Shown: piece by piece, positions 1 to 64,000 of the stretch | Layout: every line of letters begins with the position of its first letter | Numbering within the stretch: the first letter of the stretch is position 1 | Program-made: the position numbers and the translations under genes | Notes under the pieces: model-generated | Seen by the model: the letters and a program-made list of their open reading frames with translations, nothing else | Told to the model about the DNA's origin: nothing | Databases searched by the model: none | Assembly: GCA_018343915.1 (NCBI GenBank) | Contig: JABRWF010000001.1 | Span: forward strand, 4,092,001-4,156,000 | Direction: 5' to 3' | Length of the DNA stretch: 64,000 nt | Source of the DNA: Agroathelia rolfsii | Lineage: Eukaryota; Basidiomycota; Agaricomycetes; Amylocorticiales; Amylocorticiaceae

Positions 1-906
1 AACGATAACGACGGCGGGAATGATGTCGACGCCTACGCCGTTGATAATCTAGACTTTGCTGATACATATATACCGCCTTCGCTTCGCCGCTTCTCGTATA
101 TCCCGCCGGCGCGGTTGCCCTCGCCTGCTCCTTCTACCGATACAGAATTGGGGGATGAAGAGGAGGAGGAGGATGAGGTCGTAGAGTTGGAGAGCGGTCT
201 TGCTCCCGCTGGGGCGATGACCCTACCGCCACCATCCATGGTAGGTGCCGCCGTATCGTCATCGTCATCGTCATCAAGGCCGAAGCGCACTCGACGGGGC
301 TACCGCCGCCGACTTTCCCAATACCAGTACCAGCAACAACATCAATATCCACACCAAGGCCAAAGACAAGGTCAATACGAAGGATATGAGCCTGAAGGAA
401 ACGCTTCTGTCGCTTCTTGGACAGTGCAGTACCCTTCCTCCTCTTCGTCGGTATCGCCCACGGACGCCAATAACAATAGCAACGCCAGCGAAGAATGGTG
501 CCCGCCCACCCTGCGCGGCTTCATCCTCGGAACCGAAGACGGCACCGAGCCGGCGCCAACGATGCCCCTCCCACCCGTCGTGCGCGGACCGGGCGAGGAG
601 CGCGATTCGTATGTCTATCTAGCGCGAATCCGTGAGTTCTTGGCTAGTACGGATGCGGGCACTGCCGCTATTGCCAATGATGAGGAGGGTGAGGGTGTAG
701 ATGGCGCAATGACGACGGCAACTGCGACGACGACGACAACGATGACGGCAAGGATCATTATGCGCGTGAGGCCGTATGGGCGCGACTGGAACGGGCGATT
801 GCCCGGCCCCGGCATGGGCTGTGGGCTCGGGATGGGTATCGGTGGTGGGTGGCTTGGGGGCTTGGCTCGGTCTGGAGGATGTTTGCTTGGTCGGCTGTGG
901 TGGTAA
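1..906 (+). CDS. 3' part of an unidentified low-complexity protein
   Basis: The reading frame is open from the first base of the window to a TAA at 904-906, so the gene begins upstream and about 301 C-terminal residues are visible. The protein is low-complexity: an acidic Asp/Glu run, Ser runs near residues 80-90, a Gln/Tyr/His-rich stretch, Thr runs, and a Gly/Leu-rich end finishing in Leu-Trp-Trp. I recognise no domain. The least repetitive stretch, around nt 505-660 (it includes the words RGFILG and YVYLARIREFL), looks most like a folded segment and would be the best search query. An A-run follows the stop directly. The frame could still contain an unrecognised intron; the coding call rests on frame length and on acidic/Ser-rich composition typical of fungal regulatory proteins. 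Confidence 0.5.
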   Translation, partial: NDNDGGNDVDAYAVDNLDFADTYIPPSLRRFSYIPPARLPSPAPSTDTELGDEEEEEDEVVELESGLAPAGAMTLPPPSMVGAAVSSSSSSSRPKRTRRGYRRRLSQYQYQQQHQYPHQGQRQGQYEGYEPEGNASVASWTVQYPSSSSSVSPTDANNNSNASEEWCPPTLRGFILGTEDGTEPAPTMPLPPVVRGPGEERDSYVYLARIREFLASTDAGTAAIANDEEGEGVDGAMTTATATTTTTMTARIIMRVRPYGRDWNGRLPGPGMGCGLGMGIGGGWLGGLARSGGCLLGRLWW

Positions 907-1384
907 AAAAAAAAAAAAAGGGTAATAGTGTATTATTGTTTTTGTGTTTTGTTCTTTCTCTCTGTGTCTTTATATCTCAACTATGGTACTTTAGCAATAG
1001 CAATAAATACCCTTCTGGACAATGGAGGGTTTGGGATGTAATACCTACTCCTTTTTCTTTGGTTCATCTTTGTTTTTGGCCTTTATTTTTGAATCTAAAT
1101 TTGTCTTTATATTCTTGTTACATGAATAGTCTGGCAGGATTGGAATTTATAATTGCTTAAAGCATTTGTTTATTGATACAATTGCTAGTCATTGTTATTT
1201 ACATGACTATATTCAACCACTCAGATAGTTCACAATTCTATTCTATAACCATGAAAGAAAGATAAATCTCTAGATCATCTGCTTGTTGACCATCTACACA
1301 TTTTGTATAGCTTGGCAATCAAACCAGCAGAGGAAATAAGAGAAGAAAAGCCCCAAAGAAAAAGACCACTTAAAAAGTGATCCC
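907..1384. other. Intergenic, 3' flank of the first gene and of U2
   Basis: AT-rich sequence beginning with a 15-base A run. I see no gene. It should hold the 3' ends of the partial gene (+) and of the U2 snRNA (-). An open frame running over 849-1160 overlaps the end of the first gene in another frame and has no supporting features. Confidence 0.5.
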
Positions 1385-1571
1385 CCGACGACACAAGCCA
1401 GTACTGCAGCGGCAAGGTCATCTCGCCCAAGAGATGCAAGCAGAGCTCAAGGGACAAGGGCGGCAAAAATAAGATAACCAGATTAGAGGGCGGTGCCCTC
1501 GTAATAGTGGTTAAACTATTAAGAACAGATACTACACTTGATCTAAGCCAAAAGGCCAGAGTGGTAAGGAT
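1385..1571 (-). ncRNA. U2: U2 spliceosomal snRNA
   Basis: On the minus strand the RNA begins ATCCTTACC at 1571 and reads through the conserved U2 5' domain (GGCCUUUUGGCUUAGAUCAA, then GUGUAGUAUCUGUUCUU). The branch-point recognition GUAGUA lies at 1530-1535. Downstream elements fit the U2 fold: stem-loop IIa with perfect 7-bp arms (1515-1521 and 1502-1508), stem IIb with 6-bp GC-rich arms (1495-1500 and 1486-1491), an Sm site AUUUUUG (1464-1470), and a 6-bp stem (1431-1436 with 1419-1424) as loop III. The 3' end is estimated from the usual length of about 187 nt. The RNA pairs with intron branch points in the spliceosome, in line with the many short introns here. Confidence 0.95.
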
Positions 1572-1590
1572 TCAGGAATGTTGGTGCGAA

Positions 1591-1600
1591 TGTTTTTATA
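1591..1600 (-). promoter_or_regulatory. TATA box of the U2 gene
   Basis: The minus strand reads TATAAAAACA, 20-29 bases upstream of the inferred U2 start at 1571. That is the correct spacing for a pol II core promoter. The 396 bases between U2 and the next gene (1572-1967) must serve as a divergent promoter. Confidence 0.7.
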
Positions 1601-1870
1601 CCGGCGTGATGCATCACGTGGAATGCACGGACCATGACACGACGCACGGGCCAAGTAAGTGGTTTTTGCTCCCTGTGGCATTGTGCGTCTTTCACCCTAA
1701 GCGAGTCACGCACGCCAGTTGTCACATCCGGATCCTGTGCGTGACCGTATTGTCTCAAACTGCTTTCATGATCAATAGCTGCTGTTGCTACCTGCCTCTT
1801 TTGGTACACAAACGGTGGTCCTAGCAAACCACTGATGCACGAGGAATGCCTGTGCATATATTCTCATGAC

Positions 1871-1880
1871 GGATAAAAAG
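1871..1880 (+). promoter_or_regulatory. TATA-like element of the first coiled-coil gene
   Basis: GGATAAAAAG lies about 90 bases upstream of the ATG at 1968, a usual distance in fungi. It is the only TATA-like plus-strand element in this divergent promoter. Confidence 0.4.
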
Positions 1881-1967
1881 GATGCCTGAGGGCTGAAGAT
1901 ACTGCGCAACCACCATCGATCGACTTGTGTACTCACCAGCCAGTTGCTCTCTCTACTACCGCCTTAT

Positions 1968-3784
1968 ATGTCTACTTTCTTGGATTTTGGCTACGATCCT
2001 GCCTTCTCTTCTTTCCTTGCGGACGGCTCGGAATCTCCTGGTCGTAGTCCCAGTCCTGGGGATTTCAGCCTCCACTTTGGAAACACCAACACCGACGCTG
2101 ATGGCGTCTACTATGCGCGCTACCAAGCTGAAGACGCCCATCGCACGTTCAATGAGACTTGGAACACTCATGGGTGTCGTTTCAAGTCCCCATTCATGTC
2201 TGCAAGGCCATCCGCCTCGTCTCGTCGCGCCCGCGATCGCAATTCGGCTGTTCCGTCCGCCGTGTACGACTATGAAGCCGCCGTGCGAAACGCGTCTATC
2301 GTCATGGCCAAAGAGGAGCAGGCTCTCCTTCTCCTAGTCCGGCGCCAGCGGCAGAACCGGTTCCAAATCCTCACCCGGCTTCGCGCCGAGGTTGACCGTG
2401 CTGTGGCCGCACAGCATGCGCGGGCTGCTGAAGATATGCGCGAGTTGGGCGCGCTTTTGGCGAAGAATGATCAGCTGAGGGTGAGCCGGCGTTTTTTTTT
2501 TTTTTTCAACTTCATAACCTTTCATTCCTGTCCTCACACCTCGGCTAATAAATCTGATTGACTCGGATGTTTGGCTCGTAGGAGGAACTCTGTGATTTAC
2601 AGCGGGATCAGAAAGCGCGAGAACGGGATCTTAGGTGGGAGCCGTATGAGGCGATGTCTGAAGCAATGAAGGCCGGAGGTGCTTGGAAAGCAGACGATGG
2701 CTACCTCGAGAATCGTTCTGTGCTTGAATCACCCGGCGAAATGCAGCTGACACAGCCGGTTCCTAGGCCGGCAGCAGGACAGGGCACAGGCCTTGCCCGG
2801 ACTCTAGCGGATATTCTTGGTCCACCGCCCGACATTCGAGATTCTGTGGCACTGTCGCCCGGAGCGTCCGTCTACTCCGTGTCCTCTTCGCCTCCCCCCT
2901 CTTCTTTCCCTACTGCTAAGGCCTCTGCAGACGTCTTCAGGACCACCACTTGTCTATCCTTCGATGAGGATGAGGTAAACCAGGATCGATTAAAGGTAGA
3001 AAAGATGTGTCGTGCCATTTTTGAACCGAACGGTGGACTGGTGAAATCCAAAGAAGTTTTCGACTTGGAGAATTTCGACGCTTCATGGTCCACTACACTG
3101 GCCTCGCCTTTAGTTTTGGATCCTCCTTCCTCTTTTCCGTCTTTCAAGCACCGCACCGGCAGCCACACCTATCAGACAAGAGAGCTCGCACCGGGGGAAG
3201 CACTGTCGTTCACTATGTTGGTTCCTTGTGACGGAGTAGCCGTTGAGGATACTGAACCCTCCATTCTCGGAGAACAGCCGATTTTTGATGCGCAGACAAT
3301 GCCCCCTACACCTGTTTTGCCAAGAATACAGATAGGCTTCAACATGCGATCGACTTCGGAACCGGTACCCTCCAGCTCTTCGTTTGGATCTGGATCTGCT
3401 CTTTCCCCTTACTCCGCTGCGATGCCGTATACTCGGAACGCACTCACGCATCTGTATCCCGCGCCCGGTACCCCACGTTTCGCTTTATCCGAGCCTTTTC
3501 GTAGTTCCTCCAACAACGCGGATATTGCTCCTGGACTTGTCGAATCCGCGACGGAATACTTGAGCGCTGCTCCAATCGTGGAGCCTGTCGCTCTTCCATC
3601 GTCAAGCTGGACTTCTGCTCCTCTTAGTATCAGTCAGGGCGGAAACGAAAAGATGAGATATTCGTTTTTATTAAACTCACCTGAGCCTCTTTCTCCGGCG
3701 TGGTCCTCTGAGGACTCATTCGATGAGGATGATGATGACAACGACGAAGAGGAAGAGGAAGAGTTGCTCCAGGTGTACGGTTGA
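1968..3784 (+). CDS. Coiled-coil/disordered protein, relative of the neighbouring BAG gene
   Basis: Two exons, 1968-2480 and 2582-3784, joined in phase 0; the intron 2481-2581 has GTGAGC and CGTAG ends and a poly-T tract. The product is 571 residues. I chose the ATG at 1968 because it follows a TATA-like element and starts the first plausible coding stretch. Residues about 100-190 form a charged helix (ending KNDQLR then EELCDL across the splice) like the helix at the same place in the next gene. The rest is Ser/Pro-rich and apparently disordered, ending in an acidic tail with DEDDDDNDEEEEEE. I see no BAG domain. The gene sits head-to-tail with the BAG gene, with 171 codons before the intron against 169 there. 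The most likely history is an old tandem duplication after which this copy lost or never had the BAG module. Function unknown. Confidence 0.8.
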
Positions 3785-4054
3785 TGTCTGTGTGGGAATA
3801 ATAGCTGTTTGGTTTGATTATTTAATTTGAAAGCACGATTTTCTATCATGTGTAAATATAAAATAAAAGTATACTAATGCAAGTATTTCTTTTCTGTACG
3901 TGAGCTGAGCGGTGCGGTATTCTACGCTTGGTCACCGGTGACTTCCAGCTTGGTGAGGCACGCTCTAGAAGAAGCAAGCAGATTCGATCACAGCCATACA
4001 AATTGCGTCATGTGTCACGAGACCCTGTGACATGCCTTTTCGGGAGTATGGCGC

Positions 4055-4068
4055 AGAAACTTCTCGAG
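4055..4068. promoter_or_regulatory. Heat-shock-element-like site
   Basis: AGAAACTTCTCGAG gives three alternating five-base HSE units (GAA, TTC, GAG) with two-base spacing. It lies about 90 bases upstream of the TATA box of the BAG gene. HSF1 control of an Hsp70 co-chaperone would make sense, but the link is inference. Confidence 0.5.
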
Positions 4069-4155
4069 ACGACGAGCACAGACTGGCGCACACCCGTCGA
4101 CTCTACCACCGACCAAGTCGTCCGTCATGGCTGGCACAGCTCTCTCTACCATGTC

Positions 4156-4162
4156 TATAAAA
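4156..4162 (+). promoter_or_regulatory. TATA box of the BAG-domain gene
   Basis: TATAAAA lies 113 bases upstream of the ATG at 4275 and downstream of the heat-shock-like site. It is the best core promoter match in the 3785-4274 gap, which otherwise holds no gene I can see. Confidence 0.65.
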
Positions 4163-4274
4163 GCCTTTCATAGCTCTTGGAGACTTGTCCCATCAGATAA
4201 CTTGGATACCACAAACAACACTCGTATTCTCAGTCTTCTACTTCATCTACCCCCTCTACTACTCCCATACCTCA

Positions 4275-6704
4275 ATGTTCTCAGTCTACCCCACCTTTAC
4301 TCCTGATGTCTACGCTCTTGGCCGCTCTCATCCTCGCCGTGAGCTAGATGCATACAGCCTCCAACCCAATCAATACTTCCCCTCCGGTGCTGCTCGCCTC
4401 TACCATCAACCTACCGGGCCCTCTGCTGCCCGCGAACGATACCTGAGCGCACTGGAACAAGCTCGCGAGGCTGAGCGCGAGTACCTCGAGAGCATTCATG
4501 GATCCTCTCCTTTGTCGCCCTTTGCGCGCCCATACGATACCACCCACCCTTACTCCCCATCCTACTACGATCGCGATGCAATCGAGCGCGAGAGAGCGTT
4601 GGCAGCGGCGCTCGAGGAGCAACGCCTCCTTCTGCTGGCTCGTCAGCAGGAGGAGGAGAGGCTCCGCGCTCTTGAAGAGCGCCGTCGTGCGGCTGCTGTA
4701 GCAGAGGAGCTGCGACGCGCACGCGAGGCCGAAGAGCGCCGTCAATTGGAAGAGATCCGTGCAAGGAATGAACAGTTAAAGGTAAGGATCAGTAGTTTTA
4801 TCTTTCCCAGTTGCATTGTTGACTCATGCGTTTCTTTCAACTTGCAGAAAGAAGCTCTTGAACGTCAGCGACAACTGCAACTACGTGAGCAGTCTTGTGC
4901 ATGCGATTCAACCGCTCAATGCGCAGGCATGCCTGGATGCCCTATGCCCGCTTCCGCGAATGTCTTACCCGCCGCCGATGTCTTGCGTTTGCTTATGGGT
5001 TTACCGGTGTCCGCAAAGGCTGAAAAACCCGAGGCTTACCAGCAAAGCATTGCTCCTCAACCCAACCCTACGCCTACGCCTGCACCTGTGACGCCTCCGA
5101 AGGAAGAAACCAAGCCTGAGCCGACACCTGCACCCAAGTCTCAGTTGTCTCCTGCCCAACAGGCTTTGCTAGGGCTCCTCGGTCTTCAGGATGAGCCCAA
5201 ACTCAAGCAAGCGTTCGAAAATATGTTCAATCCTACCGTGGCTCGCTCTGCTCCATCTCCATCTCCTTCCTCGATCCCTACTCCTTCCAAACCCGTGTCT
5301 GAAGCTAAACCAGAGCCCAAGGCTCAGCCTTCTGTCCAGGAAGTCCTTCAGCAACGTCTTGGAGCGGAGCGAGATACCGATTTCAAGCATGTAATCGAAA
5401 ATGTTCTTGGTCTGTTCAACCCCAACTTGGCCCATCCTTCCACACCAACTCCTCCTTCGGCGTCATCTGCATCTCAACCTGCTCCTATTTCTCGCACTTC
5501 TTCATCTTCCTCTTCATCCCCATCCGAGAAACCCAAGCCCAAAGACATCACCCCGCCTACCACCACCGAGCCCAAAGAAGAATCCGGCTCCAAAGACGTG
5601 CTCAATGCCATCCATACCATCGACAACATTGCCTCCTCCTTTACTACACTCGAGCACGGCTTTGAGTTCCCAACTCAACTCGACTTCACCGATACCTCGG
5701 CGCAGTCAGTGTTGCAGCAGCTTACGTTCACTTCGCGCAATGCACCCCTGCGGGTATACGAGCAGAGTCTGACGAGTCTGTTGGCGCAGTTGGATGCAGT
5801 GGAGAGTTACGGCAATGAGGAGGTTAGACATAGAAGGAAGGAGGTCGTGGAGAAGATTGAGAAGGCACTGGAGGAGATTGAGAGGGAGGTCGAGCAGCGG
5901 GCGAGGGAGTGGAGGGCGAAGAGGAGTGTGCAGCAGCCGGAAGTGACGACGACTGAGGACAGCGCTTCGGACCAGCCCGCTGCTCCTAAGGAGGAGGAGG
6001 TGTCACCATCTCTGCCAGAACCGTCCACAGCACCTCAGGACTTGCCTAGCGCTTCTGTTTCCGAGTCGAGTGGCGACGTTTCTGAATCGCCCGTATCGAA
6101 TGCGACGACCGCAGTTGATAACGTGCAGGAGACGTCCACTGCGCAGTATTATCAACCATCCGCATCGACTTTGGAGGAGCCCCCTCTTGCTCCCAGCTCT
6201 GCGCAAGAACAGCAGCTGCCATTATCCGAATCCGACTTTCCGCCGCTGTCGCCGTCTCAGCCTGCATTTGCGTTAAAGGCCGATGAACCCGCTGAGGAGT
6301 TACAGGCGCAAGTAGAAACGGCGTCTGGATCGGAACCCACTACTACCACCACATCATCATCCTCACCCAAACCAACATATGCTCAAATCGCCGCGGTTCA
6401 TATCTCAGAGAACCACGACGCTGCTGCTACATCCGCTCCCGATGAAACCCTTTCCTCTTCTATATCTGAGCAGCCTGCTCAAGCTCTTAGCCAAGACAAC
6501 GACTCGCCCGCTGCATCTTCTCGTGTCGACGAAGAGTCTGCTGTTGTATCGGACAGCGAGGACGATCACGACTTGGCTTTGTCAACCCCGCCAACCTCCG
6601 TGTCATCGTCGTCCTCGACATCTATGCCTTCATCGAAGAGGCGAACACCTTCGGTGACGGTGGAAGAGATTCCGGACGGCGATTGGTTTGCGGTGAACGC
6701 GTAG
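4275..6704 (+). CDS. BAG-domain protein, putative Hsp70 co-chaperone
   Basis: Exons 4275-4781 and 4848-6704 give 787 residues. The 66-nt intron (GTAAGG...TTGCAG) is in frame and free of stops. Residues about 70-185 are a Glu/Arg/Leu-rich coiled coil ending ARNEQLK at the splice. Pro/Ser-rich linkers follow, holding two short related helical segments (ALLGLLGLQDEPKLKQAFEN and a similar stretch near nt 5340-5415). The BAG domain is at about residues 425-500: LLAQLDAVESYGNEEVRHRR followed by KEVVEKIEKALEEIE matches the BAG three-helix end with its charged HRRKEVV motif, which in the family binds the Hsp70 ATPase domain and promotes nucleotide exchange. A long disordered C-terminus ends VEEIPDGDWFAVNA. 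I preferred the ATG at 4275 because it lies just downstream of the TATA box. The promoter has a heat-shock-like element. Confidence 0.85.
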   Translation: MFSVYPTFTPDVYALGRSHPRRELDAYSLQPNQYFPSGAARLYHQPTGPSAARERYLSALEQAREAEREYLESIHGSSPLSPFARPYDTTHPYSPSYYDRDAIERERALAAALEEQRLLLLARQQEEERLRALEERRRAAAVAEELRRAREAEERRQLEEIRARNEQLKVRISSFIFPSCIVDSCVSFNLQKEALERQRQLQLREQSCACDSTAQCAGMPGCPMPASANVLPAADVLRLLMGLPVSAKAEKPEAYQQSIAPQPNPTPTPAPVTPPKEETKPEPTPAPKSQLSPAQQALLGLLGLQDEPKLKQAFENMFNPTVARSAPSPSPSSIPTPSKPVSEAKPEPKAQPSVQEVLQQRLGAERDTDFKHVIENVLGLFNPNLAHPSTPTPPSASSASQPAPISRTSSSSSSSPSEKPKPKDITPPTTTEPKEESGSKDVLNAIHTIDNIASSFTTLEHGFEFPTQLDFTDTSAQSVLQQLTFTSRNAPLRVYEQSLTSLLAQLDAVESYGNEEVRHRRKEVVEKIEKALEEIEREVEQRAREWRAKRSVQQPEVTTTEDSASDQPAAPKEEEVSPSLPEPSTAPQDLPSASVSESSGDVSESPVSNATTAVDNVQETSTAQYYQPSASTLEEPPLAPSSAQEQQLPLSESDFPPLSPSQPAFALKADEPAEELQAQVETASGSEPTTTTTSSSSPKPTYAQIAAVHISENHDAAATSAPDETLSSSISEQPAQALSQDNDSPAASSRVDEESAVVSDSEDDHDLALSTPPTSVSSSSSTSMPSSKRRTPSVTVEEIPDGDWFAVNA

Positions 6705-7261
6705 GTTGAGTTTGGGGTGACATAGGACTATAGGACGATGATGGACCATTTAGCATTCGAATTCAAACACTTGTATTATAAACATGCATTTTCATTGTAG
6801 TGATTTCAAGTACTTTATTTTATATCATGATCAAATAGTATTTTTTTTTTCCAAAAAAAAGTGTGCAATAAATAGTCATCATAGAGAAGAGGATCATCCG
6901 TTTTGAGTACAACAGATGTAAGTAACTTTAATATCAAGCTTGGTCGCTTGTAATAGGATTTTACAACCTTGTCAACGGTGTCCAAGTATGGCTGCTTATA
7001 GAGGGATAAATCCAATGCCTCCCGAGACAACTTTCCTCAACGGAGAGAGGCCTAGATTTTGACAAACAGAAAATCACACATACGGTAGAGCGCATATACC
7101 CCAACATTTCTTCATCAAAATAAAATCCCATCAGAACCATTGATTCTACTAAACATCTGGGGTATCCCTACAGCAAAAAAAATAAAGCAAATACAAAGAA
7201 AAATAATATAGGATCCTGGCGCCCATCCATTGACCCAACAGACAATGCAAAGATTAATCGC
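6705..7261. other. Convergent intergenic region
   Basis: The region between the converging 3' ends of the BAG gene and the lipase is AT-rich with several A/T runs. It has no gene or RNA that I can recognise; it presumably holds both polyadenylation regions. Confidence 0.5.
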
Positions 7262-8488
7262 TTAGCAGTAAATCGTTCCGATGTAAACACCGTCATAGGG
7301 GCCCAAATGGTTCAAAATGTCTCCTTCGAAAATGTTGGGCACAGTCTGGATCTGGCATTGCGAGTCAACGGCGTCGTCCTCGCCAGGGCAGGCAACGGCA
7401 GATACGGTACTACCATCGGACAGGAAGTGGGTCTCTCCCTCGGGGTGGAGGAAGCCCAGGAAGCGGCCAGGTACACTTGGTAGCACGCCAGCAAAAGGAT
7501 CAGCAGATTATATGGCTTTAAAATAGATTGACATACATGGGGATAATGTCTGCTTCGTTGTTCACACGATGGAAGTTGCCTGCCAGCTATAGAGGGTATG
7601 CATGAGATATAGAGTCATATATACTGGAGGACGTGCTGCGACTTACTAAAGAATCGAAATAGGCGGCGTAGGCTGGGTTGCCTACCCTGGGTGTTCCAAA
7701 CGTCTCGGACTTGATGGTGATCGAGGAAGCCAAGTTAAGCTTGAGATAAAGTGCGTCCAGTTGTGCCAAGGCACCACCAAGGGAGTGGCCGACCTAATAG
7801 TTACTATCAGTACAGCTTCACCACCACCATAACAATCGTCTTTACCGTATAAACTAGCGTAGAGTCGTACTTGGACAAAAGCGACTTGACCTCAGCCAAA
7901 ATGGTCGAGGCTGTGATAGCTTGCTCGGCGAGGAAGCCGTTGTGTCCCTGAATACCAGACGGAAGACCGGGGAACAAGGTCGAGTCAAAATCAGTGAGGA
8001 AGAAGTCGGCATCAGTCAGATCGGACAAGCTAAGGAAAAAATCAAGTTAGATGACATGGCCAAGTGAAATTCTCCATAGAACTGGACTGACAATTGGGTA
8101 GGGTCCGTTCCTTCATGGGCAACAACCACAGCCTTGTAGGCTGGCCAATATCCAACATACCCTATATGTTTATTTAGATACCTTTATACTACTTGTAGCA
8201 AAAGGTTGACAAACATTGCTGAACATCATTGCCATCACCGCCATAAGCCGCCACAGTGAAACCGGGGTTTGCGTCACATGCAACGCCGCAGTCTGTCCCA
8301 GCCGAGATGTCACAGTATGCGGCACGAGCAAACTGTGCAAACGGGACAAAGCTCGTAATCTGCGCCTGCGTGAGAGACGTTACAGAGGAGACTACGCCGA
8401 GTCCTTGACGCTTAGACAGAGCATTCTCGTGAGGCAGAGCAGCCACAGAGAGCACTGCTGTAGCGAGTGTCGCGAGCAAGGAGTACAT
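7262..8488 (-). CDS. Secreted class 3 (fungal) lipase
   Basis: Six minus-strand exons (8488-8215, 8161-8092, 8029-7846, 7793-7647, 7586-7537, 7475-7262) join with consistent phases into 312 residues; the five introns are 52-62 nt. The N-terminus MYSLLATLATAVLSVAALP is a signal peptide, followed by a Lys-Arg propeptide site (ALSKR/QG). Family motifs come in order: a WYVGYWPAYKAVVVAHEGTD block giving the oxyanion strand, the nucleophile elbow GHSLGG, HRVNNEADIIP with the catalytic Asp, and NHLGPYDG near the end with the probable catalytic His. The length matches extracellular lipases of Lipase_3 type. The first intron uses the less common donor GTTTGT, but only that splice restores the WYVGY motif. 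It should hydrolyse acylglycerols outside the cell; feruloyl esterase activity cannot be excluded. Confidence 0.93.
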
Positions 8489-8601
8489 CGTGATTCAAGA
8501 GTATATGCAAGACGATGTAAGCGCAAGGCTGGATACTAGGCAGAGCCTGCGATGCAAAGCTGGGATGCGAGCACAGGGTATAGCATAGTTTCTCCGACTT
8601 G

Positions 8602-8609
8602 CTTTATAT
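8602..8609 (-). promoter_or_regulatory. TATA box of the lipase gene
   Basis: The minus strand reads ATATAAAG about 115 bases upstream of the lipase ATG. Confidence 0.5.
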
Positions 8610-11273
8610 CAAAATACTGGGATGACTGTGATTATGGCTTACTGGCAGAGCCAACGTGTGCATGCGGTCACTGAGCAGTACATCAATTCCAAGAAATCGC
8701 GGGTAGGAAGAGGGGATCACTTGACACTCAGCACCCTGAAATGAAAGCGTTTCGCTTTCGTATTGATGTATGGACTGGAATCACAAATAGGCACAAGGTC
8801 ATATGGTGTATTATGGTCCGTGATTTACAGAGGATTCCATATCCTCAAATGGCGTCTATGACACGATAGAAGCGAGATCAATACAAGACACAGGAATGTG
8901 AAAAAAGGATACGTGTCATTGATCGACTAGAAGGATGATATCTATAGAGAAGAGTCTCGCAACATATATCCGTCTCGTGATGTCGTCCATGAATGCGCTG
9001 TAAGCGGGGATCAGTACCTAGGAATTCGCCGACATGATCGTTATGGCCGAGGTGTAAGGTATGTAGAGGACTCGGACTAGTAATAGGAGGACTTCAGTAT
9101 ACTAGAATTATGAGCCTGGCTCAAGCTCAAACGCTCAAGAATAGTACTGAGCAGACAGACTACCCCATTTTGATATCAAACAAGGAGATACAAGAGAGAG
9201 GGAGATGTATCAACGACGCGCAATATGGCAAACAAAGACCGTGGTAGTCCGATGACTGATGCACTGATGATCAGATGTGTCGGACAACCATTGTCATACC
9301 CAAGAGAGGTTGCTATTGGCTAGTCAAAAAGGCCTGCACAGCATTCATAGGTTTGAACTTGTGATAGGCTGACCACCGAGGTTGTTCTGAATCAGAAGCT
9401 TAACTTGAAGTTCAAGTTCAAGTTATAGTAGTACTAGTATGACGAGAGTCAGTGACCGTGACCGTACTAGCTAATATCCGTAACGTACAATTGACATCTC
9501 CCCGACTCCGAGTCCGTAATCACCAACATCCCCCGCTGAATCTCGCTTTTTCAATGCGCTCACACCTTGAGCTCAAAATACTAGGATACACCTGGATTTA
9601 CTCTGTGACGAGACATCAATAATGCTATCTCTTGTTCGTTCCCCGATTTGGGCACTGCTGCTGAGTATGCGGCTAGTATCTCGTACCATAGCTGCATTGC
9701 CCTCGGTTATGTGCCACTGGGTATGCTGCTGCTTTTGGGTATGTCCCTAGCACTTCGCCACGGCTGCATTACTGCTTTTTCCCGGCCTGTGTACTCTGGG
9801 TTTTGCTGCTGTTATTTTGCGGGCGATGAGGGCACCGTGGCTACGTTGATTATTTACAGCCCATTTTCATGCGAATTGATATGCTGCTGCCTCTCATGTC
9901 CAGTAGGTATCTCTTTCGCCAATGACTATGCTATCTTCCGCGCACCAGGACCTGTAAGTGCACCAACTAGTCACATCGCCTTTGTGCTGATATCCTTTTT
10001 TTTGGTAACAGCCACTATCCAGGGGCCACATCTCCTAGATGTTGTAGGGATTAATATTTGCGCAATCCATCGATGCAGTCCTACACTATGGGAAACGCTG
10101 CTCACCTTTTCCCTCACAGATTTCCAGCCAGCAGCAGCTTGAAAAGTACTTCGCGCCTCTTCCCTAACCCAATGCCGCTGCCGCTCTCTGTACAGGCCAA
10201 CCGGCCCGTCAAGCAGTGCCAAAGGTTTGTTTGTTTAGCATGCTTAGTCTTACATTACCAAAAATTAACAAAGTCGTTATTAAAAGTGTTGAGATGTCGC
10301 AACAGCGATTATAGATGTGCAACGACGACAGGTTTCGGCGTGCGCATCTTATCTGAGTATTTTGTATACTTCGTGTTTTGAATATTTTGTGTGATTTACA
10401 TCGTCTGAGTTTCCCCGCATATAATCATGTATTTCTCATGTATTCATCATGTTTTACTCATGTCTTACTTACATCGTGTGTTTTTCATGTTCCGAAGCTT
10501 CTACGATACCTTACTACCTTTGATAGGAACAATGTACATATATTGTTGTCGTTATGACAATCCATTCTACAGTAGTTGTGTGTATTACCTCCCGCGTGAT
10601 ATATTATCAACAAAAAGCAACTTCAGTACCCATTTGGGGGCTTTGTAGCCATAATCATAGTAAGTACTGGTACTATCAATACTTAAACTCCCTTCCAGTT
10701 AGTCCATGATTTTACAGTACAAGAAAATGTCAGTGTGCCATCATCATCAGCATCTAGTGCCAGTGAGTTGGCAGCATGCTTGGTGATAGCGGATTTCAAT
10801 ATCGTCAGCTCTCCCAGAAGCTCTCATCAAGATCATGATAGGAAGGTGTTCGTTGGAGACTATCAATGCATGTGCACATCGCCTTTGTATCGATACTATC
10901 ATATCGAAAGCAATTGAGACGGCGACGGTAAACGCCGATTCTGATAGTTATTAAGTGTTAGTAGCAGTAGCATACCGCATCATTCGTTGCTCGTACTGGC
11001 CGAAGTTACTTTTATGCTTGGCATCGCCTTTTTTGATGCTCATGAACCTCATTGGGAGAACGGCCAATTGTATTAGCATCAAGGAAAGATCCTGGAAATT
11101 GATGATACAAGCTGATATAATGATTAATAGTCACTGTGTATTCCATTTAATCCACGTGTCGTCAAGTTATGGTTATGTTAGCCCTGATATGTGTATGTGA
11201 TTATGATTCTTGTGTCCTAGCATGTATGTAATGCACATATTCTAGCCGATTCTCTGCTCGTTCCAAACTGATT
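8610..11273. other. Gene-poor region with one weak coding candidate
   Basis: No recognisable gene in 2.7 kb. A perfect 8-bp inverted repeat with a one-base spacer lies at 9402-9418 (AACTTGAA/TTCAAGTT). A weak candidate starts at an ATG at 9723: a hydrophobic start (MLLLLGMSLAL), several Cys residues and a good-looking 58-nt intron (9954-10011, GTAAGT...AACAG) would give an 85-residue Cys-containing product. It has no known motif and codon use is unconvincing, so I do not call it a gene. From about 10,150 to 11,200 the sequence is AT-rich with many stops in all frames, as in old repeat remnants. Confidence 0.35.
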
Positions 11274-14000
11274 ATGCATCACGGTGCCATTACTAGAAAA
11301 CTTCCTGGGTCGTCTCTTGCTCTGTCGCAATTGGTAGACCATGCCGACCACCAGATCCCCGATTTACCACACCTTTGCACTGAACCTGATTATAACGCTC
11401 CTGGAATCGGCAGGAATCACTGGAACGACTCGGATACCTCAGTTGAATCACAGGAAAAGTCACCGCGGAAAAAACCTCACATGCCTGACGTTTCCACACT
11501 GACACTTGGGCATCACGATATTTCACAGTTCTCCCTTGTCTTTCTCCATATTACTCTTGTCGTGATCCATGTAGTTTTGCTTGTAATATCGCTTATGCGG
11601 CTTGAATCACGGATCACAATGTCATTGTCAGAGGGCTCAGGCTTTGTTTCCACAATAATTGTTGCGACATCCCAGATGTTTGTTGTCGTGCGTGACGTTT
11701 TCCCTTGTGTGATCATATCATAGCGCCCTAATGTTAGACTTTCAAGCAGATCTTTACAGCTATTCTTCTCTTTCTTACACAGCGCGTGGCAAATCAAAAA
11801 CTCATGAGAGCCGAGCAATTTCTCACCACAGACCATGATATTGTAACCGCTTGGACAGGTCTGGGATCTGCATTGATAACTTTGATCCAGCAATATACTG
11901 CTCCCGCTGCAATGACCCCTATTGTCGCAATTACAGTATACCTTGCTGGGCTAGCTGTTTTGCATGCGACAACACCCTCGCTAATTAGCTTGCAAATTTT
12001 TAATGAAACCTTCAGGGTCATTGTACCTACACAACAATACTCTAACATTGAACTGGACTTGATGTAGGCAGTATTCAAATTCAGGAATCTCGGCGCTCAT
12101 TGATGTTGAATTCGATTAAATCTCAGGAATAATGCATTTGGGTTGATGATTGAAGTGTTTCCAGATGCCGGCACAAGCCTTGCCACTTACCGCCCAATTG
12201 AACCAGGCTATTACTTTGGGACTGCGCAATAATACGCTTTATGACGTGGTCTCTACCAACAATAGTACAGGCACAGCTGTAGTCGGGGCCTTATCCTTTT
12301 CGGTTTCATGCGGCTCGTTGCCAGTAAAAAATATATCCATTTCAACCGTCGAGCAGTTTTATACGCGATTGACCTGGAAAGCCGAGGGAAACATCACTTG
12401 CTCTTTCGATATCCCATACCTCAGTATGAGTCTTTGTGAGTTAGACAACTTTGATCAGCACTTATGCTCTGTTTAAGTCGATTTACTAGCCGGAGGTATA
12501 GATGAGACTTTTCCTATATATCGACAAGATCCCAGTTTGAACGACAGTTGTACTATGGAGGTCATGGACCAGAACAAAAAGGTAGAAACAATTGCTGCGT
12601 CAACCGTAAGCAAATGTGCCTACAAGTAGTAATTGTTTGAGGCGCCTCTTTGACCATCTTTGGGTTGGTATGGCTATAGGGAATGCTCTTTACGTCTGCG
12701 CTTGTATTTCAAGATTCAAACGGCTTTGACGGTTCATTGGTACCAATCATAAGCGGTACCAAAGAGAATAGTGAGTATTCTAGCAAACACGCGGGGATAT
12801 ACAGAGTTTAACGGTTTCAATCTTTTTAGCCACCCAGATTATGGGGTGTACATTATCTTACCAAAAACACAATGTGAGTGTGAATGTTCAAACAGGAGCA
12901 ATAGTATCGCCTGCAGCAAATTTTATGAAAAATGTATCATTCTGGTCGCCATGGGATCCCTTATTTTACCCGATGAATGTAACCCATTTCTCGGAATCAG
13001 TACAGGTAGTGCTAATATGACAATAGAACATTGTCTTTATTGAGGATGTATCCAGAGACAGTGGTCCCAAATGTTTTACCCAGCTCCATCTGATTGGATA
13101 AATGGAGATCATGCATGTCTTTCTGTTGGTAGTAACAGGACGTACTGTAGACCTCTCTTCATCCCGATTCAAGAACAGTATGTAGTAATTCATTATATGG
13201 GAGAAATTTACATTTTGGATTTTTATAATTAAATAGATTTATCTTGGGTCGTCTTCCCAATTACAACAGCTCTTCATTTTCGGCATACGGAAACTCTCTG
13301 AAAGATTTGGAGAATGCTTTGGCTAGCATGTCCGCCGCTTACTATTGGACAGGTGAGATGGCCCAAATTTTTCAGTTGCAGCCTCTCAGGCTCGTTGCGC
13401 AAATATTATATTTACGGGTCTTATTAGCGTTACAAATGATGCCCCAGTATTTTCCAAAAAGTTTATCTGTAGAAGGAAATACAACTACCGTCGAATTTGC
13501 GTTGAAATACCGGCTGAAAGTGAGAATCTGTCAGTCTATTGTAACTTAATTAGCCGTACTCATCATGATGCATGGATGGTAGCTGAATCTTACGCCGGTA
13601 TGTCTATAGAAAAGATTGATCACCCATGCAATACATGTGCTGGTAGCTAATTTTTTTATTTATCAAATTCCCTACTTTTCAGGTTATAACTGGCCTCGCA
13701 ACTTCTGTTATCCTCACAGCACTTGCGCTGTTCTTGACAAGAGGGTCGATGAAACCATCTTGTGAACCGATCTCCAGCTTTGGCATTCTGCAAACAATAT
13801 AGCTGCTCAACCACCATTCCGAGGTGTGTCAGACCGTAGCAGACGTTGAAGTTCCTACGTTAGACAATCTCCGCGCAGCGGGTATGGTGCCTTTACAGCT
13901 GGATTCTTTCCGTCGATGCCAAGTTCATGGCAGGAAGTCGTCAGCAGATAGGTCGCACGATATCAAACCCATGGAATTTGACAGTTGCACAGACAGATGA
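11274..14000 (+). pseudogene. Decayed multi-pass membrane protein, copy 1
   Basis: A series of short exons matches, in order, the gene at 61,020-63,673. Hydrophobic segments lie at 11,540-11,700 and 11,890-11,970. An extracellular-type region follows with NNTLYDVVSTNNSTGTAVVG (12,200-12,300) and several Asn-glycosylation sequons. A last membrane segment (GLATSVILTALALFLTRG) precedes a cytoplasmic tail containing VPTLDNLRAAGM. This layout fits a widespread but uncharacterised agaricomycete membrane protein family with an NNTLYDV core. The tail contains a nonsense codon: TAG at 13800-13802 where copy 2 has TGG (Trp). I could not resolve every exon border. It could still make a protein truncated in the tail, but I lean to pseudogene. 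Confidence 0.6.
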
Positions 14001-14170
14001 GCAATCACAAATTAAATGAGGAATGTTGCTTCATATTTGTATTTATGGCCTGTATACGATGCATGAGTGACTACGGGGTTTCGCATGGGGGATCAATGGC
14101 TGTTAATTTTTCATGTAACTCAACTCCTGATGAAAGTCAAGCAAAAAATGTGTAATAAATGGTTTATAAT

Positions 14171-14776
14171 TTAAGAAGAATAAACTTCGTATTTTGCCGT
14201 GCAGAACACCTACAGGAATCATATTAGTACATACTATGGGTTTTGGAATAAATTCGATTACTAACCTCTCCAGGATAAATGTTAGTGCATCCCGAGTACA
14301 CATTCGGGTTGTTCGCCATGAACACATCCAAAGTCGTTCCAGCATTCGCGGCAATTTCAGCGCAGGTCTCGCCGGAGACCATCACATGTGTGCTGCTGCA
14401 ATCCTGGCCTGCAAGACCTAAGCAAATTTGCTGTTAATTTAAATCCATCTCAGTAATTACACCTGGTTTTCATATTGATAAAACAAACCATTCCAGCAAC
14501 AAGGTTATCACAGGCAGCGTCGATAATATCAACGTTGACTGAGGCGAGCTGGTAGCTAGTATTACAGAACCCTTAGATGATTATACACTCGACTCGAGTT
14601 GCGCCATCTGATACTCACGTCGACACATTATGTGTGGCCGAAATTGAATTACAGCTGTCGCTCACTTGAACAGTGTAGGGACGATCACAGCCGGCAGGAA
14701 TGTCACGTGGGCTGGGGATGGCCCATGCGCTTATGGCAAAGACGGCGGAAGCAACAACAACAATGCGAGAGATCAT
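14171..14776 (-). CDS. Small secreted LysM-domain protein, effector-like
   Basis: Exons 14776-14619, 14555-14485, 14417-14266 and 14209-14171 give 139 residues. The start MISRIVVVVASAVFAISAWA is a signal peptide. Two LysM-like modules follow: CDRPYTVQVSDSCNSISATH with the region up to the GMVC Cys, then THVMVSGETCAEIAANAG with MANNPNV and YPGEVFC. LysM modules bind chitin or related glycans; secreted fungal proteins made only of LysM modules commonly shield chitin or suppress plant immunity, which is an inference here. The third exon fits only if the preceding donor is the unusual GTTTTA at 14484. A TATA box lies 85 bases upstream of the ATG. The gene faces the membrane-protein gene tail-to-tail, an arrangement repeated at the window's end. 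Confidence 0.85.
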
Positions 14777-14860
14777 GTCGAGAATGAAGAAAGAGTACTA
14801 CTGGGAAATGTGGGAAACAGGAGTTCGATGTCTATTCAGAGATGGTGAAGCACACCAGCT

Positions 14861-14866
14861 TTTATA
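14861..14866 (-). promoter_or_regulatory. TATA box of the LysM gene
   Basis: The minus strand reads CTATAAA about 85 bases upstream of the LysM ATG. Confidence 0.55.
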
Positions 14867-15889
14867 GAAAAGTGTGGGGAGATATGGCCACCGTTTCATT
14901 AACGCCATCAGAGCGCATGCGCACCAATCGAGCCCCGACCAGGGGCACGGATTACGGTATAGTCAAGGGTTCATTAGAGTGAGTCATCCCTTGAAGAATT
15001 CAATTGATGTAAAGCCCTTCCTGAAGCGGTCGAGCCGTGCGCTAGTCCGAGTCCGGTCCCAGAGACAAGATTCAAGAAGTCCGTCTTCGCTCTCACTGCA
15101 ACGGCGGCAATATAGGTAAAGGTAAAAAGACAAGATGCAGCATACATGTAACCGCAATGCCGCGCTTGCAAATTCAAATTCCTTTTCCGGGTTTGAATTT
15201 GACAGTCTAACCGTGTACGCTGATCTCCTGGAGGTTTCAAGATCGGCTTTGTCTTCAAGTTCTAAGCAGGACACGGGTCATCAATCAATCGGGTATATTT
15301 GGCTGATATCAGTCCCTGTCTATGAATATCTGGTTGTCCGCCGCGGCAGAATAAAGGTCCAGTAGATTTAGTTGAACCTTTCAGTTAGAAGCCATGATGA
15401 CGCGTTTAGTATAGAGAATCAATTCTCGAGATTCTGTATATCAAGGACTATTTTGTTGGTTCGTATATCCCATATTATGGAATGCCATTATAGCTTGAAA
15501 CAGAATTGCACGCATGGTTACTGCAGTAGACTTGAACTTGAAGGCACCACCGCTAATTTGTTACCGTCGACAAAAATAGGCGGGGTGTTGCCTGAGGATC
15601 GTTGATGGAGAATATATTATTAAGGCCATTGACATTATGGAGAAGTCGAGCTGAGCTGAACCAAGTACGGCATGTGCCTATGAGCTCAAAGGTCATGTCA
15701 ATGGTGAAGATGATGATGTTCAGTTGACGGACCAAGACCAAGCCTGACGCTGTTTGAGGCCTGAGAGAACCGGTGCCGGTTAACTTGCCGAATGTGTTGT
15801 TGGACTTGAACTGACTCTGGGACCACGGCCATCCCAGGCACTCTGAAAACCCCTGACAGTTCAAGCGATTCTCGCTTTATGCCTTTTCA
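14867..15889. other. Intergenic between LysM gene and GH20 remnant
   Basis: Short open frames only, on both strands, with no motif. It should hold the LysM promoter on the left and the old promoter of the GH20 gene on the right. No repeat structure was recognised. Confidence 0.4.
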
Positions 15890-16825
15890 ATGCCTATCTA
15901 ATATTCTGGTATTGTTCGTAGTCTTGTTCATGATGCAGGGTAGGCGTTACCGCCGCAAATACCATCTCTGGTCTCCTTCACTACCTCTAATGCAGCACCT
16001 TTCACTCTTTCGCCCTCAACCCAATTGATAGTCGATTCAAGATTCGCTTCATATGGACAGCCTTCCCTACACCAACTCGCCTCTCCGATCTTATGGATGT
16101 GACCGGCTTCTTGTCTCTCTCATCGGTAGTCATAGCATCTTCTTCCCAGTCGACAGCTGCGTATGTATCCTCTATATTCTTGACTCTCAATACTACAGCA
16201 AACTTTGTATAATGGCGATTCCACTGATGAACGATGTCAATTCATCATCTTGGAGAATGTGTACCTGATCTCCAGTGCGGTACCTATTGGAACATGATAG
16301 GGCATACGGTCGTTATTGCAACAAGTGGCTTTGCTACAGTCTGAAAATGACATCGTCATAGAAGAATAGTGCGCAAATTTCGATTCCGTCTGGATCGGGG
16401 TACGATTCTTCCGGATGGGAGACCCTGGGTTTATGCTTGATGCTGAAAGACATTTTTATGAACCAAATTTCTTAGGCTAAAGATAACGGTTTTATTCATT
16501 TGTTCCCATCCTGATAAATCAATAACACGGTGGCTAACGCCTTTTTTGTATCTTCATATTATAACCGATCATTGCATATGTGCATCTTTCGTCAAAATAA
16601 ATGAATTTCACATCCACGTCTCAGATAATTTATGGGATTCGGCGTATCTTAACGGTCCTGACTGGCGCGACCTCTATACTAGGTTTCATTTCCGGCCTCC
16701 ACCATCGTCCGAGGTTGACGGCCTCGTCCCCACCGATCTTCTGAACGAAACGTGGTCCCATACAGCATTTGAAAACTTGCAAACGACAATGGCGTGTCAT
16801 TAGTGCCTGAGATCGATACACCTGG
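15890..16825 (+). pseudogene. GH20 beta-hexosaminidase, interrupted 5' part
   Basis: Translation in shifting frames gives the N-terminal half of a GH20 enzyme: APFTLSPSTQLIVDSRFASY (from about 15,995), SIFLTLNTTANFVYNGDSTD (about 16,165), then GFMLDAERHFYEPNFL in approximate form (about 16,420). An intron-like gap follows, then the best block, INEFHIHVSDNLWDS and YLNGPDWRDLYTRF (16,600-16,690). It ends with VPEIDTPG around 16,802-16,825. Stops (for example TGA/TAG near 16,290 and TAG at 16,801) and frameshifts show it is dead. The text stops exactly inside the conserved VPEIDTPGHS motif, and the missing HSLVISKWKP begins 27.5 kb away at 44,355. Confidence 0.85.
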
Positions 16826-16839
16826 TAGACTATGACACG

Positions 16840-18290
16840 GCACCTCAGGGGACGTCACATATAATCCATGCCTGCTGCCGCTCGACCGATCGCGATGTTA
16901 GCTGCGATGACTAGAATACCCACCGCCAGAGGCGCTGTCGTACCGAGGATCGTGCCTCGATGAGCGCTCGTGATGCAGCGGCTGCGGTGCACCAGGGCCA
17001 TACGGACTCCACTGCGCCGCTGACACCCGCCCTCCATCATGTGAGGAGACAGGCGACATATCCTCCGAACGCTGGCTGAGTAGTAGCGGGGGTGGCAACG
17101 AGGTCTCATGGGCACCACCACCCCTTCGCCCGTCGATGATGACGCTCACTCGGGCGCTCCCATGCCATATAGCGACTGCTAGGCAGCTCCTGGTAACCCC
17201 CGCGGCAATGGCGGCGGGGACGAGCGACGGTGGTGGTGGTGCATTGCGGGCGTCGTCGACACGGGCGAGCGATGGCCAGAGCTGTAGTGCGGATACTGCT
17301 TCGGCGACGGTGCCGAGATGAGCTCGTGTGTACTCTGCATCTGGGATGAGGCCGACATCGGCGCTTGTCCCTTGAGAGGGCGCTGCATGCACGGATCGGC
17401 CGCCATGCCACGCGGAGCATCGTAGGGTGACATCGGCGAGCGGTGAACGTGCATCCGTATCGAGCCCTCGCGGTGGCTCGCCGGCCAATCGACATCCATG
17501 GGCGCCAGAGCTGGATGCGTGGAGATGCGCCTACTGTTGTCGACGTTGATAGGCGGGGACGCGGCGCGGTAACAGAGAGGAGATGAGCCGCGGCCACTGG
17601 GGGAAGGATGTGAGAGTGGTGCGCCGTTATCTACCACACGCGAGTCATTGCGGAACGATGGTCGTGTCGTGCTGCCAGCAAGAGAGGTGGACCCGAGAGA
17701 CCGCTGGGAGGTACGACGGCGTTGGCGTACGCGGTGGGATGTACATCTTGTGGGCCAGGCGCAGCTGGAAGCTGGTTGCCCGTTGCTTGAGCATTCCTCA
17801 GTAACCCGAGACGCTGTGTGATGACCTTGTTCGTGGGGTCGAGCTCGCTAGCGCACGCATAGGCGTCGACGGCATGCGAGATTTGGTTGTTGCAGCTCTC
17901 ATAGAGACTGCTCAGGTCGTACTAGACCTCTGAGATGTAAGGGTTGATGCGGATCGCGCGCGAGTAGGCATCCAGTGCGTCGCGCAGCTGGTACGGCCCG
18001 CCAATCGAGCACCGGAGGGCGGCCATCGCAACAGACGGCCTGTTGATAAGCCTCGTAAGCCTTGTACTTTTTGCCAGCCATGTAGGCACAGCCCAAGAGG
18101 TACCAGCTCTGAGATCTGATAACCAATATTAAAACTGGAAAGCTAATAAGAGCTCATGTTGACGCACCCGCTTCCAAGCTCTTGGTCGAATATTGGATTG
18201 CCGTCTCCTGGTTCTGGAATGTTGACCCGTCCTGATGATACACCCAGCTAAAAGTTACTGCAGCACTTTGGATTATGCAGAATATGTTCC
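16840..18290 (-). pseudogene. CYC8: CYC8/SSN6 co-repressor fragment, copy A
   Basis: The minus strand gives degenerate TPR sequence (YHQDGSTFQNQE, then SWYLLGCAYMAGKKYKAYEA with an intron between). After that come the post-TPR linker (GLLRNAQAT, PGPQDVHPTAYANAV) and the His/Ser/Pro-rich region (MHHHHRRSSPPP, PVSSHDGGRVSAAQWSPYGP). This order is that of the TPR co-repressor Cyc8/Ssn6, partner of Tup1. The N-terminal TPRs and the C-terminal third are absent, and there are several frameshifts and stops (for example within KVLQ-stop-L near 18,250). The low-coordinate end coincides with the GH20 break. The frameshift just after the GPPLLLAA stretch is shared with copy B, so it predates the duplication. 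Confidence 0.8.
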
Positions 18291-19149
18291 AATGCACCCA
18301 GCTACTCGGTATTTTTTTTTTGTTCGTAGATTATGTTGAGGCGAAAAAGGATGAGGATCTGGTTTGTGTTTGCAAAAATCAGGCTGCTTGGCTGCAATGA
18401 TAATAGTCCTATTTTACTTGCTAGTAACCTTTCTTCATGTAGAACAATGTCTCCCACGGAGCCACAAGATGCCAATGTCACGTCGCAATCTTGGATCGAG
18501 CAACGAGACAGCTGACGTCGCCTGAATTAGACCCTGGAAGCTCAAGCTTAGCATTCGCAACGCTGTTCGGAAGCCAAGTATTGAAAGATCTAACAGGCTG
18601 GAAATTACCCTTTTATTCTCAATTATCAGAAAATAGATTTAGTTCATTTTCCAAATACATCGACTAATTTGAGCGTGAACCTGCGTCAGTACCCACCCCC
18701 TTCTTACTCTCCGGCTTTATCAGCCTACGCATCGCATCCAGCCCCGCAATTTCACACCATCTATACTACACCCCACGCCTAGTCGACCTTTCATCCAACA
18801 CTACCGACGTCAGTAAAGAGGTCTAGTCCGACTAAACGTGACACCGTTGCCGCAGTGAAGCCTCGTCACAACCGCCTGTCCTTTCTAAACCATGATCGCC
18901 TCTGCTGCTCTCGAGCTCGTATGATGATAGTCTCGGACTCCACTATGATCATCGATGGGGCTGGCCTTTTAGCGTAATAATCTCAAGAGTAGTAGTGCTG
19001 AGTGGCAGTGAGTGGACGCCCACGGATAAGAAGAGATGTATTATAATCGCTAGCTCTGGTCCGTCCTCCCTCTTCACGCCAGCAAAGAGTTGCTCATCCA
19101 TCCACGCAAACACTGTCGTATAGCTTTCCATAATCTTCGGGGTAATATC
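18291..19149. other. Unit A spacer where unit B carries the SNF2 fragment
   Basis: The first 80-100 bases (T-run, then TTATGTTGAGGCGAAAAAGG) match the start of the corresponding spacer in unit B (31,640 onward). The rest does not obviously match the SNF2 fragment present there. I find no gene. Confidence 0.4.
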
Positions 19150-20215
19150 CTTGCACCCTTACTTCGATGTATCCTATACCATCCATCAAACCAGGCAGGC
19201 CGTTTTCCATACTCCCGTTGTGACCGATCCAGAGACGAACGCGATCCCATCTCCGCCCACGGAGCTGCTCAAGTATTTTTTTTTACCTCCCTCTGACACG
19301 TGCCTAGGCATGCGAGGGGGACAACGGCAGAGTATCGGCGCATTTTCATCTTTTGAGAGGGTGAAATATCTCCTTTTCATTTATTTGGTTAAAATTGCTT
19401 CTTTTTTTGCTAAAGGGGCTTTTTTCTACAGTGCTCTCTCCCAAAATGCCCAAATACAGTAAATAAGACCATGTGCGCGCTCAGGACGATGATACTCGAT
19501 GAGCACGGACTAGGCTGAAAGCCAAAGTCATCGCCTTCGTCTTCACAAAACTATGTCATACCGAATCGTCAATATTCTGCAAGTCCGCATCTGAACCAGA
19601 CGGCGAGAGCGTGACTAAATCCGAGGCCGAATATCAGAGGATGAGGAAGGTCTTCTCCTTGGTCCGCCTAGCACAAGCAACCGCGGCAACGGCACAAGAG
19701 GGAGAGGAGAGATCGCCATCGCCAGTACTTGCACAGTCCACTGAAAGAAATTTTGTGACGCCCTCTGGATTTCTCTCGCTGGAAGTTGATTACAACCCGA
19801 GACATGAGTCCAGCCGCGTTATAGGCACCATTCGCCTATCCAAGGACTTTTGTAAAGCGTTGATGTTCGAGCGAAGCGGGCAGATTCAGCTATTCCCATT
19901 AAAACTATTGACACTCTTGCGTTTATGATTTCCGAGATCGCCCGCAAGCCGTTTGTAAGCAGCCGAAGTGGTGAGATCGTAGAGTGTATGCGTTCATTTA
20001 GGGAGGTTGCTATCAAAATGTGTGGTGTAGATGAAATCTCCCATTGCCTTGATGTAGCCATGTTTATACTTTTTCATTTTTTCTTTTACGGGGACGCGGC
20101 AGAAAAAAAAAATGAAATTGGTTCCTTTATATTCTCAATGAGGAGTGTAATGGTTTCGGAGACCTCTAGAACAAAGTCCGCGGTGCTGATTGGGAGTTGA
20201 GTCTCATCAGCCATT
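19150..20215 (+). pseudogene. KU80: Ku80 C-terminal fragment, copy A
   Basis: Broken matches to the DNA-end-binding protein Ku80 and to the better copy in unit B: IHQTRQAVFHTPVVTDPETN and PPTELLKYF (19,180-19,280), then YNPRHESSRVIGTIRLSKDF (about 19,790), and RKPFVSSRSGEIVECMRSFR (19,940-20,000) followed by an intron-like gap. The ARKPFVSS stretch needs a frame change near 19,920. The pieces correspond only to the last third of the protein. There is no continuous frame and the gene is dead. Confidence 0.75.
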
Positions 20216-22211
20216 TGGGGGTGGAGAAAGTAGCTATCACCCGGGCGACTCGAGCGTTACGGAGGTGAAGGGTTAAGAAGGCGTCTGCCCGACTTTGATC
20301 CTTTCAAGAAGCACTGGCTAGGGCTTATATCTTGGACGATTAGGCTAATCTGTCTAATACAACTTTCTTACTGATAGCTTACATTCAAGATAGTAAAATT
20401 GTTTGCACAATCATCAAAATATAATTTGCATTTTTTATTTTATTTTTATAGTTTACTCCCCAGGTACATCTGGCTCCCCTCTGAGCTAATTGATACCGCA
20501 AGCGACTTGGGTGTAAATTTACGCCATTATCCCTCTCAAGTTTAAAAAGCTTATGCCCAGCAGCCATCGCTGCAATCTTACACGATTTAGATAAAACTCA
20601 GCCCCCAGGCCTCGCTAGATCATCAACCCCATGGATCGCATCCCCATCTGACACCATCAGCACCACATCCATTCCCGTAAGGAGACCCAACCAGGCCGGG
20701 CGAGACGAGAAACACCATGCAGCAGTTGAGCGCGGCTATATGGTCACGTTCCTCCCCAGTCTGGACCGCGATCATCTTGGCAGTTTTGAAGCTCGTCAGA
20801 AAATATGCGGTGGTTTGAGGCTCAACTGACGTGATGACTGACAGGGACTTGTCTCCTAGCATAAATAAACTGTGGGACGGTACTGCTGAACAGCGCCGTG
20901 AGCGAGCGAGCCAACGCTTACGGGAACGACGACGCGTATATTGGGCCACTGATACGTCTTGTTTCTTACCGACTGGATAGTTGCTCGCCGATCTCTGTGT
21001 GTTGCGTAACCCTCCGAAATTCTAGCGGGGATAATCCTCATGGCCCCTCCCACAGTGTCCTGCACCAAGAGTTAGTTGGACCTGGGCAATGATAATGACG
21101 CTGTTTCTACTGCTTCAACTACTGCGAGCGTGACCGCATCATTGTAAGTCAATTGTACTGAGTAAATGATTGCTAGCACCCTGGGTGCGACGATGTATGC
21201 TCAGCGTCCGGTTAACAAAACCATGCACGCTACTGCACGGCCGTAGTTCCTGTCTGTGGCAGCGTACAACACCACCGCATTGCCTAATAATGTAATAGTG
21301 GTACCTTTGATATTATGTAGCTTTTGATGTGCTTGGAGGCAGATAGAAGCGTTTGCATGGAGCAAGGTAGCTCATGATGCACCCGGGCACTTGAATACGG
21401 ACAGACCAAGCCGGAAAGACTTATATTTAGCAGATACGCAAGCTCTCGGGCTATTATCGTCTTATCGCAGGGTTAGGGTGTAGCCTGGTAATATGCGGCT
21501 ATGAAACTCGAGTAGAATCACTCCAAGTTCTGGGCCATAACCCCTTGAGTGGTCTTTGGTTGTAGATCCGAGATTGGGCAGAGGGCTTTTCGTAATAACT
21601 CATCATCAACTAAAGTCTTGTGATTGTCAGTGTATCAGCGTGCGGATCAGGCGAGGCATTAGCGCTCAACATGTAGTGCGCTAATGAAATAAATGCTGCA
21701 TACCTGCCCGTGATTGCATTGTAGACTATCTATACATCAACTGACCTGATGCATCAAGACACTGATATTCACAATAGTAAAAATAATCAGTTTGACTTTG
21801 ACAACCTTAACGGATGGCAGAGGATAATGATATCGCGGGAGCTTTGCCGTCCGACTTGGGCCAATTAGCTTCCGATGAGTGTCGGGACTCGGTGATCATG
21901 CAAGAAAAAAGCGGTTGCACCGGACCTTACAACTTTAAATTTACCACAATCAACAAGTAATACTCAACTCCAACGCATCTGATGATATGAACCCGTGCAA
22001 CTGCATAGTGACTTTACGAATACCTCATACAAGATGCATGTCAAGGGTCCATAAATTTTTTGGAATGATGCCGCCCATAACGCCCTTGTCCTGTGTATAC
22101 ATCATTCAATCCACTGTCTTGTCAATCATAATCGTGTTTGAGGCATGCTAACAGCGCCCGTCTCTGATTACTGAGAAGCATTTGCAAATGACTTTATGAG
22201 CAAAGAATCCA
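20216..22211. other. Unit A spacer and NLR promoter region
   Basis: About 2 kb with no intact gene. It aligns by eye with 34,727-36,660 in unit B, best in the last 300 bases before the NLR start. Near 20,620-20,800 (minus strand) a short coding-like remnant (TGEERDHIAALN) matches the unit B stretch at 35,217-35,400 (PDGEHHHSRAELRRIISCSL), so a further gene fragment of unknown identity may lie here. Confidence 0.45.
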
Positions 22212-22219
22212 TATTTATA
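22212..22219 (+). promoter_or_regulatory. TATA box of NLR gene 1
   Basis: TATTTATA, 73 bases before the ATG at 22292. The same motif stands 74 bases before the ATG of NLR gene 2, so the core promoter is conserved between units. Confidence 0.65.
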
Positions 22220-22291
22220 CTCCTATGCAGCAAGCAAGCGATGGTCCAAGTTCTCCACCACCCTAGGAAACTCTCTTCGTCCTGTCTAGGA

Positions 22292-25200
22292 ATGTTGCTT
22301 TCTCGTTTGCTCAGATCTCGTAAACTCAAGCATAAGAAAACACCAAGCGTGTCGACTATGGAATTTGTAGCTGATAAAGAGACAGTAGAGCTGTCTGAAC
22401 AGCATCGCAAGTCTGAAGATGGGACAGCAACGAAGGAGATGAAAACCACCTGGCCAATCTTCATGGAAGTACTGAGAACAGTCAAGGAAGCATCCGACGC
22501 GATTCCACCCCTCATGATTGCTTTAACGGGACTACTTGAATTATTAGAACAGTATGAAGTAGGCGGTCATGGAATCAATCCAATTCTATACTAGCCAGCT
22601 GATTCATTACCAGATAGCAGGAGATATTCAGGACGGCCTCTATCTTTTATATGAAAAGCTAGAGGCACTACATCTGATCGTGAAATGTCACCAATGCCCA
22701 CCAGTACCAAAGCCTGTCGAGAAGCGTTTAAAAGGACTTGGGGAGTGAGTAGAATTGAAACTTGTGATGTATATCATTCCGCTAATCTCGAAACTACTTT
22801 TAAATAGCTGGATAAAATCAGTTACGACATCAATCGAAGCCCAGACGTCGCGTTCGCCCGCCTATTGGTTCTTCGACATCCCAGAAAATCGCAAGCTTGT
22901 ACTTGAGCTCTTAGGGTTATTAACATGGGCCATTGACTTGTTTGCGGTGAGTGTCTCCTTTTTTTCTGTGTACATCACAATGGTAGCTGATATCGATGAA
23001 GCTCGATACCAGCCTTGAAAATGAAGAAAAGTTGAGCAAAGTAGATCAGGTATGATACATTCTTTATGTTGATAGGTGAATAAAGTATTTACTTTTTCCG
23101 CACAGGAACTTGATGATTTGGGTAAGCCATTTTGCAATGCGATCTTCTGTGCATGACCCACAATTTGTTTTAGATATTAGCCGCCTCCACAAGCAGCTGA
23201 AGCCCGTAGATGCAGCCAACTTCAAATCACAGCGGGGCGAATTATGCCTCCAGGGTACGCGGTGCTCTGTGATCGCCGACATCATGAGCTGGTGCATCAA
23301 CACTTCGGGTCCACGCGTGTACTGGCTTAGCGGTACGGCCGGAACAGGCAAGTCTGCCATCGCGCGGACGATCTGTGACAACCTGTTGAAAGCGTCTGCG
23401 TGTGGTTTGCTCGGCGGGAGCTTCTTTTGCTCACGATGGGCATCTGCGGATGAACGAGACATACGACGGATCGTACCTACACTAGCATGGCAACTCTCTC
23501 ATCTAAACAAGAGCTATAAGAAGAAGCTGGTGAGGCGTCTTGAGAGGGACTTGGATATCGTTGGTGCTACGGTCGAAAAGCAGCTACAGGAGCTGATCAT
23601 CAAACCATATCAAGACCAAGAGATACGTATTCCCATGCCATTGATCATAGTAATTGATGCCCTTGATCAAGGTGCCCGAGCGGACGATACAGCGCAGCTG
23701 CTGAAGGCGATAATAGAGCAGGCAGATAAAGCAGAAGTGCCTCTGAAGTTCTTCGTTACAAGCCGACCGGAAAGTTACATTCGATCGCAGTTTGTTGACC
23801 CGTCTCATGCTTCGGGGCACACCGCATTCTTTCTGCAGAGCATCCAGGAATGCTTGGTGCAAGCTGACACCCGCTTATACGTGACGTATCGCCTTGAAAG
23901 GGTCAAGAAGGATACGAAATGTCAGCTTCCAGCCCAATGGCCATCTAAGGAAGAGGCTGAAAGACTCGTTGATCGGGCAGCTAAGCTATTCATCTTTGCC
24001 TTCACTGCTTGCAACTACATAAAAGGTAATCCTTATGACGGTCTTAACAAAGTTATCGAAGCTTCCGGTCGGGATGACAGACCACTAGCAGAGAAGATGG
24101 ACGTAATGTACGCGCTTATTCTGGACGAGGCGACGGACTCGAGCAGTGTCCCTTTGGATGTCATTAGAACTATTCGCAGATGCTTGGTTGTCCTAATCTA
24201 TGCACGAGAAATACTCCCGCTCTCCGCGTTAGCAAGGTTTATAGGGATAGATACTAGGCGTATTCAAAGTGCGGTAGACCAGCTTCATTCATTGATCCTA
24301 ATGCCATCTTCCGACGACGGAGAAATGACAACGCTTCATGTGTCTTTTGGTGACTATCTGGTTGACGAAAGTCGATCTAGGAAACATTTCATCTCCAAGG
24401 ACGAGGCACACTTTACACTTTTGCAGTGCTGCTTCGAAACCTTGGATGCGGACCTTCGGTTCAATGTTGCTCAGGCCTGCACTTCGTTTCTAAGCAATAA
24501 AGACCAGAGACTGACACTGCCTCAACATCTCTTATATGCCGCTACTCGGTGGGCAGACTACGTGCCACAGAATAGCTTACCAGAGCAATCGAAGGTTATC
24601 GTAAGTTGGATCGAAAAAACACTAGTACCGAAATTCCTTTTCTGGCTCGAAGCCATGAGTGTTGCTGAACGGACGGAAGCAATTCCGGATATGCTGCAAA
24701 CGCTATTGTCATTTGTAAAGGTAAATTAATCAAACAAAAATTACGAATCGATATCTGATCCGTAAGAAAAAATGACAGACGACGCCGGACTTGATCCGGT
24801 TCATAGACGATGGGATTGACTTTGCATACAAGTCGAAAGGAGCGATCTCACGGAGCGTGCCGCATATTTACCTCTCTGCACTTGCATTTGGTAGGGATAG
24901 ATCAATGATTAAGGAGAAATTTTGGCCGCAGTATAAAGGCATCGCTAAAATAAAATATGAAGGAACAAATAGATTGAAAGCATGGGAACTTTGCCTAAGA
25001 AAGCATACTTATAGTGTCGATTGTGTGGCCTTTTCACCTGACGGCAATCGCATCGTCTCTGGATCTTATGACAACACGGTGCGAGTATGGGATGCTCACA
25101 CCGGTCAGCCCACCATGCCGCCGCTGAAAGGACATACCAGTTGGGTCTATTCTGTGGCATATTCACCTGACGGCAATCGCATCGTCTCTGGATCTTGGGA

Positions 25201-27546
25201 CAACACGGTGCGAGTATGGGATGCTCACACCGGTCAGCCCGCAATGCCGCCGCTGAAAGGACATACCAGTTCCGTCAGATCTGTGGCATATTCACCTGAC
25301 GGCAATCGCATCGTCTCTGGATCTGGTGATTTTAGCGAATCTGACAACACGGTGCGAGTATGGGATGCTCACACCGGTCAGCCCACCATGCCGCCGCTGA
25401 AAGGACATACCAGTTGGGTCTATTCTGTGGCATATTCACCTGACGGCAATCGCATCGTCTCTGGATCTTGGGACAACACGGTGCGAGTATGGGATGCTCA
25501 CACCGGTCAGCCCACCATGCCGCCGCTGAAAGGACATACCAGTTGGGTCTATTCTGTGGCATATTCACCTGACGGCAATCGCATCGTCTCTGGATCTTGG
25601 GACAACACGGTGCGAGTATGGGATGCTCACACCGGTCAGCCCGCCATGCCGCCACTGAAAGGACATACCAGTTGGGTCAATTCTGTGGCATATTCACCTG
25701 ACGGCAATCGCATCGTCTCTGGATCTTATGACAACACGGTGCGAGTATGGGATGCTCACACCGGTCAGCCCACCATGCCGCCGCTGAAAGGACATACCAG
25801 ATGGGTCAATTCTGTGGCATATTCACCTGACGGCAATCGCATCGTCTCTGGATCTTATGACAACACGGTGCGAGTATGGGATGCTCACACCGGTCAGCCC
25901 ACCATGCCGCCGCTGAAAGGACATACCAGTTCCGTCAATTCTGTGGCATATTCACCGGACGGCAATCGCATCGTCTCTGGATCTTTAGACAACACGGTGC
26001 GAGTATGGGATGCTCACACCGGTCAGCCCGCAATGCCGCCGCTGAAAGGACATACCAGTTCCGTCAATTCTGTGGCATATTCACCTGACGGCAATCGCAT
26101 CGTCTCTGGATCTTTAGACAACACGGTGCGAGTATGGGATGCTCACACCGGTCAGCCCACTATGCCGCCGCTGAAAGGACATACCAGTTCCGTCAATTCT
26201 GTGGCATATTCACCTGACGGCAATCGCATCGTCTCTGGATCTTATGACAACACGGTGCGAGTATGGGATGCTCACACCGGTCAGCCCGCAATGCCGCCGC
26301 TGAAAGGACATACCAGTTCCGTCAGATCTGTGGCATATTCACCTGACGGCAATCACATCGTCTCTGGATCTTTAGACAACACGGTGCGAGTATGGGATGC
26401 TCACACCGGTCAGCCCGCCATGCCGCCGCTGAAAGGACATACCAGTGAAGTCAATTCTGTGGCATATTCACCTGACGGCAATCGCATCGTCTCTGGATCT
26501 CATGACAACACGGTGCGAGTATGGGATGCTCACACCGGTCAGCCCACCATGCCGCCGCTGAAAGGACATACCAGATGGGTCAATTCTGTGGCATATTCAC
26601 CTGACGGCAATCGCATCGTCTCTGGATCTTTAGACAAGACGGTGCGAGTATGGGATGCTCACACCGGTCAGCCCGCCATGCCGCCGCTGAAAGGACATAC
26701 CAGTTCCGTCAGATCTGTGGCATATTCACCTGACGGCAATCACATCGTCTCTGGATCTAATGACAACACGGTGCGAGTATGGGATGCTCACACCGGTCAG
26801 CCCGCCATGCCGCCGCTGAAAGGACATACCAGTTGGGTCAATTCTGTGGCATATTCACCTGACGGCAATCGCATCGTCTCTGGATCTTATGACAACACGG
26901 TGCGAGTATGGGATGCTCACACCGGTCAGCCCACCATGCCGCCGCTGAAAAAACATACCAGTTCCGCCTATTCTGTGGCATATTCACCTGACGGCAATCG
27001 CATCGTCTCTGGATCTTCAGACAACACGGCGCGAGTGTTGGATGCACTTACTGGTTGCCTTTCTACACCCCTCAGCACTAACCCACCTAGTTACACCGAT
27101 TCTGGCCCGAGCTCAGTCGCCTTTCCTTATTCCTTGCCTCAGCAACCACATCATTTCGCGCCATTCCAACTTTCAAAAGTTCCATCATTTAATCCTTCTC
27201 CCACAGTCTCAGATCTTCGTGACCTTTTCTCCTTTGACATAGATGATGGCTGGATTAAAGGTCCTAACGGCGAATTACTCATTTGGATCCCAAAAGACAT
27301 GCGGTCTTCGCTGTATATGCCCCGGACCACCCTTGTCGTCAATCAAACTCGCCTGCACCTCGATCTATCGAATTTTGCATATGGAGAGAATTGGGAAAGT
27401 TGTAATCAGGTGTTACCAGCTAACGAATTGGAGTGTTCTCAAGGTATCGTTTTATTTTATATATACGCCTAACTCCATTCCCCTGCTGATTTATTACTAA
27501 ATCGACATTGCGCACCATTATAGAACTCGAACGAATCAAGCCGTAG
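22292..27546 (+). CDS. NACHT-WD40 protein (fungal NLR/STAND), copy 1
   Basis: Eight exons: 22292-22558, 22614-22744, 22808-22946, 23002-23049, 23106-23121, 23174-24720, 24779-27443, 27524-27546. The introns (52-80 nt) have GT/AG ends and consistent phases, giving 1,611 residues. Residues 1-200 are helical (TWPIFMEVLRTVKEASDAIP), resembling the N-terminal signalling helices of agaricomycete NLRs. The NACHT domain has Walker A GTAGTGKS at 254-261 and Walker B LIIVIDALDQG near 357-367, where copy 2 and most NACHTs have DE instead of DQ. A helical region to about 790 precedes 16 WD40 repeats of 43 residues (about 793-1,486) and a conserved tail (GWIKGPNGELLIWIP, ECSQELERIKP). STAND proteins act as self/non-self sensors, as HET-E/HET-D do in Podospora. 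The ATG is the one conserved in copy 2; an upstream in-frame ATG lies 5' of the TATA box. Confidence 0.93.
25001..27056 (+). repeat. WD40 array of NLR 1: 16 near-identical 129-bp repeats
   Basis: Each 129-bp unit encodes a 43-residue WD40 blade with the invariant core SPDGN.IVSGS.DNTVRVW (one unit carries a 5-residue insertion, GDFSES, at 25,321-25,340). Nucleotide differences are few and fall mainly at codons for the same surface positions (after GHTS, after GS, and the Thr/Ala before MPPL). Such homogeneity indicates continuing recombination among repeats. Confidence 0.95.
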
Positions 27547-28552
27547 ATGTGCATAAACGTTGCTTTGACACTTGATGATATTCTCAGCCTAGACGCCACC
27601 GCACATATTATTCGTGAGAAACACAATCGTCGTCTTGTGGGGATTCATTTTGTAACCTTGTATAGTATTACTCGCGCTTCCTTTACGCCTTTCCGTTTGT
27701 CTTTATCTTTTTAACCATGGACATCTAATATATCCAAAATCCGTTTATGTTTTACATCCTTCTGTCAGCCATCTGTCTATGTACCGTCATAATACGTTGT
27801 CTGTTTGGTGATTTGTACATCGTATAGTGATTGTAGTATGTTTTCCTGATTAATTTGATTTAAATATCGCAAAATTACATTTGCATTCCTCCTTGACTTG
27901 CACTCGTATGTATCTTTCTAATCTCAACAGCTCACGGCGCCACGACGAAATAGAGTCAGAGATCGGATGCGACAGGACATTAAGCTGCATCAAGGACTGC
28001 AATAAAAACAGCCCAAGGCCTTAGAATAATAGAGGTTGCGAAATGTAGCCCCGAGTCAACGATCCCCATCGACTTTTATCATCCGTTAAACCCAAAGGGA
28101 GTAATAATAATAATAATAATAATCTGATCTTGAGTAAGAACAATAACTATTCATCGTTATGTATATGAGTGTAAGGAAGAGAAGAGGAAACAAGCGAGAG
28201 ATTCAGAGGTGAAAAGAATAGCTTAGCTATAGTAAAAAGAGAAGGGAGAGAAAGAACCATCACATATGAGAATAGTGTACCAATTCACATGGATCATCGT
28301 GAAGAGAAGAATGAAAGAGAAGGCAGAAAGGAAGAAAAAGGAGATGGAAAATGCTCGAGTATGCGATATAAACATATCATGAAGACGCGATGAAGAAAGG
28401 AGAAACGAGGAGAAACGAGGAACAAGAACACATACACGACAAAAGCAAGAAAATTTCGAATTCAAGAACGCGCATCACAACAGAATGCAGACCTCCTGCA
28501 AACAAAATACAAAATACACATACACCACCCTACATCATCTTTTCTTCATCCT
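27547..28552. other. NLR 1 3' flank, shared with unit B
   Basis: This stretch between the NLR stop and the CYC8 stop is collinear with 41,983-42,954; both begin ATGTGCATAAACGTTGCT right after the stop codon. No gene. It contains a (TAA)7 microsatellite absent from unit B. Confidence 0.5.
28102..28122. repeat. (TAA)7 microsatellite
   Basis: Seven perfect TAA repeats in the NLR 1 3' flank. The corresponding place in unit B has only an A-rich stretch, so it arose after the duplication. Confidence 0.85.
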
Positions 28553-31500
28553 TTACGCCGACGCCTCAATCTTGGGAAGCGTTTGCCCACCACTACCGCC
28601 ATTGTTTCTGCTCCCACCCGGGCTCGGCGTGCTCATCACCATCGTCTGCGGTGTGCCCGGTCCCGAGCTTGGCCTCGACTGCGAACGCTGGATCGCCGCT
28701 GCCGATGCAGCAGCTCCATTGGGCCTCTCCCGCTCACGAGGCGACATGATGCTGCCGCCCTCACGCTCACGCTCCCGGTCGCTGCTCGTAGGCCCGTTAC
28801 GGTCGCGATCCCGTGGCGAATATGTGATGCTCGGCCGGCGCGAGTGGCTACCGCTTGCACTGCGGCTGCGTAGACCGCTCTCCCCGCCGTTATTGCCATT
28901 GCCGCTGCGAGAGTCGCGAGAGCCAGAGATATGCTCATCAATGTGCATACGGTTGTCCAGATGTCCTCGGTCATCAGAAAGGTCTGGAGAGGCAGGAAGG
29001 GTAGCGATGGGTGGAAGAGCCATCACGTTGTTGTTGCTGCTGCTGCTGCTGCTACTGCTGTTATTGCTATTGCTGCTGTTGCTGTTACTACCAGCATTAC
29101 CCACCGGGCGCGGATGAGGCGGCAACACGGGAGGCAACGACGGTTGCATCGCCTGGCTGGACGGTGGCGGCGGCGGCGGCACCGGTGTCTTCGACTGCGG
29201 CGGCGAGAGCGAGTTCGCACTCGGCTGCGTCCTGAGCGGAATCGGCGACGGCCTGCTCGATGGTCCCGGCCTGCCACCGCCACTGCTAGATGGCGCCGCC
29301 GACGTGGGTTCGGGAGACGTTGCGGAGCGCATGACGATATCTCGGTCGATGAGCGAGCGCTTGCTGTCCGTCGTGCTGTCAGATGCCGGGCTGCGGGGGC
29401 GCTTGATCCCTTGCGGAGAGTGCCTGCTGCCATTCGACGATACCGAGCCGCGCGCATACCGCGATGGCGAGTCCATCGAGCGCGCGGGAGACTCAGGCTT
29501 CGACGCAGACGCAGATGGCGACGGGGGCAAGATATCCTCGGGTGGCGAGCGCACAGGGCGCGCAGCGAGATCCATCAGCACCTCCGCCACGCCGTCGTCG
29601 TAGTCCTCGTCGACGACGCGGGCTGGTGGGTGCGGGTGCACCGGTGACGGCTGCGTAGCTGACTGCGGCCGATGCGAATGCGAGCGTGAGCTGCTGCTGC
29701 CGCCGCCAGGAGCGATGTCGGATACCTTGAGAGAAGGCGCGTTGAGCGCAGGTGGAGCCTTGGGTGTTTGTCGACCATTCGACGACGGTGCTGGAGGCTC
29801 GCCGCGGAACGAGGACGATGACGACGAACTCGGTTTCGAGGGCTTCGAAGACGCCGGTGCTGGAGAGGGCATGCTGGGAACCATCACATTCTCCTTCGTC
29901 GACCGCCGGGATGGGTGCACTCTCTCCTGTGGGCCTGGGCTCATACCACGTCCGTGCGTAGAGAGAGGGGGTAGAACCTAACGCGACACCTCAGGGGACC
30001 TCACATATGACCCATGCCTGCCGTCACTCGACCGATCGCGATGTTGGCTGCGGTGGCTCGAATGCCCGCCGCCAGAAGCGCCGTCGTACAGCGGATCATA
30101 CCTCGATGAACGCTCGTGATGCAGCGGCTGCGGTGCACCAGGGCCATACGGGCTCCACTGTGCCGCCACCCGTCCTCCACCATGCGAGGAGACAGGCGAC
30201 ACATCTCTTGAGCGCTGGTTGAGCGGTGGCGGGGCGGCAGCGAGGCCTCATGAGCACGACCAGCCCGTCTCCCGTCTTCCTCCATGGGGTGGTGACGCTC
30301 ACTTGGGCGCTCCCATGCCATATCGCGGCTGCTAGGCAACTCCTGATACCCACGCGGGGGCGGCGGCGGTGACGAGCGCCGATGGTGGTGATGCATCGAG
30401 GGCGTCGTCGACATGGGCGAGCGGCGGCCAGAGCTGTAGCGCGAGTACGGCTTCGGCGACGGTGCAGAGATCAGCTCGTGTACACCCTGCATCTGGGGTG
30501 AGGCCGACATCGACGCCTGTCGCTTGAGAGGGCGCTGCATGTAGGGATCGGCCGCCATGTCGCGCGGGGCTTCGTGGGGTGAGATCGGCGAGTGGTGGAC
30601 GTGCATCCGCATCAAGCCCTCGCGGTGGCTTGCCGCGCGGTCAACTTCCATGAGCGCCAAGGGCGGGTGCGTGGAGACACGCCTACTGTCGTCGACGTTG
30701 ATGGGCGGGGGTGCCGCGCGGTAGCGGGGAGGAGTTGAGGCACGGCCATTGATGGAAGGGTGCGAGAGTGGTGCGCCGTTGTCGACGTCACGCCAGTCAT
30801 TGCGGAACGATGGTCGTGTTGTGCTGCCAGCAAGAGAGGTGGACCCGAGAGACCGTTAGGAGGTACGATGGCGTTGGCGTACGCGGTGGGATGGACATCC
30901 TGTGGGCCAGGCGCAGCTGGAAGCTGGCTGTCCGTTGCCTGAGCATTCCTCAGTAACCCGAGACGCTGTGTGATAACCTTGTTTATGGGGGCCAAGCTCG
31001 CTAGCGCACGCATAGGCGTCGATGACGTCCGAGATTTGGTTGTTGCAGCTCTCATAGAGACTGCTCAGGTCATACTAGACCTCTGAGATGTAAGGGTTGA
31101 TGCGGATCGCGGGCGAGTAGGCATCCAATGCACATCACGCAGCTGGTTGATTTGAAAGTAAAGCACCCCAGTCGGGCACCAGAAGGCGGCCATCGCGATA
31201 GACCACCTGTTGACAAGCCTCGTAGGCCTTGTTATATTTCTGGCCGGCCATGTAGGCACGGCCCAAGAGGTACCAGCTCTGAGGTCTGGTAGCCAACATT
31301 AAAATCGGCAAGGTAATAAGAGCTCATTGTGGACGCACCCGCTTCCAAGCTTTTGGTGAGATATTGAATCGCTGTCTCCTGGTTCTGGAATGTCGACCCA
31401 TCCTGATGATACAGCCAGCCGAGTTGCTGCTGCACTTTGGCGTGGTTGGGATGACTCGTTTGTACGTTTGCTTCGCGCTGAATGACTGACTAAAGCATGC

Positions 31501-31625
31501 ACATAAGCGTCTGTGATTCTAAAGATATGATACATATGCACTCACGCCCTTCTGCTGCTCGTACACATGGCTGATCTGGAAGTGGATGTGCGCAGAAGGG
31601 ATTCAGACGCAGCCACCGAGTCGAC
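28553..31625 (-). pseudogene. CYC8: CYC8/SSN6 co-repressor, longest copy (B), spans the unit junction
   Basis: The minus strand carries the C-terminal half of Cyc8: TPR remnants from 31,600 (HIHFQISHVYEQQKG, LGWLYHQDGSTFQNQE, then an intron with GTGCGT donor, then SWYLLGRAYMAGQKYNKAYE), the linker VITQRLGLLRNAQAT, the His-rich region, and an open C-terminal block of 463 residues (28553-29944) rich in Ser/Pro/Asn and ending LPKIEASA. A plausible 48-nt intron (29935-29982, GTTAGG...CCCAG) links the two parts exactly at the unit junction. The N-terminal TPRs are missing, and frames shift in the TPR region, near 30,810 and near 30,195. It is not functional as a co-repressor, though the 3' block alone has stayed open. 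Confidence 0.85.
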
Positions 31626-32234
31626 GTAATATTATTATTATTGTTTGTATATTATTATACTGAGGCGGAAGAGGATCTCGTTGGACTTGTAAAAAAGAGG
31701 GGATTAGCGTCGCCCCAGTACACACTCCTGTAATTTATTCCGTACAGTTCAAGTTCTACATGCGTAACACAGAGGTAAATGCCTCGTCTACATGCCCCAG
31801 GGAACCGTATTGACCGTGGAGGATGCCGATAGGGAAAGTATGCAACATGCAGCAGATAGCGCAGTTTTGTGATTCAAACATTTGGATTAAACAGCAAGTC
31901 AGAGTACAGCTCAAGGAATCGATTAGAGATGCACCACACCCATCGGCCCGTCTTCTCATTCCACCATTGCCTTGTCCATGTCCGACCACGCCAGATGAGA
32001 CACCCTTACCAGGCTCAGTCTCTGACAGTGTCATGACCGTCAGGTTGGAGGAGGAGGGCACATGCAGCACCATAACATGCAAGCCTCAGAAGCCCAGGCG
32101 AAACTTCATACTCACGCTCTTGCCATCCATCTCATCTTCGTCTCGTTCTTTGCTCCGTCATTACCCATATTCATCACTCGCCAACTCGTGTGAAAGTATA
32201 TGTACATAGGTAATATCTGCTGTCGGCCTCATTT
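31626..32234. other. Unit B spacer between CYC8 and SNF2 fragments
   Basis: AT-rich start with an ATT/TAT-rich run, then unremarkable sequence. Open frames at 31,756-32,209 on both strands have no recognisable motif. The first part aligns with the unit A spacer after 18,291. Confidence 0.4.
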
Positions 32235-32985
32235 TGCTATGCCACGACGGCCGACGCGAGCGACTCGAGGTAGGCGTCGGTCTGCTTCAGTTAATGCGTA
32301 ATACGCGTATCCTAGGCGGTATTGATAAGCTTCATGTACGCCTCTTCGTCGTCAGCCTTGGGCGCCTTCAAATGTCCCTTGGAGATACGCTCGATGCGCT
32401 CCTGCTCCTCCTTCTCCGTTTGCTGGTGGTACGCAAGCACGGCGCGCGCGAGCTTCAGCGCGCGGTTCGCCGCCAGCACGTCACGCCTGTGGTCGCAGAT
32501 GACGACGAGCTTCTCGACGTGCTTGTGCTTCGCGCGGCGCTCGCAGTCGATGCGTTGGCGCCGCTCAGTCATCTCCGTCGCGCAGCACCGGCTTGCGCAC
32601 ACGCTGCAAGTCGCTTCGGTTCAACGGGATCATGGCGCCGTGCCCCAGGCACTCGGAGATCATCGCGCGCATGGCACGCCGCTTTTTCAGCACGCGCATG
32701 CCCTTGAGCTCCAGGATAGCTTGGAGCTTGTCGTGTGCTGTGTGGGTGGCGTTGTTGTTGTTGGCGGCGACCGCCTCTTCTCCTATGCCGACGAATCCGC
32801 CGTCGCCGAGTGTTGAGGGCAGGTTCTCCAGTTCGTGAACGCGCTGTTAGATGCGAGCCTCAATGAACTGGTCGCGCTTGGTGAGGATCTGGTAGGGATC
32901 GAGGCCGGCTGGCATGAGAGCGGCCACCAGCAGGCGCTGGAGCCGCGTGGCGTAGTCGGCGTCACTTATCCTTGGTGGCCTGCGG
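32235..32985 (-). pseudogene. SNF2: SNF2/STH1-type chromatin remodeller fragment (HSA region)
   Basis: The minus strand gives the pre-ATPase part of a Snf2-family remodeller: LDPYQILTKRDQFIEARI, then HELENLPSTLGDGG, ELKGMRVLKKRRAMRA, LNRSDLQRVRKPVLRD. The HSA-type helix follows, KHKHVEKLVVICDHRRDVLA, then EKEEQERIERIS and KADDEEAYMKLINTA. After that the frame continues as DTRITH, LKQTDAYLESLASAVVA but is interrupted by three in-frame stops (near 32,310, 32,290 and 32,247), and a frame change lies near 32,575. No ATPase domain is present. This is a captured gene piece, absent from unit A. Confidence 0.85.
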
Positions 32986-32999
32986 AGATGTGTGAATGG

Positions 33000-34726
33000 A
33001 TGGCGGAAGGCGAGAAGAGCTCATCAGAGGATTCAAGTACGGCTCCACCTTCGTCCCCTGTCCCGACGACCAATTCCCAACGCAAACCAACCCGCAAAGG
33101 CATCCGACATATGCGGTTTCGTCAAAGAAAAGTTCGTACGTAGTACTTCCTCATCTCTCCAGACACCACCGCACTAATAGCCTATCAAACTCACCAGCTC
33201 CGGCGAGACTACCCCATGGGCAAAATCTCCTAGATCGTCGCCGACATCGCCTCACCGCCCCATCAAGCTGCGCTGGGGTCCATCATCCGCGCCATGCACC
33301 AAAAGGGCGTCCTCGCCATCGCGCGCTTCGTCAGCTGCGACGACGCAGATCCGAAGATGGGCATCCTCAAGCCGTGCGTCGAGCCAACACGATGGATTAC
33401 TTGCTCTGGGCGCAGATGCCGTTCGTGGACGACATGCGCCGATTCCAGTTTATACCCCTCGATGCGCTCGTGTCGAAGAAGGGAGAGGCGATCACAGGGC
33501 ATGTGTATCTCCCCACACAGGCTCAGCAGGCGGCGATGGATGAGTTTGTGGTGCATTTGGATTTGATGGAGGCTGGGGAGAAGGATGAGGATGGGTGTGT
33601 GTTGTGTCTCTTACTCTTTGCTTTTTTCTTTTTCTGAGAGGGATGCAAATGCAGGAAGCGCACACCATGGTTCGACATCCGCCAATCATAGAACCCCGCC
33701 GTGCATCGTACGAAGCAGGCGCTCTTCCACGCCGCGGTCGTAGCCGATCTGGAAGCAAACCCGATTCCGCCGCCGCATGCGGAGCTACTCAAGTATTTTG
33801 AGCCTCCGAAACGCGTGCTCAAGCGGGCGAGGGAGACGACGGAGGAGTATCGGAAGGTGTTCAACCTGAGGGAGGGTGCGCGCTTCTTTCAATCGATTGA
33901 TGTAATTTTTTTTCTCTTTTTTACCTGATAAAACGCTCTTTAGTCCCCAAAAAGGCACCCAAAGCCAGGAAAGAAGACCAAGTGCGTGCACGGGATGATG
34001 ACGAAGAGGAGCTCCTCTTACTCGACAAGGACAAAACCGTCATCATCGTCACAAAATCAGCACGCAGAATCATCGTCCAACAAGAGTGCCTCCAAACCAG
34101 ATGACGAGAACGTGACGGATTCTGAGACGGAGTCGGAGAACGAGGAAGACCTGCTGCTTGGTCCGCCTAGCACGAGTATGTCCAAGGCGAAGGCACAAGA
34201 TGGGCAGGAGAAAAAGAGATCACCGTCACCCGCACCTGCAAAGCTTTCTGGAAGACATCTTCCGACGCCTTCGAGATCCCCCTCGCCCGACGTTGATTAC
34301 GATCAGGGATGTGAGCCTGTCCGTGTCATAGGCAGCACTCTCCCGCTGGAGGACTTTTGTGAGGCTTCGATAAGGAAGCAAGGTGGATCGGCTCCAGTTT
34401 CGCCTATGAAAGCCATGGATGATCTTGCGTTTGTGATTGTTCGCAAGCCGTTCGCCAGCAGGCGGGGTGATGAGATTGTGGACTATATGCGCTTGTTTAG
34501 GGAGGTTGCTGTCAAAGTGCGTTGATGAGATGACATCTTTCTGGTCTTCGACGTAGTCATGTTTATATCTTTTCATTCATTTTTTTTTCAGGAGCACGCG
34601 GCCGATAAGTGGAATCAATTCTTCTACAAACTCAAGGAGGAATGTACTGGCCTTGCAGGCAATAAAACTCTTTTGGAGCAAAGTTCGCAGCGCTGGTCGG
34701 GGGCTGAGTCTTATCAGTCAAAATAG
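33000..34726 (+). pseudogene. KU80: Ku80 fragment, copy B
   Basis: From the beta-barrel region to the C-terminus of Ku80: LIRGFKYGSTFVPCPDDQFP (33,020-33,080), LRRDYPMGKIS-stop-IVADIAS (33,200-33,250), AMHQKGVLAIARFVS with DDADPKMGIL (33,290-33,375), then after a frameshift LLWAQMPFVDDMRRF, EAGEKDEDG and an intron, RTPWFDIRQS-stop-NPAVHR, KQALFHAAVVADLEANPIPP, HAELLKYFEPPKRVLKRARE. Later exons carry RKEDQVRARDDDEEELLLLD and a C-terminal helical region (RGDEIVDYMRLFREVAVK, KWNQFFYKLKEECTG). Intact Ku80 pairs with Ku70 in end joining. Here the N-terminal vWA domain is missing and there are at least two nonsense codons and one frameshift. Intron positions survive, so the piece came from genomic DNA, not from mRNA. 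Confidence 0.88.
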
Positions 34727-36660
34727 AAGTGGCGAATATGGGCGACTCGAGCATCACAGAGGTTGAGGCTGAAGAAATATGTCTCTGACTTTCATTGCTT
34801 TCAGGGTGTGCAGGTTGAAGCTTATATGGGTATAGTTATTGGACGATTAGGCTGATCCTATTTAGTACATCTTTCTTACAAGCTAATAGAGAATCGATGG
34901 ACGCATCGACAAAAGTTTTGGTATTGAGATCCGGTTTTCTCTTTTAGGGGGAGTTCCTTCTTTTTGGAAAGTAATAACATCATTCTGAGTGCAGCCGGTG
35001 CTTTGCCTGCATTGCCTTCCTCAGCGCTGTGCTGAGCAGTATGGGCACTAGTGAGCAATAAGGTCTATTAATAAGGCCTGGCATTGCGCAGTGCCTGACT
35101 TCCTCTCTATGTTTCCTGTATCATTTATTTTTTTAGTTCTATTTATAAGACATTATTTTGGATAGAAAACTTGGGTAGTCAGCACACTGGCACTGGCGCA
35201 AAGATTTAATATATTTCTACAAGAGTCTTAACGGACCAGACGACACCCCAAGCACCACCAGCTCATGCACAGCGCGGATTGCCTCCTCATCCATACCTGG
35301 AAGTCCAGCTAGGCTACACGAGATAATGCGGCGTAGTTCTGCCCTACTATGATGATGCTCCCCGTCTGGATTGTGGTTGGCCTGGCAGCTATCAACTTCA
35401 GTAGTAGGTCTCAGGCTTTTGACTGAGATAGGTGGTGGACTTATAGCGCGGCAGCCTGGAGAACGGTAGAAGGTGGGACAGTGGAACGCTGCTGTTGCCT
35501 CGACCACCGTAAAGTCTGACTTGATGATGGTAATCACCGTCATAGTGCACTGCGGCAGCCCTAGGCTCAATGACCGCTCAAGCCCAAGGGAACGATGACG
35601 TATGCTCAACACCCGATCAATGCGGCCATGCGCACTGCATGACCGTGGTTTCTATCCGTCACAGGATATACCATCGGCGAACAGTTTGCTATCCTGACAA
35701 TGGCATCTTTAATATCTTGCAATGCTGCCGTGCTGAGAGGCAGACCGAAGCGCCCGCAAAAAAGAGCAGGGAAGGTGGTCCATGATGCACCGAGGATCTT
35801 GAATGGGGGTAAGCAAGATTTGTATTTGAGCTAGATGGCAGATACGCCTAACCCTCGGGCTATCGCATCGTCGAGGCGCCCGAACAGGGCTAGGGTGCAT
35901 GGTAGTAATGTGCGGCCCGGCTGTAGAACTCCAGGGTGGTGATTCAAAGTCGTGTTGTACCATGATCTCTCGATTCGGAATGAATTATGTTTCTACTAGC
36001 AAGTTCAAGATCTAGGGTTGGGCAGAGGGGTTTTCATGATAAGCCATTGTGGACTCGGAATTGTATAATTAACGATCAGTATACTAGTGTGCGTATCAGG
36101 CGAGGTAGGTGGTGTGCTGATGACATGCAACCGTAGTGATGCCTGCATGGCCGCCCACTTGTTATCAATAGATTAACTATCATCAAATGATCTGACGAGA
36201 GAGTGATGCATCAGGACATTGACGAAAATAAAATAAAATAAAAAGTCAGGTTGGCTTCGACAAGCTTATCGGAGGACATAGTGGGAACTGTAGATCGCTA
36301 TCGGCGAAGAGCCTAATTCGCTTCCGACCGGCGTCAGGACTCTGCGACCGCACAACAGAAGCGATTGCATCGGACTCCAGCTTTACTGGCATCATCAATG
36401 AGGGCAGATTCTGATGCATCTGATGACTTGAGCAAGTACAACTGCATGATGATTCTACACATCCATCGTCTCGTGCAAAATGCATGTTAAGGGTCAATAC
36501 AATCCTTGGAGCAACGCCGCTCATAATATCCTTGTACTCTGCATATGTCAATTCAATCTAGTGTCTTCTTAATCACCAGCGTGTTTGTGGCATGCTAACG
36601 GCGCCTATGTCTGATCACTGAGAAGAATTCACAAATGATTTTTTATGGGTAAAGACTGTA
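34727..36660. other. Unit B spacer and NLR 2 promoter region
   Basis: Counterpart of 20,216-22,211. A minus-strand frame at 35,217-35,612 ends LPGMDEEAIRAVHELVVLG, which looks like real protein; the homologous stretch in unit A is corrupted. I cannot name it. The last 300 bases align well with the NLR 1 upstream region. Confidence 0.4.
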
Positions 36661-36668
36661 TATTTATA
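36661..36668 (+). promoter_or_regulatory. TATA box of NLR gene 2
   Basis: TATTTATA, 74 bases before the ATG at 36742; same motif and spacing as in NLR gene 1. Confidence 0.65.
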
Positions 36669-36741
36669 CCCCTACAAAGCAAGCAAGTAGCAGTCCAAGT
36701 TCTCCACCATCCTAAGCAGCTCTCTTCATTCTATCCAAAAA

Positions 36742-39700
36742 ATGTCATTTTCTCGTTGGCTAGGACCTCTAAGGCCCAAGCACCAGAAAACTCGAAGCGC
36801 GTCAACCACCAACCTTACAACCGATGAAACCGGGTATGAAGATACAGAACAGCCGTCTCCGACTGCGTCAAGCCTGACGGTAGCCAACAATCCGAGAGCA
36901 CCCAAGAGACCGTCATTCCTCAGCTCTCTATCGAAACTGTCCCACAGGTCTCAGGAAGGAAAGTTCAACAAGGCGATAAAAATTACTTGGCCGATCTTTA
37001 AAGGAGTGCTGAGAACGGTCAAAGAAGCATCGGACGCGATCCCACCTCTCAAGATTGCCTTGACGGGACTACTTGAAGTTTTGGAACAGTGCGAGGTAAG
37101 TAGCTGTTAGATTGGCCGAGTATTCTACCAGCCAGCTGATTCGTTACTAGATGACGGCAGATGCTCAGGACGATTTGTCTCATATATCGCACAAGTTAAA
37201 GGCACTGGAAGTTATCGTAAAACGTCACCGACACTCACGGACACCAAAGCACGTCGAGGAGCGTTTACAGGGACTTGCGGAGTGAGTGAGAATATAACTC
37301 ATCTCTCATACCATTCTACTGATTTAGAAACCATTCTTGAACAGTTGGATAGGATCGGTGACGACCTCGATCAAAGCTCAAACGTCGCGCTCGAGCTTTA
37401 ATAGGGTTTTCACTGCTACGGAAGACAGCAAGAACGTGGTGGAGCTCTTAGGGACATTGACATGGGCTATTGACCTATTTGCAGTGAGTGAACCCCTCTT
37501 GATGTACGTCACGTCGATAGCTAACGTTCATGAAGCTCGATACTACCCTTGAAGCCGAAGGACAACTGGACAAAATAGACAAGGTACGACGTATCATTTA
37601 TAATCTTGGGTAAACAGAGGGCTCACTTTGTCCTGATAGAAACTTGACAATTTGGGTAAGCTATAATAAGGTATAATGTTATCAACATAGCTAACGTTTT
37701 GGTCTTAGAGGATCAAGGCCTCCTTGTCCAGCTGAAACACGTACAAGCGGCAAACTTCACTTCACAGCGAGGCGAACTGTGTCTTCTTGGTACGCGGTGC
37801 TCTGTCATTGCTGCCATCATGTCTTGGTGCACCAACCCGGAGGGTCCGCGCGTGTACTGGCTCAGCGGTATGGCCGGAACGGGCAAATCTGCGATTGCGC
37901 GCACGGTCTGTGATAACCTGTTGAAAGCGACTTCGACTCGTTTACTCGGTGGGAGCTTCTTCTGCTCACGACGCGCAACAGCGGAAGAGCAAGATATACG
38001 ACGGATAGTGCCTACGCTGGCATGGCAACTCTCTCAGTTGAACAAGCGCTATAGGAAGAAGCTCGTGGAGCGGCTTAAGCAAGATTTAGATGTCGTTGGC
38101 GCCACGGTTGAGAAGCAGCTGAAGGAACTGATTATCGAGCCATGCCAAGACCCGGAGATACGCTTCCCCAAGCCATTTATTATAGTTATCGATGCTCTTG
38201 ACGAAGGATCACGAGCCGATGACACTGCGCAACTGCTGAAGGCAATACTAGAACAGACAGCCGAAGCGGATGTGCCTCTCAAGTTTCTTGTCACGAGCCG
38301 CCCTGAAAGTCATATTCGCTCACAGTTCTTGGAACCATCGCACGCTGGGGACCATACCACATTTTATCTGCAGAACATCGAAGAAAGCTTTGTGCAAGCT
38401 GACATACGCTTATACGTGAAGAATCGTCTTGAGAAAATCAAAAAGGATCCGAAACATCAGCTCCCAGCTGAATGGCCCTCTGAGGAGGAGGCCGAGAGAC
38501 TTGTTGTCCGGGCAGACAAGCTATTCATCTACGCTTTCACTGCTTGCAATTACATACAGCGCGACCCTTACGACGGTCTAACCAAAGTCATTGAAGCGGC
38601 GGGTCGGGATGATAGGCCGCTAGCAGAAAAGATGGATGAAATGTATGTGCTTATCCTGGATGAGGCGACAAACTCGAGCAACGTGCCTTCGCATATTATT
38701 CTCACCATTCGCAAATGCTTGACTGTCTTGATCTATGCGCGAGAAATCTTCTCGCTCTCCGCCTTAGCAGCACTTATAGACATAGGTATTGGGCGTCTCC
38801 AAAATGCTATAGACCAGCTTCATTCCTTGATCCTAGTACCATTATCAAACGAGGGAGAAGTAACGACGCTGCATGCTTCCTTAGGCGACTATCTAGTCGA
38901 CAAGGACCGGTCTGGAAGACACTTCATCCCAAAAGACGAGGCACACTTCATGCTCTTGCAACGCTGCTTCGAAATTTTAGCTACAAATCTCCGCTTCAAC
39001 GTCGCTCAAGCTAATACATCATTCCTAAGCAACGAAGATCAGGGGTTATCACTGCCTCAACACTTCTTGTACGCTGCAGGTCGGTGGTCAGATCATGTAA
39101 TACAGGACGGTTCACTAGAGCAATCAGTGGCTATTGTCACTTGGATCGAAGAAACACTAGTACCAAAATTCCTTTACTGGCTCGAAGCTATTAGCATTGC
39201 TGAACGGACGGATGCGATTCCGGATATGCTACAAACATTGCTGTCATTTGTAAAGGTAAATCAATCAGACAAATATTATATATGTATGGCTAACCCGTAA
39301 GAAAAAATGATAGGCAACGCCAAATTTGATCCGATTTATAGACGACGCAATTTACTTTACACACGAGTCTAAAGAAGCAATCTCACAGAGTGTGCCACAT
39401 ATTTATCTCTCTGCACTTGCGTTTTGCAGGGATGGATCGATGATAAAAGAGAAGTTCTGGTCGAGGTATAAAGGCATTGGTAAAATGAATTACGTAGGAA
39501 CAAATAGATCAAAGGCATGGGAGCTTTGCCTAGTAAAGCATACTAGTAGTGTAAATTCTGTGGCTTTCTCACCTGACGGCAATCGCATCGTCTCTGGATC
39601 TGGTGATTTTAGCAAATATGACAACACGGTGCGAGTATGGGATGCTCACACCGGTCAGCCCGCAATGCCGCCGCTGGAAGGACATACCGGTTACGTCTTA

Positions 39701-41982
39701 TCTGTGGCATATTCACCTGACGGCAATCGCATCGTCTCTGGATCTTATGACAACACGGTGCGAGTATGGGATGCTCATACCGGTCAGCCCGCCATGCCGC
39801 CGCTGAAAGGACATACCAATTCCGTCTTATCTGTGGCATATTCACCTGACGGCAATCACATCGTCTCTGGATCTTCAGACAACACGGTGCGAGTATGGGA
39901 TGCTCACACCGGTCAGCCCGCAATGCCGCCGCTGAAAGGACATACCAGTTCCGTCAATTCTGTGGCATATTCACCGGACGGCAAACGCATCGTCTCTGGA
40001 TCTCATGACAACACGGTGCGAGTATGGGATGCTCACACCGGTCAGCCCGCCATGCCGCCGCTGAAAGGACATACCAGTTGGGTCTTTTCTGTGGCATATT
40101 CACCGGACGGCAATCGCATCGTCTCTGGATCTGATGACAACACGGTGCGAGTATGGGATGCTCACACCGGTCAGCCCGCAATGCCGCCGCTGAAAGGACA
40201 TACCAGTTCCGTCTATTCTGTGGCATATTCACCTGACGGCAATCACATCGTCTCTGGATCTTTAGACAACACGGTGCGAGTATGGGATGCTCACACCGGT
40301 CAGCCCGCAATGCCGCCGCTGGAAGGACATACCGATTACGTCTTATCTGTGGCATATTCACCTGACGGCAATCGCATCGTCTCTGGATCTTATGACAACA
40401 CGGTGCGAGTATGGGATGCTCACACCGGTCAGCCCGCCATGCCGCCGCTGAAAGAATATACCAGTTCCGTCTATTCTGTGGCATATTCACCTGACGGCAA
40501 TCGCATCGTCTCTGGATCTTTAGACAAGACGGTGCGAGTATGGGATGCTCACACCGGTCAGCCCGCCATGCCGCCGCTGAAAGAACATACCAGTTCCGTC
40601 AATTCTGTGGCATATTCACCTGACGGCAATTGCATCGTCTCTGGATCTTATGACAACACGGTGCGAGTATGGGATGCTCACACCGGTCAGCCCGCAATGC
40701 CGCCGCTGGAAGGACATACCGGTTACGTCAATTCTGTGGCATATTCACCTGACGGCAATCACATCGTCTCTGGATCTCATGACAACACGGTGCGAGTATG
40801 GGATGCTCACACCGGTCAGCCCGCCATGCCGCCGCTGAAAGAACATACCAGTTCCGTCAATTCTGTGGCATATTCACCTGACGGCAATCGCATCGTCTCT
40901 GGATCTTTAGACAAGACGGTGCGAGTATGGGATGCTCACACCGGTCAGCCCGCCATGCCGCCGCTGAAAGAACATACCAGTTCCGTCAATTCTGTGGCAT
41001 ATTCACCGGACGGCAATCGCATCGTCTCTGGATCTGGTGATTTTAGCAAATATGACAACACGGTGCGAGTATGGGATGCTCACACCGGTCAGCCCGCCAT
41101 GCCGCCGCTGAAAGGACATACCAGTTCCGTCAATTCTGTGGCATATTCACCGGACGGCAATCGCATCGTCTCTGGATCTGGTGATTTTAGCAAATATGAC
41201 AACACGGTGCGAGTATGGGATGCTCACACCGGTCAGCCCGCCATGCCGCCGCTGAAAGGACATACCAGTTGGGTCTTTTCTGTGGCATATTCACCTGACG
41301 GCAATCACATCGTCTCTGGATCTGATGACAACACGGTGCGAGTATGGGATGCTCACACCGGTCAGCCCGCCATGCCGCCGCTGAAAGAATATACCAGTTC
41401 CGTCTATTCTGTGGCATATTCACCTGACGGCAATCGCATCGTCTCTGGATCTCATGACAACACGGTGCGAGTGTTGGATGCACTTACCGGTCACCCTTCT
41501 ACACCCCCCAGCACCAACCCGCTTAGTTACACCGATTCTAGCCCGAGCTCAGTCGCCTTGCCTTATTCCTTGCCTCAGCAACCACATCATTTCGCACCAT
41601 TCCAACTTTCAAAACTTCCATTATTCGATCCTTCTCCCACAGTCTTAGATCCTTGTGATCTTTTCTCTTTTGATATAGATGATAGTTGGATCAAAGGTCC
41701 TAACGGCGAATTGTTCATTTGGATCCCAACAGACATGCGGTCTTCGCTGTATATGCCCCGGACCACCCTTGTCATCAACCAAACTCGCCTGTACCTCGAT
41801 CTGTCGAATTTTGCGTATGGAGAGGATTGGAAAAGCTGTAATCAGGTGTTACCTGCTGACGAATTGGAGTGTTCTCAAGGTATCGTTATATTTTATATAT
41901 ATGACTAACTCCATTCCCCTGCTGATTTTTTACTAAATTAATATTGCACGCCATTGTAGAACTCGAACGAATCAAGCCGTAA
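36742..41982 (+). CDS. NACHT-WD40 protein (fungal NLR/STAND), copy 2
   Basis: Eight exons matching copy 1 in number and phase: 36742-37095, 37151-37281, 37345-37483, 37536-37583, 37640-37655, 37709-39255, 39314-41879, 41960-41982; 1,607 residues. Exons 2-6 and 8 have exactly the lengths of copy 1. Exon 1 is 87 nt longer, adding a 29-residue Ser/Pro-containing stretch before the helix TWPIFKGVLRTVKEASDAIP. Walker A is GMAGTGKS (283-290); Walker B is the canonical FIIVIDALDEG (near 386-396). Fifteen WD40 repeats span about residues 822-1,482, followed by the same tail (SWIKGPNGELFIWIP). All exons are open, unlike every passenger gene in the unit. The role should be that of a signalling NTPase sensor in non-self recognition or programmed cell death; the ligand is unknown. 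It is the more conventional of the two copies. Confidence 0.93.
39536..41490 (+). repeat. WD40 array of NLR 2: 15 near-identical 129-bp repeats
   Basis: Same 43-residue blade as in copy 1, three of the units carrying the 5-residue insertion (GDFSKY form, repeats 1, 12 and 13). The linker before each blade differs from copy 1: here LEGHTGYV and LKEHTSSV types occur, and Ala always precedes MPPL. Repeat 12 and 13 are almost identical to each other, suggesting a recent internal duplication. Confidence 0.95.
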
Positions 41983-42954
41983 ATGTGCATAAACGTTGCT
42001 CTTACACTTGGTAATCTTATCAGCCCAGACGCCACTGCATATATTATTCGTGAGAAACATAATTGTCGTCCAGTGGGAATTTATTTTGTTACCTTGTATA
42101 GTATTACTCGCGCCGTCTTTATGCTTTTGCCTTTGCCTTTATCTTTTAGCAATGGATATCTGATATATCCAAAACCCGTTTATGTTTTACATTCTTCTCT
42201 CAGCCATCCGTCTATATACCGTCATAATACGTTGTCTGTTTGGTGATTTGTACATCGTACAGTACTTGTGGTATATTTTCCTGATTCATCTGATGTAAAT
42301 ATCACAAAATTGAATTTGCGTTGCTCCTTAACTTGTACTCGTGTGTATCTTTCTGATCTCAACGGCCTACGGCGCCACGACAAAATGGAGTCAGAGATCG
42401 GAAGCGACAGCACATTAAGCTGTATTAAAGATTGTAATATAAACAGCCCAAGGCCTTAGAATAATAGTGGTTGCGAAATGTAGCCCAAGTCGACGGTCCT
42501 CATTGGCTTTTATGATCCGTTAAATTCAAAGAAAAAAAAGAATTTGATTTAGAGTAAGAACAGTAACTATTCATCGTCATATACATGAATGTAAGGAAGA
42601 GAAGAGGAAACAAGCGGGAGATTCAGAGGTGAAAAGAATAGCTTAGCTATAGTAAAAAGAGAAGGGATAGAAAGAACCATCGCATATCAGAATAGATTAT
42701 CAATTCACATGGATCATCGTAAAGAGTTGAATGAAAGAGCTAGAAGGAAAGAAAAAGGGAGATGGAAAATATATGCGATATAAACATATCATGAAGAGGG
42801 GAGAAACGAGGAGAAGCGAAGAACAAGAACACATACACAACAAACACAAGAAAGACTCCGAATTCAAGAACGCGCATCACCACAGAATGCAGACTCCCGG
42901 CAAACGAAAAACAAAATACACACACACCGCCCTCCATCATCTTTTCTTCATTCT
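41983..42954. other. NLR 2 3' flank
   Basis: Collinear with 27,547-28,552 and without a gene. It leads directly into the 3' end of CYC8 copy C. Confidence 0.5.
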
Positions 42955-44335
42955 TTACACCGACGCCTCAACCTTGGGAAGCGTTTGTACACCACTACCG
43001 CCATTGTTGCTGCTCCCAACCGGGCTCGGCGAGCTCATCACCATCGTCTGCGTCGTACCCGGCCCCGGGCTTGGCCTCGACTGCGAACGCTGGATCGCCG
43101 CTGCCGATGCAGCAGCTCCATTGGGCCTCTCCCGCTCACGAGGCGACATGATGCTGCCGCGCTCACGCTCACGCTCGCGATCGCTGCTCGTAGGCCCATT
43201 ACGGTCACGATCCTGTGGCGAGTACGTGATGCTTGGCTGGCGCGAGTGGTTATCGCTTGCGCTGCGACCGCGGAGAACGTTCTCCCCGCGAGATTCGCAT
43301 GAGTCAGAAATATGCTTGTCGATGTGCATCCGATTGTCTAAATGTCCTCGGTCGTCAGAAGGGCCTGGAGAGGCAGGCGGAAGTGTAGCAGTTGGCGGAA
43401 GAGCGATCGCGTTGTTGTTGTTGCTGCTGCTGTTATTGTTGTTATTGTTGGCATTGCTGCCATTGCTGTCACCACCAGCATTACCCACCGGGCGCGGATG
43501 AGGCGACAACGCGGACGGCAACGTGGGCTGCATCGCCTGGCTGGCCGGTGGTGGTGGTGGCGGCACCGGCGTCTTCGACTGCCGCGGCGAGAGCGAGTCC
43601 GCACTCGGCTGCGTCCTGAACGGGATTGAAGATGGCCTGCTCGATGGTCCTGGGCTGCCACCACTGCTTGATGGCGCCGCCGACGTGCGCTCGGGAGACG
43701 TTTCAGAGTGCATGACGATATCTCGGTCGATCCGTGACCGCTTTGCTATCCGTCAATGCTGTCAGATGCCGGACTGCGCGGGCGCTTGATCCCTTGTGGA
43801 GAGTGCCTGCTGCCATTCGACGACACCAAGTCACGCGCATACCGCGATGGCGAGCCCATCGAGCACGTGGGAGACTCAGGTTTGGACCCAGACGGCGGCG
43901 GGGGCAGGATATCATCGGGCGGTGAGCGTGTAGAGGTGCCACGCGAGATTCATCAGCATCTTCGCCACACCGTCGTCGTAGTCCTCGTCGATGATGCGGA
44001 CTGGTGGGCGCAGGTGCACGGGCGATGGCTGTATGGCCGACGGCGGATGCGAGCGCGAGCTGCTGCCGGGAGCGATGTCGGACACTTTGGGAGACAGCGC
44101 GTTGAGTGCAGGGGATGGAGGGGCTTGGGTTGTCTGTCGGTCATTCGACGATAATGCTGGTGGCTCGCCACGGAACGAGGACGAGAACGATGAGCTCGGT
44201 TTGGATGGTATCGAGGATGCCGGCGCCGGGGAGGGCATACTGGGAACCATCGCATTCTTCTTCTGCTGTTACCCCGTCGACCGGCCGGATGGATGGGCTC
44301 TATCCTATAGGCCTGGACTTATACTATGTCCATGA
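42955..44335 (-). pseudogene. CYC8: CYC8/SSN6 C-terminal fragment, copy C
   Basis: Collinear with the open C-terminal block of copy B but broken. The first part (from MVPSMPSPAPASSIPSKPSS near 44,250) runs into a stop at about 43,912; a second frame from 43,713 runs to the stop at 42,955 and ends LPKVEASV. Deletions relative to copy B are visible, for example in the Asn run and near 43,290. The fragment ends at the unit edge, immediately before GH20 resumes. Together with copy A it would make one CYC8 piece. Confidence 0.82.
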
Positions 44336-44352
44336 GTAGAAGTAGAAAGTGG

Positions 44353-45472
44353 AACATTCGCTCGTCATTAGCAAATGGAAGCCTCAGATGGCTATCGAGG
44401 GTGAACCCGACAGTCTCAACTTGACCTATCCGGAGACGATACCTACCATCAAGAGCATCTGGGAGACGTTCTTGTCCTGGTTGGATCTCAAGAAGTTAGT
44501 ATCGGCGTGGATGAATACAAGAGCAGCCTTGCAAATGACTATATTTCGTTCATTGACGAGATGCCTGGCTTCTTGGCCGAGAGGGAGAAAAGCATGCGGA
44601 AACAGGGAACACGTGAGCCTAGCTCGACGCAGTCATCTCGAAGAATGTGACGATACAGCACTGGGCCTTCCCAGATGAGGATATTCTTGTCCAGCTGCTC
44701 GATGCTGGTTATCGTGTCATCAGCTCCGAGCAGGCCTTCTTCTATTTGGAAGGCAAGGTCCCGGAGGAATCTGGCTTCCCTCAAACATTGTCCCCCTCGC
44801 TGCTCTTTTCCGGCGCGCCAAACGGTGCAGGATGGGCGCCCAACATATTTTCCACCTCGGATGCGTCGAATAACACATCTCCCTTCTCATCTGGACTCAG
44901 AGGCACGATTTTTCCTCTGCAGAATGACTGGGGGCCCAATTTAAGCACGCAACTCGAGATCTACTACCGTGAGTTCGAGCAGGTCTACGGCACACTGAAC
45001 GCTAAAGCGCCTGGGAAAAATCTGAATTGGGTCGTGCAACCTGCTCATGGAAATTAAGCGTTTTCGTATCCCGTCGTGTCGGGGCTTCAGAAGACGGCTT
45101 ATGAGTCCGTTGGTCCGCCTTACACACTTTCCTTTATCATCCATCCCTCCGAAGCCTATAATCCTACAGAACTTACAGCGGAGGGGATTCGGCGATATAT
45201 CTTCAGAACCTTCTTCGCTAGGTCGATTTGCCCTCTTGGGGCTGTCTGAGTCTATTCCTATTGGAAAAGTTAAGGCGGTTAGCGTACACGCAACTCTTGA
45301 ATACACCTATGCAGTCGTCGGAAGGGAGACACTGTGGTGTACAGCAAGCCTGGACATTTGTGGGGATTATACCGCGCTTGCGAATATGTCGTTTGCAGCG
45401 CCGTCTCAGCTTGTTGGATCTGCTTCGTTTAGGGGCACATTGACCAATGTGACATTGAGGCTGGGGATATAA
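44353..45472 (+). pseudogene. GH20 beta-hexosaminidase, interrupted 3' part
   Basis: Resumes with HSLVISKWKPQMAIEGEPDS at 44,355, exactly the residues that follow VPEIDTPG in GH20 enzymes. Then come LNLTYPETIPTIKSIWETFL, a shifted frame with SIGVDEYKSSLANDYISF (normally GADEY, holding the catalytic Asp-Glu pair), NVTIQHWAFPDEDI, GYRVISSEQAFFYLEGKV, and LRGTIFPLQNDWGPNLSTQL. An internal deletion joins EIYYR to EFEQVYGTLN, removing the region expected to hold WAG. The end, SFRGTLTNVTLRLGI, has the family's usual C-terminus with a TAA at 45470-45472. At least two frameshifts are present. With 15,890-16,825 it makes up one GH20 gene. Confidence 0.88.
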
Positions 45473-45879
45473 GCGTTTAGAGGTGGTCTGAATGGCTGTC
45501 TCTGTGATGCATGATTAGATTGAATTCTTCTCGGGATTTGTTTTGATGGCAAGTATTAGAATGTCGGGCCATACTACTCCTGCTGGTCATGTATTGTATT
45601 TGGCGAGGAATATAGCAGTGTTATCAGCAATGTCCTGTAGATACATGTTGTGTAGGAACATTGAGAATGAAAATCGAGACTTGAAATTGAATAAAGCTTC
45701 CATCAAGCACAGCCCACGGGAGTTCCTTATGACGAGTTTGTCTTCGGGTGATTTCAAAAGTCGAGGAAGAAGCCATTATTGTGGCTGCAATTCGTGGCCG
45801 CGCCGGAGCAATACAACACTAGACACTAGACTAGACTGTGTCTTACTCTGTTGTGTATACTCGATATTGAAATTCGTAC
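45473..45879. other. Intergenic, promoter of the acetyl-CoA transporter
   Basis: No gene seen. It contains an ACACTAGACACTAGACTAGA stretch just before the transporter start. Confidence 0.45.
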
Positions 45880-48483
45880 ATGACCTCCAAGTCGCCGTCT
45901 TCCCAGCCAAGGCAGCGACACAAACCAGCTATTAATAATAACCACCATCAAGCCCCGACTGACCCGGCTGTACCAGGCTCACCCATGCCGCCACGAACGC
46001 TGGACACGACGCACGCCATGTCCTCGTCGCTGGATAACGTCCAACACATCAACCCGCGCACACCGAGAGCAGGCCGTTCGTTTGACTATGCATCTATAGA
46101 AGAGGATGAGGTGGAACTTACCCTCCTTGGGGGGGAGGAGCGCCGCCAAGCTTCGCTAGGGCTCGAAGAGGCCCGTGAGTCCAAGGAGGCCAAGCGCCCC
46201 CTGTCGGCACGAGACAAGAGAGCTATGGTGCTCCTATCCGTTCTTTGTATGTGTATTTCCTGTAATGGGTACTTTTGTCATGCCTGATGTGTGCACTGCG
46301 TCGTGAAGATCTGATACAAGGAGTTCCCGTAAGTATTATCATCGTCAAATATGACCACGTATGCATATAATGACGGCCACAACTTTTGATATCATAGATT
46401 GGTCTTGCTCTGGGTATGGTTTAATCATCATCTGAGGGTACAAAACCATCGTTTGCTAAACCCGCTGCATATTAGGCTCCGTTCCGTTCCTTTTGCGCGA
46501 ACATCTTTCTTATTCCCAGCTGGCCGTATTTGCACTGTCCAGCTATCCTTACTCTTTAAAACTTCTCTGGTCGCCCATTGTCGACGCAGTCTTCTTCAAG
46601 TCGATTGGACGTCGCAAATCATGGATTATTCCTATCCAGGCCATCATTGGTACATTGATGTTCTACATCTCGGTTAACGTGCAGAAGCTAATGGACAATG
46701 TATGCGATGGTTCTTTCTTTTCTTTGGCCCACTCGCTGACTTGCTTGGTAATCAGCCATCTGAGAATATCAATGAGCTCACGGTTGTCTTTACGTCTCTG
46801 GTTTTGTTCGCTGCTACTCAAGGTATGTCATCATGCCTTACTCAGCTCTCTCGCTTGCTGACGACATTCCCTTTAGATATTGCTGTTGATGGTAAAGATT
46901 CTATGTAATCCATCCCTTGGAATAACATTGCTCAGATATATCTTATCACAGGCTGGGCTCTTACTCTTCTATCCGAAGAAAACCTGTCCTACGCATCAAC
47001 ATGTCAGACGTTTGGTCTGAACACAGGCTACTTTGCTTCGTTTACCGTTTTCTTGGCTTTCAACAGCGAGGCATTTGCGTATGTATCATCCCCCGATTCT
47101 CGATATCTTAGATGACTGACCCTTCTCAGCGCAAGGTGGGGATTGCCAGTACTGACGCTTAGTGCATACCTGCAATTCTGGTGTGTCATATGCTACGCCG
47201 TCACTCTGTGGCTGCTTCTTTTCCAGACCGAGGTACGAGGCTGGTTCCTAACCTGGCCTCTGAACGTGCCTCAACTGATGCTTTTTACGATAGGAACCCG
47301 AAATTCTTACTGAGGCCGATACGAGTATCTTGGGTGTTTACAAGACGATTTGGCAGATTTGCAAGTTGCCTCGTGAGTCCTACCCTCCCTTTCCTTATTC
47401 AATCCAAATCATTCTAAAATGAATCCTTTCACCACTGTTGCAGACATTCAATCCCTTGTCATCATGCACTTTTTCGGCAAACTCGGCTTCCAGGCCAACG
47501 AAAACGTCACGCAGCTCAAGATGGTCGAAAAGGGTCTCGGACGCGAAGACCTCGCGATCGCGGTCCTGATCGACTTCCCCTTCCAGATGTTCGGCGCCTG
47601 GCTCGTGGCAGGGTGGGCGCGCGGCGACAGGCCGCTGCGGCCGTGGATCTGGGCGTTCTGGCCCCGGCTCGGTTTCTGCTTACTGTCGACGCTGGTGGTG
47701 TATTGGTTCCCGAGGCCACCGATCTCGATGGCCTTCTTTGTGTTTTTGGTCGTGCACACAGTGGCGCAGTCGATGACTAGGTGAGCTGTTTGTGATATTT
47801 AGTCGGGTCTTTTTAAAGTTTGAGTTTTTGTTCGCCAGCACGGTTCAATTCGTGGGCATTTCGGCGTTCCATACTAGGATCTCCGATCCGTTGATTGGTG
47901 GCACGTACATGACGGTATGGATGGACTTTGCCCCACCAACAGGAATTTTTTACTTATATTTCCAATAGCTTTTAAACACTTTCTCCAACCTTGGTGGTAC
48001 ATGGCCCAAGTACTTTGTCTTGAAGGGTTTGTAATATCCGAATATATCGAATGAGCGCACTCGCTTATTTCCCCCCAGGTGTCGACATGTTCACGGTGGC
48101 AACGTGCAATATTGAGAATGCAGGAACGACCCTAACAGTGCAAGGTAAGCTCAGCTTTCGTCATTACGCGTCATAACCTCATCAAGCGTTTTCATTTACG
48201 TATGTTTTTGCGTTCTGCAGCCGCCGAGTGCGTATCTGACCACGGCAAGGCAGCTTGCAAGCAGCTGGGCGGCGAATGCATCACGGAGACAGACGGATAT
48301 TACTATGTATCCGCGTTCTGTATGGCCTTTGGTGTATTTTTCTTGTTGTTCTATATCATCCCTACAGCAAGGCGGCTCCAAGGTTGGTCAATGATTTATT
48401 GATCTTGCATCATTTCTTGTACTGATCACTCCATAAATCTGGCAGCCCTTCCGATATCCAAATGGCGAGTTACGAATGCATAA
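45880..48483 (+). CDS. Acetyl-CoA transporter (SLC33A1/AT-1 family)
   Basis: Fifteen exons with 14 introns (46247-46308, 46329-46397, 46414-46475, 46700-46755, 46823-46876, 46892-46951, 47079-47129, 47233-47293, 47373-47443, 47781-47838, 47915-47968, 48027-48078, 48145-48220, 48383-48445) give 584 residues with all phases consistent. About 120 polar residues precede the first membrane helix (RAMVLLSVLYLIQGVPIGLA). Family blocks follow: SYPYSLKLLWSPIVD, GRRKSWIIPIQ, ATQDIAVDGWALTLL, GLNTGYFASFTVFLAFNS, FGKLGFQANENVTQLKMVEK, STVQFVGISAFHTRISDPLI, GGTYMTLLNTFSNLGGTWPK. These are diagnostic of the MFS-like acetyl-CoA transporters of the ER membrane, which supply acetyl-CoA for lumenal acetylation. 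Several exons are only 15-20 nt long. Confidence 0.95.
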
Positions 48484-48777
48484 AATATACTTATTATGAT
48501 AGTTTTTGTACTGGTGAAATGGCAATAACAATCAATATCCGTTAGCTGTGAGGGATGTAAGCTGATGATGACGATGTCTCGGCGGCGGTGGCGGGATGGC
48601 AGCGAAAAAACGTGCGGTTCTCTGGAGTCGATGGGCGATTTGCAGCTGAGCCAACTTGAACTCGTATCCTTACTACGACGCTCTCATACACTCGGTGTAT
48701 TCTGTATTCTCTCTATCGACATATCTCGCTCTCTCGAGTCCCTTTTTGAGACCCACAGACGAACAACAAGCACAACC
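48484..48777. promoter_or_regulatory. Short intergenic region upstream of the GYF gene
   Basis: 294 bases between the transporter stop and the GYF-gene ATG, with no TATA box I can identify. It contains a GGCGGCGGTGGCGGG-type G-rich stretch near 48,581. Confidence 0.3.
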
Positions 48778-51580
48778 ATGTCCGCGACTATGCAATTCGG
48801 CCCTGAATGGATGCGCACCAAGCCGCAAAATTCTCCTCGCAGCGGTGCAACACAGGCCCCGCCCTCGCCGCCCCCACCGCTGAGCAACTCCTCATCCCTC
48901 TCGGGGGCTGCCACGACCCGCGGCGCTGACGAGGCTAACCCGTTCCGGTACTCCAAGGAGGACTTGCTGCGGATCTACAAAGAAGGCGGTGGGGGCAAAG
49001 GCCATCCCATCGCGCCCGACGTCGAGAAGTGGCCAGAGGTCGTGCGTGAGACAGAGGCGGAGCCCATAAGCCTGCGCGAGATCACGAATGAGGAGAAAAA
49101 GGTGAGCAATCCATTCCCCTGCCTTTGCTTTCGCTTTGTTGGCCTCCCTCTTTTGTGGTACGGTTTGAGGGCTTAGCTCTAGGCATGATGTCTTTCATCT
49201 TTTTTATTTTTATTTTTATTTTTATTCCTGGGTGGGATCGCCAACGTCTTTTTTTATATGTGATTGGGTATACAGCTGTTTGCAGATTCACTCAACTCGA
49301 CCATTCGCCGTCGTCAATCGACCGACGTGATGTCGTCGCCCTTGGGAGCTGCGAGCGGGGAACGGCCACGCTTTAGTCAGACAAACTCTGCTACAGGTAA
49401 CCGATTCGGGGGACTCGTTGGGCGGCGCAGGGATGGCGCAGGTGCGTCCTCTTTCATTTCAGAAGCGCCACGCGATAGAAAGAAAGAAAAAAGTAATAAT
49501 ATCGGATTCGTGGGCTCTTGCAGAACCTTTAACGATACCTCGACGGCTCTCCCAATCTGGGCAAGCACCTCTAGGCTCACCTCGTGAAGCTGCCTTGCCA
49601 TCCCCTCGTCTCCGTGGCCCTACCACGCCTACGTTTGATGGTATCCTGAGTGGGGTCGATCCTCGTCTTGCCAAGCGCAAATTGTCCAGCGCAGCCAGAG
49701 GCGACCTATCTGCCACCGATCATCTCAACGACCGCAAAAACCCAGATATAAAAGAAGACGTCGAGCTGTCTTCCGACAACCCTCCCGCCGAACAGTCCGG
49801 CACTCAGAACCAGACAGCAAACGGCACCTCGGATACCTCTCACGACCCAACTCATCATCATCATCAGAACGGCCATCCAGCGCAAGCTCCTGCCCAAGGG
49901 CCTAATCTCATCGCGCAAGGTCTTTCAAACATGTCGATCTCTGATCAGGCTAATGGCCATCCTCCAAATCCTGATTTATCGACTTCTGCTACTCCCCCGA
50001 TTATCACTGATCTGGCGGCCGTGGAATGGTCCTATCTCGACCCACAAGGTCAAGTGCAGGGTGCGTTCGATTACCTTACAAAAAAAATTATCATCTCATA
50101 ATAAATAATTTTTCTTTCGATGTGTACAGGCCCCTTCCGCGCCGATGTCATGCAAAAGTGGTTCGATGACGGCTACTTCGCTCCCGAACTTCTCATGCGT
50201 CGCACGCATCTGGACGTGGAATGGACACCCGTCGGCGAACTGTGCAGACTGGCGGGTTACGAGAAGGTATTCTTGAGCCCGCCCCGTCCGCCCGTGGGCC
50301 CACCCGGTATCTCCCGTCGGCCAGACCTGCCTGCTCAAGATCCAACAACGGCGACAACAACAGCAAAAGGGTTCGCATCTTCTTCTTCACCTTACCAGCC
50401 AATTCCTACTCGTCTCCGAACGACTGCGTTGGATAATTTCCCCAGCACGGGCTCTAACCCCTCCGACTCCCCTGCGTCTTCGTTCGGGGCGGGGCGGTTT
50501 GGCAATGGGTCGCCTGATCCTGCTGCTTTTGGCGGTAGGGCGGGCATATCTGCTGTCGCTGCTGCTGCTGCTGTACATGAGCAGGGTTCACCGTTTGGCA
50601 ACAGGAGAGGTCCGTTCCCTGGTGCCGACCAGTCGAGAATAGCGCGCACGCCTTCCTATGGTAATATCGCTCCCGGACGGACGAACACCTTTGGCGAAGG
50701 AGGCTACCGCGCGGACGAGGCGTACCTGCCTGATGCCTCGGCTTGGCCCACATCGGCCGGGCAGTATTCGAACTTCAACTCGCCCGTAATATCGCACCAG
50801 TCCGCGTTCGGCACGCGCAGCATTCATGAGTCGCCGATGCTCCAGCATGCGGCGGCGCATGTGTACCCCCAAAATGACTTTGCTGCGTTGAATGCTGGGC
50901 TTTCGAGGGTTAGTTTGGATCGTGGTGGGAGTATGGGTGCGGATGGATTTGGCTTGGGAATTAACGGTGGTGGGCCTGGTGGTGGGCAGGCAGCCTTTAT
51001 GGGGTCCCCTGCTCTCGCGTACGCGCAACATCAGCAACAGGTTGGGCCTGGGGGTCCTATGACGAACATCGCACATTCACCGTTGGTGACACAGGCCCAG
51101 TCTGCAACGCCATACCATCATCAGCCCACGTCGTCGGCCACTCAGTCACCATGGGACATATCCCCGCCTATACAGGGCCTCCGTCGTCCGGGACCGTTCG
51201 AGCAGCACCTGCACCCAACGGCATCTAATGTGTTCGTCACTGCACCGCTCGCTCCTGAGCCGGAAAGTAGCAATGCCTGGGGTAGCACAGTGGGTGTTGG
51301 ATCTGCATCTCTTGGCCAGAGCGAGACTCAGAGCCAGAAGGAGCAGTCTTCTTGGTTCAAGTCGTCAGAGGGGGTTATTGACGAGCGCTGGAAGCCCGCG
51401 TCTGGTCGCCATGAGCTGACGGTGAGCAACTTGGGTGAACATAATCAACAGTTCCAGCAACAGCAACAAGAACAGCCATCAGTCCAACAACAAGAGTCTG
51501 TTCATGCTCCGGATGTTGCTGCTACTACTCCCTCGCCACAAGAGTCCGCGAAGCCTGGGCCGGTTGTAGCAGAACCGGCG

Positions 51581-51621
<41 letters not shown>

Positions 51622-53139
51622 AGCGCCATCTTCAACAGGCGGTAAGAAGAAAAAGAACTCGACGCAACAGCCTGCTGCTGAGACGCCTGCTGCATCTGCT
51701 ATCACTACTACTGCTGCGCCGTCATCTACTCCCACAACAAAGGAGACTACTTCGCCCTCTGCACCTGCTCCGACACAAGCACAAGTACCAACACCTGCTG
51801 CTGCCCCTGCTGCCAAGTCCCCATGGGGTATCGATGACGAGAACAAGAAGGCCAAGACCGCCGCGCCTACACCTGGTCTGCGTGAGATCCAAGAGGCCGA
51901 GACGAAGAAAAAGGCGGAGCGTGAACGTTTGGCGCGCGCTGCTACTGCCACTGCATCATCACCTACTGCCGCCTCTAACAATAACACCGGCAGCGACGAA
52001 GCGACAGGATCGTTCACATGGGGTCTGCCCACGTCCCAGACGGTATCACGCGCGGCGAACGGTGTGAAGGAGGGCTCTGGACCGACGTCGGCTGCTGGTG
52101 CCGTTGCTGGCTCCGGTGCTAACGTCGGGAGTGCCGGTGGTGCGTCTGGTCCTGCAGCGTCTGCGCCCGCGGCTGTGTGGGGTGCTGTTGGTGGAGCCGC
52201 GGCAGGAGCAAAGAAGACGATGAAGGAGATTCAGGAGGAGGAGGAGAGGCAGAAGAAGTTGGCGGCTAAGGAGAGTATGGCAGCTGCTGCTGCTCGAAGG
52301 GCGTATGCTGAGACTACCAGTGCCGCCAAGGTAAGAAAGGAAAAACAGCTTTTGTCTCGTAATGCATATGCTAATATTTCTTTTTTGTTTTATGAAAAAG
52401 TCGGCTGCTCCTGCTGCACCTGGTAACGCCTGGCACACCGTCGGTGCTAATGGCAAGACTGCAGCAATGATGCCTCTTACAGCTGCTAGGCCTGCTACCG
52501 CCGCTGGTGTTGCAGCCGCCGCTTCCCCAGCGCCGGTTAGTCCTGCTGGTGCTGCTGCTCCCGTAGCTTCTACCGCGGCTCGTGTTGTTGCAAACAATAC
52601 TGGCGCTCTTCGTCCTACCACTGCGGCTGCTGTTGCTGCTGCAACCCGTCCGGTTGGTAACTCGCGAGCAGAGGATTTCCCCGTTGCTCCCTCGCAAGAA
52701 TTTATCAAGTGGCTCACTGAGTCTTTGAAGGGTCTCAGCAATGGCGTCAAGCGTACGTGCTATTCTTTTCTACATTGTTTTGATTTCGGTTGGTACTCAT
52801 TTTCATGGTTATATAGTCGAAGAAATTGCATCTATGCTTCTCTCTTTCCCCTTGGACCCCGACGCGTCGACGACGGAGATCATCTCAGAGATTATCTACG
52901 CCAACAGCACCACGCTCGACGGACGCCGGTTCGCGGCTGAGTTCATCAGCAAGCGTAAGCAGGACGCGGCCTCGCGTACCAAGAACGGCGGTAGTGTTGG
53001 CAGCATCAACGGCAGTGCGGCACCGGCGAAGGCGATCTCTATCGCGGATATCGTCAAGACGCAACCGAAGAGCAAGGAGCCTGAGTGGGGCGGATTCAAG
53101 GTGCATGTGAATAAGAAGAAGAAGGGTGGACGTGCGTAA
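48778..53139 (+). CDS. GYF-domain protein (SMY2/GIGYF-like)
   Basis: Six exons: 48778-49101, 49276-49441, 49524-50060, 50130-52330, 52401-52752, 52817-53139; 1,300 residues. The first intron (174 nt) is long for this genome and contains TTTTTA repeats. The N-terminus has NPFRYSKEDLLRIYKEGG. The GYF domain is at about residues 328-385: WSYLDPQGQVQGPFRADVMQ followed by WFDDGYFAPELLMRR, with the Trp, GPF and GYF signature that binds proline-rich PPG motifs. A long Ala/Pro/Gln-rich region has a (PA)n run and a (Q)n region. A Lys/Glu helix occurs at KKTMKEIQEEEERQKKLA. The C-terminal domain reads FIKWLTESLKGLSNGVK, SMLLSFPLDPDASTTEIISE. Relatives act in mRNA and translation control and in ER-Golgi trafficking suppression in yeast. 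Confidence 0.92.
49201..49226. repeat. (TTTTTA)n repeat in GYF intron 1
   Basis: Four tandem TTTTTA units within the long first intron. Confidence 0.8.
51581..51621 (+). repeat. (GCTCCT)n hexanucleotide coding repeat
   Basis: About seven GCTCCT units encode an alternating Ala-Pro tract in the GYF protein; likely length-variable between strains. Confidence 0.85.
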
Positions 53140-53507
53140 AGTGAAAGGAGGATAAGTGGTTTGTGATAAAGGACGAACGGGTATGCGGGTGATGTTTTGT
53201 CACCTTGCGTTGCCTGCTCAATCAAGTCTTGTAATAATTTTTCATCGACGTTTTAAACTACAATCTATATTCATATATTCTTGTTGTATTTTGCTGCAAT
53301 TAGCTCATGCATGTCTATTTAGCAAGGCGATAACTGTAAGCTGTGTAAATGCGACAAGTGTTGTTGCCTTTCTTGGGACCTTGGCTCTTGACTTGTGGCT
53401 TGAACTGCAAATTCCAATCTAATCTTATCTCTTCAGTCTCCGTCTGCGATCAACTTTTATTAATCGTAAAATTCTTTTCCTTCAAATTTCTCGAGTACTA
53501 CCCAGCA

Positions 53508-54173
53508 ATGGCTTCCGCATCCCCTCAACGCATCGCCGTACTCATCTCCGGCTCTGGGACAAACCTCCAAGCGTTGATTGATGCCCAGGGTACACCACGC
53601 CTGCCCAACGCGCAAATCGTGCTTGTCCTTTCCAATCGCAAAGCTGCCTATGGCCTCACGCGAGCTCAATCAGCTACCCCGCCCATCCCAACAGCTTACC
53701 TTGCATTACAACCCTATCTAAAATCACACCCCGGCAAGACAAGGGCAGACTACGACGCCGAGGTGTCCCAGATCGTGCTCGATGCGCGCCCGGACTTGGT
53801 CGTCCTCGCAGGCTGGATGCATGTCTTTAGCGAGGGGTTCTTGGATCGTGTTCGTAGGGAGGATGGGAGCGACATCCCCGTGATTAACCTGCATCCTGCG
53901 CTTCCGGGTGCATTTGATGGTGCAAATGCGATCGAGAGGGCGTTCGAGGCGTTCCAAAAGGGTGAGGTGGATAAGGCTGGGGCGATGGTTCACCGTGTGG
54001 TCAAGGAAGTCGATCGTGGCGAGCCGATTATTGTGAGGGAGGTGGAGATTCAGAAAGGGGAACCATTGGAGGACTTCGAGAAGAGGCTGCATGGGGTCGA
54101 GTGGGAGATCATCGTCGAGGCGACGAGAAAAGTGTTGGAGGAAGGCCAGCAGTCGTCATCGTCATCATCATAG
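53508..54173 (+). CDS. ADE8: Phosphoribosylglycinamide formyltransferase (GART)
   Basis: A single exon of 221 residues. It contains the ligand loop ISGSGTNLQALID (G15 onward), NRKAAYGL, LVVLAGWMHVFS, the catalytic Asn and His in INLHPALPG (N127, H129), and the Asp in VDRGEPI (D169); these match the Asn/His/Asp set of monofunctional GAR transformylases. It transfers formyl from 10-formyl-THF to GAR in step 3 of purine synthesis. The length fits the yeast Ade8 class. I chose the ATG at 53508, which starts the conserved strand RIAVLISGSG 7 residues later; an in-frame ATG at 53349 would add 53 non-conserved residues. The Ser run at the end is short and unremarkable. Confidence 0.96.
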   Translation: MASASPQRIAVLISGSGTNLQALIDAQGTPRLPNAQIVLVLSNRKAAYGLTRAQSATPPIPTAYLALQPYLKSHPGKTRADYDAEVSQIVLDARPDLVVLAGWMHVFSEGFLDRVRREDGSDIPVINLHPALPGAFDGANAIERAFEAFQKGEVDKAGAMVHRVVKEVDRGEPIIVREVEIQKGEPLEDFEKRLHGVEWEIIVEATRKVLEEGQQSSSSSS

Positions 54174-54309
54174 TCAAGAAGGTATGTGCCTAGCACAACA
54201 CGAGGCCTTTTCATTACAAGAAATGAGGACAAGAAACTGATACAGAATAATTTAGATAGAATAAAAAAAGGAAAGGAAAAACTGTAGTGAAAAAAGTCAT
54301 TCGGCACGA

Positions 54310-56587
<2,278 letters not shown>

Positions 56588-56864
56588 GAGAGGCTGTCTG
56601 GGGACGCGGGCGTTGGATGGCTTGATGCGGTGGTGGCGGACGTGTTGGATTGAAGAGTTTTCAACTTCTTAGCAAGTCAGTTGCACTAGGTAACAAGGTG
56701 CCTAATCACGCTACAAGAATTTACCCACTGTTTGTTTCGTTATAAGGCGTAGTTATCGATCTTGTCGTATTATCAATAATAACTACCTATTCGTACATAC
56801 ATCACGTAGAAATATCGAATGGCTTGACTGCTTCGTTTTTTTTTCACCCAAAGACTGGATGTAT

Positions 56865-57871
56865 TTAACATTGCAACAAACGACTGAACCTCGCCGTTAG
56901 AGCTGTCATTTGTGCCTCGACTTGCTCGTACTTGGCAAATCCGCAACTTTCACTCTCAACATGCTGCACAAAGCCAGATGCCAACTTGAAATGAGTGTCG
57001 CACTTTGGGCATTTGAACTCGTCTCGATCATGGGCTGGCGAATTCAAATGCTGATTCAGCGATCGAGGGCTGCGGAACGAGGCATGGCAAATTAAGCATT
57101 CATGACTAGATCCATTGAGAGTTTCGGGGCCAGTGTAATATTGGATCAGACGACTGCTGATGTATTGATTACTGCCACCTTCGATGCGATGGTCGAGAGA
57201 AATGGCAGGAGCTACGGATTGGACAGCTCGTGTGACGGCATGACGATCGATATTTGCATGGCATGTACCGGATTCTATGTGCTGTACAATAGCCGACGGG
57301 AGACTGAATGCTTTACTGCATAACGGGCACAATAGGTCTCGGGGCAGGTGTGCCTTGGATGCCCAATGCTGTAGTTTGATTTTTTTTTTTTTTTTTTTTT
57401 CAATATATGTCATCGATATAGGTAGACAGTACAAACCTGTTCACGAGCTTGACGTGTTCCGAATGCTTTGAAGCATACAAAGCAAATATTGTGCATCGGC
57501 CCAGCAAGGTGCATATACAACGCGTATACGTCACCGAACGATATACGACATGCTAGACAGCATGCTACATCCAAGAACAGTCAGTTGCCTGAGGTCGTAG
57601 ATACAAATCGTACGAACGGAGTTCTGACAATCCCGTGTTCATGACATTGTGTTTGGGCGAGGCGAGATGGTGCTAGCCGTGATATGCCGTTATGATGATC
57701 GTGACGGACGGTATGGCAAGGAGCACGTACCCAAGAGAGAGCGAAAGAATCGGAAAACAAGAGGTTGCATGTTGCGCAGTAAGGGTGATTATCCGCTGTC
57801 TTCCAATGCCTCTTCTTTTGGTTATGACTCGCAAAAGTATTATAGCATAATGGACATGAAGTTTCCGACAT
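56865..57871 (-). CDS. C2H2 zinc-finger protein
   Basis: The minus strand begins MSETSCPLCYNTFASHNQKK at 57871, with H-W-K at the end of the first finger, then CATCNLLFSDSFALSW. A middle exon reads CLACRISFGDVYALYMHLAG, then CFVCFKAFGTRQAREQ, ending at a GTTTGT donor (57436). The intron 57369-57436 contains a 20-22 base homopolymer run. The last exon (57368-56865) has CPLCSKAFSLPSAIVQHIES, CLICHASFRSPRSLNQHLNS and CPKCDTHFKLASGFVQHVES. The border between the first and second exons (about 57,735 to 57,570) is not certain. The finger spacing, with long CxxC-x12-H-x(3-6)-H/C and no TGEKP linkers, suggests RNA- or protein-binding fingers of a fungal family, not a classic DNA-binding factor. Function unknown. 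Confidence 0.75.
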
Positions 57872-57896
57872 AGTGATAACAGTGTAAGAGAAATCA

Positions 57897-58226
57897 TTAT
57901 GGGACAGAAGCGAAACTTATATACGCTCTTGAGTGCTTCGAACCTATGACGTGAGCATAATTATAGGCCAAACAAGGATCTTCGTCTTTTGCATTAGGAA
58001 AGAGATGGGCCTCTTTTTTGCAGTTAATACATAAGCAGGGGCGAAGCGTGTCGCCAAAGTCGTCACAAGACCTGTATTCAGTGGAATGAATGCATTCAAC
58101 ATTAGTGAAGCACTGCCAACAGACGATAGGACACCCAATGGAAGGCTTCAGAACCGAGATAAGATAGTGAATCAGAGTGGTCATGTGCATCATGCATGAA
58201 AAGCATAAACATAAATAAAAAGGCAT
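57897..58226 (-). other. Cys-rich open frame in the divergent promoter
   Basis: A 109-codon minus-strand frame with CWQCFTNVECIH and CLCINCKKEAH, suggestive of a degenerate zinc-binding module. It lies between the C2H2 gene (-) and MFAP1 (+), 26 bases upstream of the C2H2 start. It might be an upstream exon or a decayed duplicate of a finger, or chance. The region must also hold the promoters of both neighbours. Confidence 0.2.
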
Positions 58227-58363
58227 AGGAAGGAGCCTAAGAAGATCTCAACGTTGCGGCCTCGATGAACAATAAAATTCGCTCTAGTTATAATAGACGA
58301 CTGGCCCGCGATGGTTGCGTTCAAGAAGGCAAGTAATGGTCGGAGTTTGAATACCTGCAAGTC

Positions 58364-60236
58364 ATGTCTTCAACTACCGCCAGGAAACAAGCTCCCCGCC
58401 TTGCTCGACCAGCTGCTCGCTATTGGAAGGGCAAAGCGCCCAAGGGCGTCTCAGAAGCAGTTTCCGACTCCGACGAAGATGAAGAGCAGAATTTGCTCAA
58501 TGAAGAGGGCGACATCGCGATTACTGGTGACGACGACCTTGGTGTAGCTGACGAGGAAGAGGATGACGGCAGTGTCCCACTGCGCAGCGCTTCTGCTGCT
58601 ACTAAATCCATGAACATAGCGCTCAAGGATGTAAACATATCCAGAGATGGTAAAGTGATTGTGGCAGGTAGAGAGGAATCAGGGAGAACTGAGTTGGAAG
58701 GTGAAGAAGGTATGAATATGACATCCCTCTAATATTTTTGAACTAATAATTACTGTACAGAATCTGAGTCTGAGGAGGAGGAGGAGGAAGGCGAGGGAGA
58801 AGAGGAAAGCGATGAGGTGGCTCATAATTATCTTCCATTGTCCTTATATTCATGTATCTACCAGTCTAGCGAAGAAGAATCTGAATCTGAAGAAGAACAA
58901 CCTAAGGTCCAATTCCGTCCTGTCTTCGTCCCCAAGTAAGTATATGCATTGGACGTGTCGAATATCCTTCTAAAGTTAATGCTAGGCGTGCTCGAGTAAC
59001 TGTGCAAGAGAGAGAAGCATTGGCACAAGATACCGAGGAGGCCTTAAAGAAAAAAGAAGCCGAAGCTGAGGAAAGGCGAAAACAAAGTCACGATCTTGTC
59101 GCGGAAAGTATCAAACGCGAGCTGCTCGAGAGTAAGTCACTTGCCTGCATCAATTATTTCAGCATCCTGACCTTGATGCAGAGGAGCAGGAGGAGAACGT
59201 GCCTGATGTCGATGACACTGACGGCATTGATCCTGAGAGCGAATTCGAGGCATGGCGACTACGAGAGCTAGGCCGAATCAAGAAGGAGAAAGAGGAGGAA
59301 CTTCGACGGGAAGAGGAGAGAGAGGAGATCGAAAGACGAAGGGCATTGCCCGAAGAACAACGTCTACGGGAAGATCTGGAACATGCTCAGAAATCTCGCG
59401 ACGAAAAGCCCAAGGGTCAACAGAAGTTCCTACAAAAGTATTGGCATAAGGGAGCTTTCCATCAGGTTCATCAGCCACGCTTCTTCATCGAAAATGCACT
59501 CTAACCAACCGCTCCAGGACGAAGATGTTCTCAAGCGTCACGATTTTACCGAGGCAACAGAGTCGACGGTCGATGTTTCGATGCTACCCAAAGTCATGCA
59601 AGTACGCAACTTTGGCAAGCGAGGTCGAACAAAGTATACGCATTTGGTCGATCAAGATACCACGTACTCAAGTGGTAGTTTGGGCAACGGTGCAAAACCC
59701 GGTGGCAAGTCAACAGATGCTATGACTTGTTTCCTGTGCGGTGGTCCACATTTGAAAAAAGGTATGATTTCATTTTGGAAAACTTGGATTTACATCTGCA
59801 AGTCATGAACGTACCCCTACAAGATTGTCCTCAGAACACAGGGCCTATACGATCTGGCGCCAATGCAGCAGGACCCGGTAGACGACAATGGGCGGATGAG
59901 CCTGATAATACCAAAGGTGATACTGTTGCCAGATGGCGAGATGGTGGACGAGACAGATCCCGCGATGGCCGATCAGAAGAGCATAGGATCAACAAGAGTG
60001 GTAGACGAAGTGGTCGGGATCGTTCGTGGGAACATGATCCAGATCGGTCGTACCGACCAAGCAGAAGGCGTTCACATTCACTCTCGCGCTCCCCGTCGCC
60101 GAGGCGGGATGATAGAGGGGATTACTATGGTCGACGGCGGCAGCGATCTAGATCGAGATCAGTATCGCCTGTGCAAGACAAGTATAGGGACAGAGCCCGG
60201 GATCGTGATAGGGAGAAGCGTCGTCGTTTGGATTAG
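58364..60236 (+). CDS. MFAP1: MFAP1-like spliceosomal protein
   Basis: Seven exons with introns 58710-58760, 58817-58864, 58936-58985, 59132-59181, 59466-59517 and 59762-59823; 519 residues. The N-terminus has RPARYWKGKAPKG, then acidic runs (SEEEESESEEEQPKVQFRPV in part). The conserved core reads VFVPKRARVTVQERE, VDDTDGIDPESEFEAWRLRE, LGRIKKEKEEELRREEE, KFLQKYWHKGAFHQ, RHDFTEATESTVDVSMLPKV, MQVRNFGKRGRTKYTHLVDQ. This is the MFAP1 signature; MFAP1 works with Prp38 in spliceosome activation. After it comes a zinc knuckle (CFLCGGPHLKKDC) and a C-terminal Arg/Ser/Asp-rich domain ending EKRRRLD. The second intron is 48 nt with a weak GTGGCT donor. Confidence 0.95.
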
Positions 60237-61019
60237 ACCAGTCAGGCTAGCATAGCGTCTTCGATCGTATCACTCGTATTTTGTGGCTACGTGATATTCT
60301 TTTTTTCAGTCTCCTCGTTTCTGTCTAATCTAATACATAGTCTGCTTCAAGAATGGGCTATATGGATGCCAATGTGAGATCCGTGTTGCCAGCTGTAATT
60401 TCTCATCGCATCCTCAAGGATGAAAAGTTACAGTCGACGCTCACGGATAACCTACCACGGAGCAAAGCCGAGCATTGTTAATGTTGACTTTCCTACAACA
60501 TCTTGATAGCGTCAAGGCATTATATGATGAGATCAATCACGCATGGATGTCGCATTAATCATAGACAAACAGAGCTGCAGATTTTGAGAAAAACTAGTAT
60601 TAGGATAACATGCGACTATGCCTAGGGGGATCACGTCAGAATTTTATTTTTTTATTTTTTTAATGGGTAATAAGCCAAGGCCGACATCGTTATCATGTAG
60701 TACCAAGCTAATCGTTATGTACATCGAAGATACTAGTAGAATGCTGAATAACCTTGCATCATCCAGGTTTATGTTTACAGACCCCATGGTCAAATTGTTG
60801 GTCGAGTTAGCATCATTGCTATCGAAAAAACAACCCTAATAAATCTTGACCAGTAATTACCGCGCTTGAAGTGAGCTTGATACTTCATTGATGTGTGCTG
60901 ATGATATTGATATATGCATGTGCAGCGGCTAATACACGAGCATGTGATAACCTAATGCCCAATTTATGACCCGTGTCGTGTGTTTCACAGTTAAACATTA
61001 ATTCCTCATCAACTACAAC
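60237..61019. other. Intergenic, boundary of the second membrane-protein/LysM locus
   Basis: No recognisable gene. A 73-codon frame at 60,618-60,839 has no motif. The duplicated block shared with 11.3-14.8 kb appears to begin at or just before 61,020; I could not extend the match further left. Confidence 0.4.
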
Positions 61020-63673
61020 ATGCCCTCCAAACCATCTCTTGCTCTACTGGCAGAACATTATGATAATGCAGAGCATTCCAGCTGTTCAAGCTCTGATTTG
61101 CAAGGGCCTCGCCCTTTACTTTACTTGATTGCGATGACATTACTAGTAGTGTCATCGACGGCACAAGAAGTGACTGACATAATATTCCCAAGCCAATCAA
61201 CAGGAATGTGCCGCAGACAACTCCTGAAATGTCCACCCCTAAGCATAACATTTCAAAGGATTTGGTTGTTATCCTTCATGTTTTTCTTGTTGCAGTCCAT
61301 GGTGCCTTGCTTGCAGTACTGCTTATGAAGCCTGAATTAAGGATTGTCATGCCATTAACAGAGGGCTCAGGTATTGTTTCGACTTTAATTCTTGTAGTAT
61401 TCCAGATCTTCGTAATCGTAAGAAACATATTCTCTTCTGAGATTATAGTAGCAAACTTCTCAAATTCTCAATAGACCTTTACCGCTGTTCTACTTTTCTT
61501 CACACAACGCGTCGCGAATCAAAGCTATTGACGACAAAGCACTTGCTTACGGCAGACCATGATACTGTAACTGCTTGGACTGGTCTAGGAGCCGCAGTAT
61601 TGACTTTGATTAGACAACGCACCATTCCAGCAGCAGTGACATCAGTAACTGCCATTGCAGCATACCTTGCTGGGTTGATCGTTCTGCATACCACAACACC
61701 ATCGCTATTTAGTTTGCACTTGTTCAACGAAACTTCTGAGTGAATCATGCCCATTCAAAAGTACTCCAATGTCGACATAGACATAAGCAACGAAACGTCG
61801 GCCATTTCGAAATTTAGGAATTTTAACGTTTACTAACAGATTTAATTTCAGCACATACCTGCTATTTTACCCGGAAGTTGAGGTGCCGGCGCAAGCTTTA
61901 CCCCTTACTACTCAACTGAGTCAATCCATTACCTTGGGATTGCGAAGTAATACATTATATGATGTCGTCTCCAAGAATAATAACACGGGCACCGCCGTAG
62001 TTGAGGCTTTATCGTTTGAAGTTTCGTGTGGCACCTTGCCATCCCAAAATATACCCGCCTCATTTTCATCCGACATAAACTATTATTCGCAATTGACGTG
62101 GAGTGCGGAGAATAATGTCACTTGTAAATTCGACATTCCATTTCTTACTATGAATCCCAATCTTTGTGAGTTAGGTGATGCCATTAGCACTGAAAGCTTA
62201 TATTCCTGATCAAGTTTGTCTAGTACATGAACTCCCGCTTGGTGGGGTCATACCCACATGGCTACTGGATCCTAGCCTGGGTGATGCTTGTCTGCCGAAT
62301 AACATCAGTCTGAGAACTAAGTAGGTAGCCTTAACACTCACTTGAGGCGTATTCCGAAATCGTGGGTTCTTTTGGATTGGCGGGGCCATAGGGGATTCTC
62401 TTTGCTTCTGCCCTTGTGTTTAAGACTCAAATGGCTTGATGCATTGTTGATGCATATCCCGAGCGGTACAAAAGAAAACGGTCAATACCTCACTGACGCT
62501 TGATGTGCCAAATTTCTCATAGTCTACTCATGGATATTATTTCAGTTACTCAAATCATGGGGTGTTAATTAACATACGAGAAGCACAATGTTAGCGTGGA
62601 TGTTCAAACAAGAGAGATGGTATCACCTTGGAGTTTTATGAAGCAAGAATCATTCTGGTCACTATGGGTCCCTCCCCTTGACTATGACTATTGCGACACT
62701 CTTCAGACATGGGTAAATCTGTGCCAATATGGCGATAGAATATGGTTCTAATTGTACTCACAGTGGCCGTTGATATTTGTGCTAGATCGGTCTATACTGT
62801 TATTCCCTTTTCTGCGATAATCTCGACTATATTAGTAGAATTTGTCAACCTTGGAATCAATACCCAGTTCAAGAGAAGTACGTACTCCCTGATTATGTCG
62901 ATAAGGCCTACATCTCTAGAGCATTGTTTGTGATTAAATAGGCTCATCTTCCGAATTTCAATAGTTCCTCATTTTCAGCCTATGGAAAGTCCTTGAAAGA
63001 TCTAGAGGACAGTTTGGATAGCATGGCGGTTGCATACTACTGGACAGGTAAGGTATTCCAATTTGGGGGGCATAAGTTATGTTCTAAAAACCATACAATT
63101 GATGGTTTTATCAGCATTACAGATGATATCCGAATTTTTTTAAGAAAGCCTATCTATAGGAGGGAATATCACTGGCATAGAATTCACGTTGAAATATTGT
63201 CTCAAAGTGAGAATTGGTTTACTCCCAGTGTTAGCTTTGGTCGCCGTACTTATGATAATGTGTGCGTGATAGTTAAACCTTGCGCCTGTACGTTTCCATA
63301 AATAACCAATCACTCATGGTTTAACAACTGACTTGAATTTGTTCCTCAGGTTGTAGCTGGCCTAGCAACTTCTGTCATCCTTATGGCACTTGCGTTATTC
63401 TTGACAAGAGGAGAAAATAAAGCACCTCATGGGCCAATCTCCAACCTCGGTGTCTTGCAAACAATCTGGTTGCTCAATCAGCATCCTGACATGTTCCAAA
63501 CCGTGGCGGACGTCAAAGTTCCTACACTAGACAATTTACGCGCAGCAGGCATGGTGCACCTACAGTTGGATTCTCTTCACCGACGGAACATTCATGGCAG
63601 AAACTCACCCTCCTATAATGTGAATGATGGAGACACCATGGAATCGGGAGTTTTGATAGATAAACAAGTTTAG
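61020..63673 (+). pseudogene. Decayed multi-pass membrane protein, copy 2
   Basis: Exon-by-exon counterpart of 11,274-14,000: helices near 61,270-61,430 (DLVVILHVFLVAVHGALLAV) and 61,580-61,700 (DTVTAWTGLGAAVLTLIRQR), then the NNTLYDVVSKNNNTGTAVVE core (61,950-62,010). The last helix is GLATSVILMALALFLTRG and the tail holds VPTLDNLRAAGM, here intact with Trp where copy 1 has a stop. This copy is broken elsewhere: a frame change or stop near 61,175 and a TAA at 62567-62569 inside the exon reading TQIMGC-stop-LTYEKHNV. The two copies thus carry different lesions. Exon borders are only partly resolved. Confidence 0.6.
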
Positions 63674-63800
63674 ATTGAAAATATTGCTTTATATTCAAAG
63701 TTACGGTCTGTATACAATGTATGATTGATTCCAGGGTCTCAAACTAGCAACTCTTCACGATAAACTAGACACACGAAGTGTGCTGTAAGTGTTTCATCTT

Positions 63801-64000
63801 TCAGGAAGAATAAACCTCGTATTTAGCTGTGCAGAGCACCTGCAGATGTCCAGTCAGTGTGTCGTCCCGGGATTGGATAGAGATTGATTTTCACAAACCT
63901 CTCCAGGATAGATGTTGGTGCATCCCGAGTTCACATTCGGGTTGTTCGCCAGAAGCACATCCAATGTCGTTCCAGCGTTCATAGCAATCTCATAACAGGT
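63801..64000 (-). CDS. LysM-domain protein, second copy, cut by window end
   Basis: The last exon (63839-63801) reads VLCTAKYEVYSS with a TGA stop; the preceding intron 63840-63898 has a GTTTGT donor. The next exon (63899 to beyond the window) ends with the second LysM module (MNAGTTLDV, ANNPNV, GCTNIYPGE). It differs from the first LysM copy by several substitutions (for example LLANNPNVNSG against FMANNPNVYSG). The N-terminal part lies outside the window. Confidence 0.85.

Follow-up and report, generated by a model that had tools for sequence, protein, structure and literature searches.

In the 64,000-nucleotide stretch of DNA analysed here (the window), a GH20 gene is interrupted by a 27,528-bp insert that is probably a rearranged copy of an NLR locus from the same contig (C1) and not a cargo-bearing element. 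The event seems to be a rare rearrangement within the host genome and not a new mobile element, and it is likely that the insert arose as a segmental copy of the host locus by way of a putative DNA circle.

The GH20 gene, which encodes a beta-N-acetylhexosaminidase, is broken on C1, the contig that carries the window, between positions 16,825 and 44,354. Its counterpart on the homologous contig C2 runs through the matching point without a break, and the flanks are collinear: the left flank (8.0–16.8 kb) with C2:4,067,808-4,076,556 in four pieces at 74–86%, and the right flank (48.5–51.5 kb) with C2:4,080,833-4,083,821 at 93%. The 5' part with its upstream sequence (15,161–16,825, plus strand) ends at codons VPEIDTPG and matches positions 10–1751 of the C2 locus (L001) at 84%, while the 3' part begins at HSLVISKWKP (44,355) and, with its downstream sequence (44,354–45,913, plus strand), matches L001 1752–3423 at 82–91%. 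The two halves (15,161–16,825 and 44,354–44,966) thus correspond to adjoining bases of one C2 gene (10–1751 and 1752–2366), as the preliminary description had proposed. A site without the insert, which that description had suggested looking for, is therefore present on C2, and a base-by-base alignment, in which the empty site reads ...ACACCCGG up to the insertion point and ACATTCG... after it, bears out the exact edges. The closest named relatives of the gene, among the best 120 of 536 matches, are from Coniophora puteana and Dichomitus squalens, at 61% identity.

The interruption is real, but the idea of a clean split does not stand. The C1 copy differs from C2 by 14 indels in the aligned coding stretches, and all but one of these are not multiples of three, which makes the C1 copy an old, frameshifted pseudogene. 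A haploid genome with a paralogous GH20 gene on C2 was considered and rejected, as matches to the chaperonin TCP-1 pair collinearly across contigs: two pairs on C1/C2, three on C6/C7 and an apparent pair on C3/C8. One TCP-1 gene on C3 has no partner, and C4 and C5 have no TCP-1 matches.

The insert itself (16,826–44,353) is absent from the homologous C2 site. At each GH20 edge, insert and target have about 2 bp in common; the target has kept all of its bases, with no clean duplication. Repeated arrays misassemble readily, and reads from a home array could in principle have been misjoined into GH20. This is highly improbable, however, since the divergence of the insert from the other genomic copies is about 2–35%, the bases on either side of it are neighbours in one gene, and the C1 GH20 gene has frameshifts of its own.

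The insert can be divided into unit A (16,824–29,969) and unit B (29,970–44,340). The claim that these are two head-to-tail units holds in that they align in this manner, at 82–87% over the NLR and Cyc8 part, but the middle aligns at only about 65–74% or not at all, and an STH1-like fragment at 32.2–33.0 kb in unit B has no match seen in unit A.

Each unit carries one open NACHT-WD40 gene, as had been noted earlier, with both the NACHT and the WD40 exon open. NLR gene A (22,292–27,469, plus strand; Pfam NPHP3_N/NACHT and WD40) has its ATG at 22,292, a NACHT exon at 23,080–24,726 and a WD40 exon at 24,776–27,469 with 16 WD40 stretches. NLR gene B (36,742–41,905, plus strand), placed by Pfam and alignment, has its ATG at 36,742, a NACHT exon at 37,660–39,297 and a WD40 exon at 39,314–41,905 with 15 WD40 stretches. 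The two genes have GT-AG introns in common, as seen by eye in the alignment, and those of gene A are also common to its home copy. Within each gene, the WD40 repeats are near-identical apart from a few highly variable sites; with a NACHT domain and such repeats, both belong to the high-internal-conservation NACHT-WD40 type, which suggests a function in non-self recognition. A Pfam scan of the N-terminal frames (22,175–22,591 and 36,691–37,107) matched no family.

Gene A matches C1:4,818,783-4,821,053 at 96% over 22,450–24,720, against 73% to the C2 counterpart. The fullest relative of gene B lies at C2:4,653,641-4,656,117 (82%), while the distal NLR on C1 is a truncated remnant, 82% to gene B over about 345 bp. 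A second NLR match on C2, assessed by position and identity only, lies at C2:4,551,621-4,554,091. The NACHT exons of A and B have diverged to a dS of about 0.98, whereas A and its home copy on C1 are 0.077 apart, so that A and B were distinct before the insertion, and a recently formed tandem dimer is rejected. A rough estimate puts the age of the insert at 0.16–0.45 of the time since C1 and C2 split.

The edges of the insert run through a Cyc8/Ssn6 gene. The 5' (TPR) half of a Cyc8/Ssn6 pseudogene (16,826–18,271, minus strand; 83% to the intact Cyc8 genes L059/L060) is cut by the left GH20 edge, and the 3' half of a Cyc8 pseudogene (42,850–44,353, minus strand), identified by alignment and tree, is cut by the right edge at the same phase. 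Both edges thus lie at one Cyc8 position, within 8 bp, a coincidence with a chance of about 0.13% for a 13-kb unit if the breakpoints are independent. A third copy (28,556–31,251, minus strand), recognised by sequence matches and tree and disrupted in its frames, spans the internal unit junction and is continuous across 29,970, the point where the edges cut the gene. Seven more copies elsewhere in the genome, five of them in the arrays and two of them intact genes, are likewise unbroken at this point, while one further array copy has a gap there. In the trees, the junction copy is the sister of the intact Cyc8 of C1 with a support of 100 in both halves, and the right-edge half is the sister of the distal C1 pseudogene with a support of 95. 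The left-edge half groups apart from the home copy of the right half, with a weakly supported placement.

Edges at one short GGTAGAAC-like sequence resemble a single crossover between attachment sites, as might be expected of a dedicated mobile element with termini fixed in the middle of Cyc8 and a recombinase, of a Starship-, Crypton- or Helitron-like kind, that is supplied in trans or lost. This is very improbable, as the edges fall within a gene that is continuous in the seven other copies. In addition, among the best candidates, only the home loci and the insert have matches to Cyc8 and to NLR genes less than about 50 kb apart. A Pfam scan covered all 65 stop-to-stop frames of at least 100 aa wholly inside the insert and a minority of the shorter ones, and considered the best 25 of 52 and the best 25 of 55 families for the two WD40 frames. 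No transposase, captain recombinase or helicase is among the families listed for the 65 frames, in agreement with the preliminary description.

Starships carry a captain tyrosine recombinase with a DUF3435 domain at one end; no such family is listed for any of the 65 frames. Helitrons encode a Rep/helicase, insert between A and T, and have a 5' TC and a 3' CTRR end. Here, the target is cut between GG and AC, the insert begins with TAGAC and ends with GTGGA, and no helicase family is listed. Nor do the ends resemble those of a transposon with terminal inverted repeats, since exact inverted matches between the 200-bp stretches at the two ends of the insert reach no more than 7 bp. An element with its own termini was thus rejected as the best reading: the edges lie inside a gene, and neither a transposition gene among the families listed nor a terminal inverted repeat between the end stretches was found. 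The insert is like the giant Starship elements in being a large, cargo-bearing fungal insertion, but differs in that no captain was found, the content is a permuted host locus, and the host looks basidiomycete, not Pezizomycotina.

The host locus in question lies 0.7 Mb from the insert on C1, with a counterpart on C2. In the orientation of the window, its order is an STH1-like gene, Ku80, an NLR gene, one or more Cyc8 pseudogenes, a second NLR gene and Cyc8. The stretch from 21,000 to 31,000 is collinear with C1:4,822,542-4,813,084, with 500-bp bins at 88–98%; the bin at 26.0–26.5 kb is nearly all gap because the numbers of WD40 repeats differ. At 32,224, the match switches to the other extremity of the home locus, at C2:4,663,160, and then descends through C2:4,659,973, 4,656,827 and 4,656,117-4,653,641 to a Cyc8 pseudogene from 4,649,777. 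The order of the insert relative to the donor has thus changed from A-B/C-D to B-A/D-C, with the outer ends joined inside. The putative circle-closing junction lies in 31,900–32,223, about 324 bp without a traced origin: the match to the region upstream of Cyc8 ends near 31,899, its last piece being weak, and the STH1-like match begins at 32,224.

The STH1/SNF2-like fragment (32,224–33,012, minus strand) includes an HSA domain (E 7.5e-11) and is otherwise found only at C1:4,851,801-4,852,615 and C2:4,662,349-4,663,160, both at the ends of the home loci and neither at an array junction. It is followed by a Ku80 relic at about 33.2–34.9 kb with adjoining sequence (33,012–36,128, plus strand), with a Ku domain E value of 1.8e-4, just under the Pfam cut-off. 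Positions 33,012–35,291 match C2:4,657,678-4,659,973 at 86%, and Ku matches are also present at the home loci; at 33,012, the insert lacks about 2.4 kb that both home loci have. In unit A, the decayed middle region (18,688–21,513, plus strand), which matches the array copies on C1 and C2, includes a C-terminal Ku80 relic near 19,856–20,197 (Ku_PK_bind, E 0.005, under the Pfam score cut-off). The broken nuclear genes described earlier are thus Cyc8/Ssn6, Ku80, albeit with weak Pfam scores, and the HSA-domain gene.

Two claims of the preliminary description give way to this arrangement. Units A and B are alike because the donor locus was itself a tandem array, not because one unit was dimerised, and in place of a new cargo-bearing element, a permuted host locus fits edges that lie midway in a Cyc8 gene continuous elsewhere. 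By their sequence, NLR gene A and the junction Cyc8 derive from the C1 locus itself. Unit B may share this descent, but over Ku80 it resembles C2 (86%) more than the present distal unit of C1 (81%), and only a remnant of the distal C1 NLR is left. The C1 home locus is today about 40 kb long and has additional pieces of Cyc8 pseudogene and middle region that are absent from the insert, implying either that the donor was then shorter or that the copy was trimmed.

Two pieces of the home locus could also have been set side by side in GH20 by linear copying, through template switching (MMBIR/FoSTeS) or the capture of a linear array fragment. Template switching would fit the short microhomology (about 2 bp) at the two edges and the roughly 324 bp of untraced origin at the internal join, as well as gaps like that of 2.4 kb at 33,012, and the edge halves of Cyc8 do not group with one home copy, although the left half is weakly placed. 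Linear copying nevertheless seems unlikely, since it does not predict that the insert starts and ends at one Cyc8 position, nor that the join should involve precisely the two outer ends of the locus.

A circular intermediate would account for the insert in three steps. The C1 donor would then have had the order STH1-like, Ku80, NLR B, Cyc8 pseudogene, NLR A, Cyc8, and would have been copied or excised as a circle, whose closure brought the STH1-like end together with the Cyc8 upstream region (a join now at 31.9–32.2 kb). The circle would next have opened within the middle Cyc8 pseudogene and been taken up at a break in the GH20 gene 0.7 Mb from the donor, through about 2 bp of microhomology and without loss of target DNA. 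Such microhomology and an intact target are expected of end joining, which we infer to be the joining pathway. Afterwards, GH20 would have decayed, whereas the two NLR genes would have kept their open frames as their WD40 sensor repeats underwent turnover.

Duplication via a circular intermediate is already known as a kind of event; the NLR cargo and the haplotype specificity are the points of interest here. In the human segmental duplication pairs described in PMC7450558, a change from A-B/C-D to B-A/D-C is the signature of a circular DNA intermediate. The insert resembles these in its permuted order, with the ancestral ends joined inside the derivative copy, and in its edges, as only microhomology or small indels are described at the resolved human breakpoints. 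The ends of the human derivatives are contiguous at the donor; the insert edges lie at one Cyc8 position, within 8 bp, and may likewise have been contiguous. The present case also differs in being fungal, in having a tandem NLR array as donor and a coding exon as target, and in the untraced sequence at its closing junction.

In wine yeasts, the 17-kb region B from Z. bailii is described as inserting via an extrachromosomal circle and nonhomologous recombination, with 2–3 nt in common at four junctions and a generally unchanged target (PMC3053389). Here, too, the joining of a circle would explain the copy, the junction homology is short and the target is unchanged. However, region B is foreign, has a functional origin of replication and occurs in eight forms among 28 strains (PMC3053389), while the present case is a single insertion, in a single genome, of a locus that is native to the fungus. 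The NLR genes resemble the HNWD/NWD genes of Podospora anserina, in which the WD40 repeats are described as having high internal conservation (PMC12222747), in combining NACHT with near-identical repeats that vary at a few sites. Unlike HNWD, which has a HET domain (PMC12222747), these are basidiomycete genes, and Pfam gave no match to the N-terminal frames that were scanned.

Among the top matches in the open-licence literature, we found no report of circle-mediated relocation of NLR genes in a fungus. It is possible, though quite doubtful, that such relocation is a recurrent way for NLR genes to leave a decaying home array. The departed copies would stay intact with fast change of their WD40 sensors, giving haplotype-specific receptor sets, and the two nuclei of one mycelium would differ in recognition. 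With both haplotypes, the donor region, the empty site and both edges available, the insert provides a worked case of immune-receptor genes moving, as a permuted copy, out of a tandem home cluster and into another gene. Should circles transport NLR genes in fungal genomes, the rapid, haplotype-specific divergence of receptor sets would have a source that can be tested.

The assembly analysed comprises 37.67 Mb in 8 contigs, and its protein relatives belong to the Agaricomycetes in both the GH20 and the Cyc8 searches (GH20 identity was at most 61% among the 120 relatives listed of 536). The TCP-1 (chaperonin) genes form two collinear, equally spaced pairs on C1, the contig with the insert, and C2, and three pairs on C6 and C7. 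C3 and C8 share one apparent pair, one further C3 gene is without a partner, and a search of the 8 contigs found none on C4 or C5. Stop-free Cyc8 places are likewise found a single time on each of C1 and C2, as are Ku places and HSA-gene places. Given these pairs and once-per-contig places, C1 and C2 are taken as homologous chromosomes in a two-haplotype assembly.

That an insertion split the GH20 (beta-N-acetylhexosaminidase) gene, as the preliminary description held, is borne out and strengthened, as the partner chromosome carries an empty site. On C1, VPEIDTPG ends at window position 16,825 and HSLVISKWKP begins at 44,355; on C2, the same motif lies within an unbroken 526-aa frame. BLAST aligns window 15,161-16,825 with positions 10-1751 of the C2 GH20 locus sequence (L001) and window 44,354-44,966 with 1752-2366. 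The C2 gene is the empty site: with the break set between GG and AC, the target neither lost nor gained bases. The left flank is collinear with C2 across 8.8 kb in four pieces (74-86%) and the right flank at 48.5-51.5 kb (93%).

The flanks contain ordinary genes with matches to BAG (4,161-6,701), GYF (49,331-52,423), formyl transferase (53,349-54,170) and MFAP1 (59,272-59,805). A repeat of about 325 bp at 10,287-10,612 matches 20 other places on C2 to C8 in full or in part (71-87%). Because it sits at a break in the C1/C2 alignment, this is probably a small non-autonomous repeat that C1 carries and the C2 site lacks. Two copies of another family (11,536-14,367 and 61,266-64,000; about 66-69%) lie in like orientation, distant on either side of the insert, with relatives at C1:4.71 Mb, C2:4.09 Mb and C2:4.44 Mb; scanning in three frames gave no Pfam match above the cut-off.

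The two units of the insert, A and B, align head to tail. Their join at 29,970 is spanned by one minus-strand gene that has a coding-type codon-position substitution pattern and resembles the Cyc8/Ssn6 corepressor, and the insert itself begins and terminates within a Cyc8 gene. Relics of Ku80 lie in the middle regions (Ku domain, E 1.8e-4; Ku_PK_bind, E 0.005; both under the Pfam score cut-offs), and the middle of unit B also has a fragment with an HSA domain (Pfam, E 7.5e-11), presumably STH1-like.

The same genes occur in arrays elsewhere on both contigs, the home locus. Stop-free Cyc8 genes, 91% identical, lie at C1:4,812,827-4,815,253 and C2:4,545,223-4,547,676, with broken Cyc8 copies in the arrays near both and Ku matches above the Pfam cut-off at the far ends. 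Four home NLR copies were inspected for reading frames, two further C2 copies being known by position. There is a frame change inside the NACHT exon at C2:4,616,815-4,618,442, stops and frame changes at C2:4,631,075-4,632,731, and truncation at C1:4,847,213-4,847,545. The NLR adjoining the C1 Cyc8 has open frames, 520 and 740 aa long in the locus sequence L063, and home copies are therefore not uniformly broken.

Window 21-31 kb tracks C1:4,822,542-4,813,084 in descending order at 88-98% per 500-bp bin, apart from one bin that is nearly all gap due to differing WD40 repeat numbers. The unit A block at 22,450-24,720 is 96% identical to the C1 home NLR and 73% to its C2 counterpart, and trees of both halves pair the junction Cyc8 with the C1 Cyc8 as sisters (support 100). 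From 32,224, the insert follows the opposite home end (STH1-like, Ku80, NLR, Cyc8 pseudogene) in descending coordinates, most clearly on C2. Home order X-Y thus reads Y-X in the insert, the outer home ends meeting at 31.9-32.2 kb. A Cyc8 gene is divided over the two insert edges at one position, within 8 bp, and such a match in phase would arise by chance in about 0.13% of cases if the breakpoints were independent.

Several observations count against a copy permuted through a circle. The left Cyc8 half, weakly placed in the tree, does not group with the home copy of the right half, the present C1 home locus exceeds the insert in length and has a truncated distal NLR, and about 324 bp without a traced origin obscure the exact closing junction. 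Over Ku80, unit B is nearer to C2 (86%) than to C1 (81%), so C1 descent of that unit is only putative.

The C1 GH20 coding stretches carry 14 indels relative to C2, all but one not multiples of three, and exon 2 gives dS 0.277 and dN 0.077. Assuming a dN/dS near 0.08 for functional GH20, the excess dN suggests that the C1 gene has decayed without constraint over roughly 0.45 of the time since the C1/C2 split. NLR A and its home copy (dS 0.077 against the GH20 dS of 0.277) give 0.28 of that time, and tree branch lengths for the two Cyc8 halves give 0.38 and 0.16. Gene conversion may make some figures too young. Rough as they are, they concur only in placing the insertion after the haplotype split but not in recent times.

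The NACHT exons of A and B differ by dN 0.161 and dS 0.984, and this ratio of 0.16 places both genes under constraint in the past. Between A and its home copy there are 40 non-synonymous changes in 1185.5 sites and 26 synonymous in 356.5 (ratio about 0.46). Within each WD40 domain of A, B and the home gene, the repeats are near-identical except at a few sites, where the residue series differ strongly among the three. Podospora HNWD genes likewise have near-identical WD40 repeats with few variable sites, according to PMC12222747. Other NACHT-WD40 genes with long open frames lie at C4:607 kb, C5:3,757 kb, C7:3,470 kb and C8:813, 825, 1,180 and 1,192 kb. Beside the intact Cyc8 genes (C1:4,816,556-4,820,336 and C2:4,551,621-4,554,091), a block 96% like the C1 NLR is 73% identical to the C2 NLR. 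The NLRs of the two haplotypes thus seem far more diverged than the neighbouring Cyc8 (91%), which suggests receptor alleles that were long kept or were replaced.

Duplications through circular intermediates are already reported from human (PMC7450558) and yeast (PMC3053389) genomes. The proposal of an unnamed cargo-bearing element is not needed here: the anatomy of the insert fits a host NLR locus that was duplicated as a segment through a putative circular intermediate.
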